A stretch of DNA of 64,000 nt from Chrysoperla carnea (Eukaryota; Arthropoda; Insecta; Neuroptera; Chrysopidae): assembly GCF_905475395.1 (NCBI RefSeq), contig NC_058340.1:67248181-67312180 (forward strand), in the 5' to 3' direction. The position numbers and the translations under genes were made by a program. Of this stretch, positions 1 to 64,000 are shown piece after piece. The notes under the pieces are model-generated. The model did not search any database. It was not told where the DNA came from and worked only from the letters and a program-made list of their open reading frames with translations. Position 1 is the stretch's first letter, and each line of letters begins with the position of its first letter.

Positions 1-1875
1 TACAGAAAAATGCTTTAGCTAAAATTTGTCCAAGGCTTAATAGAGGACATTTGCCAGTGTCCAGGACTTTGACCTGAAATTCTAGTTTTAAGGTCATTTG
101 GCTAAATTGACTATTAAAGCAACGTAGCCCGGAGAACTAGGTGCCATCCAATATCCCCCATCAAATCCTGAAACTTTTGTTTAAATTATTTTTGATTGGT
201 TAACTACAAAACAAGCTATTAACCATAGCCATCATTAAGATTAAACCGAAAAGATTAAAAATTGATTCGTTAAAAAATGACGTTATACTAATTTTAATAT
301 ATTTGACTGCAGAAAAGGACGATCTTAACATTGGCATATCTTGATCAATTCTGAAGCAAGAAAGTCAAATAAAAAACGAAAATGTTTACAATTATACAAA
401 TTTTATTTTTAGTTGCGTAGTTTTTTTGTAATTTCTAAAAAACTGATTTTTTTAAAACCCCCCAAAAAAGGATTTAAGGCCCTCCTCACTGAGTATAGCC
501 GATTTTTCGGTACGAAATTTTACAAACAAATAAATGATAAACTGTGCAAAATATCAAAGATGCAACACTTTTTTCCTTATAGATATTTAATTTTAGTATT
601 ACTATTATTATTGAAATAAAAAAGTACATACCAACTATTATAGGACCCATTGTTGACCACACCAAAAGGCACTATGACAATTAATCAATTTTTCATTTGC
701 CTTTTATAATAAATACATATCTGATATAATTTATTAATAAATAAATGCACTAATTAGTAATTTTTGGTTAATATTTTTAGTAAATTGATAGTGGTGACTT
801 AATGCGAGGTCAAAATAATCTTTTTTTTGTATTATTTATTTCATAAAAGTGATAAAAAAATAAGATAGTCATAATTTTCTTGTTTATTATTTAAAAATTT
901 TTGCATTTAAACGAAATATGAGAAGCAGTTCAATCACCTAGGTCAAATTTTTCCTTCAATAAATACTTCTTGGTATTAGATACTTTTTATTGAAATGGGA
1001 TTTTTGTTTTTACTAATTTTTGAAAACATGAAATATTTACAAGAAAGAGAACGAGGCTCAGAGCCGGATTAACTCATGTTAGGGACCCTAGACAGTGTAA
1101 AATTGAGCAAAACCCTTCAACCACGAAAAAAAAATGTTTGACACTCAGATTACATATCAATTTTTAACCATCTCACTAAGTTTGGAGGACATGTTGAGTT
1201 CAATAAAACCTCAAAGCACGATAATCTCTATAAATTCTTCTTGATGAGAACGCGAAAATTGTCACTCTTTTGCCAAGTAACTTTCTAATAGCCAGGTATG
1301 GCTTTGCACCATTGAGACTTTAATATTTTGATCGATAAAAAGCATTCCAAGAAAATCTAATACGATCAGGTTGATGGCGTGAAGGAAAGTTAAGCAACGG
1401 ATTCCTTAGCATGAGGAGAGATGTAATGGATCCTCCTATCGTCGCAATGGCAATTTTTCGTGATTCTGTAGAAGCGTCTGACGTATTTTTTAACTGTTAG
1501 TTTATCTGAATCATTGGACTTTTATCGTGATGAAAATTTCGTCAGAGAAAAATTGGTTGTTCTATATCGCTTCTGGTCTCGATAAAACTGTGTAGATTCA
1601 TATGATTGTCTTAAAATCCATCACTAACAGTAATTTCAGCATCCAGGAGACGAATTACTTTTGTCGCTTCCTTCTGAAATTCTTTAATATTTTTCAAAAT
1701 TTTTACAATTATATGACAAAAAAAGCTATAAAAATTCGTATAAATTGTTTATTTAAAAAGATTTTTATATATATTTTTTTTTGTATTCTATATATATTAT
1801 TATCAAGCTATATTATCTCATAATTTAAATTATTTGTTTTTTTGTTAATTACCATCTAAAAAAATTTATTATAAC
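1..1875. other. Non-coding, AT-rich; weak repeat similarity
   Basis: No gene seen. Bases about 60-240 resemble 24440-24540 (shared GAAATTCTAGTTT and TTAACTACAAAAC...AGCTATTA strings), suggesting an old dispersed repeat. The block 1050-1500 (from GAGCCGGATTAACTCATG) is less AT-rich and may be a transposon relic, but no frame supports it. Confidence 0.5.
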
Positions 1876-2465
1876 AATAGGGAATATTCATGTATTTTTT
1901 TTTATATATTTAATTCATTGTTTACACCGTTATAACAAAGTAAAAAATATAAATACTGCTTAAAAATGTTGTATTTAAGTGTAAAAAAAATATTTAAAAT
2001 ACATTATAATTTTGAGATATTTAAACGCAGTTTTTTGGCGCTCTCTGTTGATGACGAATAAGTACGTGATCTGTCAATTGGTGACAGTTCAAGGTATAAT
2101 TTATACTTTAAAAAAATGAATTTACAACACAGAATTTACACTCGTTATTATAAATTTTTCTAATAAAAAGCCGTAGAATAGTATAATTTAATGAAATACC
2201 ATATAAAATGTAAGTAATTAATATTATACAGTATGTCAACAAATTTGACAAGCCCGTACTTTGATGTCACGTCCGTATAAAAATTTGAATTTCCGTTTTA
2301 GAAATTTTTAAATGTCCTCACTGAATTTGTACTTTTATTAATTAATTTTAAGTAATTAAAAAGATATTTATTACTAAAATAATGGTTTAGTTGAAATGTC
2401 CAGTTATTAAAGTTACGGAAGAAAAATATTTGAACCAAATTTAAATTTCATGAATATTCCCTATT
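1876..2465 (+). mobile_element. AATAGGG-family MITE, long form (590 bp)
   Basis: Perfect 17-bp inverted ends AATAGGGAATATTCATG. If the TA inside the ends is the duplicated target, the true end would be GGGAATATTCATG, of mariner type. Both sides align to the shorter element at 30353 read on the other strand. About 315 bp of internal sequence (roughly 2040-2350) is missing from the short form. No open frame of interest. Confidence 0.85.
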
Positions 2466-2512
2466 TTTTCTTTTTGTGTATGTAAATAAATAAAAAAAAT
2501 ATTTGCCGCTTT

Positions 2513-5500
2513 TTAAACAGTAACACCAACTTCGCCTAAAATCTCTGATAAACGTTCTAAATGAATATTTACTGATGATCCCTGCATTTTATCCGAATTA
2601 CTACGATAAATCAATTGAAAAGCGTTCATATAATCTAGTTCTGAAAATTCTGGTCCTTTTTCCATAACATTCGCTAGAATTTCCTAAAATACATATTTTA
2701 ATACTTTAATAAATTATTCATACTCGATTATTCCAGATTTATAGGGATAGGTTTTAGAATAGAATCCCTATAATCTGAATTATGTAATCTGATTACCTCT
2801 GGTGATAAATAGAAGAGTTCAAAGTAATGACGTGCTTGATCCAAAGCGATCTCACGACTCATTGTTATATTTGTTAACGTTTGTTGTAAGATAAATATAT
2901 TACGTAACATCATTTCAATACCAGAATCATTGATTTTACTCATAAATTGTGATGAACTTATTAAGATTTTTGAGATTAAATGTCCCAAACCTTCGAAAAT
3001 GTACTAAAAAAACAAAAAAATTTACTTAAGGATGTTCCAGCATGGTATTTGCAGTTTCTATGTTAAAGCAATGGTACAATTTTTTTTTCGACAGAATTTA
3101 ACGAAAAATTAAATTTAAGAATTTAATAATGCTTACTATTAATTCCCAAAGTTTCAGAAATTTTGACCGTTTTAAATGGGAAATAATTATGCCAACGTCC
3201 CAATTTCGATCAATTTACGTCAAAATTAATATCTCGAAAGTGAAAATTAATTTCTAAATTTTTTTTTTAGAATTTTATTGTATAAACATTTTTTTCTACT
3301 TTTTCTTCAATATATAATAATATCATAAAAAATAGTTGGAGAGACCGGACATTTTACATGCTTTAAATGGGACATGACCCTCAAAATCGCGAACTTTGTC
3401 TTTAAATATCTCGCGATCTAAACGGTCAAAAATTATGAAATTTTAGGAATTCATAAATAAAGCTATTATAAACCCGAGAAAAAAAATTCGGCCAAATCTG
3501 TCGAAAAGTGATTTCATGCTGGTACTACCTTAAACTTTACAATCTCTTTTAGCCTTTCAAATTATGGTTTTCAAGAATTAACAACTCACTATAGAACAAC
3601 GCCATAGTCGATGAATGCTTCGACGAACTAAATCGTCTGGCACTGAATAACACAGTCAGACTGTTGATTTGGGTAGCGAGCCACTCTGGCGTTCAAGGGA
3701 ATGATGCAGTGGACTCATTGACACGAGAGGGGTTGTCTCCCCTTTCACCTGAGCCTGTCATTCTCATAGCAAGATGTTACTACGACAAGCCCATCTTGAT
3801 TATTGGTATTTTGCGCAGAGCATGCGACAGGTTAAACTGTGTTTAACTACAGATAGGCCACTTTGTTGCGCTCGCCTGAAACTTACTAGAGTACAGTTGA
3901 GAATGGTAGTGAGACTCTTGACAGAAAACTGTCGATTGAACTACCACTTTCATAACATGGAAATCTTTGATGATCCCACTTGTAGAGTCTAGGTGCCATG
4001 GATCCATTTGCGATACCCTCTTATGTATTATTAATATTAGGGTAATCACGAGAGGATTTTAAATGCGGAATGTGGGCTAGGACAAAAATAAATCGAATTC
4101 ATTTCTCAATTTGGCGAGCAGGTTTCAAAATATGATCTGCATTTCCTTTATAATGTGCCTGGCTAGAAACGATTAATAAAAATAAAATATTAGTTACCTT
4201 GCATTTGTGAGGCTGCAAACTTGAATTCATAGCTTCATCCATAGCACTTAAAACACGTGCCAATTGTTGCACTTTTGGATCCGGTTCTTGTGACATGACA
4301 CGCGTTGACATAATATCATTATTACGTGACCCAAAACCACCATTTGAATCAGGTTTTGACAGCAAATAATGAAAACATTGTACACGCACTTCTAAATGTA
4401 ACAATAACAAGCTGGTATCAGCTTGTTCATCAAAATCTAAGCTCAATGTATTTAAAAGTTTCACGATACTCTCCACATCGGAATGTTCAATACTTAAATC
4501 ATCGTAGTCAGTCACTGTTGGTTCGGTTTTTAATTTGTCGTTAAATGTTTTTACAACATCTGAAAACCATTCCTAAAAAAACAAGAGAGCGTAAACTTTT
4601 TAGATTACTCTATTCGTATAATGTTGAAAATATGTTTTTTGGGTAGGGGAGAGGGATAATGAATTTAAGAATGAACAAAATAAGGCCTAACCAAGCTTAA
4701 TTTTCTGATTTTTCGATAACCGTCAATCTACTTACCACATTCGTGCCCTTCTAAAACATTAACGCGAATTTTATTTTTAAATGAAAGGATATTTATTGGT
4801 TTAATTTATCGAGGTATTAAAAACGAAAAGTGACCAAAAGCTCGGAATTTAAAAGTACACTCATATGAGGGTGTAGAAAAAAGTCAGTTGGGTCAGAAAG
4901 TGTGTTCTTTAAAATTGATTTTATATTTCTGACTATAGTGTTTAGAATTGCCAAAAATATAAAATCAGTTGGTTTTCTAATCTTAGCCTAGAAAAGTTTA
5001 AAACGTCGACAACTAAAAAAAGGCGAGGTTAGGTGAAAAAAGTCATATAACAAAAATTATTTAGAAATTTCCAAAGATCCAATTGATTTTTAATCAAATA
5101 TTTGATGAAAACCACACAATAATCGATAATTTTGTCAGTATCAAATTATCATCAAAATAATTTCCAAAGAGTTTTTGCATCTATAATACTATTGGATAGC
5201 CTTACCATGCTCTCTTGAAGCTGTGCAAGACATTTTAAGGATCCCATATCACTGATAATCTCATACGAATTAATACCACCTTCACGCAAATTACTAATTA
5301 ATATATCAGCCTCCCGAACATTTCGTTGATGTATATCCGCTGGACTTTCCTCATCCGCATGATCAGGTACACTTCCTGCCCCAGCACCAGTTCGTTTACC
5401 ACGCGATGCTCCTTCAATATGTCGTTGAGCTTTTAAATTAATCCAATTCGGTAATGATTTTAAGAATCGACTAATATCTTCATCATTTAACCAGGCTGCA

Positions 5501-8500
5501 CTACAAATACGCTTATCTTCGGTGTGTGGTTGTACAATTCCTTGATACGCATCACGGCATATATCACGATACGATTGCAAGTCATGTAAAGCTGCTTGAG
5601 CGATCCGACTTGCATACGGGGGTAAATTATCCATTAATAATTGCCATTCTCGCATACAATTACCGACAGTAATTGCACTTTGTAATAATGGTTTTGTGAC
5701 ATTTAAATCGGACATTACATCTGGAGAGATGACAATTTTCCAAGCATCGGATGTGCGTACGGCCATATCGATTTCATTTGTGATTTTTTTCTTGATGCGA
5801 TTTAAGTATACATCCGTGACGTAATCGGAAATAAAACGTTTCAATGTAAGAGTATTTCTGTTTGAAAAAAAAGACCATTAGAGATTCGAATCAACTTTAG
5901 ACCCAATTTTATTAAATTTGAGACATAGCAAAGTCGTGTACAATACGTACTGCGATGAGGATGATCCCAAAATCTGTTCAATTTCCTTAACAAACTTTAT
6001 TAATGGAATAAAAATAGCAATTATATGATTTGGATCTGGTGTACAAACAAATTGTTCATCTTTATTTCCCACTTGACCAATAATTGTTTCGCTTAAATAA
6101 TTGTTAAGAACATTTGATGATGTTTCGAATGTAAATAATGAACCTTTTTTCCTCCTGGGAAGAAAATTTTAAGTTTTAATATGCAAAATAGTTTCAATAT
6201 TTGATTATAACTTACGGTTGGTTCTTTCGTCGTGAAAAATAACTTGATATTTCTGTTGTATCGGAAAATTCATTTGATTGGATTTGATCTACAGCTATAT
6301 TTGGTATATCTAAGTAGCTTGTAAGTAATGTTTGAAGCTATAAAATATTTTCTAAAATTAGAATTTACACTTCATTTCAAACACAGATATCTATACCGTA
6401 TTTAGATCGCTAGGATTATAACACTCCTTATCAAAAATGAATTCATCTGCTTAAAATGGCATCCCTTACCCGGAGACGTCTCGCCTAACTTGAGGCGTCA
6501 AGATTCCAAACGAGAAAAATCTATGAATGGATCGAGGAACTAAATCACCTAGTACTGAATTCTACGAGAAATCCTGGGAGGGAAGCTGTGACCTTTCTGC
6601 GTGGCGTCTGGCATTTAAAGAATCCTATAGATTCTTGCTCTAGGTGCCTTTTTACTCCCAGAATAGATAGTAGGTATCAATATAAACATCTGTATATTAA
6701 GATAGATTACTTACCACTGTTTGTAATTCCAACCAAAATGTAGATTTTTCGTATAATCGTACATCAATACGATGATGTTTAACAGCCCGTGTTAAATGTT
6801 TTAACAGACAATCATGACTTTTACTCACATAACGAAATTGTATAAAAATTGTTTCTAGTAATTCTAATAATAAATTATTTTGATTTGTTCCTTGTGCTGC
6901 ATTCATATCAATGATTTCTTTTGTTGTATGCTTAATTATTGTTTTTAACTCGAATTGAATGTTACTCTTTATTTTCTAGAAATCAATACGAATCTCTTTT
7001 AAATTCTTTATCAAATGGGGAAAATTTTAATAGGATACTTACTTCAACAGTCTCGGGAATTTTTTCTAATAATGCTAAACATTCAACTAAAATTGCCATA
7101 AAATGATCTGAGTCTGCTTCTGGATCACCTTGTAAATTTTCAATAATTTCATATTGTTTAACATTTTCCGCTCTACAAATAATATTTTTCGTTTTAATAA
7201 TCTATTTTGCGATTGAACCGCAAGCTTTTCAAGGGTGAATATCACTCTTCCCATACGAAGGATTAAGTTTAATCGGTAAATCAAATGTTACCCCAATCGT
7301 CAAAAGAATACGATTTTGTTTTTTTTATTAAAATTATTCTAGAAAATCACAAAAACAATTTTTGTTTCGGAATTTCATACAACTTGGTGTTTAGGGTAAT
7401 TTTAACCCAAAAAAATTTAAAAATTGTATTTTTTAGCTATTGAGTAGGTAGTTTTTGAGGTATCGCCTAAAATCATGTAAGAAAAGCTTTTATTTCGGAA
7501 CGATTAGATATACCTTTTATACCAGTTCAAATCTAAAATTTAAACAATGTAAACGGTATTAAAACATTTTCCTGCTTATAATGAGCATAAACTCGATTTA
7601 AAAATGATCCTAAGAAAACGTGATTTTTTTGGGAACGTCCTTAAGATTAATTAGAATGAAATAAAATTAATTTATAGCTTACCGATTTTGATCTGAACTA
7701 TTGCTGACATCTAACAACGTACGTTTTACTTTTGATTCATTTTTACGTCGCGATGAAGCACGTAATTCAGCTTCACGTTGAAATGGTGATGCCAACAGTG
7801 CAGGATCACGTCCTGAACCCTGACGACGGAATTGAAAACCTTCTTGACTTGATCGTAAATATAAATGGCGACTGAGTTCTTCGATTAACTTCACATGTAA
7901 TTGTTTCTTTTTTAATTCTAAGACACCGGCTAATTCACGCAGAGCTTCAACACCCTCTAAAGTGCTTTTACCAAGTGACACTGCATTTACTAATAGTTTT
8001 GTGGCATGTAAGTAATGTTTCTTTTGTAAATAGGAATTTAATTGTGCAGGAACTTCGTTCATTTGTTCGCTAGAAACCAATTAAAATAAAAATATTCATG
8101 AAATTTTAAATTATTTATTAAATACTAATCGATTTATGATTTTTAGCTCTTAAATATCGAATTAAATTTAGTTCACTATTCGAAAAAAAAAAACAATAAT
8201 TGTATTTTGTGACAGGGCCGTAAGGAGGGTACATAGCGCCGGTGGCAAGTATTTAGGTTGCGCTTTTTATGTATCGGGATGATAATAAATAAAGTAAATA
8301 ATACAAACAAAATTGGATTAAAATTGTAATTATTATCAATATATTCGCTGTTCATTAAAAGGTATCAAAAAGTACCATATTGGCAATTTTGATAAAACCA
8401 AATATGTAATCCTACTAAATTTGGGTCATTCTTTTTAAATTTGTGATCAAAATTAACTTAGCTCTAATAGATTTTAAGAATTTGGAGACCTGGTCCCGGA

Positions 8501-9934
8501 ATTAAGCACATAAGTGACTGCTAGCGAAAAATTGACATCACAGCTGGAAAGAATGACCCAAAATTATTTGGTTTCAAAAAAAATTCCAATAAGATTGGAT
8601 CAAATTTGCCTGTGTTATCAAAAAAAATCAAATTTTTTAACTTTATGACGTCATCAGAATCCAAAAAATTTAATTTTGCTCTATCACATCCAAATTTTAT
8701 CCAATTTTGATAAAGCAAGTATGTAATCCTACTAAATTTGAGTCATTATTTTCAAATTTGTGATTAATATTAACCTAGCTCTAATAGGTTTTAAGAATGT
8801 GGAGTCCTGGTCCCGGAATTAACCATATATGTGACAGCTGGCGAAAAACTGACATCACAGTTGAAAAGAATGACCCAAAATTATTTGGTTTCAAAAAAAA
8901 TTCCAATAAGATTGGATCAAATTTGCCTGTGTTATCAAAAAAAATCAAATTTTTTAACTTTATGACGTCATCAGAATCCAAAAAATTTAATTTTGCTCTA
9001 TCACATCCAAATTTTATCCAATTTTGATAAAGCAAGTATGTAATCCTACTAAATTTGAGTCATTATTTTCAAATTTGTGATTAATATTAACTTAGCTCTA
9101 ATAGGTTTTAAGAATGTGGAGTCCTGGTCCCGGAATTAACCATATATGTGACAGCTGGCGAAAAACTGACATCACAGTTGAAAAGAATGACCCATAATTA
9201 ATGGGATTCAAAAAAAATTCCAATAAAATCTGATAAAATTTGGCTGTGTTATCAAAAAAATTAATTATTATTACATAGATGTAGTTTTTTTCGATTTAAA
9301 AAAAGTTTTAGTTTCCTAGACTAAGGTGTTATTTGATTTTATTTTACTTACATCTCCTCGAGTAATTGAAGCATGTGTTTATGTTCAACACCTTCTAACC
9401 ATAATTTCAAAAGCTCATCTCGACGACATCCTAGTAGCGTTTTACAAGCATGAAGATTTTCTTTAATCGCATGAATTTTCTCCCGTGATGCATTCACTTC
9501 CACTGATAAGGTTGTAAATAGTTGCATTACCTAAAATTCATTGTTTAAACTTTACATTAGTTAAAACGATAACCCGAATAATGGATTAAAGATCAAGAAT
9601 TGGAGCCCTAATGATTAAATTACCAATTTAAACGTAAAATTGATATACCTTCGATAAATCTCCATCGTGAGTCGAAATAAGTTCATCCAATTTCGCATCG
9701 CATCGTTTATATTCTGATTCTAGTTTTGAGCGTTCACGATCACGTTGTTCATTGGTTTCACTGGCTGATAGTGTACTAATTACGGACATTAATAGTCCAC
9801 TCTAACGAAAAATATTAAATTAATTACAAAAAGTGTTCAAAAAGTTTCAATTCGATTATTTTAAAGAAACAAACCGTTTCCTTGGCATGTTTTACGCCCC
9901 TTGGTGGTTTCGTTGGAACATTAATTACACTCAT
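2513..9934 (-). CDS. Sec8: Exocyst complex component Sec8 (EXOC4), complete, 12 exons
   Basis: Sec8 is a subunit of the octameric exocyst, which tethers secretory vesicles to the plasma membrane before SNARE fusion. Exons on the minus strand, 5' to 3': 9934-9875, 9801-9649, 9530-9352, 8069-7683, 7172-7043, 6975-6715, 6337-6216, 6154-5951, 5857-5206, 4572-4198, 3003-2797, 2683-2513. They sum to 2901 nt (966 aa), close to the 974 aa of human EXOC4. The N-terminus reads [12 protein letters not shown], then a Sec8 domain with [18 protein letters not shown], and later [15 protein letters not shown], both close to EXOC4. The C-terminus reads [15 protein letters not shown]. The start is the first Met of exon 1. 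Donors are mostly GTAAGT; intron 1 uses GTTTGT and the intron after exon 8 uses GTACGT. Introns range from 61 nt (6155-6215) to about 1.3 kb; the longer ones hold a MITE, LINE pieces and a tandem-repeat array. Confidence 0.95.
3030..3529. mobile_element. 500-bp piggyBac-like MITE, copy 1 (TTAA-flanked)
   Basis: Flanked by TTAA at 3026-3029 and 3530-3533. The inverted ends, read with TTAA, are TTAAGGATGTTCCAGCATG on the left and TTAAGGTAGTACCAGCATG on the right. There is no coding capacity. The copy at 45638 has exactly the same length and differs at only about two positions that I can see. It sits in a Sec8 intron. TTAA duplication is typical of piggyBac, though Kolobok elements also use TTAA. 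Confidence 0.88.
3590..4085 (+). mobile_element. Degraded LINE fragment, RNase H C-terminus and downstream domain
   Basis: This lies in the Sec8 intron 3004-4197, antisense to the gene. Translation gives [20 protein letters not shown] and [19 protein letters not shown], matching the C-terminal half of LINE RNase H (the WVPxHxGxxGNExAD pattern, with Val-Asp for the final Ala-Asp). After a frame change come [19 protein letters not shown] and [17 protein letters not shown], the usual post-RNase H knuckle region. It looks like a different LINE lineage from those at 14.3 and 53.0 kb. It is broken by frameshifts and stops. Confidence 0.75.
6480..6625 (+). mobile_element. Possible short LINE relic
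   Basis: Bases about 6518-6562 (a GAATGGATCGAGGAACTAAA core) resemble the start of the LINE fragment at 3615-3655 (ATGAATGCTTCGACGAACTAAA). The block is less AT-rich than the Sec8 intron around it. No open frame of useful length is left. Confidence 0.4.
8380..9262 (+). repeat. Tandem array of a ~317-bp unit in a Sec8 intron
   Basis: Nearly three units with a period of about 316-318 bp; the GAATGACCCA landmark is at 8551, 8867 and about 9185. The first unit is partial on the left. Units 1 and 2 are almost identical over their shared parts. Units 1 and 2 each hold the palindrome TGACGTCA (8646-8653, 8963-8970). Short open frames inside are by-products. The array lies in the intron 8070-9351. 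Confidence 0.88.
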
Positions 9935-11458
9935 TTTAATTTTAGTTTTGTTTTATTCGATATATGTATTCTAAAAAAACATTTAAATAAAATTATATAA
10001 GAAAATTGCAATTTTATTTTTAAGAATTTGTTTCATTTCGTGAAACTTCAAGTATTTGACATTTAAATGTCAAATTGTCAACTAATCAATTGTAGTAGGT
10101 TTGTGTTGTTCACAAAGATGTTCAGTGTTTTAAAAAAATGGTGGATTTGTTTTTGATTGCATGACAGAGCAATAAGAATATTAGGATCTGACATATGGGA
10201 GGGACTAAAAAACATGGCTGACATAAAGTGACAAATTTTAAAAAAACATAGCAATAGATACCCTTTGTGCAATTTTTCAAGAAGAGAATGCAGATTAATA
10301 TTAATGAAATTTGTGGTTGAGGACAAACTAAACCGAGTAATCGTAATTTTACTGAAGGCGAAAGACTTTTGATAGCCTTTCATGTGATTAAATGTGGAAA
10401 AAATCAAGTCGAAAGTGAGGAGGATGTAGTAAGTTTAACGTCATACTGTTTACAAACAACTAATTTAAAAGAAAAACCTCATCTAATCGATATAGATAAA
10501 TAAATATCTCCTCATTTTTTTATGTCAAAACACATAGTTCGTAGTTCAATTATCCATTATAAACATTGTAATTACTTGATGAGACATAATCTTTTTTTTT
10601 TAATGTATGAGCACACTTTTTGACTTGGTAAGATATTTTTTAATTGCAGTGTATTCTGTCATAATTTTAAGACATCAATTTTCTCAAAATTACCAAAATA
10701 ATTTTCAATTTTCGAGTAATATTTGCCTGCTTGAGCCAAATTATGAAAAATCAGATCTGTATTCGTATTGGAACGATTTTGGCAATTTTTCACACAACAC
10801 TTTACTCTTCTCGTGCTTTTAAATTGAGGTAAATTCTTTCCAGATGCCATAATTTAATTTTTTTATCAATTATTTATTATTGTTGTAATTATAACTTGCA
10901 AAAAGTAATCAACTCCAAACTTTTCAATGATCAACACTAAAAGCTGTAACTTGAAATTAGTTTCTACTTTGACAACCAGGTGTCATGCCTCCTTTTGTCA
11001 GATCCCAATAGAACTGTCAGTTTTACATGTAAATGGTATTGGTATAGAAAAAATCGATTGTTAATAAGTATTGGGTCTTTCTAGGCAGAGTAAACTCATA
11101 CTAAAACATAGTCGGCTTAACCTAAGAAGAATCAACTCTTACTGAAGAATGAACTTTTCCTGTAACATATATAAAAAGTCTGCCAATGCATGAACTGTGT
11201 TACCCGCCAAATATATTAGTCTTATGGAACAGACCTAAAATCAATTTGAACTGTTTTCAGAGAAGAGCCAAAAAAAAAAATTGTGAAAAATCGAATTGAG
11301 TAAAAAATACTTAAATTATACAAAAATTTTCATACTGAACGGTAATTCGTTACAGACATTTAGGTAAAAAAGGTTCTCTCAAACAAATAACAAACGTAAC
11401 TTTTAATATAAAACTTTCATGACTCGGTTGTTTTATCAAACGTTTTAATACGTTAAAA
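9935..11458. promoter_or_regulatory. Divergent intergenic region between Sec8 and PHAX
   Basis: About 1.5 kb separates the two start codons, which point away from each other, so both promoters should lie here. Apart from the THAP-like fragment at 10.7 kb I see no gene, clear TATA box or conserved motif. Confidence 0.5.
10659..10850 (-). pseudogene. Possible THAP-type zinc-finger remnant
   Basis: A 63-residue frame, MASGKNLPQFKSTRRVKCCV then KNCQNRSNTNTDLIFHN. The pattern VKCCVKNCQNRS...IFH resembles the start of a THAP domain (C-x(2-4)-C, then an FHxFP-like segment). The later C-x2-H and the AVPTIF box are missing, and the frame stops early. It could be a relic of a THAP gene or P-type transposase, or chance. 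It lies between Sec8 and PHAX. Confidence 0.3.
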
Positions 11459-13747
11459 ATGGAAGTTGAGCCAAAAATTGTTTATGAAAAAAGCGATGGA
11501 GAGGTTGGTATTTAATTTGATTTATCAATAATATATCAGATATTTTAATGATGGATTATGTGTTATTCAGATATCATCGGATCCTGAGGCTATTGAATAC
11601 AATCCATTAGAAAGACCCGTACTTCAACAACCGAAAGAAAATCCCGTCACACAAACGTATAACTCTGACGATGATGAAATATCAAATCAAAGTGAATCAA
11701 GTCAATCTGACAGTGATTGTGGCAATCGTCGACAACCAAAGCGTGCCAAATTAAAACCGAAAAATATACGACATGTAAATAAAAGACATAATAAATATAG
11801 CGTTTGGAATGCTAGGGCTCAAGAGGATTTACTAACCGAGACGATGAATAGCTGTGATGTAACTAAATTAGATCGAAGCCGTGACGTTGAAACGTATACT
11901 TTTCCCAATAGAAGTCTAAAGCGAACATTTAAAGATCGATCAAACGTTCATTTACGACTTGGTAAGCGAGTTTTTACTGAAGAAGAAGAGGCAAAAAGTA
12001 GTGCTCCTAGACATTTACTCGATTTGACTGTAACTGTAGATAGTGCAGACGATGAAGTAGCTACAGATATTTCAAATAAGCTTTATGAAGAAAAAGATGA
12101 TATTTTAAGTAAGCAAATATGTGCCCTTTGAACGAGAGTTTGAATTTCCGATTATTATTCGACTTTTATTGTTTTTTTTTTTTTCATTTTAGAAAATTTG
12201 ATAGCAACCGCTGGTAAAGCCAAAGCAATTGAATTATTTAATGAAACGAAAAAAATTGAGGCCGATGGTGGAATGTTAATAATGGTAAGCAGTTTTTAGG
12301 TTCGAGTTTGTTTCGATTCGTTCGAATAAACTAGCCAAAACATGAACATAGTAACGAAGTACATTCGTACAATATAAAATCTAAATTCTATGATTGGTTG
12401 TTTGTCACTACCACGGATCTAGTAATTATAAATATTATAATTTAAGCATACTTTCAGCATTCGCCTGGTTAACAGCCACTAAAAAGTAGGCAAAATGATA
12501 CCCTGCCTCTTCCCCCTGAGTGAGACTCACCCACTCGGTTATACTCCCTCCCTTTTAAAATATTCCTATATCAATGGTCACTACAAACTGTTAGTGAATT
12601 TTAGTATCATCAAATTGATGACATCAACAATAGCGGACACAATACTTACGATCCACGATATTCCAGCCTACCTGCAAGAAATATTTAGTGTGAAACCCAA
12701 AAATCAATTGAAGGCGACCGCTAACTGTCAAGTATAATGAGAAATAACTATATAGTTGTGCCCTAGCTCATCATTTTTCAGTTTTTTCAAGCGTTTTTGT
12801 TGGCTAAATGTCCTTTTATTTTGCCTGAAACATTTTTACGTAAAATACTATCCTGGTATAAGGATGAATTTTTGTTGACTTCGAGTAAAATATAATTAAT
12901 AAACGTACAACAGACTTACATTTCGTTAAATATCGATATTTTAATTGCAACGTAACCATCGTCAGTAGCTAAATCTATTCATATACACATTAGAATGTTT
13001 GTAATGTGTTATATATGAATAAGTTTAGCTACTGAGGATGGTTGCGTTGCAATCGAAATGTTGATATTTAACGAAAAGTAAGTCTATCGTATATAAAATA
13101 TTATATTTTCATTTTCCGTATAGAGTTTGGTTCACATTTAAATTTCGTAGTGATCGAAGTCGTGTTCTTACATTTTTTTTAAACTGTTTAGAATCAAAGA
13201 AGAAGACGTACACCTGGAGGAGTTTATTTCTTTTTAGTAAAACGTGACGATGATATTACCGAAGAACAAAAAAGAGATATATTTAGAGAAGACAAAGCGA
13301 AATTGAATCGAGAAAGGAAGAAAAATCGTAAATCTAAAGCAGGAAATTCATCAAACAAAAGTTGGTTTTCAAAAATTCAACATTCTAAATTTAGTATAAA
13401 TATTATTTTATTAAACCTAAATGTTTTTTTTTACAGATAAAAATACAGATCAAACTAATTTACCGAATTTATTAACACGAGCTGAAATAGAAATATCAAA
13501 AGGAAATCGTACACGAAAGGATAGTGACCATACGGAAAACGTTAGTAATCCACCGCCATCACCCGTAACCGATGGTCGAGAAAATAGTAGTGATGAAATG
13601 ACGGATCATATTGAATCGTCAACTGTTTTTCCAACGAATAATACCACAGCGACAGCACCACCGCCTTCTTCAGATCGAAATTTACAAGCTTACGATGATG
13701 ATTTCCTTGAAATTGGATGTTCTGGCGATATGGATTTTTTTTCATAA
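11459..13747 (+). CDS. Phax: PHAX, phosphorylated adaptor for RNA export, complete, 5 exons
   Basis: PHAX bridges capped U snRNA, the cap-binding complex and CRM1/RanGTP for nuclear export of spliceosomal snRNAs. Exons 11459-11503, 11571-12108, 12193-12284, 13192-13360 and 13437-13747 total 1155 nt (384 aa; human about 394). Residues about 195-245 form the conserved RNA-binding domain: NLIATAGKAKAIELF, then EADGGMLIMN, RRRRTPGG and VYFFLVKRD. The N-terminal third is acidic and Ser-rich (SDDDEISNQSESSQSDSD), followed by a basic stretch (RRQPKRAKLKPK) that could be a nuclear localisation signal. The C-terminus is acidic and low in complexity. Introns 1 and 4 use the unusual donor GTTGGT; the reading frame leaves no good alternative. 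Intron 3 (12285-13191) holds a foldback element. A poly(A) signal AATAAA lies at 13791. The gene diverges from Sec8 across about 1.5 kb. Confidence 0.95.
12912..13085. repeat. 174-bp foldback with ~80-bp arms in PHAX intron 3
   Basis: The arms start AGACTTACATTTCGTTAAAT and, on the other side, AGACTTACTTTTCGTTAAAT (reverse complement). They pair nearly to the centre, through CAGTAGCTAAA and TATTCATATA. In the pre-mRNA this would form a long imperfect hairpin. It is most likely a foldback transposon relic. Confidence 0.82.
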
Positions 13748-13989
13748 AATTTTCATTTTTGTATCCAAATATTTAATACTATTTTTAAGAAATAAAATGA
13801 AATATTTTTTTTACGGATAGTCAAGCATCTGAAAAAGTAATTATATTGTAAGATAACAAGTTAATAAATTAATTATTATGAATATTGTTAATTTTATTAT
13901 TATAAATAATTAAAATAATAAAAAATAATTTTATTATTAGTGTATGACTACAAGTTTTTTATTTGATCTCAAAATTTTTCGAACTTCCG

Positions 13990-14760
13990 TTAATTTTATT
14001 TGTATTCATAAAGTAGCCTTCTGTTTCTACAATGAAAAGGCGGACACGTATGCGATTGTACTCAGACCATATCTGTCTTGTAGTATCACATGTACGTTCT
14101 TTCGTCCATCTAAGATTGGCCTTTTTCAGGAGTAACTTGCAGTTCGTAAATGGAACTTCCGGGGATTTATTGATGCTTGTGTCCGGCAGCATTGTGCCAT
14201 TTCTGGCAAGCTCGTCAGCTTCACAATTTCCTGGAATGTCTCTGTGTTCCGGTACCCATATCAGGTTTACATTCATTTGTTCCGCCAGCTCATTTAAGGA
14301 CATACGGCAGTCTTGTGCTACCTTTGACGATAGATAGACTGAGCTGAAGGATTTTAGAGCCGCTTGGCTGTCGGTGAAGATTGTAATGTCCCTGCACCTA
14401 AGGGTGTTCAGTCTTAGACATTCACAAACCTCATGAATAGCCATCACTTCCGCTTGATACACACTACAGTGATCTGGCAGCCGAAATGATAGACGCAGAT
14501 CAAGATCTTCAGAAAAGATCCCACAACCCACCTTCTTCTCTAACTTAGATCCGTCAGTGTAGAAAATAACGCTCTTTGGCTTAACTATAGGTTCTCCTCC
14601 CAATCCTGTCTGGAAGGGATCTTTACTGAGAACCTGTTCCCAAAGTTAGGAGAAGGTAAAACGTAGTCAACAGATTTTGTAAGTGACGTGTTCTCCTTAC
14701 ACGAGTTATTCTCGAAAAACGCGCATTCTTCCTTTACACATGGCCGTTAAAGGAATTTAA
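13990..14760 (-). mobile_element. LINE fragment, RNase H region (R1/Jockey/I-type)
   Basis: The main reading frame (from about 14603 downward) encodes a retrotransposon RNase H: IFYTDGSKLEKKVGCGIF, SVYQAEVMAIHEVCECL, IFTDSQAALKSF, and LIWVPEHRDIPGNCEADELA, then a linker with KKANLRWTKERTCDTTRQIW. Upstream (14610-14755) the same element continues in another frame (ENNSCKENTSLTK, VDYVLPSPNFGNRFS), so there is at least one frameshift near 14600. It is truncated at both ends: no reverse transcriptase and no 3' tail. The linker is nearly the same as in the LINE at 53.0 kb, so the two belong to one family. It sits between PHAX and the CENP-X-like gene. Confidence 0.85.
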
Positions 14761-14906
14761 ATATTATTAATCAAGAATATATATAAAATAATTATGTGGG
14801 TGGCCCTTGTTAAATTTCAGTGAATATTGCATTATTTCAAAAGATAGAAATGGACATGTCCCTAAAATACTTCAGAATAAAACGTTATTATTTTATCATA
14901 TAAATA

Positions 14907-15288
14907 TCATACGATTTGTGGGATGATCGCTTCAATATAATCTGCTGAAATCGTAGTTTTATGTTCTTGTTCAGCTAATTGTGATGCTCGTAAAACCGTT
15001 TCGGTGGCCATTAACTTTATTACTTCGTTCACCAATTGTGTTGAGTCTTCATTAATTTTGGTTTTGTTATCTTGAAAATTTAATTTTAGTATTTCCTTTA
15101 TTGTTTCCTAAAAAATGATAAGTCATTTGAAAAAGTTTAAAAGTTTCCATAGACTTCCAAGTAAATTTTCGTTCGGGTAAGAAAATAATTACATTTTTAT
15201 ACGAAACTGTAATTTCTGATAAAAAATTATTTGTACTATCACTATTATTCCGTTTATTAGAATTGGTAGAACTAGAAGCTTCAGCCAT
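14907..15288 (-). CDS. CENP-X / MHF2-like histone-fold protein, 2 exons
   Basis: CENP-X (MHF2) pairs with CENP-S in the kinetochore CENP-T-W-S-X complex and in the FANCM-MHF fork-repair complex. Exon 2 (15107-14907) encodes 66 residues: ETIKEILKLNFQDNKTKINE, then STQLVNEVIKLMATETVLRA and SQLAEQEHKTTISADYIEAI, ending PQIV. This follows human CENP-X (SRLLHLHFKDDKTKVSGDA...QLEKVLPQL) along its length. Exon 1 (15288-15193) gives a Ser/Asn-rich leader beginning MAEASSSTNSNK. The phase-0 donor used (AAT|GTAATT at about 15192) is the best I can find, but it is weak, so the last 5-10 residues of exon 1 are uncertain. The predicted total is 98 aa, versus 81 in human. Exon 2 is solid; the family call is by resemblance. 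Confidence 0.75.
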
Positions 15289-15660
15289 ATTAATAACGAA
15301 AACGATTAAGGTTAAGATCCGTTAGGTTATATATTCTATGGGTTATTTTAAAATTTTAACCTATCGAACAAATTGACATGTTTTTAATTTAGGGTAGGTA
15401 GGAAAAATTGCGCTAATTTAACAGCTACTTTATAATAAAAATCTCCTGATGGTGATTATAAATAAAATATGATTGCTTATCAATATTTTATTTATTGCCG
15501 AGTGCAAAGCCGAGTGCATTATTTATTTCCTTAGCCGTTCACGATATCTCGACTTCTGGTTTTGGTTCATTAATTTTGAATAATAGTAATTGAATGCATT
15601 CAAAATAACAGCTCGGAAATAAATTAGTAGTTTAACACCAACATAAACTTATAACAGTTA

Positions 15661-16326
15661 TACAGAGTGTTCATTGAAATTTAAAATCTATTACTAAAAT
15701 TTTTTGCTAGGCTACTTTCATGAAAAAGGACTTTCGCTTCTTTCTTGTGGCTTAGGAAATTTGATGAGAGAAAGGAAGGTTATTTGATGTAGGATTGGAG
15801 GAAATAAAAAACAGAGAATATATCGGTAAAATTTACTGTAAAAAATAGCAGGTAGGTAATCTACCAGAAAAGGATAAACAATCAAGGAACGAGGAAGAAG
15901 TCGCAACAAAATTACGAATTGAAGGAATTTTTCAGAGTTTTATCTTTAAACTATGTAAAATTATTTGTCGAGTAGATTAATTTTTGATCTGCTATACAGT
16001 GTTTTCCTCTCTTTCATAGGACTTGAACTAGAGTAATGTAGATTGTCAAGGGAACGTTAAATTAGATGTGGGAGTGGAGGGAAAATAAGGTAGTAAATAA
16101 CCTACCAGAAAATGATCGAGTCTCGAAGCTGCCGTTCCTGTGGTTCAATAATATAATTTATAATAAGCAAGGCTCAGGAAGAAGGGAGAGGGAGAGGTGG
16201 ATCTTGAGGAACTACTCAAAATTTTAGAATTAACAATTTCCCCCAACAGTTTTCATCTAACAAAACTTATAAGCTTAAAAGATGATAGAGTGATTTTAGA
16301 TTCTGCTATAAAATAGACACTCTGTA
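15661..16326. mobile_element. Mariner-type (TACAGAGTGT) non-autonomous element
   Basis: Ends TACAGAGTGT (15661) and ACACTCTGTA (to 16326) are perfect inverted repeats, with weaker pairing inward (AAATTTAAAATCTA versus AATCTAAAATCA). Inside, two related blocks (15730-15905 and 16015-16140, both with ACCTACCAGAAAA-like strings) suggest an old internal duplication. Non-coding. It lies between the CENP-X-like and Vps62-like genes. Confidence 0.75.
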
Positions 16327-17839
16327 TGTTTATACTTAAAAAAAATTGCATTCATTTCTCATAACATCATTATAAAAATTGTATAATCATGAATTTAAAA
16401 TTTATAATTAATTGAAGAGTGAAAGTTTTTAATATGTATCACAATACTGTATGTATACTTAGAGTATAAAGTATAGTATAACAGTTTTTAGTGCTATTTT
16501 CTCCGAAATTGTAGACTTATGCACTGAATCGCAGGTAACGAGGTGGGGGAGTGTGTAATATAAATCTTTTCTATGACTCCTAGAACACATTCTATTTGAT
16601 ATCCCTTCCTCTTTTTTTATATATCAAAATCATATTTTAAGCAGCTTTGAAATCCTATTTCTATAAAAAGCATCTAAAAGAAATATTAAATGCGGGGAAA
16701 ACATGACTTTAGTGATGGAGCTCTGCTACCCACGAGATTTTTTTAATTTCAATAGTGTTCAACTACTTTTTTTGTATTTTTATTTCGTCTAGTGAAAGCA
16801 TACGTTATTGCAATTACATATATGTTTGAACCTAGACATGAACTTACGGGGTGGATCAAAAAATTTGTTTACAAACAAAGAACGAAAGTTACACATATTC
16901 CTGTACATGAATGTTACGGGGAGGTGATGAATCGCCATGGTATTGAATAATACAATGAGAATGATCTGAGTACTGAGTAGCGCTGGCATGTGGAAATGAG
17001 GCTGCAATGATGCTTTTATCCCGTTAAAAGATGCTTGATGATATTCAAAATTTGAACTCAAGAGAGCGGATCCAATAAGTCCATCTTTATCAGCTATTTC
17101 GTCGAAGGAATGCAACAAATCTTGTTGTTCGTTAACTTTAGTTTAAGTTTATTATTTGCACATTTTCGATTCAATATCATCTTTAAAATTTGGGGTTCTT
17201 CCCAACCATTCTATATTTTGGCTTGTATGCAGTTTAGTGATGAAAAAAGCTTCAAGCATGCTACACATATACATATGAAAGCCTCCAAGAAGCTAGGAAT
17301 GGTATATTTGGGCTCAAATCCTTGGATCAATCTGCTATTGGGAAAGTACCGGAAGAGGAGCTTCAAAATCTTGGATCAATCCGCCGGAAAAGCCGGCGGA
17401 TTGGAGTAGGAGTTTTGACTCTCTTTATGATGAAGCAACTCCGTCTCATGGTAACATATTGCATTCTGCAGAGCACAGCAAAAAAAACCTTACATTTGTT
17501 CTCGAAACGTAAACTTAATGAAGAGCGTTTCTTCTCTACAGAACAATTTTTAGAACCACTTTGTAAAACTATACGTGTTACATACTGATACAAATTTCAA
17601 ACATCACTGAATTGTAAATGAATTTCCTTCCATCTATCCGGAAATTAAATGTGTAATAATAACAGTAATCTCTAAAAAATAATAATTAATGATTGCACAA
17701 TATCCCCTTTAAAAAAAATAGTTTCTCGTTAATTATCACCTTGTTTATAAATTACAGTAAAACCTTATTATTTTACAACTTAAAATAAATAAAAAGAAAC
17801 AAATTCTATAACAAAAAACAAATATTTATTAACTAAATT
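16327..17839. other. Intergenic; includes an unexplained less AT-rich stretch (16790-17600)
   Basis: The stretch 16790-17600 has visibly higher GC than its surroundings. It holds overlapping open frames of about 75-110 residues on both strands, for example a minus-strand frame with LLHSFDEIADKDGLIGSALL. None matches a family I know. A short GC hairpin, CCGCCGGAAAAGCCGGCGG, lies near 17380-17400. It may be a decayed coding sequence or transposon. Confidence 0.4.
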
Positions 17840-19517
17840 TTAACATGTAAACGGACTTTTATCTCTCATAGGTCCAGAGGGACCATTAACAAATGTACAC
17901 ATATAAGGGATGAATCTTGAAAAAATTGGATAGCATCCAAATTTTCGATTACCCCATTTACCCTTAAAATGTGCCCAAAAATATTCTGGTTGTGTAGTAT
18001 TAATAATTTCCACATTCTTCCAAGTTGCCCATGATACACCAAATCCCGTCTCATCGTGTAAATATGGAAATCGGCTATATACGTGATTCCCAGGTGTGGC
18101 CCAGAGTCCATGTGATCCATTTGCAGCAAATACAATTGGATGTGAATTATTATAAACTTTCAAAGTCGATGGATACGTTGGTCTTTGGAGTATACCTTTA
18201 TCATTACGGGAATTTCGGTAGCGAAATACTTTAAATACTTGATCGTAGGTGTAATATGCTCCAACATCATGTGTTGAAATGAACAGTGTGGTTGGATAAT
18301 TGTTCCCCTCAAAATATAAACTTAAATGTTCCCATTCACCAACATGGTTCCCATATTGTTGTATTCTTCCAGCGCACTCATTTTCGACTATCGGTATTGG
18401 TATGGGCATTAATCTTATGTCTAACATACACACGTTTTTACCTTTATTGTATGGATAGAAAAGCCAATAGGTAACACGAAAGTGTAAACTGCATTTTTTT
18501 TGGACATTCCTGCATTGCTCGACCACAGCATAAATTGGAATATCATATTTTGATGGATTTATTCCATAGATAAATGAGTTTTTATTCTTTAATAAAAGTT
18601 CTAAAAAAAATTAATAAGATAAATTTAAATATTATATAATTCATCTCATTATACTATCTCATATTTAAAAAATGAAAGTATAAAGTTGAGACACTCATCT
18701 TGTAACAGGGCAGTTTCTTGTGTGTAAGTAAATTGAAAACACCTGCCATTTTATAGCAACTAAATAAGTATAAATTTAAAATATACCTAATTATGTAACT
18801 TTGAAATTTAATTTAGCACGTCCAAACAGGTGTGGATCTAGGACTAAATTTTATAGGTGGCACATCCTTTTATTTCAATCATGAGGTTAACTCATAGCTG
18901 CCTGATCAAAAGTCTCTATGGGGATAATGATCCAAATGCAAACAGTTTTTGTTTTTGGGCCAAATTTGGTTCATCGTGCCCATTAAAACTTTTAATTATG
19001 ATCTCAAATCTGAAAAATCCCACAATGTATGAGCAAATTTGACCGAGATTAAATTTCCATACAATTAGTGTGGGAGCCTTTTCAAAATCAATTCAAATAT
19101 TTACATACTACTCACATTAAATATCACGATTGAAACAAGAACGTCTTTTTTTGTAGACGGTTTTTTGAAAATATATCAAGGGCATAATAATCACACTAAA
19201 ATTAAGCACTTTTTTACTTACTCAAACTTTCTTTGGTCGTTAACACAAAATTTTCTTCATTTTTCACTTGTGAATTTTTATCTAAAATAACATTATTCAA
19301 AAATTTTGGCACATGTAATGGAAAGAATTCTTCACCCGGTGCAAGCCACACAAGTGGTGCCCAATTTTTCACAATATCTACAAAAAAAAATCCCGTAGAT
19401 ATATTTTCGTAATTTTTCAGTTCTATTCTCTGATCACTTTTTAAAACAATTACCTGATACACAATCATTGCTTGATGATAATTTTAAAATTGAACTTAAA
19501 ATAATTATTTTATACAT
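17840..19517 (-). CDS. Secreted-looking Vps62-domain protein, complete, 3 exons
   Basis: Exons 19517-19454, 19377-19222 and 18600-17840 total 981 nt (326 aa) with consistent phases; donors are CAG|GTAATT and TGA|GTAAGT. The first residues, MYKIIILSSILKLSS followed by SNDC, look like a short signal peptide, so an extracellular or lumenal location is inferred. Vps62 family (DUF946) hallmarks follow in order: WAPLVWLAPGEEFFP (27-41), YWLFYPYNKGK (118-128), HVGEWEH (159-165), and ANGSHGLWATPGNHVY with a nearby ETGFGVSWATW in the C-terminal third. The biochemical role of this domain is not established. The family name comes from a yeast gene linked to vacuolar sorting, which should not be carried over to this protein. 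The protein has several Cys (19, 103, 110, 131, 149 and others), which fits a secreted fold. An AATAAA lies just after the stop codon (plus-strand 17825-17830). Confidence 0.85.
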
Positions 19518-20812
19518 TGTAATAAAACCATCTAAAAAAATTTAATCAAATGGAAATGAAAAACAAAAAATATAAAATAATATATTAAAAAAATAATAAT
19601 TGTAAGAATAATTATTACTCACAGTTAATACCTCCAAAAAAATTATAATCATATATGTGTAGGAGAAATTGTATTAACAATTACATATCAAGCGTAATTT
19701 GATATTATTGTTCCAAAATAAATATTAATTTCACTTATTAGATTTGTAGCAATTTGCCAATAAATTTACATTATTGTGTGTATATGTATAGAATTGTTAA
19801 AAAACTAAGAACTTATTTGTAATATTGAAAAAAAATTATAATAAAGTGATTTAAATATTCTGTTTGTTGTATATTAGTATCTCTTGTATTTAAGTGAATG
19901 TAAATGTAAGGAGTGTTGTACTTGAGAACAATATACAGGGCGTTCTGTTATTGACTGCAGATCGTCATCCTGCAGAATAAGCTCATAACGACGAAGGAAA
20001 AAGTTATTTTCCACTTTTGGATCTGAAGCCTACTTTGCGAGATAATTAACAAAATAAATGAATATATATCTTTATCGAATCACAGTTCAATAAAATTTTG
20101 AATGAAACCAATAAAACACTACTTAAAGAGAGGATGTGTTTTATCATAGTGGAAGGCGTCTCTAAATGCAAAATTATTACAAAAAAACTCTATTTGGCTA
20201 CTTATGTTATTATAAAAACTAACCCATTAAAACCTACACTGCTTTTCTTTGTAAATTAAGTGTTGTACGCAACCTATCGTGCGATATCACATACCGTAAG
20301 CATTAATTTAGCAAAACGGACCAGTCATCGAAGCATTTGGTAAAAACCGGTCATCAGACATGTAGTTTTCAGGATATTTGCTCTTTTACCTTTTAAAAAC
20401 TTGAAATTTTCGAATCCGAGGAGAAGATTAGGCCATATGTTGAAAACCACAATTCTAATCAAATCATCAACCAGATTTTCGGTGATTTCTGAATTGGATT
20501 GCCTTGAAAGATCCTTGAATTTAAAATTAAAGACAAATATTTTTTTGATTTTTCATATAATCATAAAGGATAACCTTATTGAAACTAGTTGGAAAAAGAA
20601 ACAAAAGCATATTATAATATTGGTCTATTTCTATATTTTTTTCATATGTATAATAAAATGCTTTAAAAAACATGTTTGATTGATTAATAGTGAAAATAGA
20701 TAAAATTATCCAATATAGTTTTTTATATTAATTATATTAATCATTATTAAAATGATACAAATATTGGTAATAATAATTAGATGTAATCGATCTTTAATAT
20801 TATACAGAGTGG
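19518..20812. other. Non-coding region upstream of the Vps62-like gene
   Basis: Very AT-rich, with no gene. A mariner-type start TACAGGGCGTTCTG at about 19935 has no partner that I can find. Confidence 0.5.
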
Positions 20813-21925
20813 GTAATTTTAATTGATAAGTTGAAATTTAAAGCGTAAAAATTTAAAAAAAAAATGCGACCTCAAATGGAGATATCTTTTAGACCACCTT
20901 GACCTTCAAGATAATACAAAAGTCCTCCGGTTTAATTTTAAGAATTTGAAGAATATTTTAAATTAGAAATTTGTTCAATGTAAAAAAGCAAATATCTTTT
21001 GTTTGGAACACTTTTTCAAGAATCAAAGAGTTACGCCAAAAATTCAATCGGAAAATAGAGAAATTTCTCTATAAGAGAATACGATTTAAAAACGAGTGAT
21101 TCGATCAAAATATGTTTGTTTTTTATGAGAAACAACTTTCCAATCTAAAGTACTATTTTTTCTTATAGTAACGAGCTCGAGCTTTGTGTTTCAGTTACCA
21201 ATTTCAATTTTTCAACTTATCTATTAAAATGGTTCATCCATCTAAACGTTTATAGAAATCTTGACAATTTCTCAATACACTTATATTCAAAACCGTCTTT
21301 TTCTATATACAAGGTGTTGAATTCTAAGAAAAATAGAATATTATTGTGAATATTGCCAAAACAGCATACGTAATGTTATTATTTTTGCAAAAGTCAGTGG
21401 CACTAGAGAATATTTTATCGAAACGGATTGATGATAATTTAATTTATCACCTAAGCCTTAAATAATAATCAATATTCACAAAAATACTCTTTTTCTTTCA
21501 AAATTTCAACATCCTGTTTCTAGAAAATAGTCGCCCTATTAGCTCAGTTGGTTAAGGCGTAACCAATTCCATCCGCGGTATGCTTAGGGTAGCGGGTTCG
21601 ATTCAGGCCGTCGCAACAAAATTAATTAAATTAATAGTTGTGATGGGCTGGTGTAGTGCATGGTATATGCATGAAGGAGGTGCACTCAGCCTCTGAAATT
21701 GAGGAGCTGATAAATGAAATTATCAGCGGAAAGGTGGTAAAACACATATGGTATCACAATGGGCTCTATAGCCTAAGTGTGTCCTTCGTGGACAGCCAAT
21801 ATAACCTAACCTAACCATCTAGAAAATATTTGTTTCCTTTCTGTTAGTGTACTAAGAAATTATCATTATTTTAACGTTATTTACTATTTGATGTAGTCCT
21901 GCTATTATAATTAAACCACTCTGTA
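20813..21925. mobile_element. Mariner-type (TACAGAGTGG) element hosting a SINE
   Basis: The outer ends are TACAGAGTGG (20813) and CCACTCTGTA (to 21925), perfect over 10 bp, with further similarity inward (GGTAATTTTAAT versus TTTAATTATAAT). A second inverted pair (TGATAAGTTGAAA near 20823, AACTTATCTATTAAAA near 21218) suggests either a composite or a shorter element within. The SINE at 21530 is inserted in its right part. No coding capacity. Confidence 0.6.
21530..21817 (+). mobile_element. tRNA-derived SINE with (AACCT)n tail and 11-bp target duplication
   Basis: The head is tRNA-like, with Pol III A box TAGCTCAGTTGG (about 21540-21551) and B box GGTTCGATTC (about 21595-21604). A ~150-bp body follows, then a 3' end that resembles the LINE at 53.45 kb, and the tail TAACCTAACCTAACC. 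The perfect duplication TCTAGAAAATA flanks it (21519-21529 and 21818-21828). It is inserted in a mariner-type element (20813-21925). Total length is about 288 bp. Confidence 0.92.
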
Positions 21926-21942
21926 GTTTGGTAGATTTAAAA

Positions 21943-22079
21943 AAAAATGGAATAGCAGAAATTTAACGAAAAAATTTTAATTGATTTGATTAATTATCTC
22001 GGAACAATGACGCTGGGTTAAGAACTATTTTCATTTTCAGTTTTCAAAATGGCAGATTGCATTCTGCTATTCCATTTTT
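21943..22079. repeat. 137-bp inverted-repeat element with perfect 18-bp ends
   Basis: Ends AAAAATGGAATAGCAGAA (21943-21960) and its exact reverse complement (22062-22079). The centre has no coding potential. Probably a very small MITE. Confidence 0.75.
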
Positions 22080-22436
22080 CTATTAAAATCCAAACGGGTC
22101 AATTGGTCAATCTATGGCTGACTCTTGTACAATTATGACAACTTGATTATTTTGAATTGATTTGAGTATTAAAATTATTAATTATACAGACTAATATTTA
22201 ATTATAATTATGTTATTATAATATATATACAATTGATTAATACTTATTAATTAAAAATTACATGGGTATGTATGTACATATTATATAAATATATACAAAA
22301 AAAAATTGTTTTTATATATAAATTATCTTTGGTGTAAAACGTAGAAAATATTTATTATACAAAATATTAATTATGTTGAAAAAAAAATGGCACTTATTAA
22401 TAGATGAGCCAATGGAATTTACGCTAATAATTAAGC

Positions 22437-22592
22437 CTAGGATCTGGTGTGGTATTTGACAATCATTTAGGAAATTTGAGAGACTATTGTCAACTTGGTG
22501 TTTATCAAAAATGATGATTAATCAATTTTTAAATTTTAAGTTTGACGCGATTATTTAAATTTTCATAGAATGTCAAATACTAAATCTGGTTC
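22437..22592. repeat. ~155-bp inverted-repeat element
   Basis: Left CTAGGATCTGGTGTGG followed by TATTTGACA; right, reverse-complemented, CTAGAACCAGATTTAG followed by TATTTGACA. The arms are about 25 bp with several mismatches. MITE-like and non-coding. Confidence 0.5.
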
Positions 22593-23944
22593 TAGTCCTA
22601 TCATGGATATTATTAATTGAGATAATCTTGTTTAAGCAAGTGCAAAAAAAAAGTTAACCTACCTGAACACTGCAGCTAAAGCTATTTTCTTAATTTCTAG
22701 CCAAAGTCAAGGGCAATGTACAATGCACATAGACCTGTCTAATAATAGGCCTTTTCATCTATTTGCTTTGTTTCGGACAGTTGTCAAAAAACTATTCAAG
22801 CAAGGATAATCTAATCAGCGCTGTTTGACAAAGATAAAATATATATGATATACCTTTACTTAATTGACATCTGTCTGAAACAGAAAAGACATTGTTCTGC
22901 AGTGTACAGGGATCTTAATTAAAATTATAACGGTCAAAATTTTTTTATTATCCAGTGGCTGACCTACTAAAATATTTGAAATACACTACATACAAACTTA
23001 AGTACAAAAAATACAAAACAAATTACTATAATGAAAATGAGACAGCTTTACGCTGGAGCTAGCCTTTCGATTCCAATATTCCTATTAATCCCTATTGTAT
23101 AATTAAGGCAATTTTTTTAAAAATTAGTACTTATAAATTTCCTAAGCCGCCTCTAATCTATTTAAATCGGGATCAATAGCAGCGCTTGAATCGATAAGCC
23201 AATCACTATTTTTGTTATAGTGGTTATCGAATTTAAATATCAATTTCAAAAATCAATGGTTATCTTTCAAGCTCATTTCTTTTGTCCATATATAATAGAA
23301 CACAGATCGTTCATAACAGAACAAAAGCGAAACGAAAGTTTAAAGCCACAAAATCGAATGAACATATTGCTTTGAATGTCAAGGAAATTTATTTACCCCA
23401 TGAACAATTTAAAAAAATCGATAAATTTTGTACATTTTTTCTTTGGGCCATTTTCTATTGAGAACGCCAAGCGTTGGTAAATCAAAGTAAAAAATGCATG
23501 GAGATCGTGGCAATCTATTCATTCTGGATACAGGAACGATCCCATATCTAATGACAAGATAACAGTTTTAATGTAACACAAATTAATTAGCGTATTTTAT
23601 GGTATGATTAATCAATATCTATACATAATTTTCTTTTTTTTATATAAAGAAATTTTTATCCAAAAAGTATGTATATAGAGTATGTATATAATTAATCAAT
23701 TTACGTAACTTTATTAGAAAGGTTATATTTTCTTTCCAGAAAAAAAGTCCATTTTCTCGAATCAACAAACTTATAAGGGAAGGTAAAATCAAATTTGTTA
23801 ATTATTTCAACAAAAAGAAAATTGAAACTTATACGATGGCACATTGCATACAAAACAATCTTTTTAATATCAATAAATATATGGCTAAAATATAAGTGCA
23901 AAATTTAGCATTAAAAGAAGCCCTGTCCATTGAAGTTTTTTTTT
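22593..23944. other. Non-coding; short inverted repeats
   Basis: At 22670-22910 the outer pair ACACTGCAG / CTGCAGTGT and an inner pair (TTTCGGACAGTTGTCAA and its near complement) suggest a worn MITE of about 240 bp. The rest to 23944 shows nothing. Confidence 0.45.
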
Positions 23945-24410
23945 TTATACCATGTATATGAAATATACATAGTATATTAAGTTTAGTCCCAAGTTTGTAA
24001 CGCTTAAAAATATTGATGCTACGAAAAAAATTTTGGTATAGGTGTTCATAGAATCACCTAATTAGTCCATTTTCGTATGTCTGGCTGTCGTCTGTCATCA
24101 CGATTATTCAAAAACGAAAAGAGATATCAAGCTGAAATTTTTATAGTGTGCTTAAGACGTAAAAAGTGAGGTCGAGTTTGTAAATGAGCAACACAGGTCC
24201 GTAGGACCCATCTTGTAAACCGTTAGAGATAGAACAAATATTTAAATGTAAAAAATGTTCCTTATAAAAAATAAACAACTTTTGTTTGAAACATTTTCTT
24301 GTAAACATCACTGTTTACCCACGAGGGCGATAATTAGGTGAAAATTTTGTAGTATGTATTAATATGGGAATATCAGTTATGTGTGTGTGGCTATTTAAGA
24401 GTGTTGTAGA
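23945..24410 (-). repeat. Dispersed repeat family D, copy 1 (inverted)
   Basis: One of four copies of a ~350-570-bp repeat. Shared landmarks, read on the minus strand: GGGTAAACAGTGATG, CTATCTCTAACGGTTTACAA, TATGTTGCTCATTTACGAAC, a TTTGAGTTATCGTG-like string (worn in this copy), and an end at an ATACCATG-like sequence. Non-coding. I do not recognise the superfamily. Confidence 0.8.
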
Positions 24411-24725
24411 CAAAACTTATCAAGGTCAATAAAAATCAGTCGACTATGTCCATGACTTTAACTAGAAATTCTAGTTTCAAGGTTATTTGATCTTGATTAA
24501 CTACAAAACGAGCTATTAGCAATAGCAGATTAAAATGGATCATTCTGTACTTATCATGGATGCAATTTTAGTACAAGAAATTATTGTGCCATTTTAACTA
24601 TTGACTAGGAAGTTTTGCAGAGGAAAGAAAGAACATAATTCTGCACAGTTCTAGTTGAATTGAGAGACTGGACTTTTTTTTTAAAAATAATTACAATGAA
24701 CGCTCCCCAGCCATTAGATAATACA

Positions 24726-26555
24726 TCAAGTATGTTTCTTTAACGGTAGTTCTGGACAATATTCAATCATATCACAAGCTGGATTATCTATACTTGATAC
24801 AAGCGTAATACCCGCTCGTACTGAGGTCGGTATTGGTATATGATAATTATTCGTCGCTGATTTTTCATTAACCGTTGACGAACTTTTCACTTCACGCAAT
24901 AAATGTACTAATTTACCTAAAGTATTTACACGATGCCAACGTTTATCTTCAATATTATACAATGCACCTAGATCCGTTGTCTTATTCCAACGCGATAAAA
25001 TATCACTACGTTTTATCAATAAAATTGAATCCGATGTTAATTTTTTATGAAGAACATCCTCACTAATACATTGTACCGGATCAGTAAGGTAGATACCTGT
25101 TGAACTCACCCCAAAAATGGTATGATGTTGCCATTCAAGTGCTGTGATATCTTTTTGTAATACTTGTTGATTAATGGTGATGATTGGGATCACATTATGT
25201 TCCAACCAATATTTCAACCAATGTGACAACGAAAAATTTCGTTCAGGCCATGTTGGAAAAAATCGTGTATAAATTGAATTACCACCGGTAACTTGTTTAA
25301 TTCCCGTAATTAGATCCTCATGACTTGGTAACGCCGTACTTTTTGCAATTAAAAAGTGACATAAATCGAGATCTTGATCGGGGTCTTCATATCGCATGTT
25401 TGGTATTAGATATTGATTCGCCCATTCAGGAATGATTCGAGGTGGTATTTTATCTAATGCAAGGAGTGCATTCAAAACAGCATTTGTTACACAGCCCGCA
25501 TGTAACAAGTTAAATTGTTTCGATTGGACATCTTTTTCGTCCCAAAACATAATTGGTGATAATGGTCGTGTATTATCGTAATGATAAATCGAATACGCTA
25601 AACTTTGTTCTAAACAATCGTTATATAATAATTGATCCGCGACCAAAGAACATTCGGATCCATTATCTGGAGTTTGTTCCTCGGAATTCGTTTTTGATAT
25701 GTCGGATAATTCGTAGTAATTTCTAGGTAATGTATTCGTATGACGTATTCCTGTACTGGTACTGGGTAAATTTAACTCAAAATCAGCCTTAACAATTGCC
25801 ACTGGTGGATGTGAGCTTTCTACTTGGATATTTTGTTCATCTAAATCGATATCAACACTTGATTCAGAATCAGCTTCACATGATGGACCCGGATCAAAAT
25901 CCATTTCAAGGTAATCCATTTCGGGACTAGATTCTCTAGATCTTTGTCGTAATGGTGGTATTTCAATTCGTGGATAAAAATCCTCTTGATGATCGTCGAT
26001 AAAAAAACTATCTGGTAAATCAGCTGACCCCCCTTTATATGTATACACACACCCATCATCCGAAATCGATAAACTAGTGTCCTCACTTTCAGTATCGCTT
26101 ATATCACTTGTCGAACTACAACTACTTGAACTATTTTTTACTTTACAATTATTTTCTTGTGAATTACTAGGTCCTGGTGGAAAATCATTAGCGGTAACTT
26201 CTAAACGATCACTTACTTCGATATTATTAAATTTTTTGATAAAATTTCGATCAAAATCAACCGTAACTTTATTTAAACTATATGGTTTAATTAGTTCTAA
26301 ATTTGTATCGTCATTATTACAATTACCCAAACCCATTTTACTACAAGTTCGCGTACCAAAATTATTATTTAATTTTGTGCATCGATTTTTATCATCTTTT
26401 AATATTCGTTTTGGTATGGCACCTCGATGATTCGATGTACCACTGTCCGCTTCTGGTATCGGTTTGCTATTTGCATTGCTGTCAGGTATGTTATTGGATT
26501 TTGTGCCGCCTGGTTCAGAACAATTTTGCTGTTCTATGTTATTAATATCGTTCAT
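24726..26555 (-). CDS. Uncharacterised 609-aa protein with a C39/papain-like Cys-His-Asp domain
   Basis: A single coding exon. The start chosen is the Met of MNDINNIEQQ, because a good 3' splice site (TTTTTTCCAG) lies 13 nt upstream (exon edge at 26568), so a non-coding first exon is expected. Residues 1 to about 300 are low in complexity, acidic and Ser-rich, and look disordered. Residues about 335-520 look folded. They contain QFNLLHAGCVTNAVLNALL (Cys355), then WLEHNVIPIITIN, EWQHHTIFGV (His477/478) and GIYLTDPVQC (Asp492). The order Gln-Cys-His-Asp, with a TDPV after the His strand, is that of C39-like bacteriocin-processing-type peptidases of the papain fold. Protease activity is inferred, not shown. 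The tail (after about 520) has no motif I recognise. I cannot name an orthologue. Confidence 0.8.
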   Translation of the reverse strand: MNDINNIEQQNCSEPGGTKSNNIPDSNANSKPIPEADSGTSNHRGAIPKRILKDDKNRCTKLNNNFGTRTCSKMGLGNCNNDDTNLELIKPYSLNKVTVDFDRNFIKKFNNIEVSDRLEVTANDFPPGPSNSQENNCKVKNSSSSCSSTSDISDTESEDTSLSISDDGCVYTYKGGSADLPDSFFIDDHQEDFYPRIEIPPLRQRSRESSPEMDYLEMDFDPGPSCEADSESSVDIDLDEQNIQVESSHPPVAIVKADFELNLPSTSTGIRHTNTLPRNYYELSDISKTNSEEQTPDNGSECSLVADQLLYNDCLEQSLAYSIYHYDNTRPLSPIMFWDEKDVQSKQFNLLHAGCVTNAVLNALLALDKIPPRIIPEWANQYLIPNMRYEDPDQDLDLCHFLIAKSTALPSHEDLITGIKQVTGGNSIYTRFFPTWPERNFSLSHWLKYWLEHNVIPIITINQQVLQKDITALEWQHHTIFGVSSTGIYLTDPVQCISEDVLHKKLTSDSILLIKRSDILSRWNKTTDLGALYNIEDKRWHRVNTLGKLVHLLREVKSSSTVNEKSATNNYHIPIPTSVRAGITLVSSIDNPACDMIEYCPELPLKKHT

Positions 26556-27632
26556 TTTGCATAGTCTTCTGGAAAAAAATGTATTAAATTGTAACACTTA
26601 AGATTAATTTTTATAAACAACATTTTTATGAGTAATAAGTTTACCTATGTAGAAATATTTCATTATAAAAAAAAAATTATAATGACATGTAAAACTGTTA
26701 CACGGTAATCATTTATAAATATTTATATTGAATAAAAAATATTTTTATTATTTGTTATATTTAATTTATAAACTGTTATTGTAACTTCTTTACTTTACAA
26801 GCACAAATGTGTGTAAATTTGACATTTGACATCAAAGGACATTAATTTTAGTTTTCAACTAACATACTTGCCAACTTTGTACAATGTATTTCAAAATAGG
26901 GTACGTTCTACTGAAGTGCGAAACGTTTATTACGTTAAAAATAGATAGATATTAATTTTCTTATACATTATTTAAGTGCTGCTTTTGCCACCCGCCACGG
27001 ATTCCTTGTCTTTAAGTATCACAGGTTGGACACCACCACAGGATGAACCCAAGGTCCAAAAAACCCGCAGACTCGTGTTAACTCGATCCCTTTAAAGGCA
27101 TGGGCAACTCATGGATCACAAAAAAATGCTGCTTGCCCACGTGAGATCTTGTTTTCAAGAGGGAACTTGTTTTCAAGGTGGTGCTATGTAATTTTAACTC
27201 TAAACTATTATTAAATAATATTAAATTTTTATCTATGACTAGTTTTTGAGGTGGTATCATATAGGAATTCATATCATTCCATCCTTATAAATTTCATCCC
27301 GATCATTTTGTTGTTGGATTTAAATCAATCATTTTGTTTTTGGATCGTTTTCTCATGGATCTCATCAATCGTTTTGATCTTTGATAATATATCCTCGATA
27401 CAATACAATAATAACTTAAAAAATCGATACAATAATAACTTAAAATGAGCCTGAGAAAATATTAAGCTTTTCAACGGAAATTCAATCGCAATCGGATTCT
27501 TTTCTAATTTTCCTATACGGATGAGAGTAATGTTACAGCATTTTATATTACTAAAAGTCTACAGATCGATTCCTGGTAAATAATGGGATTCCTGGGATAT
27601 GATGTAACACAAGCTTTACATTAAGTAGCGTT
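26556..27632. other. Intergenic between the C39-like gene and the Mutator-like element
   Basis: Expected to hold the non-coding first exon and promoter of the C39-like gene, which I cannot place. The block 26990-27180 is less AT-rich and unexplained. A short direct repeat, AATCGATACAATAATAACTT, lies near 27400-27440. Confidence 0.4.
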
Positions 27633-27859
27633 GGTAACTAGTATGGAGGTTATAAAGAAAAAGAACGATCGCTATAGAAAATATTGTCCCCAAAATATGG
27701 ACAATATTTGAGGCGCTGGGATCGCTAAGTTGTCTCATTAAAAGCGGGCTGTTGTGCGCTAATTTCAAATGATCTATCAACGTTTAATATACGTGTATAT
27801 AATATCATTCAAAGGAAAAAAAGGCAAATAATGAAATTATTATTAATTATTATTATTAT

Positions 27860-28004
27860 TAACTTCCCGCTAAGAAAATAGGGAAGTTATTGTTTTCACC
27901 CCGTTTTGCCAAAATCGAGTTTTCATCAGATCTCGACGTTTTAAGGTGTCAGGAAGCTTCCCTGACTACTTCCGCGGGGGTGTCTGTATGTATGTATGTA
28001 TGTA

Positions 28005-28041
<37 letters not shown>

Positions 28042-28538
28042 ATGTATGTAAACCTCTCATAACTTTTGAACGGCTTGTCCGATTTGATCGCGGTTGGTGC
28101 CATTCGAAAGGACTTGACCAAACTTAGATATTGAGGCTTATTTGGACCGATTCGATAGATTTCGAAAAATCTCAAAAAAACTGCAAAAAAAAAAATTTTT
28201 TTTAAGTGGTTTTTTTTAAATAACTTTTAAACGGCTGTATCGATCAATTCCAAAAACTAATCAGCTCTCAACATCAAAAAACCACGTCGATCACCACCAG
28301 TCCGGTCAAAATCGGTTGATTCGTTCGTGAGTTATCGTTGACGAAAGAAAACCCAAAAAAGCGTTTTTTCGGAATAACCTCAAAATTTTTTGTTCTATCA
28401 ATTGAAACTTAAAGAAATTGAAATTTAATCAGATTTTAGTCTAAGATCACATCTAATTACAATAAAATGCGAGTGGATATAACATCAGAATAGATAAAAT
28501 TTTTTACACGTTATGAGTCAATACTTAGCGGGAAGTTA
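27860..28538. mobile_element. Nested element with ends TAACTTCCCGCTAAG
   Basis: Perfect 15-bp inverted ends TAACTTCCCGCTAAG, with TA as the likely duplicated target. About 679 bp, with a moderately GC-rich body containing a (TGTA)n(TG)n microsatellite (27985-28040) and several A or T runs. No credible coding sequence. It lies wholly inside the Mutator-like element and is therefore the younger insertion. Confidence 0.82.
27985..28040 (+). repeat. Microsatellite (TGTA)n(TG)n
   Basis: A run of TGTA/TATG units followed by about 16 TG units, inside the nested element with TAACTTCCCGCTAAG ends. Confidence 0.95.
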
Positions 28539-28984
28539 CAGGGATGACCTGCAGGGTCAACCGTTTTCCAAATTTTTTACTAATGAATAAATTATAAATT
28601 ATCTATTCTACTTTATAAATTTATCTATACTACTTTATAAATTTGAATGGTACTAACTTCATCTACTTGTACTCATAAACAGCTAACTCGCAGATACTAC
28701 TTATCGACGACAGCGCGGCTGGTGGCTGAAAAATAAACTATAAATTATACAAATTTACAGGGACAGATTCGCTAATGCTTTAGCGCGTAGCGATCGTTCT
28801 CCTTCTCTCTAACCTCCATGGTAACTAGTGTTAACTAGTATTATATGAACGGACTCTTTTTTAAACAAATTTTGAATTGTCAAATTGGAAACAACTTGTC
28901 AAGCCGCATTGTTATCGATATTTGGGATTGGGATTATCTTTTGATCCCGAAAAATTTAATTTTAACAATAGACATACATAAGAC

Positions 28985-31316
28985 ATGACATCAAATTTTC
29001 TAGAGATTGATGGTAGCGTTTTAGAGGGTGTAAGTTGGTTTTTAGATTATGCTAATGTTTAAAAACTAATTTTCGCCGGCAGGAAGAAATTTAATATGAG
29101 TATCTTGAAATACACAATTTAACATATTCCTTAAAGACTTTTTGGTTCACTTAATTTCTTAGGAGATACTATTACGAAAATTAAGTAAAATTAGACTTAA
29201 ATTAGCTTTCATACGATTAAATCTCCTAAAATCATAAAGAGTTTTAGAGGGTGTAAGTTGGTTTTTAGATTATGCTAATGTTTAAAAACTAATTTTCGCC
29301 GGCAGGAAGAAATTTAATATGAGTATCTTGAAATACACAATTTAACATATTCCTTAAAGGCTTTTTGGTTCACTTAATTTCTTAGGAGATACTATTACGA
29401 AAATTAAGTAAAATTAGACTTAAATTAGCTTTCATACGATTAAATCTCCTAAAATCATAAAGAAAATATTTTCATGAATGTTACGACCTTACCTTTCTTT
29501 GAAATAATAGTACTTGTAATATTTTTAGGGAGGTCAAATTTTACGAAATGCAATTGCTCTTAGTATCGTATGTAATGTACCCATTAATATATCGAATATT
29601 CGAAAAGGAAGATCTACTTCAGGTTTAAGACCTCAACATTTATCAGGTAAAACACTAGATATCTCCAAAAATTTTCCTCAGCCCTAAAATATTTGGTAAT
29701 TTGTAGGTGTTACTTTAGTAAAAAATATATCAAACGCAAGCGTAAGTAATGCCACAATTGGTTCAGAACAGCTAACATTCACTCCTAGTCAAATAATCGG
29801 TGGCAAATATGAAATTGACACAAGAACCGCTGGAAGTGTGGCTCTACTATTACAAGTTGCCTTACCCGTTTGCTATTTTGCATGTGGACCAATTACATTA
29901 AGTTTAAAAGGTGGAACAAATTGTGAAATGGCCCCACAAATCGATTTCTTAACAGAAGTATTTCGACCAAATTTAGAAAAATTTGGTGCAACATTTAATT
30001 TCGATTTAATTCGTCGTGGTTATTTTCCAAAGGGTGGTGGACATATTTCAGTAACTCTAGAATCAGTGAATTTTTTTAAACCAGTGAATTTATGTGATCA
30101 AGGAACTGTTCAAGAAATATTTGGTTGGGCGTTTGTGGCTGGATCATTACCTGTACAGATTGCACATGATATGGCAAATGGTGCAATTCAAAAGTTTAAA
30201 CAAAAATTTCCTAATTTAAATATTAATATAGAACGATATAAAGAGGATGGCCGGGTAGCGCAGGGTAATTGTTCTGGAATAATGTAAGTAGCCAAAATTG
30301 TCATAAAAAAGGAGGGTTTGTAAAATGTAGGAGAAAATCTACGAAACCTTTCAATAGGGAATATTCATGAAATTTAAATTTGGTTCAAATATTTTTCTTC
30401 CGTAACTTTAATGACTGGACATTTCAACTAAACCATTATTTTAGTAATTAAAAACTGCATTTAAATATCTCAAAATTATAGTGTATTTTAAATATTTTTT
30501 TACACTTAAATACAGCATTTTTAAACAATATTTTTTATTTATTACTTTGTTATAACGGTGTAAACAATGAATTAAAAATATAAAAAAATACATGAATATT
30601 CCCTATTCAGGTGATAGAGAAACACGTTTTCTTGTCCATAATGCACTAAATTACAGGAGTTATTTTTATATTCAAATGCACAAAATCTTTACAAATTTGG
30701 AGGGCGGAGGTGCCTCTATTTTTTTTCCAATATCGATGACTTGTTCAGATCGCCGACCCTCCCCTTAAAGTCAAAAAGTACAAAAGGGATTCTAAATTCC
30801 TTCACCTTCAATGTTTTGAGAGATTCACCTTCAATGTTTTAGAAACTCGTATCTATTCATAAAAATTGAAATAATATGGTTAAATATTATTTATTTTCAC
30901 AGTTTAGTTTGTACAACAAGTACCGGTTGCGTTTTGGGTGGATCAAGTTTGGGAAATCGAAAAGAATCATCAGAAGTGAGTGGTTTTAAAGCAGCTGACG
31001 AAATCCTTGAAGCTTTAAAAGATGGTGGATGCGTTGACAAATACGTACAAGACATGTTAATAATTTTTATGGCATTAGCTAAAGGTAAATCCAAAATTCA
31101 AGTTGGCGAAATCACATTGCATACGAAAACAGCGATTTATGTGGCAGAGAAAATGACAAAGGTTGGTTGTTTTTATTTTTCATTCGAAAAAATTTATAAT
31201 ATTTATTGGATTTATTGATTTTATAGGCGAAATTTAATGTGAAAAATATTGGAAATAATACAAACATAATTGAATGCGAAGGAATTGGAAAAGAAAATAG
31301 TCAAAAAAATTATTAA
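28985..31316 (+). CDS. RtcA: RNA 3'-terminal phosphate cyclase (RtcA), complete, 5 exons
   Basis: RtcA converts RNA 3'-phosphates to 2',3'-cyclic phosphates using ATP, through an enzyme-AMP intermediate on a histidine. Exons 28985-29029, 29529-29646, 29707-30283, 30903-31161 and 31227-31316 sum to 1089 nt (362 aa; human RTCA 366). Motifs in order: [84 protein letters not shown], and [14 protein letters not shown]. The His of LHTKTAI falls at residue 320, the position of the catalytic His in the human enzyme. Exon 1 encodes only 15 residues and ends with donor GGT|GTAAGT. Its last 12 nt and the donor are copied 224 bp downstream in intron 1. Intron 3 carries a 255-bp MITE; intron 4 uses donor GTTGGT. 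AATAAA lies at about 31343. Confidence 0.96.
29018..29465 (+). repeat. 224-bp tandem duplication spanning the RtcA exon 1 donor
   Basis: Copy 1 runs 29018-29241 and copy 2 29242-29465, with one difference that I can see (AAAGACTTTTT versus AAAGGCTTTTT). The unit starts with the last 12 nt of exon 1 (GTTTTAGAGGGT) and its GTAAGT donor, so a second, identical donor exists at 29254. Confidence 0.95.
30353..30607 (-). mobile_element. AATAGGG-family MITE, internally deleted form (255 bp)
   Basis: The same 17-bp inverted ends as the 590-bp element at 1876, in opposite orientation, with only the two flanking portions kept. It lies in RtcA intron 3, on the opposite strand relative to the long form. 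Confidence 0.85.
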
Positions 31317-32324
31317 TTTGATAGTTTGTATTCGTTTATAATAATAAATTTTAAAAGAAAAAAGCATTGAAATCCCTTAAGGCATAACAATTATCAAAGT
31401 ATTATCCAACAAACACGAATTAGCCGACGATAATGATATTTGTTAGTTATTAAATTATTATCTACAGATTCGAGAAGAGTTTGATCCAAAAAATAATTTA
31501 AAGGGGGATTAAATGGTGTTTAAATTCGATGGTAAGTAAAAAGGATCGTCGGGAGCTAAATGAGTCCCAAGTAGTTAACGGGTTAAAGAGTATAAGTGTC
31601 AAAAAATGAACACAGCTTATGTGTTTTCACACCCAAAAGCTTTTTTTTACTGACTATACTTCTGGATTCGTAGATTCAGTAAATTTTTTTAGCGGGGATA
31701 CAGTTTTTATACTTTTTTGTTGCGTACTGACTTTGGGCTTTTTGTTAACTTAAAAAAAACACGGTAATTTTTTGACTGAACGGGATTCTAAGATGTCAAT
31801 TGAAATAGCTTTGCCATATCACCTTTCGTATACCAATTTAGAAACTAAACGTTCAATCCTCAAATGAACCCGTTTTTTGTACTTTTCGGATCAAAACTAC
31901 TCAGTAAAAAGGTCAATGCCTTTTGCGCAGGCCTAAACAAGTCATTTTAATTCCACTTGGATCGATTTCGAAACTTATGAATACATTTGATAAAAATATG
32001 CTAACCAAAATAAAACAATGTGTAATTTTATCAATAAATATAAAAGAAATTATTCAGTAAATTTATTTGGCATTAAAAAATTATAAGCTTTCATGTGTTA
32101 CAATGAATCTGTACTTAAAAATATTTAAAAAAAAGTCATCAAAACATTGTAGAACCGATAAATAAAACTATGTACAGAGCTTTCATATTAATTCGATAGA
32201 AAATATTGGGGGATTCACAATAGGGGCTCCAATATTAATTTGTACTTTTCCACTTTTTTAGAGTTGGCACATCACTGCTTTTTTCCATTTCGACATTGAA
32301 TTTATACCGTTAAATTATTTCTAT
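31317..32324. other. Convergent intergenic region, RtcA and TSSK 3' ends
   Basis: Contains the RtcA poly(A) signal (about 31343) and, further on, TSSK 3' sequence. No other gene or repeat seen. Confidence 0.5.
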
Positions 32325-35300
32325 TTATTTTTTTTCTGTATCTTGTGAAATTTGATCATCGGGCATTTGAATCCCGATTGGAGTTTCATCAGAAGCAACA
32401 TGTTCTTTCTTTTCATTAGCTTGAGCTTTTAATTGTTCTTTTGTTAATAGTGGAACGGGTGCATGTTGATCAGCACCCAAAGATGGCGAGGGGGCGGGTA
32501 AAGCTTCCTATAATTTAGATAGTTAAAAATAATTAGTTCTTCACTGCTCCATTTCTAAATATTAATTTGCGAAATTTCGAAATTTGCTTAGTTTTTCAAC
32601 CCAAAAGAGTAAATTATTTTAAGAGAATGCAACGTTGGACAAAAAAATTTTTTACCTAGGCATGTGGGGTATCGTCGAAAAGAGCTTTTTGAGCAGAGCA
32701 TGTATACGTATTTTGTTTACTTTTAAGATCATACACAAAGGCGTTAGAGGTTGTCAAAGAATCCAATTTTGATAATTTTTTATGTCTGATTTTCGAAAAT
32801 ACCTAGAACACAGACATACATTAAATATAGACTGACTATTACAAGTAAATGACATTCGTATTACTCGCATGTAAGAGGTCATCACATTGTGGGTGGTTTC
32901 TGAATTTTTGGAGATAAAGATATCTCAGGGGCAGTTAGCAGTATAAAATAGAGCAATCACAGATACTCAAATTTACTTTTTAATTCACGAGTATTTACGT
33001 ATGTACTTCGTTAGGTCGCTACTTTATTGCTTTTAGCTGACTAGTACTAACTGTTATTGACAAAAAAAACTACAAATCACGGAATGGTATCAGCTGCTAT
33101 AATTATTCATCAAGCTAGTTTAATAAACTTTAGGATATTGTTTTAGTGGTCTATATTTATTTGATACGTCTGTGATCTAGAAATATGGAATTCTGTACTA
33201 TCATTTTTGAGTGAGAGAGAAGAACATAAAAAAAATATATATATAGCTCTATAATTTCTATATTATAGAACCCACACGGACAAACAGATTTTTGATTGAC
33301 TGAGCCATTAACGAATAACTTGAATTTCATAAAAAAGATACATAAAATCTAATAAATAACGCCGGCAACACTGGCTATTATTCGTAACAATACGTACAAT
33401 TGATGAATCTCGGCTGGTACCAGGTTGTGATTTTTCACTTGCACTATACCATGCATCAGCTCTAATACCAGAAATTCTTACTCGAACTTTTAATGGTGCC
33501 AAAATTTTACATATAAGAGCTTTGCATGCTGTCGATACTTTTGGATCACGAGGAAATGTTACCTTGTTTGATACTTGCTAAAATCAAAATGTAACAATTA
33601 AAATATTTCATAAAAACATGCTCATATACGTCGTGCATTATTTGTCACAGCAGTCATGTTATTGTGTATAATACTTAGACTTCATCAAATTCTTAAGAAA
33701 AGAGGGTTTATGATCAAACTACCATAAATACTCAGTTATGTTGACTGCAAACTCAACGATTGTAATACTTACCTTTACCAATTGTGAATAATTTGTATCA
33801 TCGAATGGTAATCGTCCATAAACCATGGCGTAAAGAACGACACCCATTGACCATACATCAGACATCTGTGGTTGATACGGAATACCTTTTAATATTTCAG
33901 GTGATGCGTACGCATAACTACCACAAAACGTTTCACTTAATATAATTGATCCATTTTTTGTTTTTAAATGACCTCGGGCAAAACCAAAATCCGATAATTT
34001 TATATTGTAATTTGTATCCATTAACATATTTTCACATTTAATGTCTCTATATGCCGGAAAAAAAACTTACAAAAGTTGTTAAAAAATAAGATACCTCTTA
34101 CACATTTTTGTGTAGGTTTAAAAAGATCTAAGAATAGATCTATCATCGATGGTGAATAAAAAGATATAGAAGATATTTGTTATTCATTACATTAGTAATA
34201 AATAATGTAGCCCGAAAAAAAATTAAATCTTGATTTTAAAATGAAAAGGTCTATTTGATAAAATTGAAGGGCTATATTGACGCTTAATTAAAAAAAATTA
34301 TATTTTGAAACTACTATATATTTTTAAGCCTAACTTAAAATGCGAAAGAGGGTAATTATTGAAACGAAAAGAATACCTATGGACAACACCTCTTTCATGG
34401 CAATATTCAATTGAATCAACTAATTGCCGAAACCATTTACGTGCTCGAATTTCATCAATATGGGAATCTCGCCGTATCATGTCTAATAAACTTCCATTTT
34501 CAGCATATTCCATAACAATATATACCCTAAATTTTAAAATATAAAACAACTTTTTGGATTTAAGACTAATTTGTTCTAACTGGTAGTGTGTTATTCTTAG
34601 GATTTATATTTTAAGCTCTAACTAGAACAACTTTTATGATTAGGGCTATAGTAAATAGCTTAGCGTAGTAGTTCACTTTTCATGGTCAAGGTTTTTAATT
34701 GTATTATTAAAAATTGTTATGGCTGAGTTCAGTCGAACTTAGCTTATTTAATAACGGCCTCCCATAAATAAGGGATGGCGAACCAATGACATGAGACACA
34801 ATAATTTGGTCTCGCCACCGAACACAAAGTTTATTATGAAGTATTATATTAAGAATTACGAACTCAAAATATCCTACGAAACGAACGCTCGCTCGTTTGT
34901 ATTGTGGTTACATCGTGGACTGCGAGTTACTCGGCTGTAGATGTCATTGCTCGGTTTAGTAAACCTTCTCAAGAAGGAGAGTTTTTGAAAATTATTCGAC
35001 GCCACGTCCATGGCCTCGTTAAAAATTACTTTAGAAAAAATGGCACGTTGATATACATAAAAGTTCGCCACCCCTGGCCTATATCGATAATCTATGTTAA
35101 ATAATTCTGTGGAATTCTGAAACACTCTGCATAAAATGATTTTAATTAACCAAATAAACGAAAAATTGATACCTGTGTGTGGTTTCAATAGCTTGTAAAA
35201 ATCGTATTAAATTTGGATGTTTTAATCCTTTAACAACTTCAATTTCTCTTGGTAAGAATTTTTTCAAATAATCTGCCGGTGCTGTAAATTTACTTACTAT

Positions 35301-35972
35301 TTTCACAGCCACATTTGAATGATGGCGTTCACTGTATGCTACCTTGAAATTAATAAATTTAAACATAATCTACATTTTAATTAAACCTAGATCAGAAACT
35401 GTGTAATAGAACGATTTCCAAACCGACCAAAACTAGAAACATGCGAATCTCGGAAACGGCTGAAACGATTCGCTTCATGTTCATTTACATGAAATCATTT
35501 TTAAATAAAATGCTATATTTCAATACTTAAAATTAAAGTGAAATCATAATATCTCATACTGTTCTATTTTTATTTGAAATTAAAAATCTTTAAACCCAAT
35601 TTGATCACCTTATACGTTGAAATCACTCATGAGATGGCAACATTAAAGAAGAAATAATCTTACCAAATTTTAATATAAAATATCTTCAAAACGAAACGAG
35701 GTATCGAAACTTTTTGGCCTTTTGGAAATCGTAATCTTGCCAAAGAAAAAAAGGCCTTAAATCACCTTCACAGTAGCATATGATCCTTGTCCAATATTTT
35801 TACCTAACGCATAACCATGTGTCTCTAAAACTGTTGCCTTTTTCACCGGTTTAACTGGATCATGTACTTCTGATACCATTGGATTTGTGGGTACAACAAC
35901 TGCAGCGTGAACTTGTTGATTTGCATTGTGTAAGCTCTGTGGTCCCGAACTTTGATGTTCTTTATTTGGCAT
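32325..35972 (-). CDS. Testis-specific serine/threonine kinase (TSSK1/2/6-like), complete, 6 exons
   Basis: Exons 35972-35766, 35342-35173, 34526-34377, 34046-33773, 33577-33398 and 32507-32325 total 1164 nt (387 aa). The kinase domain begins near residue 52 with [17 protein letters not shown]. It then shows VAVKI (Lys83), [19 protein letters not shown], the catalytic loop VVHRDIKCEN (Asp177), LSDFGFARG (Asp195), an activation segment [12 protein letters not shown], and [20 protein letters not shown]. The residues needed for catalysis are present. [10 protein letters not shown] and the LSDFGF context point to the TSSK group, whose members act in spermatid development. The first ~50 residues and the last ~65 ([18 protein letters not shown] onward) are low in complexity. 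Donors are mainly GTAAGT or GTATNN; exon 5 uses GTACGT. The last junction (after RDSSI) rests on phase and donor quality alone. The 34527-35172 intron contains a hAT-like element. Confidence 0.92.
34771..35078. mobile_element. hAT-like non-autonomous element in a TSSK intron
   Basis: Ends AGGGATGGCGAAC (left) and GTTCGCCACCCCTGG (right) are imperfect inverted repeats close to the CAGGGGTGGCGAAC type seen in hAT elements. The body is less AT-rich than the intron around it. I could not define an 8-bp target duplication. Confidence 0.6.
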
Positions 35973-38421
35973 TGTTTTTTGATGCTTAATGCTATGATTA
36001 TTTAATTATACTATTTTAGCGCAAACATAATTTTTTTTAATATCTATTTTTAATTATTTTTGTCAAAATACACTTCAAATTTTAAAATTGAGAAAGATCA
36101 TTCAAAACGAACACTTTCCATGGAAGTGTTATTTGCGTTGCAATAGAAACATATTTTTTTAGAACAAAATGCTTTTCTTATTTAATTCAAAATATTTTGA
36201 TATTTTAGTTTGTCTTTTCATTCTTGATATCGAAACAGTTATAGATTTTGAAAGTAATGTCACAATTTTGTATTATTCAAACGGTTAGTTTTAAACATTT
36301 TTAATGGAAATTTGTATAATAATTCACATGATTTAAAGAGTCTGCGGCTTTTAAAAACGTGGCCTACTAGGAAAGCGTTTAAAATTTAGGTAGAAAATTT
36401 TCTTTTGTTCATTATCAAAAAATGCTTATATTTTTGCTTTAATGTTAGGTACTATTTTTAGTTATCTTTCGTAATCAGTATCTAATTTAGTGGTGGGTTG
36501 AAGAAGAGCCCTAATTTTGAATCATTTTTTTCAACTGTGATGTCAATTTTTCGCTAGCTATCACTTACCTGCTTCATTCCGGGACCAGGACTTCACATTA
36601 TTGAAACCTATTAGAGCTAAGTTAATTTTAATCACAAATTTGAAAAGAATGGCCCAAATTTAGTAGGATTACATACTTGGTTTATCAAAATTGGATAAAA
36701 TTTGGATTTTATTGAGCAAAATTAAATTTTTTGGATTCTGATGAAGTCATAAAGTTAAAAAATTCGATTTTTTGATAACACATGCAAATTTGATCCGATC
36801 CTATTAGAATTTTTTTTGAAACCCACTAATTTTGGGTCATTCTTTTCAGCTGTGATGTCAATTTTTCCTTAGCTATCACTTATGTGCTTAATTCCGGGAC
36901 CAGGACTCCACATTCTTGAAAACTATTAGAGCTAAGTTAATTTTAATTACAAATTTGAAAAGAATGGCCCAAATTTAGTAGGATTACATACTTGGTTTAT
37001 CAAAATTGGATAAAATTAGGATTTTATTGAGCAAAATTAATTTTTTGGATTCTGATGACGTCATAAAGTTAAAAAATTTGATTTTTAGATAACACACGAA
37101 AATTTGATCCGATTTTATTGGAATATTTTTTGAAACTCACTAATTTTGGATCATTCTTTTCAGCTGTGATGTCATTTTTTCGCTAGCTAATCTTTATGGC
37201 TTCGAATTATAAATAATACTAAACTTAGTGGGTTAGTCGATAAAATAAGAAAATGGCGAGAAATTCAATCAAATCATTTATACTTTAATTAACGTATATT
37301 TTTTACATGAATCATAAATATTAATATATCACATTGATTAGTCTTTAAAATTAATTATAAATATTAATATTAGCTATGATACAATTATTAATTCAACTCT
37401 TTTACACTCACAGTTATGTGTACTTAATTTCAATAAGAAAAGATATATCCCAAATCCAAACCGTTTTGAAATCAAGTTTTTCGTGAAGTTACTTTTACAC
37501 GACCAGATATTAATTAGTCCTGGTTTATATGGATTTGCATTAAGCTGAGAAAGTAAAAGAGGACATTAAATTTAAAATACACTTATTAAATTTTTAAAAG
37601 TTGAATTCTTATAATTCATCTTATAATTAGAATTTTTTCACATATTTATTTTTTTTAAAATAAATTTACAATGTTCGGTTTAAATCTTTGATGAAATAAT
37701 TATGAAGTTAAAGTTCAAATTTATCAAAAATTTTGACTGTAATAATATTTATTAATTTTTATTTTTTTGGAGGGCTAGGCCTAGAGTACATATATATTTT
37801 ATTTACACAATCGATTTTAATAGATTTTAGTCTGAATTAGTTCCAATTCGAATATAAAATGTTCGTTAAATATTGACGATAAAATTATTTCACAATTTTT
37901 CAGAATAAATAATCGTTCCATTTGGATTCGTAAATTGGATAAAAGTAGAACCGATTTTAATAGATAGATATTCAGTCAGCCTCGTCAGGAAACAGAAATC
38001 GCGTTGTGGATTAGCTAAACCCCGCATTGGCATTGCGGACGATCTCACATAGCTACTACATATCTTTTTTTTTGGAATACCTGTCGATTAAAATCGGTTC
38101 TATCATTTCTGAAATTAGTTCAAAATTGAGACAGACAATACAATGGCAATCTAGTTGGAAATCTAAGCCACCCGCTTTGAGAACGCGAAATAGGCTTACG
38201 ATTGAAGTCGCCGTGCTGACTAGCCTATGAAATTCTCAGCTTTTCTGAAATGACTCACTAAAATTACGCTTGGCCGCAGATCTATTAGGAGAATATATCT
38301 GATTGCAATCCATTAGGGTACTATACTCAATAGATCAATAATTTTGAACAATTTCCGTTTGAGCTTGCACTTTACACTGTTTTAATGTATTCACAATTAA
38401 ACAAGTAATTGAAAATAATTG
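35973..38421. other. Intergenic between TSSK and the nuclear receptor
   Basis: The TSSK promoter should lie just right of 35973. Apart from the tandem array (36518-37190) nothing is recognised. 37191-38421 is AT-rich receptor 3' flank. Confidence 0.45.
36518..37190 (-). repeat. Second array of the ~315-bp tandem repeat, opposite orientation
   Basis: Just over two units; the CTGTGATGTC landmark is at 36535, 36850 and 37164 (period 314-315). It is the same repeat as in the Sec8 intron, reverse-complemented and more diverged. TGACGTCA is kept at 37066-37073 and mutated in the other unit (TGAAGTCA near 36741). It lies upstream of the TSSK gene. Confidence 0.88.
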
Positions 38422-41400
38422 TCAATTCTTATACATATCACATAAAACTTTCTCCATGGGTGTATTTCCAATTGTACGATGAAAAAATACAGCCTCAACT
38501 CGTGATGCTGGTACCAAACGCAACAACGGTAACATCAGTAACAGTCGTCCAAATCGTGCCGGTTGTCCTGGCATTTGTGCTCGACAATGTTGTAGCAACA
38601 TAACTTGTGCTTGATCTTGTAAATTTTCAATTTGACTGGGATCTTTTAAACCACGTGTTTCTGGAAAGATCACTGAAAAATTTATTCTCGCTTTGTCGCA
38701 CTAAAATCGGCATAAAAATTAATACTTACCAGCACGAAACAATACAATTGCTTTTAAACATGCAAATTCGGCTGGATCCACTAGAATAGCTTTAAATCTG
38801 GATAATATATCGGCAAGTGTACGAACTTCGGTAGCTATTTGACTAGATTTTACACCATTTCCAGAACTTGCCATATGTTCACTAACCGAAAATAGTGGTG
38901 AAGATGCTGCGTCTAATGGCATACACCATTGTATCGCATTTAGTAGAAATAATTCACTCCAGGATTCTTCCAAAAGTATCACCTGGAATTCAATTCCTTA
39001 TTAAAAAAAAAAATTATATCGATTGAACTACAGCCATATTTGTTCGACTATTTTGGTGTCGTATTATATTATAAGTGCTCTATCTTCAAAAATTAAGTAG
39101 TAGGAAAAATATATATAGTTTACCTGATCTCGAAATGGTAGACTAGCAAAACTTGGTAAATTTTTTGCCCATTTAACAGCCATAAATAATAAACGGGCGG
39201 ATGTTTCATAAACAGTTTCATGTGCGGGATTATATAAAGACGGGTGTGGAGCTGGATTATGTGGTTCTGGTCGTACCGGTCCACTACTGGAACTTACTGC
39301 ACATGGTTGGACTGGTGTTCCACTTGTGCTTGATTCTCGTAACGATGGTGAATGTTCTTCTTCGTTTGTTACGTCAATGCTATCATCTAGAAAGAAAATT
39401 TTGAATCAATTTCAGCAAATTTTACGAAACATACGTGCATTTGATGACTGGTCGAATAGTTTTTGAGATGCGGATTAAAATCGATCCAAATATTGCGATA
39501 TCTCAGAAACTCTGCATCCAATCATTAAATTAACCGGATTTTTAAACTTTTTGGATCAAAATTACCCCATCCACCGAGATTCATCAAATTCCAAGACAAA
39601 ATTTTTTTTGCGATATTCTCGATTTTCAAAATAATTGCAAAAAATCGAAAAATTTCGATAAAACTCAGTCTGTGTCATTCCGCATAAAAGTTACTACTGA
39701 CCCAACGAAAAATAATGCCACGTTCTCAAGTTATTTGACTTCCAATTGATAAATATTTGTTGATTTGTTCGATTTTTTAAAAATATCAATCGATTATAGG
39801 CAATACACATTACATAGATGTGTGATTTTTGTGTAAAAAAACGGGTCTTTATTTTTTCGTCACGTAACTCTCAAATACAATTTCATTTAGTGATAAATTT
39901 TCTAGGATAAACCCGGTTGGTTTTGGACGCCTATTGAACCGATGATATTTTGTTTTTATAAAGGTATAGTTTACAAGCTACAACAGTCAATGTTCGGTTG
40001 TAACATGACGGCCGTGGCGACCGTGTAGAATAACTGGATGATTATGGATACCGTTGATGATGATGATTGGGATATAGTTGAGCTTTTAATATATTCAAAA
40101 AGTAAAATGGTTGTAGGATTATAAATGAATTAGTCCTTGTTTGGTGTATGTGTGTATGAGTGCCACTAATTAATCATTAGGGAGTTGTCGGTGTTTGAAT
40201 GTTTGCATTAATTACAGAGGATTTCATATGTCATTTCTATGTAGGTATGTTGGTTGCTGTTGTTGTACGTTCGTTCGGTTCAGTTCAATGATGTTGTGAG
40301 CAACGTATACTAACTATACAACATATTTATATAACGGCCAAACAATATGGAAACTTGGATGAAACTAACCAACAACAATAACAATGCTATGGAAAATGAA
40401 TTTCGAAATGGATATGATGTTGTTATTATGTATAAAATATATTTCTAGTATCCTATGTACAGTCAGAGACGATTAAAAGTTTAGAATTAGTACGAAAAGA
40501 TAGTGAACAAAAAACAATTAGGCAATAATCAAGAATCGAACCCCGGACCTATTTCTTTGGAGGCGAGCGCATTTTTTTTCCGAATAAGTCCGTTATTTGG
40601 CCCAATTTGTTTAATCTGACAAAAAATTTGAAAAATATGATCCAAAATTTATAAAATTAAATCATTGGTTCATTCAGTTAGGTAAATCTACGGATTTTGA
40701 TGCTAATTTGTAAAAAAATAGGTTTCTTTTCTTTTTTTTAGTAGGAACGATCCACGCGACATTTTGCGCGCGGTTTTTATCTCTACATGGTTTACTTTGG
40801 TTTTCTTATAAGTTTTCTTGAATATCTATGCTATTGATCGTATTGAGACGAATAAAAACAAAAGAATTGTTTAGTAAGAATTTCTGCATCGATCTTGCTT
40901 ACTATCGAACCCCGAACATAGCAAAATAACCTCAAAATCTCATAAAAATCGCAGTAACCTCATACTTTCAATTTTTCTGATAAATTTTCGAAAAAGTCGA
41001 AGGAATTGAGTTGCAATTTTGAAAAAGATGTAGCATATGATCATAAAAAGGGTAGTAAATTTAAGCCCGATATCGTCACAGAAAGGCTGACTTAAATCGA
41101 TTCCAACTCCTCATGGCAATGGCTGGACAATGACAGAGAACATCGACATGAGACATCGCGTATATTATCGAATAAAAAAAGGCTATTAGCACAGCTTGGT
41201 TACCTCTACTCAAGCTTCAGCTTAAAGAGCTTTACCAAAAATAAATCACTGACTCAATTTTAAAGAAAATTACTTTAAATTAGAAATCTTTTTATGTTTT
41301 CGACCACTTTAACTACAAAGCTAGAAAAACTATATCTATTGTTGTACTAAATTCACTCATATCTGTTGTAATAATAGTAGTAACACCATTGTAACTAACT

Positions 41401-44400
41401 AACCCGCCCATCATTAAAGGGTTTTATTTCATATTCATATAATATATCATCCTCATTCCAGAATCCAGGTACATCGTTAGTTATTATTTATGTAATAATA
41501 TTCATAACTGGACATTAGAATATATATTATATTTTGTTTTGTTGTTCGAATTCATTCGAATAGAGAGATTGTCCTTGTATTGCACATAGCACATATAACT
41601 AACTTTGTTGAAATAATTTTAATGCGTTTATCATCAAGTGTGGATCCAGAGAGGAGCAATTGGGACCATTGCCTTTTCCAGAAAGTAAGGAAAAGCATAG
41701 AAATTCTCCTTATTTGGCGTTTAATATTTTTCGAGATATCTCTTAAACTGTTCCCAAAGGAGGGGTATCGATAAGACTTCATTCCCGCCCCAGAGTAACG
41801 AAAAATCAAAATCATGCGATTTGATGTTTTCTTTATCACCATCCTGTGCTCTATAGAATAAAAAACTGTTGTCTCCGATTTGAATAAAATAAATTTTCTG
41901 CCGTAATGTTGGCCCAAAAAATACAAAAATTGGGTTCTTTTGACGATTGAACATGTAATTTCTTAGATGTCTCCTGAAATTGTACACGAAGGGTGATATC
42001 CTGTGCCAATTTCGACAGTCAATATCTTAAAGTCAATAAATTTCACAAAATGATCAAGATTTTCGTATTTCGTTCAAGTAAACCGAAGGCCCAGTAGTAG
42101 AAACAAGCAAACAATAAAATGTTAACGAAACAAATGATAAATGTCCTGTAGAAATTTTGTGAAGTCGCGCTTTCATCCGCCATATTGTGTCCTGCCTACA
42201 TAGTTTGAATTGGTATATATTTGAATATAATTTATTCATAAAATTTAATGATTTTATTTTATGTTTATACACAAGCTTTAAAAAAACTGAAGATTAAATC
42301 TGTTTCGCAATAAAATTAAAGGTTGTAAAATCTTTAGCTCACTTGAATTTTCGATAAGGGCATTAAAAACAAATAAGATATTTTTAAATTATAGCCCAGA
42401 TATTAGTGTACTTTAGTGTGTAACAAGTACCTGAATCGAAGCCAGGTGGATACAATGAAATTTTGTTTAAAATGTTTTTTTGTTTTATCTCTAAGATAAA
42501 TAAATCTTTGTCTAGAATCTATGTGCTTTCAAAGTACAGAAAGTAATTAAAGTGTCTAAAGTAAGTGGTGAAGAATATTAAGATTATCTATTAACGTTTA
42601 CTTTACCATCATTGTCGGTTAATTCATGTTTAGGTGTTGGAGGTTGTGGTAATGTTATTGACGGTGGTCCCAAAAGTCCTGGCGCATATCTAGCTGGTGA
42701 TAATGCCATTGCTAACGACACTGGTGGCCTAGAAGAATTAAAAAAAATCATTATTAAGTTTCTAATTGACGCCTATATGGACAAACAGTGATGTTTACGA
42801 AAAAATGTTTTATAACTAAAAGTTGTTTATTTTTTATAAGGTACATTTTTTATGCTTAAACTTTTGTTCTATCTCTAACGGTTTACAAGATGAGTCCTAC
42901 GGCCCAAGACCTATGTTGCTCATTTACGAACTCAAACTAACTTTTTACGCTCTGAATACGCCATAAAAATTTCATCGTGCTATCTCTTTTCCTTTTTGAG
43001 TTATCTTGTCCACAGACAGACGGGCAGACGGGCATACGGACTGACTACCGCAAATGGACTAATTTGGTGATTTTATGGTGATTTGTTCGTAGCATCAATT
43101 TTTTTTATGTATTTCATGTATGTAGGGTATAATAATACAATGTATTCCATATATGGAGATAAAAAGATATAAATTGAACCTCCATCATCAAGTCAGGTTG
43201 GCCGAGCGGTCTAAGGCGCCAGATTTAAGCTCTGGTTCCCAAACGGGAGCGTGGGTTCGAACCCCACACCTGACAATTTTTTTTTTTTTCTAAATTAAAA
43301 ATGTAATTACATCAATTAACAAAAATATTTAGAGTAATTTTCTTTTGAATTTTGTGACCTTATAATATTCAATATTTTTTCATTAGCAACGTATTTTTTT
43401 TGTAACAAATTTCCTATTGATTGATTGTTAATTATTAATAAATAATAAAAATAATAATAAATAACTTTTATAATAAAATGTTTGCTAGTTCAGGTGTAAA
43501 ACAATTTTTACAACAAAATAAAATCGATGAATTGGTATTAGATACTATAAAGTAATTTTATGGTGTACATTGTTCTAACAAAACAACCTTTGATCATTTA
43601 AATTATAATATATTATCAATCGTTTACCATTCATGATGTATCATCATATTATACGTTAACGTTATCTATGCTATCGTTATCATAATGCTCTTTGTTTTCT
43701 AAATGGTTGCTGATAACAAGTAACGACCTATATACTTTTAATACCCTTTACCTGTACAATGTGTCACAAAAAGTGTATACCTACTATTTTATAAAAAAAT
43801 AAGGTACACCACTTTTAGATTGAACAAGTGAAAGCAAACAACTGTCTGAGTAAATTGTTGAAATACCATGCATAGACAGTGTTGATTACTCTATAACATT
43901 ACACAAACATACATGACACACATATACATAACTGATAATCCCATATTAATACATACTATACAATTAACGCCTTATTTTGCGCCCTCGCGGGTAAACAGTG
44001 ATGTAAACAAAAAATGTTTCAAACAAAAGTTGTTTATTTTTTGATAAGAGATTTTTATATTTAAACTTTTGTTCTATCTCTAACGGTTTACAATACCCAA
44101 TTGACCTATGTTGCTCATTTACGAACTCTACCTCACTTTTTACGTCCTGAGTAGGCTGTAAAAATTTCAGCTTGATATCTTGTTTCGTTTTTGAGTTATC
44201 GTGTCCACAGATGGGCAGACAGACATCCGGGAATACACTAATTAGGTGATTTTATGAACACCTATACCAAACTTTTGTTCGTAGCATCAATATTTTTAAG
44301 CGTTACAAACTTGGGACTAAACTTAGTATACCTTGCATATTACATATACGCATGGTATAAAAATAACTTTTTTTTATATTAACATCGGGTCCTCTAGATG

Positions 44401-46330
44401 TGTGGTTTAGAAAGTAACCAACTTCGTCACTCCTGTTCTATGTTAGTGACACAAATTATACGTAATATGTTCGTGTCTTTATTCTATTTGTAAACGTTTC
44501 GCACAACTATATAAGTGATACAAATTACATATTTTTATTATAAAACAAAATTTTTACATTCATTTCAAATTTGTATGTACTTCATATAAGTCCAAGTCCG
44601 CCATAGGACATACATGATACTTTTAATAGCTTTAGCTATCTAAACACATTATACTACTTAACGAAAAAAAAAAGATTAGTTTCATAATAAAAATAAGCAT
44701 ACTTTTTCACCAAAAATAGGTGTGATATCATAAAAACAAATTTGGATATAGGCAATTGTTTATAAATCAATTTTTCTGCGGTAACTACAAGCTACCCACA
44801 TTATTTTTGCAATAGAGCTGTGTTCAGATATTTTTGCAACTCTCAGTAAATAGATACAACAAAATCATTCTTCTGTATGTTAATCATTACTAAAATCAAA
44901 AACACATCATCATTATTTAAGCTCTCTACCTGATGATTGGTTACTTTGATGTCTATAAGTGTGTGTATCTATGTGTGTGAATGGGTGTACCCTTTTACAA
45001 GTAACGAGAAAAAATTTTCCATTTTATTTTTCACACATTGCTAAATCGATTTTTTCATCTATATAAAAAATATTTTTTATATACTCGAGCTCCGGGTCGA
45101 CGACTTTCCTAATTCGATTTGTTTCTAAAACTTGTAGTCTTTCGAATAAAAATTCAGAATTTGACATTAAAATTTTAGAAGATAATCTAAATTTTTATAG
45201 ATTTGTGTTGTAATAAAACACTTTTATCCTTCCTCAAACTAGTTGGGTCGATATTATGACTATATCGCATACAATTTTTATTATTTAATTTATAATAATT
45301 GTTAAATTATTATTAATATTTATATAACTGTTACTTTATTAATGATCAATAGGAAACTATTTTTTAAATAAATAGAAATAAATAGAAAATACTAGATAAA
45401 AAATGAATATAAATTAATGTGTTTAAATACAAGAAACACTTGCGTAAATATTTTTAATGAAATATCAAAAAGTCTTCAACATGGTTTTAAAAAGAAGTAA
45501 ATAAAGACTTTATACTATTCTTATTTAAAGAATTTGATCTAATTCTAATGCTGTAATTCAAATAAAATACTTTATTATAAATATTTAACATTTTTTGAAA
45601 CTTAAATTTTTACCGAAACGAAAGAAATAGAATTTAAGGATGTTCCAGCATGGTATTTGCAGTTTCTATGTTAAAGCAATGGTACAATTTTTTTTTCGAC
45701 AGAATTTAACGAAAAATTAAATTTAAGAATTTAATAATGCTTACTATTAATTCCCAAAGTTTCAGAAATTTTGACCGTTTAAAATGGGAAATAATTATGC
45801 CAACGTCCCAATTTCGATCAATTTACGTCAAAATTAATATCTCGAAAGTGAAAATTAATTTCTAAATTTTTTTTTTAGAATTGTATTGTATAAACATTTT
45901 TTTCTACTTTTTCTTCAATATATAATAATATCATAAAAAATAGTTGGAGAGACCGGACATTTTACATGCTTTAAATGGGACATGACCCTCAAAATCGCGA
46001 ACTTTGTCTTTAAATATCTCGCGATCTAAACGGTCAAAAATTATGAAATTTTAGGAATTCATAAATAAAGCTATTATAAACCCGAGAAAAAAAATTCGGC
46101 CAAATCTGTCGAAAAGTGATTTCATGCTGGTACTACCTTAAATAAATTTTAAATTTAATATTCAATTTCAGAAGCTTAATATCGAATGTAGTCAAATATA
46201 TTAACTCACCCAAATACTCCAACGGCAACAGCTGCTTCACGTAGTGCTCTTTCTTGATCTACAGTCATATCGCGTAATGTTTCTGGACGTATTGTGGCTG
46301 TATTACGAGGTTGTCTTTCATTTTGAACGG
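38422..46330 (-). CDS. Hr51: NR2E3/Hr51 (PNR, unfulfilled)-type nuclear receptor, 3' part only
   Basis: Five exons on the minus strand carry the hinge and ligand-binding domain: 46330-46210, 42728-42607, 39386-39124, 38982-38730 and 38660-38422. The first begins inside the codon for the Ala of [12 protein letters not shown], which in PNR-type receptors directly follows the DNA-binding domain. The hinge is Pro/Ser-rich. The LBD reads [70 protein letters not shown], and [18 protein letters not shown] at the C-terminus, very close to vertebrate NR2E3 ([17 protein letters not shown]). In flies Hr51 acts in neurons, notably the mushroom body and clock cells. I found no DNA-binding exon up to 64000, so the upstream intron exceeds 17.6 kb. 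All five junctions are in phase. Confidence 0.9.
39387..42606. other. Long receptor intron, no gene inside
   Basis: A 3.2-kb intron between hinge and LBD exons. A B-box-like GGTTCGATTC is seen on the minus strand near 40533-40545, but no full tRNA or SINE. Otherwise AT-rich with no clear element. Confidence 0.5.
42785..43135 (+). repeat. Dispersed repeat family D, copy 2
   Basis: Starts at the AACAGTGATGTTTACG landmark and lacks the ~170-bp 5' part seen in copies 3 and 4. It ends about 55 bp before the tRNA-Leu gene. It has a short CAGACGGGCA duplication (GACAGACGGGCAGACGGGCA). Confidence 0.8.
43192..43275 (+). tRNA. tRNA-Leu (anticodon UAA)
   Basis: An 84-nt cloverleaf of the long variable-arm type. 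The acceptor stem GTCAGGT pairs with ACCTGAC, followed by discriminator A at 43275. The D arm begins TGGCCGAGCGG. The anticodon stem-loop is CCAGA-TTTAAGC-TCTGG, giving UAA. A leucine-type extra arm follows, and the T arm contains GGGTTCGAACCCC. A run of T (from 43278) provides the Pol III terminator. There is no intron. It lies on the opposite strand inside an intron of the nuclear receptor gene. Confidence 0.97.
43817..44362 (+). repeat. Dispersed repeat family D, copy 3
   Basis: A longer form beginning GAACAAGTGAAAGCAAAC and containing AAATACCATGCATAGACAGT, then the shared landmarks (CTATCTCTAACGGTTTACAA, TATGTTGCTCATTTACGAAC, ACTAATTAGGTGATTTTATG), ending near CGCATGGTAT. Confidence 0.82.
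45638..46137. mobile_element. 500-bp piggyBac-like MITE, copy 2 (TTAA-flanked)
   Basis: Same orientation and length as the element at 3030. Flanking TTAA lies at 45634-45637 and 46138-46141. It ends about 70 bp from the hinge exon of the nuclear receptor, inside its intron. Near-identity with copy 1 implies recent transposition. Confidence 0.88.
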
Positions 46331-46584
46331 CTGAAATAAAAAAAGTACAAATAGATTAAAAAATTATATTCTGAAAACACTATCAAAATGTATTTAAAGG
46401 TTCTCAGATGTAGACATCAAAGAGATTATCAATATTTTCAATATTTGTTCCAAAAGTCGTTAAAATTTTGTCCTCTTGGTTGAAAAAGAAAGTAAAAGTA
46501 CGAATTTTTCATTAGCCATATTGATAAGTGGATAAGAATCTTTTCATAAAATAAGGCATTTAATCTATATATATTTTTCTATAG

Positions 46585-47073
46585 AATAGGGTATTTTACT
46601 ATTTTTGAAAAAGTACTTCAAAATGTTGATTTTGCTAATAAAAAGCCATCAAAAATTTATTTCGGAAAAATACACACGCTTTCTTGGCAAAAACTTAAAT
46701 TAAATTTTAAACTGCCAAAAACGCGGGCATCCAATTTGAGGACGTAATATCGGTATCATTTCACGAAATAACAAAAATAAGTTTGACAGATATATTCATA
46801 GACATCTGATTATAATAAATATAAATACTTATTATCTATGGGTATATTATACCCAGCTGTATACACTGAACTAATTGATGGTCTGTGGCTCATACCGATA
46901 TGACATCACAGCTTGTCGCGTTAGTTTAAAAATTACGATTTTTAATTTTAATATTTTAAAAGAAAAATGTGCTTTTATGACTCGAAATCAGAATATTTAA
47001 GTATATTTTTATATAAATTTTAACTTTTTTTGAAATTTCATAATTTATTTTTGACTAACGATAATACCCTATT
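46585..47073 (+). mobile_element. AATAGGGTATT-ended MITE, copy 1
   Basis: Perfect 11-bp inverted ends AATAGGGTATT/AATACCCTATT and a length of 489 bp. The body is closely related to 47895-48387 in the same orientation. The AATAGGG terminus is shared with the family at 1876, although the bodies differ. Both copies lie upstream of the known receptor exons. Confidence 0.78.
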
Positions 47074-47856
47074 ATTTAATTCTCTATTGCCTGATTGAAC
47101 AAGGTATTAAACTATTAAACGTTAAAAACGTCTATCTAAATGAATTGATTATTTTTAATGATGTGAATGATTAATGATACCATAAATGGTTCGAAGGCCT
47201 CTCATATTCAATACGGTACGGTATACTAAATGACATTATAAAAGGTATATATAATTCATAAAACAAAATATAATGTCCAGCAGTGAGTGAACAACAGTAT
47301 AAAATAAACAAATAAAAAATAAATTTGTAAGTTTATTGTATGATAAATAAACTCTCAAAGGACAAAACCTACTCAAATAAATTACTCAACATAACTTTTC
47401 ATAACCCCGTATTTAACTTTGCACCACTACTACTACGCTCTGCTACCATATTTAGACGAATCAATTTAGAATGTGATTATATTCTATTCGTGTATATATA
47501 ATATTTATTTGTATAATCACATTCTAATATAATAATTTTATATGTAGTATACAAAACAAAAACAGAGATAGATAAATGAATAGATGATATTGGGTATAGT
47601 AGTATATGGTAGTATACTATAACGTAGTGTTTGGTGCGGATTAAATAGCTTTAAAACGCATTAATCAGTGTCATTTAAATCCGGACTATAACTGTTTGTT
47701 ACTCTCTGGAGCTAGAGAGTACTACGACTACTCTCTACTCTAACATTGGAACGATAATAAAGAAATGTATAATAGATATAGATATATATAAAAGGGGTTT
47801 TGTTTGGTTTTGGTTGTTTATATTGTTGTTTTGGAGTTTGTTCTATTGTTGTATTG

Positions 47857-48743
47857 TACAGGGTGGATCAAGTTATAACAGTAGTCGTTTCATCAATAGG
47901 GCATTCCACTGTTTTTGAAAAGTACTTCAAAATGCTGATTTTGCTAATAAAAAGCCACCAAAAATTTATTTCGAAAAAATACACACGCTTTCTTGCCAAA
48001 AACTTAAATTAAATTTTAAACCTTTTTTAAACTGTCAAAAGCGCGGGCATCCAATTTGAGGACGTAATATCGGTATCATTACACGAAATAACACAAATAA
48101 GTTTGGCAGATATTTTCATAGACATCTGATTATAATAAATATAAGTATTTATTATCTATGGGTATATTATACCCAGCTGTCTACACTGAACTAACTAAGG
48201 TCTATGGCTCATACCGAGGGCTTGTCCGCGTTTTAGGTCACGTGATATACAGTTTAAAAATTACGATTTTTAATTTTAATATTTTAAAAGAAAAATGTGC
48301 TTTTATGACTCGAAATCAGAATATTTAAGTATATTTTTACATAAATTTTAACTTTTTTCAAATTTCATAATTTATTTTTGATACCCGGATACACTTATAG
48401 ACGGATACACTTATAGCGTCCTTTTCTCGAAACCGGGTGAATATTGCCAAAACGATTTCATAACTTTGCACTTGATGCCTCAAGTAGGTATGGGACATTG
48501 CAAATTGATAATGTATTTGCAATTAATTCAGATGGTGCTAGATATTTTTTCCTTGAAGCTGGTTGATGGCATATAAAATTTCTATTTTTTGTATAAAGGT
48601 CCTCTGGTCATATTCACAAAAATAAACTGTTTTTCTAAAATTTCAACACAATTTGAGCAATTGTTATTATTTTAACGTTGAGCAATTGTTATTATTAACT
48701 ATCATTTGATGAAGTGCTGTCGTTATAACTTGAACACTCTGTA
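47857..48743. mobile_element. Mariner-type (TACAGRGTG) element hosting a nested MITE
   Basis: The ends pair: left TACAGGGTGGATCAAGTTAT, right (reverse complement) TACAGAGTGTTCAAGTTATA. The inner region is mostly the AATAGGGTATT element at 47895. The rest (48388-48743) contains a short direct repeat, GAGCAATTGTTATTATT, twice. TA target sites are implied by the TA at each end. Non-coding. Confidence 0.65.
47895..48387 (+). mobile_element. AATAGGGTATT-ended MITE, copy 2, with worn ends
   Basis: Aligns along its length to 46585-47073 with small differences and one short internal replacement near 48215-48245. The left end is AATAGGGCATT and the right end GATACCCGG. It is inserted inside a mariner-type element (47857-48743). 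Confidence 0.75.
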
Positions 48744-49510
48744 TAAATATTGTTCGATGTGTATTTTGTTTGTCGGCTGGTAGTTGGTAGATAGGATTTT
48801 AATTTCGCGTAAAATTACGATTATTTGTTTGTTCTATAGTTGATTTATTGTAAGTAGACGTCTATAACTAATATGACAATATTATATATTTATGATTTAC
48901 GGAGGACTTGTAACAAAAAAGTTGGCTAAGTAAATCTATATGAGTCTCATAGTTCTGAGTATAGAAATTCAGAATCATTAGCTATCGTTTTTTCAAAATG
49001 TTTTAATTAGTCTTCATAATCTTTTTTGGTTTTTCAATATTTTGAAAATTTCTGCTATGTCTAGAATTATAACCAATTTTCATTCTGTATTATTTCATTA
49101 TTTGTTCAGTCCTATGGAAGTTTTAGTATAAGCAGGTCTAAAAGTCTCTTTAATATTTTCAATAAAAATTTCTAGTGGTATTTTTCTCTCTCACGTTCAA
49201 CGCTACCCAGATTTTTGCCTTGCAATTAACTTTCTTCGAATGAGGCAACCTAAAGGAGTCAAAGGAAGGCTCTGATTTTTGGTAATTGAATTATTTGATC
49301 ATGAATTTGTTCAAAGCCGCACTCTCGTTATCTGGTAATCGTGTCCTACTTAGAAGTTTCGGGGTTCTTCTCAAAGGTTCTTGTCAAATTCTTTGACAAA
49401 TTAATTTTTTTGTTTTCTCATGCAGTTAGTCAGCTCTGATTCAATTAGAGTTTGGAGTTTTTATGTGATCAGCACTTTGAGTATTATATTTTAAAGTTTC
49501 TTCTTCTTAA

Positions 49511-49821
49511 GGTAGTATTATCGGTGATAGACTTTGCATTCAGAATTAAATGAAACTTGGCATAGTTGTCCATTATTATATCATAATTAACCAGTTTTAG
49601 GGGCCTTCAGAGAACTGAAAATCTGAACGTCCAGTTTTGTGTAATAAAATAGAATCTGTGATTTCCCACAAGAATCAATGTTAAAATATCTTTAAAATAT
49701 CTTTTTTTCAGTTCTCTGAAAGCCCATAAAAATTTAACTGGTTAATTATGATATAATAATGGACAACTATGCCAAGTTTCATTAAATTCTGAATGCAAAG
49801 TCTATTACCGATAGTACTACC
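49511..49821. mobile_element. Foldback MITE with ~110-bp inverted repeats, TTAA-flanked
   Basis: Flanked by TTAA (49507-49510 and 49822-49825). The arms pair over about 110 bp with few mismatches, for example TAGACTTTGCATTCAGAATT near each end and a CAGTTCTCTGAA block inward. The terminal AAGGTAGTA matches the right end of the 500-bp elements, so the same transposase may have moved all three. Confidence 0.88.
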
Positions 49822-50401
49822 TTAACAGACTTTCTCATATAAGATTTTTTAAGGAAAACCATTCTGTTAAATTTTGTTAGAATGTCATACTATGTCACAA
49901 GTAATAATCAACTTCTATATAAATGTGTACAAAAATACTTTAAAATTACTTTCTTTGTCTTTAGTGTGTTATAAAGTGTAGATCTATAGATGTATAAATA
50001 CAATACTAAAGTTTAATTTAAGATTAACCAATTCATTTATATTTGAAAGGCGACAAAGTGAAAATTGATTGTTGGGTTTTACTTTAATACAATTAAAAGT
50101 ATCGTACAAAATAAAATTAACAAAATGAAAATATTGATTTTTATTTTAATTTAAGTAAAATATTCATTCTCCTTTTTTTTTTTAAAACTATATTTGCATT
50201 AATTTGAATATTCAGTTTCATGCGTTTAAAATTAATGAGTTTGTAATTTTAAAAATTTTATGCTGCTAAACCAACTTTTAGAGTAAATATAATTATAATT
50301 AAATTATATTTTTTGGCAAATGGTTCATTTTTTTTCGTAATATTTGTAAGGATTCTAATCAGATTCATTTAATACGTAAATGGTCTCGAAGTAAAAATCT
50401 G

Positions 50402-50784
50402 TACTTCAAACCTGGGTAAGTGAGAACTGGATAAGTGAGAGTAATAGCCAGGACCCGCCATTTTAAGCTCCCAAAACCTCTATTAGCGAGAAACAGTAAC
50501 CTCTGTAAGAGAGAGTCGTTTTTCTCTCATGGACCTCCGTAAGTGAGACTGCTACTTATCTATACCTCTTTAAGCGACAGTCGAGCTTTATTTATTTATA
50601 TTATTTAGGAGGCATTTTTACAACATTCGAACTTGCTGTGATTTGTTATTGTTGCGTACCTCTATAAGAGAGAAACGCTACCCTTGTACCTGAATTAGCG
50701 AGAAAATCGGGTTAGTGAGAAATTTCTATAAGCGAGAATGAGATTGTGCTCCCTTGAACTCTCGCTTATCCAGGTTTGACTGTA
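50402..50784. mobile_element. pogo/Tigger-like element built from repeats of its terminal motif
   Basis: Inverted ends are TACTTCAAACCTGGGTAAG (left) and, reverse-complemented, TACAGTCAAACCTGGATAAG (right), with TA at each edge. Within 383 bp the short motif TAAGYGAGA or a close variant occurs about ten times in one orientation (near 50417, 50431, 50475, 50498, 50538, 50572, 50667, 50695, 50713, 50731), plus the right end inverted. Non-coding. Confidence 0.72.
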
Positions 50785-51188
50785 TAATGCATTTTTCACA
50801 GTGATAAGAAAATCAATAATTATTATTTATTAATAAAAAAAATAAATGAAAAATTGAATTTGATTTCATAAATAAATAAATCTACAGCGGGAAATATTAC
50901 TATTGTCAGCACATTCACGAAGTCGAAGTCTCATGCTTATATATATTAGTGATAAACTGATAAGAATGAAAAACAGCAGCATAATGGGATACAGATATTG
51001 GAGAAAGAAAGCATATTTGTTCGTTCGTTGCACGTCATCATAATAAAAGTGGAGTAGGCGGTTGGTTATTATTTTATATAGCACACACTGGGAGCGGTTA
51101 TGAAAATTTATTTTTATTGAAAAAGAAAACTTGATAGATATTATGCAACTTGTCATATTCGATTATACTCTCTAAAAAAAGAGGTCAA

Positions 51189-51695
51189 CCTTAGAATCTA
51201 ACGGAATAAGTTGAATATTTGTACAAACCTTTATTTTGATAGTAAAAAGGTCAAAAGTCATAGTTTGCTACAGAAACTTTTAAAGCCAATATCCATCAAC
51301 TTCAATAAGAAAGGTTTACCAAGCGGAAAGGATCACACAAGAAATTTATAGGTATACAGAAGGTCATGAAATTTTATAGACTGGATTCCACAATTGACCC
51401 TGCACTAAGGTACCAAGAGCTGAGCACTCCATCTTCTGCGCCCTCTATTTAAAAAGTGGTTCAACGTATAAAAAAGGTTTCAGGCGAAATTTGTAGAGAA
51501 TTTTATCTCCTAGAACGTTTTAGTAAATGTAAATATGATTGAAGGCAAAGAAAACGAGATATTATCAAAAAACTGATTTTTGCTAACTTTGACCTTGAAT
51601 ATCCAAGGACGCTGACACGTGATTTTTGAAATAATATTTGCATTATCAAAATAAAGGTTTGTACAAATATTTAGCTTATTCCGTAAGATTACGAG
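51189..51695. mobile_element. MITE with ~48-bp inverted repeats, family unknown
   Basis: Left 51189-51243 and right about 51640-51695 are inverted copies, including ACGGAATAAG and ATTTGTACAAACCTTTATT at each end, with roughly seven mismatches. The total is about 507 bp with a non-coding centre. No target duplication is obvious. Confidence 0.75.
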
Positions 51696-52998
51696 GTGAA
51701 ATCCTAAGAAGATTGGACTATAATAAAAATACGATTTTAGAATATATCGGCTGTTTCACCAAAATTAATGCAATATAATATATTTGTAGGCGTGAATAGC
51801 CAATGAAAAGAAAATAAAATTGGCTGCTTTTTCCACATCTTCCTTTTAATTGGTCAAGTTAGCAAGACTGATTAAAATTGGTTAAAAATTACGACCTGTA
51901 AAATGTAATTAGCTATACACAGCAAATTTGAATGATAATAATTTTTTTCTAGAACTGAAAAAGCTATCATTTGATAGTAAAAGTTTTTTGCTTTCCAAAA
52001 AGCTAAATAAAATATTAATTTTTTGAAAAAGAAACCACTTTATTAAATTTTTTATTAATGCTGGCATATAATTGCACAGATTGGGGCGTTAAATTTATTG
52101 TCAGAAAGTGTTAATGAGAATAGAAATTATAATTACCCATGTTACGTTTTAAAATTTTAAAATATATTTTACTAACTTGTAATATTTTAAAACTTTTAAA
52201 ATAATTTGTGTTAAGTTTTAAAGTATTTAATATAATATTTATTAAGATAACATATCTATCTATATATATATAACGTAATTTGTAATTCACTTTGTAATTT
52301 ATAATTTACTTTGTTAATGTACCTACGAATATGTTGTTATAAAATATTCTATGCGATAGATTTTAATAATAATTTATACATAAATGATTATTTACTTTTA
52401 AAATAAACTTAAAATGTAGAACCAGTTCGGATTCTCTTTGGTATAACCTTTTTATTTAAATCAGTGAAGGTGAAAAATAATGAATTGGTTAAACTTTTAG
52501 CTAAGCTAACTACTTTAGCGTGTGAATGTATAATTTTGAACGGTGCATCAGGAAGTTATTAGGTTAGTTTTAAAGCTTTTCTTAATGCTACCATCTTGTA
52601 TATTTATAGCTTATTTACATGGAAACGATTTTTTTAATTTTTACCCGACTGTCAAGGAGTGGCTATGTTTTTCGTTCGGTCTAAAAATATACCGCTTAAG
52701 AAAAAACAGGCTAAAGAAAATAATATTTAGATTTAATTTTACTCATTATGTAATTTTTATATCATATCTGTTATAAAATTGCCTATAACTAAAAAGAAAG
52801 TAAATTTGTCTAGCCTTTTTTAAGCCACGGGTATCGCACTACGAAATTCGTCACGGGTCGAGATAGTTATATAAAATAGTATAACCTCTACCATAAAAAT
52901 TTGATTCTGTTTGGTGTTTCAGAATAATTAACAGTCTAATTAAAGTTATGTTGTAGAAAGATTTGTTGATTATTTTTGTCTGGAGTATCCTTAATTAT

Positions 52999-53515
52999 GG
53001 AGAGTTCCATTTCTTGTAAGAGGATATCCTGAAAAGGCCAATCTTAGATGGAGGGAAGAACGTACTTGTGGTACTACAAGACAGATATGACCTGAGTACA
53101 ATCGCAGGCGTTGCGAAGTTCTTATATCACTTTCAATGGTCTCTGTTCGCAAAGTTGTTGCGGCTATTACAGGATACTGGCTGGGTGGCAAGCATGCTGA
53201 ACGCTTAGGCCTAGCAGTGTATCACGACTACTGCAGGAGCTGTCACAGTGGTGCCGAGGAGGAGACAATGTCTCATCTCTCTGTCACTGCCCAGCTATTG
53301 TCATGAGGAGATGGACTTACTTGAGCCAGCCTCTCTTTGACGACCTCTCCGACCTAAAGTCAGTCGACGTCAAAGCTCTCCTGCTGTTCTTAAACAGCTC
53401 CAAATGGTTCATGGAGTAGTGGTCGGGGATGGGCCAACCCTTTTACGTTCTCACAACGGACCCTATGGTCTAAGTGAGTCCCACCACAGGACAGCCACTC
53501 TAACCTAACCTAACC
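52999..53515 (+). mobile_element. 5'-truncated LINE 3' end with target-site duplication and (AACCT)n tail
   Basis: The sequence begins inside the post-RNase H linker (EKANLRWREERTCGTTRQI), continues through a Cys/His knuckle (YHDYCRSCHSGAEEETMSHL) and ends in a 3' UTR with tail TAACCTAACCTAACC. A perfect 12-bp duplication, ATCCTTAATTAT, flanks it (52987-52998 and 53516-53527). This fits target-primed reverse transcription. Several stops break the frame, so this copy is dead. The last ~60 nt resemble the 3' end of the SINEs at 21.5 and 62.8 kb. Confidence 0.88.
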
Positions 53516-55446
53516 ATCCTTAATTATTTACATTGCTAAATACAATATACTTTATCGTAAAAGACAGGCTTCTAGCAACCACGAAATTTTCATTTAGAGT
53601 CCTTTCTAAGTGATTTTGACTTTTTTAACCTTTAGAGTTTGATATAAAACAAAATATTACATATAAAATATTAAAAAAGCTAGGATCACTAGAGAAGGTT
53701 AAAAAAAGCCTCTTTTTAAACATTGGGGTACCAAGAAAGAGTTATTAAAACGAAGGTTGAATGAATGAATTTTAATAAAAATTCATAAAGTTAAAATGTT
53801 TAAGGAACACTGATCATAAATAATGCAACGCGAGTAAAGTACAAAAGGTTGCTTGCTATACCACCACCTTCATCATGCTTCATGTATGTGGTAATGTTTT
53901 TGTTGAGAAGAAAAGTAAATGGCGAAATAGTAAAATGAAAATGGTTTGAAGGAGGAAAATAAATACGTTGATAGTAGGTGTACGTATATAGCAGTCACGG
54001 TAGGTAACATAATAGCGACGGTGAAATGGCAATATGATTGGGAGATGGGTGTAGAATACAATTGAGGGTGAATTTTGTATGTAGCAAAGCAGAAGAAAAC
54101 GAATAAAAGATATGGTTAATGGCAATACTAGGTTATACACTTACTGGATGCTGATTTTTATTATACCGAGTGTTTTAAAAATGTTTAATTTACAATTTAA
54201 TGGCGTAACTCGATCTTTTTCTTCATGATGCTGAAATGGTATGAGTATTAGCAGGCTTTCTCGCAAGTTTATTTCAAGACAGCTGAATTTCGAATATTTC
54301 ATGCCGTATCAAGCCAGGACTCGCGTTATGAGCATTTTGTTCAAGCTCGATTTCAAATTGTATATGTGGTTAGAACTTTTTCTACAGTTTAAAAAAAATT
54401 TTTTTTTCTTTCAGTCCTTGTAAAATTGTGAGAGGTATAAGCAAAAATAAGATCGTAAATGATAGACTTGTTTTTATTATAATAATTTTTTTCAAATAGT
54501 TGCTAAAGTTATTAATTTTGCTTCTAGTGTATGCTTTAATACCAAAACTTAGCCATGATAGTACAGTTGTCAGAATCTTTAAAAGTAATGTAGCATAATT
54601 TTAGCATTTAAAGCTAGGGAGCAAGTCTCCGTCGAGGTTTTATCCTTCGTCTATGGTGCATCGATTCAAAAACACAACAAAATATTCTTGTTTGAACTTT
54701 TTCCTCCATATCACTCTGTTGTTCTAATGCTAGAGTTCTATAACACTCTATATAAATAATATTACGATAATAATAATTATTATTATAAAACAAATAATAT
54801 TTAAACTTTGTCATATAAAATTATAAGATCTAACAGAATGGTAAGACTTATAGAACTTTTTACCCTTAAGGTATCTAGCTTTCAATTCATTTTCTTATCT
54901 TAGAATATTCTCAATATTCTAAGAAACATGTTAAAATGTATTATGTATAAGATAAATGTACTATTTAACTACAGTGAATTCAATCATAAACGCGGGTGTT
55001 TATGTAATACAGTTGAACAAGAGCTTTAAGATTGGGAAAATTGTAAAATATGTATGTAAAATTGTATAACAAGATTCGTAGCTTATATGATCTTTTATTT
55101 AATTAGTTTAGCCATTTCTATTTCTGTGGTTCGCGGGGATCCGTAGATATTTAGAAAATGTACATGTAATATTATTACCAATTAGATACCTTCTAGATAA
55201 AATGGCTCCTTGTTGTGGGACTCACGGGTAAATTGATTTTAAACTTGGTTTTTTTGTTTGAAAGGTGGTGAGATCGAGCGTATTTGTATGATGATATCTT
55301 GTCCACAATCTGAGTTGTAATGGTTGAGCGTAACCAAAGTAATATTTCAATATGGTAACCTTGGATCTAATTGATCTTGACTAAATGAGAAATAAGAATA
55401 ACTTGGACGTCATCAAGTTCTCAGTTATTATTTAAGAAAATCTGTT

Positions 55447-55512
55447 CAGTTTGGAGAGATTCTCATGACAGTTTGGAGAGATTCTCATGACAGTTTGGAG
55501 AGATTCTTATGA
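55447..55512 (+). repeat. 22-bp tandem repeat, three copies
   Basis: The unit CAGTTTGGAGAGATTCTCAT plus GA repeats three times without gaps; the third copy has one change (CTTATGA). A minor minisatellite in non-coding DNA. Confidence 0.9.
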
Positions 55513-58500
55513 CAATCCCCTTTTTCGAAGTTTTAAGCTTTGTTCATCTCTACAGCCACTCCAAATTGGGAAAGAGTGTTGAAAATTTGTAAGTCCAGAT
55601 ATTATCTAAAAGTTCTTTATTTGGATTGTAAATTACTCCGCACCTCTACTCCTTTTTTATATCAAAATATAATGTTTTTTTTGCGTTTTTTTAAAGCTTT
55701 TATTTTGTTCTCTTCAGTTTTATTTTCTATCGTGAAATATTGATCGAAAACTTGCGCTCTAACTCCTTAGTAACTTCAATTTTTAACTATTGAATGACTA
55801 AATTTTCTTACAGATATGTTTTACATGAAATCCTTTATTACAAGACTAAAATGTCCCACCCTGTATAATGTAGTAAAAATAAAATTGCTTTATATATAAA
55901 GACGTTACCGTTACGTTTCATTGTATAATGTCTGTCAATGGATTGATGTAACCTTAAGTTATATAAAAAGGTATTTTATAAAGACGTTTTGTCTAGCTAT
56001 ATGTATAGTTGGTTATATGTTTCTTATTCTTATGTTTGTTCTTGGAGTTACAGAAGATGGGTTTGGGAAGGCATGGAGAGGACATTAAAGAAGACATATA
56101 CCAACACCATACACAAGAAGATGAACAAACAACAAACAAACGAATACTAAAATAAATGATGTTAATTAACGCTTGAGACTTTTAGGTATGTTATATTATA
56201 TACTTTCATCGTAAAATATGTATACAGGTATTTTAAGTTCTATAGTAAATCGGTTCTCAATGTATGTACAGGATGAGATATTTCAACGGGACTTCGGAAA
56301 GTTTTTCCCGTTTGTTATTTTTTAATCTACATGTAATCGTGATGTGATCTAGTTCGCGGAATATCACTCTTTTGAATGCTAAATGATTAATAGATTCTTG
56401 AAATTTCGTAACTGGCTTTATTAATGTTATCAAGTAGTCATAGTGTCCGACAAATTCCTGCTGCGTGTTTTTTGACCGAGATCTTCAATATGACAAATGA
56501 TTTGAAAACCAAGGCAGATATCGACAAATATTCTCATTTTTCGTTTACATTCCTGAAGTTACAATGAAATTCATCATCAAAGTTGAAAATAAGATAAAAA
56601 TAATTTTAACCCTTAAACTACCCTGCCCATACATTCCTTATATGGATGGAGACATTTGGTTTTTTTTCTTTTCTATGTCATTGCTAATATATTTACTTTC
56701 TATTAAAAACTTTTTTTAAAATTTGTTTTCATTCGTTCCAATTGAAAATTATCAAAAACTTTCAAAATATGTCGTTTTTTGAGGTGTCTACGTAAGAGCA
56801 ATGCATTTTAAATCGATTTTCAATGATTTTTTTCTGAATAATTTGCATGAATACCTAAACTGAAATTTTAACCACCTATTCTTTTAGCAAAAGACTACCT
56901 ATAAAAAATTTTGAACCTTTAAATCAAACATTGTTGTCATGCTCATACATCCTTAAGTATCTTTGATGAAATGATCCATCCACATCTAATGATTAAAAGG
57001 ACTAATCTAAAAAAATTTGTTGTTAAAACAATAAAAGTTTTTTCAGAACGTTTCCTTTTTCAACAATTTTTTCTGATATGTCAATTTTTCGTAAAAATAA
57101 ATTAGATTCATTGAAAAAAGTGTTCGTTTTAGAGCCTTATTTCGGTTCAAAGAGTATATTTCGATTTTTTACAAGGTGTTCGTACATTTAGTTCTTTTTT
57201 TGGGATATCAACAAATATTAAAAGTGTCTAGACGATGGATTAATATCCATAAATGAATTATACAACTTATTTAATTTCAATAACAACTAATCTTATCTTC
57301 TTACATCATCACACGGTAGATACATAAATAAATATACCGTATGTATAGGTATAAGTAAGTACTCATACCCATATATTTTATAATCATGATACATCATTTA
57401 ATTCTCAACATAGAAAATAAAAAGCATACACCCCGTTAGCATAACACGTGTATGTAATGTTCATTGTTGCTTATTTGCATGTTTGTCTTTATGTTGTTCC
57501 ACTTCCAACCAAACTCTCTCTGCTTGTGCTTGTGCTATTAATCCTTTTGTCCAATGCTTTAACACTGTGTAGTTCGTGTTCGTCTTCATTATAATATATT
57601 TTATAATACTTAAACAAGAATTGTAGCGTTATGAATCGAACATATAGCGTTCTAGTTGTTGTTGTTAGAAAATTGTTAGAATAAATGTTGGGAAGTGTTC
57701 ATCAATATTGTTTGTAGGTGAAGAATAAATCCGTGGTTTGGTGTATTTAAAATATGATGAAGAAAAACTAAACTCAACTTTCATATACTTTTTCTCGGTT
57801 ATGTTTTATACAGGGGGTCTTTTAAAGATTGAGACAGTACTCTCTCCACGTATTCGAGATAAGCGTCCTCAAAGTTTCACTTTTAAAGTTGATTTTTTTA
57901 AACCATTTGAAAACAGAGATGATCTGATCGATGAATCTGGCACCCACTAATGGTAAGACTCGATTAATCTCATAGTTTACTAAAAACTAGCAATTTTTAT
58001 TAAAAGCAGTTCAAACACAAAAATTGAGGTAAGGTATATAATGTTCATCATTTCCTGATATTCTTTTGATCTAAAAATAAAGTTAAAACGACTCTTAGAG
58101 ACCCTACTTTCATAAAGCATTCTAAATAAAATTCGATTTTTGCCCCATATTCCTAGATCCTAGTTTTTTGTATTTTTTAAATACGTATTTCGACTACCAT
58201 GTAGTCATCATCAGTAAGAATTAGCTAGTGATTACTCTTATTAAGAATGTTACTCTTTGCTAATTTGGCGGCGGACTGCAGTAGGAAATTGGGGCAAATC
58301 AGCTACAAAAAATTGATCTAGGAAATTGGGGCAAAAATCGAAATTTCGACTTGAAAATATTTTCTTGAACACATTAGTCAACAAATTTACTCTTCATACA
58401 TACCATTAAAAAGGGATTGGACCAAAACTATAACAGTAAAAATTTTATTGTCAGTCGGGAGACCTATTAACCAGTATTTTTTTAATAATATTTTCTAGTT

Positions 58501-59368
58501 AAATAAGAAATCATAAGCTAAGAGTCCAACTATATTGCATTTTTTTCCGCTGTGGATCCAGTTATGTGATGTTATAACTTGACAAAATAAAACGGAAAAT
58601 AAGAATAAAATTATTCGATAAGAAATATATCAAAAATTGAAAATTTTGTTCAATTATTTAGCTCTTGATATTTCGAAAACTAATGCAGATATCGAAAAAT
58701 TCTTATTTTTCGTCCACATTCATAGAGTTATAACAAAATTCATCATCAATGTTGTAAATAAGGTACAAATAATTTCTAAACTCGCTTAAATAAGGTCTAA
58801 ACTCGCCTTTGCGCTCGTACTACCTTAAATAAATTTATCTTGCCCTAAAATACATTAAAATCTACACGCCATTCTTCTGTTTCGTTTTAATTTGGATTTT
58901 TTTATCGTCGATTTAAGCGACGATCAGAAAAACAATAGTTAAATTGTTATTTTTTGACGTAAATGTGAATGAGAATTATCTGAATAGACTCGGTCAATTT
59001 TCTTGAAAAAATACCGGTCAAATATTTTTCAATTTCATAAAAAAAATAATAATTTTAACCATATTTTTTTTTTGCACGAATGACATATTCATTAAATTTA
59101 TACATTTTTTGATCATTAAATTTATTTAATATTTTAATAATTTCAAAACATGAAAATAAAAATAAAAAAACATATTTTTCACACATATTTAAATCAAATA
59201 ATAATTTTAATAATAATAATGGGGTAAAGAAGGGTAAAAATGACACAGTCGAGTGTCAATTATAACAATGTTTCATCTAGTGTGGTTAACCATAAACGGG
59301 TTAATTGTATGTGAGTGAAGTATCCTGCAGCGTAACGTAGACCATATTATAACATAATTTACATATAA

Positions 59369-59401
59369 TATATGTATGTATGTATGCATGTATGTATGTA
59401 T
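59369..59401 (+). repeat. Microsatellite (TATG)n
   Basis: About eight TATG units with one variant (GCATG). No associated gene. Confidence 0.9.
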
Positions 59402-61147
59402 TTTGTAATATGTATTATTATTAAAGACTTTGTATAATAATTATAATTACTGTGTTAGAACCATGATCATTTAACAACCATATAATCATTAGTATTACAT
59501 ACAAAAAAGTCTGTTTTAACCAATCATTTATTCATTCTGTTAAAAAACACGTTCTGATCTCTATATTTTATACATATTTATACACAATTGGGTTGTTGGA
59601 TAAGAAATAATCATTAATTTTTATTATTTTATATCAATTCATTATCATAAACAAGATTGAACTTTGCCAAGAAAAGTTTTTTCAAAAGCTATGTATAAAT
59701 TAAATATAATCGACTACAAGTTACACTGAATATTTAAAAAAATATAGATAGAAGAAAAATGCACAAAACGATCTTACAAAATTGAACATGACCATAATCA
59801 ATCATTCAAACCAGCAAAAAAATCAAAGTAAATCTGAGGAAAAAAGTAAGCGCTGCATTTATAATATGTGAAGATACGATAAGAGCATAGTTCCTACCGG
59901 GTGTTCCCACGACACCTCTATTTTTTTTAATAAAAAAAAAAACACTTCACAAAATACTCAAAAGCAAACTGGTTCGTATATTGAACTATCTACGCCTGTA
60001 AAAGCGCAAACCTTTTTTCTTGACTTTTTACTTTTGAAATATACAAATTCTAAACTCCAATTCTAATTCTAGGAATGCATTGAAAAACATAAAATTTTGA
60101 TGATTTTTAGTTGTAATATAATTTGCTGCTTTGAAACCACGGGGTACTAGTTAAAAGTGGCAAATTCTAGACAGTTGATTTCTTCTACAATTGTGAGACA
60201 TGTTTCTGTCAATATAATGCGATGTTATTGGATGTGAATGTCAATAGTTCTGAAATGGATATTTCGTTGCGATTTGCATTAGAGTAGCCAAAACGAAAAT
60301 TACTCTTGAATTCGAATTTTTTAGCAAAAGAGTTTTGAGTTGAGCCAGGCCGAAGATCTAAATATACTATCCGGGGTAGGCAAACCATATTTGGCACATT
60401 GTAAATATATTTTGACATTGACAGAAAAAAACTTGCTGATCCGGTCATTTTAATTTAGCTTGCCCCACTAATAATTCTCCAACGCAGGTTGAAAAAGATC
60501 GATACAGAAGTTGCATCTGCCTTCTGGATAATTTTTATGTTAATAGATTTACAGCTCATGTTTTAAAAATGACTTGCCAAAAAACAAAACTTGTAAATTA
60601 AATTAAAGCAAAACTTGAATTGTAAAGAATGTTAAAAAAAAGTTAAAAGGATAAAATTCAATTAAGCGATATTTAAGGTAAGATTAAACATACCTTATCT
60701 TTTACAATTATAACTTACAAATGATATAACAATTTGAAATTTCTATCTTGAATATTACATTATTCTATTTCTATATAATATATATTCTATATGTTTTCTA
60801 AATAGAATTAAACATTTCGAATAAAATAATATACGATATAAACGTGTGTTTTATATGTTGACCTAATAAGTATTCTATATTACATTATATTATTTCAGGC
60901 CCTTTTTCTGCTTGTATATTTTTATTTCAATAATTTTTGTATAAAATAATATCTTTTAAAAGATTGTATGTGAGAAAAAAACTACTTAGTCTACTCTCAT
61001 TTTGCAAGGAATAAATATTTTATTATCGCACGCATTTTCAACCAATCAAATTAGTCAAACTATGGTCAATATTGAAACTAATAACAAGTTACTTAGGTAA
61101 CTTTTTTAATGTTCTAGTTTTCTCAATAACTCATGACAAATTTTAAA

Positions 61148-61716
61148 TTAGAACAAGTGAAAACAAACAAGTGACTGAGTTAATTGTTGAAATACCATGC
61201 ATAGTCAGTGTTGATTTCTTTATCACATTACACATACAAACATGTGACACATACATAACTGATAATCAGGTATAGTACATATTATAAAATTTCCGCCTAA
61301 TTGGCCCCCTCACGGGTAAACAGTGATGTTTACGAAAAAATGTTTCAAACAAAAGTTGTTTAATTTTTGATAAGGAACATTTTATATTTAAACTTTGGTT
61401 CTATCTCTAACGGTTTACAAGATGGGTCCTACGTACCCAAGACCCAATTGACCTATGTTGCTCATTTACGAACTTATCCTGCAACTTGACCTCACTTTTT
61501 ACGTCCTGAGTACGCTGTAAAAATTTCAGCTCGATATCTTTTTTCGTTTTTGAGTTATCGTGTCCACAGACGGACGGACAGACAACCGGAAATGGACTAA
61601 TTAGGTGATTTTATGAACACCTATGACAAAATTTTTTTCCTAGCATCATTATTTTTAAGCGTTACAAACTTGGGACTAAACTTAATATACTATGTATATT
61701 TCATACATGGTATAAT
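61148..61716 (+). repeat. Dispersed repeat family D, copy 4
   Basis: A full-length-looking copy, aligned to copy 3 from GAACAAGTGAAAACAAAC through AAATACCATGCATAGTCAGT to the ATACATGGTAT end. It keeps a longer version of the central GTCCACAGACGGACGG block. Confidence 0.82.
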
Positions 61717-62098
61717 AACCTTCAGATTTTAGAGTTTTGTACGATATACGTCTGATAACGCATTATTAACGTACTTCCAACTTGTGCTACGCACTCAACG
61801 TGCAGATTCCGCTTGCGTACATTAATAATGCTCTTAATCCACTTGTATCTTAAAGAAATATTTCAGTATTCAAAAAAGATTCAAACTATCAAATTTTTTA
61901 AAAATTGAATTTTTTTAATACTTTTGATTTTTGTGTGTTTTGAAATGTTCTCTTGTACATTTTTTTTTCTACAACACAAAACTTCAAGATTTTTATAGAA
62001 ATGTTTAAATAAGCGCATTAAGCGCATAACTTATTCATAAAAAGTTACAGAAAGGTACTTTAACATAAAATTTTCGACTCAAATAAACTTTCAAAAAT

Positions 62099-62174
62099 AT
62101 GGTGGAAACGCAAATAAATGTGTATTAAGTAATATGAACTGATATACTATATATGTTATTTGCGCTTCCACCAT
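62099..62174. ncRNA. miRNA-precursor-like hairpin (candidate)
   Basis: A 76-nt segment folds on itself. The arm ATGGTGGAAACGCAAATAAA faces an arm ending GTTATTTGCGCTTCCACCAT. The stem has 9 bp, one mismatch, 9 bp, one bulged base, then about 7 bp with two G-U pairs, and a ~22-nt loop. Arm length and the few defects suit a Dicer substrate. A tiny MITE with ATGGTGGAA ends is the main alternative. I recognise no known miRNA seed. Confidence 0.4.
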
Positions 62175-62770
62175 TTAATTAATTTTTTTTAGGTTCACAT
62201 GTTTGACAACTTCTAATTGATAACCGATTTGATAGTAGACAGTTGCTTTGTGTTAGCGTTCGGAAGGACTTTCATAATGAATAGACTCTGGCAAGAGCAA
62301 CGCTTGGAAATAGTTGAAATTTTTTATTTTTATGAATTTTTTTAATAATTTCGCGTAATGGACTTAATTGATTGGCATCTAGTTCGTGCAATATAACTAT
62401 AAAAGATTAATTTCTATAGGGATATGTAAAATCACTTGTCTAAGTCGATAAACCAGAGGCGGTTGATCACTTTGATCACAATATTCGGCGAGTTATTGGT
62501 GAAATACAACAGCAATTGCTGTGAAAACTGTATAAAAATTGAGCATCCCGTTTACAATCTCTACGTGCCAGCCACGGCACCCACCTGACCGAAATTACAT
62601 TGAAACATTAATGGCATAAAACTGTCTTTCCAATCAAGTCAGTTTCATTAATATCAGAAAAATTTTTTTTTGTTTTATCTGAGTTTAAAGTTGAGAACGC
62701 CTAAAAAACACCCATTACAATTGATTAGAAAACTACGAGAATTTATATGTAAGTCCTTAGGGGAGATGTT

Positions 62771-63060
62771 CGCCCTATTAGCTCAGTTGGTTAAGGCGTA
62801 ACCAGTTTCGTCCGCGGTAATCTTAGGGTAGCGGGCTCAATTCCCTTCGTCCCAATAAAATTAATTTAATTAATAGTTGTGATGGTCTGGTGTATTGCAT
62901 GATATATGCATGAAGGAGGTGCACTCAGTCTCTGAAATTGAAGATCTGATAAATGAAATTATCAGCGGAAAGGTGGTAAAATACATATGTGGTATCACAA
63001 TGGGCTTTATAGCCTAAGTGTGTCCTTCGTGGACAGGCAATATAACCTAACCTTACCTAA
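62771..63060 (+). mobile_element. tRNA-derived SINE, second copy
   Basis: Same family and orientation as the copy at 21.5 kb, alignable end to end at roughly 90% by eye. The A box TAGCTCAGTTGG is kept. The B box has decayed (GGCTCAATTC), so this copy looks older or inactive. The tail is TAACCTAACCTTACCTAAC. The flanks show only a weak possible duplication (TAGGGGAGAT / TAGGAAAGAT). Confidence 0.9.
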
Positions 63061-64000
63061 CGTAGGAAAGATAGTCAGTATATATTTGATGAGTATACAT
63101 TTGAAAGAGACGTAACTTGAAAAGGAAATAGTTTGATGATTCTGTAGATGAAACATTTAAATTGATCATTTTTCAGGAACTCTGTGTAGCCTACAATACC
63201 CCTTAATTCAAAATTCTAAAATAGAAATAATAGCGTACTTTTTCTAAATAAGAGCTACTTAGAAAAACACTGATGTTTTCAAATGAAAAGTCAAAAACTT
63301 AAATAAATATTAGAACTGTTGCATCAAACAAATAAAATATACCAGTTGAATAAAATACATGAAACAAGATTTGTACACTAATATGTAAATTTACTCTTTA
63401 AATAAAGGTATTTAAAATATGTAATCACGTGGAAAGATAGGACGCGTGTTATCATTAAATAAAACAGTTTATTTTACAAAACAGATAGTTTTGAGTTTGA
63501 ACTGATGGTAACTACAAATGTAGTTAGTTCAAACATTGAAATAATCATTTACTCTTCTCTAAAAATTGTATTTTATCAAATTATGCATACAAGCATGTAT
63601 GTATAATGTACACATACATATAATTATATTCCACTTCATTTGCAAAACAAAGGATAAACGTGTGTTGCTTGGTTATTGTATTGTCCCTAAATTTTATATG
63701 TTTGTTTGAACTAAGCAAGCGGACGTGTGCTGAAACAAGTTTTAAAAAAGTGTATAAGGAACATAGTCGCACGTTATCGTTCTGATTTGTTTGCGAATTA
63801 GGAGGCAAAATAAATAAATTGTAACATAAAAAACGACAATTTTCACCTATCGATCATCGGAAAACTGTGGTCATTTTCACTTACAGGTTCAGGAAGCTAA
63901 AACTTTTTCAATCGATTCTGCTTGCCTTTTTTGTCATTTTCGGTTTTTTTATTAAAAAAAAAAAGAGTTGTTAAAGTGAGCTAACAGAAGTTAATGATAA

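Follow-up and report, generated by a model that had tools for sequence, protein, structure and literature searches.

The window analysed here, a stretch of 64,000 nucleotides from chromosome 4 of the green lacewing Chrysoperla carnea, contains two copies of a putatively tRNA-type SINE and one 5'-truncated LINE, which have a common 3' end followed by a telomere-type tail. We regard the two families as very probably a tail-sharing pair of the stringent type, in which the SINE would be moved by the LINE and the tail would be fitted to the nick at the insertion site.

The common 3' end of the SINE and the LINE

The coordinates of the elements are collected in Table 1. The LINE copy (~505 nt, about 53010-53515) codes for the C-terminal end of ORF2, with a stop codon at 53417-53419 followed by an 81-nt 3' UTR, and 11–13 nt between its 5' duplication and the element itself are unaligned. 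SINE copy 2 shows 91% identity to SINE copy 1. The span 21530..53515 given in the initial annotation covers two separate insertions, flanked, as it had claimed, by target duplications of 11 bp (SINE) and 12 bp (LINE). A by-eye reading of the flanks of SINE copy 2 (62770) revealed no clear target duplication.

Table 1. Positions of the SINE and LINE features in the window
Feature	Position	Strand	Remark
Second window fragment, same LINE family	14052..14686	-	RNase H domain, without 3' end
SINE copy 1, 5' target-site duplication TCTAGAAAATA	21519..21529	+	
SINE copy 1, body	21530..21801	+	LINE-type shared 3' end at 21750-21801
SINE copy 1, (TAACC)3 tail	21802..21816	+	extra A at 21817
SINE copy 1, 3' target-site duplication	21818..21828	+	
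LINE copy, 5' target-site duplication ATCCTTAATTAT	52987..52998	+	
LINE copy, 5'-truncated	53010..53500	+	shared 3' end 53447-53500
Stem-loop 1 (GGACC-CTAT-GGTCT), LINE copy	53458..53471	+	two base pairs differ on both sides, SINE vs LINE
Stem-loop 2 (family sequence TGTCC...GGACA), LINE copy	53477..53493	+	outer pair broken in window copy
LINE copy, (TAACC)3 tail	53501..53515	+	
LINE copy, 3' target-site duplication	53516..53527	+	
SINE copy 2	62770..63042	+	shared 3' end 62991-63042
SINE copy 2, tail TAACCTAACCTTACCTAAC	63043..63061	+	

The homology between the SINE and the LINE extends over ~54 nt, to which the (TAACC)n tail is added. With the tail excluded, the alignment to the window LINE scores 21.5 for the SINE at 21530 (best of 5000 shuffles: 17.0) and 17.5 for the SINE at 62770 (best of 5000 shuffles: 13.0), and the typed 3' ends of the two families score 27.5 (best of 5000 shuffles: 13.0). 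The common 3' end of ~60 nt proposed in the initial annotation is therefore real, and homology beyond the simple tail is also seen in an alignment of 33 SINE and LINE ends. The shared stretch starts with GGTATCACAA, slightly upstream of the boundary assigned before; the window LINE copy is mutated around this motif. The motif AACCTAACCTAACC, with one mismatch allowed, occurs three times in the window, precisely at the three element ends, and was absent from 100 shuffles.

Two putative stem-loops lie in the shared end. In the alignment 97.5% of the cells of both stems are paired, against at most 46.7% when the stems are slid, the covariation score of the stems exceeds all 500 shuffles, and single-sequence folds include both of them. 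The sequences point to a conserved stem-loop, kept between the SINE and the LINE by two compensatory pairs; these two pairs and the eight pair types are not above the shuffles (2.1 and 8.9), and the compensatory pairs split the SINE from the LINE as groups and therefore possibly represent single events. The stability of the folds is not unusual (z -0.41 for the LINE and -1.56 for the SINE).

Insertion sites

We examined 38 copies (8 SINE and 30 LINE). Target duplications of 8–15 bp were found in 25/38, whereas the same rule applied to mismatched pairs gave 9/1406; if position was ignored, matches of at least 8 nt appeared in 73/1406 mismatched pairs. This supports target-primed reverse transcription as the mode of insertion, in agreement with the earlier claim of insertion by reverse transcription, although in 13/38 copies a clear duplication was not found. 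The insertion-site preference is TTTT|TA: among the 25 sites T is present at -1 in 16, T at +1 in 15 and A at +2 in 12. The duplication overlaps the tail by 1.88 nt on average versus 0.37 nt in simulations, the largest value in 5000 simulations being 1.04.

Protein domains of the LINE and the head of the SINE

Pfam searches identified a reverse transcriptase domain (RVT_1, E 5e-28) in one LINE copy (L104) and an RNase H domain (E 3.6e-15) in the second window fragment (ORF 13959-14603), which matches ten LINE loci with 59–80% amino-acid identity (E <1e-11). The two domains thus reside on different copies of one LINE family, and their combination is what we take to indicate the I/LOA-like group of LINEs. 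L2-clade elements are not known to have RNase H, and R1-clade elements usually lack it. On the LINE pieces tested Pfam gave RVT_1 and RNase H only, with no match to an endonuclease; a candidate endonuclease trace, the SDHRY motif, was recognized by eye. Two putative Pol III boxes were assigned by eye against the consensus in SINE copy 1, TAGCTCAGTTGG as the A box and GGTTCGATTC as the B box. ARAGORN detected no tRNA in the SINE head, and Rfam matched only the T-arm and the part that follows it to a tmRNA family, below the gathering score; we reject the tmRNA assignment as a mere T-arm resemblance.

Tails and long TTAGG arrays in the genome

Copies of the SINE and the LINE are dispersed through the genome. 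An exact 30-nt SINE 3' end is present in 915 copies, of which 651 are followed directly by one exact tail unit and 443 by two, and a LINE 27-mer ending in three units has 332 exact copies (reversed control: 0). All 38 copies examined, which were retrieved with queries that included the tail, carry 1.6–5.0 units. Tail-free queries from the LINE interior reached 15 distinct places, 5 of which stop short of the 3' end, while an AACCT tail, at least a partial one, is present in all 10 that reach it. The initial annotation had named two findings that would count against it, a majority of genomic copies without AACCT tails and an unrelated 3' end on full-length LINE copies; the SINE counts and the tail-free LINE queries both speak in its favour.

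The same tails account for most of the long TTAGG arrays that we sampled. Among pure runs of ~7 or more units, to which this statement is limited, 33/36 are 3' tails of the SINE or the LINE (14/16 in one sample and 19/20 in another), and the arrays read are up to 215 bp long. The start pattern of the search, which gave 52 array starts, demands that the base preceding an array be other than C and thereby overlooks most LINE tails (CTCTAACC). Arrays L091 and L132 have, by eye, the appearance of worn SINE ends. Mixed (AACCC/AACCT)n arrays (L110-L112) are part of another repeat; the short stretches that were read gave no match to the SINE or the LINE.

Relation to telomeres

Interstitial arrays of the TTAGG type are traditionally read, in the part of the literature consulted, as relics of chromosome rearrangements; break repair is another usual reading. 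If the C. carnea arrays were true interstitial telomeric sequences, i.e. fusion relics or breaks filled by telomerase, into which the elements had inserted by chance, arrays free of elements would be accommodated, and by alignment there are three (L086, L091 and L132). This explanation is nevertheless scarcely credible: 33/36 arrays follow the 3' end of the element itself, on the right strand, some of them after degenerate units, and in the 16 arrays for which both sides were read non-telomeric sequence makes up the far flank, again in some cases after degenerate units. For these 33 arrays we reject it.

A different link was proposed in the initial annotation, namely that the tail is taken from telomere DNA or primes on telomeres, with TRAS and SART named as R1-clade elements that insert in the repeat. 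(CCUAA)n RNA would then pair with TTAGG overhangs, and the elements would insert in or extend telomeres in the manner of TRAS/SART or of Athena, the latter being telomere-attached elements that lack an endonuclease. In sequence the tail complements the ancestral insect telomere repeat exactly, and of the 71 matches of the LINE 27-mer on chromosome 1, 31 lie no more than 15 Mb from an end, against 15.2 expected. This bias, however, is megabase-scale, concerns one chromosome and depends on a cut-off picked after the positions were seen, and the SINE has none (11/100 in the first 15 Mb versus 12.1 expected). Telomere-type dimers are absent from the 200 nt to each side of all 38 insertions, the duplications are ordinary ones at TTTT|TA sites, and of the 12 chromosome ends the 10 that are readable (two are masked) contain neither a TTAGG dimer nor a match to the SINE or the LINE in their outer 1.2 kb. 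A relative, Nothochrysa capitata, does have TTAGG telomeres, but the same report describes (TTAGG)n as absent from those of C. carnea (PMC12564400). On the 38 insertion sites, the readable ends and the literature we reject telomere targeting, and we find an origin from or priming on telomeres highly improbable. The silkworm elements TRAS and SART are likewise insect non-LTR elements linked to TTAGG/CCTAA and require their 3' UTR, but they insert into TTAGG arrays (PMC4700185), and SART1/TRAS carry poly(A) between element and repeat. Insertion into such arrays and a poly(A) 3' end, two defining features, are each found in 0/38 lacewing copies, and on these we reject membership in TRAS/SART; the RNase H domain also speaks against kinship. 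Nor do the elements occupy the Athena-type position, as the copies are dispersed and absent from the terminal 1.2 kb of the 10 readable ends.

The tail unit could also be a fossil. An ancestral LINE would have primed on or copied TTAGG telomeres, kept the captured unit after the lacewing repeat changed or was lost (as a unit able to prime at T|TAA nicks as well) and since then sowed TTAGG seeds. Both TTAGG and TTGGG telomeres are reported to occur in Chrysopidae (PMC12564400), and in C. carnea (TTGGG)n blocks lie close to three of the chromosome ends, whereas the tails are AACCT; the reversed-pattern control for these blocks is uninformative, since reversing the pattern yields the identical repeat. 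A direct trace of capture is absent, and other LINEs have unrelated tails that contain TAA, (TGTAA)n in UnaL2 and (TAA)n in the I element (PMC3747384), so that chance and primer fit suffice. We therefore consider the fossil origin unlikely. Were it true, the TTAGG seeds, which can grow, could serve telomere healing or mimic fusion scars.

Proposed mechanism and related systems

Our preferred reading remains a LINE-moved pair with a tail fitted to the nick. The LINE codes for reverse transcriptase and RNase H, and its protein, by analogy with related systems, most likely binds the common 3' end (one or two stem-loops) of both RNAs and may also move the SINE. A putative endonuclease would cut at T-rich TTTT|TA(A) sites, and the freed ...TTA-3' end would pair with the UAA in the (CCUAA)n tail to prime first-strand synthesis, with the tail unit probably re-copied by slippage. 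Insertion would lay down ~2–5 units, and some tails may grow then or later. What would preserve the unit is its fit to the primer and its capacity for slippage re-copying, rather than its being telomere DNA.

The source paper on the Gecko SINE names slippage retrotransposition in its title. Gecko, an insect tRNA-SINE of Aedes aegypti, shares its tail with the LINE MosquI/I-74_AAe, as the lacewing SINE does with its LINE, and Table 1 of PMC3747384 lists no other protostome pair; the partner LINEs and the host differ, the pairs being compared by description. The eel UnaL2 with UnaSINE1/2 (L2 clade) is likewise a stringent-type SINE/LINE pair, with a TAA-containing pentanucleotide tail that is likely involved in template slippage (PMC3747384), and UnaL2 requires its 3' stem-loop (PMC4176376). 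It differs from the lacewing LINE in the tail unit (TGTAA versus AACCT); the lacewing LINE, unlike L2-clade elements, has RNase H besides reverse transcriptase, and the lacewing pair is read from sequence. In Lepidoptera, truncated non-LTR elements of the RTE clade spread simple sequence repeat arrays through the genome by their 3' repeats, the target duplications enclosing the array; a telomere-type tail unit is not named in the available text (PMC2887409), whereas the lacewing unit is the ancestral telomere repeat. In titles and abstracts of the open-licence literature we found no paper on a telomere-type SINE/LINE tail or on such an origin of arrays; papers on Osmia and shrimp that mention AACCT deal with telomeres and with SSR counts rather than with tails of SINEs.

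The lacewing pair would be a clean natural case for the way in which a LINE's tail unit is fitted to the cut made by its endonuclease. With 33/36 sampled arrays being retroposon tails in a species whose telomeres are reported to lack TTAGG, we advise that SINE and LINE tails be masked first in surveys of insect telomere motifs and in inferences of chromosome fusion.

Common 3' end and tail of the two families

The three 3' ends in the window, C4:67248181-67312180 (two SINE, one LINE), match the initial annotation, which had described a tRNA-type SINE and a LINE with a common 3' end and a telomere-type tail, (AACCT)n. With the tail excluded, the alignment of SINE and LINE 3' ends beats 5000 shuffles. 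In the genome (559 Mb, 337 contigs searched), 40 of 1211 SINE candidates were scored and all show at least 93% identity, and the 40 scored of 3220 LINE 3' end candidates all show at least 94%; a 27-nt LINE end with three tail units occurs 332 times (reversed control: 0). Longer LINE copies contain a reverse transcriptase domain and an SDHRY motif, not called by Pfam, which resembles that of APE-type endonucleases.

The 30-nt SINE end without tail has 915 exact occurrences, 651 of them directly followed by one exact TAACC unit and 443 by two; the ends without an exact unit may reflect decay, shorter tails or tail loss. Across 38 copies (8 SINE, 30 LINE) the tail measures 1.6 to 5.0 units, with medians of 3.2 for the SINE and 3.4 for the LINE. 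Since these copies were found with tail-bearing queries, we carried out a second search with LINE-internal queries (16 loci; L097 and L098 mark the same place): at least a partial AACCT tail is present in 10/10 places extending to the 3' end, and five places stop short of it (L092, L093, L096, L102, L103).

Among 33 aligned ends, stem 1 reads GGGCT-CTAT-AGCCT in the SINE versus GGACC-CTAT-GGTCT in the LINE, both partners being altered in two base pairs. The alignment cells of the stems are paired in 97.5% of cases, versus at most 46.7% with slid partners, and the covariation score lies above 500/500 shuffles. The numbers of both-side-changed pairs and of pair types show no excess over shuffles and, because the changes split just two groups, each compensatory pair may be one event. 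A second stem, TGTCC...GGACA, is common to SINE and LINE, with different loops; the fold stability of the 3' ends is not exceptional.

Insertion sites and comparable systems

Clear target duplications of 8–15 bp flank 25 of the 38 copies (5/8 SINE, 20/30 LINE); the same rule applied to mismatched flank pairs as a control gave 9/1406, and 73/1406 such pairs share at least 8 nt when the position rule is dropped. None of the 38 copies has a 3' poly(A). The target consensus is TTTT/TA (T at -1 in 16/25, T at +1 in 15/25, A at +2 in 12/25), and duplication and tail overlap by 1.88 nt on average versus 0.37 nt in simulations (maximum among 5000: 1.04). Because of these sites and this overlap, the nicked target end ...TTA-3' can base-pair with UAA in the tail, which accounts for a TAA-bearing unit without telomeres.

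Pairs that share a tail and carry stem-loops and short repeats are already established (PMC3747384, PMC4176376); the former also describes the tails of UnaL2, (TGTAA)n, and I, (TAA)n, and a proposal of slippage. The lacewing pair is a new member of this known kind, unlike TRAS/SART as portrayed in PMC4700185.

Telomeres and chromosome ends

A telomeric origin or use of the tail, as initially inferred, is not borne out. At the 12 chromosome ends (1.2 kb each; 10 readable, 2 all N), no TTAGG dimer and no SINE or LINE match was found in any readable stretch, and no telomere-type dimer lies within 200 nt on either side of the insertion in any of the 38 copies, which speaks against insertion in or beside TTAGG repeats. 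PMC12564400 reports (TTAGG)n as absent from C. carnea, no motif satisfying that study's criteria at its chromosome ends, (TTGGG)n in Nineta flava and (TTAGG)n in Nothochrysa capitata; PMC8977481 states that a simple telomere repeat was not found in Neuroptera. Blocks of (TTGGG)n occur close to three chromosome ends; thus, the tail unit differs from the best putative telomere motif of C. carnea.

Satellites of about 146, 165 or 306 bp are present at 8 of the 10 readable ends; the other two (L070, L079) carry no tandem array in the stretch. The ~165 bp satellite (94–97% between ends) and the 306 bp satellite (93–100%) are each common to ends of several chromosomes and are candidate terminal or subterminal satellites. 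The C1 (TTGGG)n block and the C3 satellite have 95 identical nt in common. Outside the end block, (TTGGG)6 on C1 lies on the minus strand in 18/20 places (counted by eye).

Features of chromosome ends (L-numbers, end stretches; C1–C6, chromosomes) and of the window
Feature	Location	Details
Ends sharing long-unit satellites	L072, L073, L076, L078	C2, C3, C4, C5
Ends sharing long-unit satellites	L069, L077, L080	C1, C5, C6
(TTGGG)n block	L074:435-538	~20 units; C3 right end, ~660 bases inside end
(TTGGG)6 block	C1:33799-36678	33.8-36.7 kb
(TTGGG)6 block	C2:154960-156959	155-157 kb; pattern match
Three short matches to 306-bp end satellite, within chromosome 4	window:39501-41967	66-76 nt, 76-79%
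Second fragment, same LINE family	window:14052-14686	minus strand; RNase H domain
Tandem array, 317-bp units	window:8384-9260	2.8 copies, 94%
Tandem array, 223-bp units	window:29018-29463	2.0 copies, 99%
Predicted tRNA-Leu (TAA) gene	window:43192-43275	ARAGORN

On C1, for which alone the LINE list is complete, 31/71 LINE 27-mer matches fall less than 15 Mb from an end, against 15.2 expected (cut-off picked after viewing the positions). For the SINE, the first 15 Mb of C1 are not enriched (11 among the 100 matches listed vs 12.1 expected). The LINE crowding is of megabase scale, and the SINE is even over the stretch compared. Since the SINE, expected to use the same machinery, shows no bias, that of the LINE points to post-insertion fate more than to targeting.

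Origin of TTAGG arrays

A genome search with (TTAGG)8 gave 192 overlapping matches; the 100 listed, none at a chromosome end, form 16 arrays, each read individually. Twelve are SINE tails and two LINE tails (L040, L057); L091 adjoins what by eye is a worn SINE (no BLAST match of at least 30 nt), and L086 no element end. A second pattern (starts of ~7 units, preceding base not C) gave 52 starts, 11 inside arrays already covered; 20 of the other 41 were read, yielding 17 SINE, 2 LINE and one array without element match (L132, where a short stub resembling the SINE is seen by eye). Over both sets, 33/36 arrays are SINE or LINE tails. The element match stops 0–1 nt ahead of the array in 17/19 cases of the second set (4 and 9 nt in the two others), and degenerate units precede some arrays of the first. 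Dispersed mixed (AACCC/AACCT)n arrays sharing a flank (CCAAAAATTACAAAAATTGTG...) at L110, L111 and L112 (C1:2.56, 6.41 and 86.7 Mb) are another repeat with telomere-like units.

In Lepidoptera, LINE tails of RTE elements seed microsatellites, according to PMC2887409. The long lacewing arrays may have grown by template slippage or by later replication slippage. A notable consequence is that retroposon tails give rise to telomere-like arrays.
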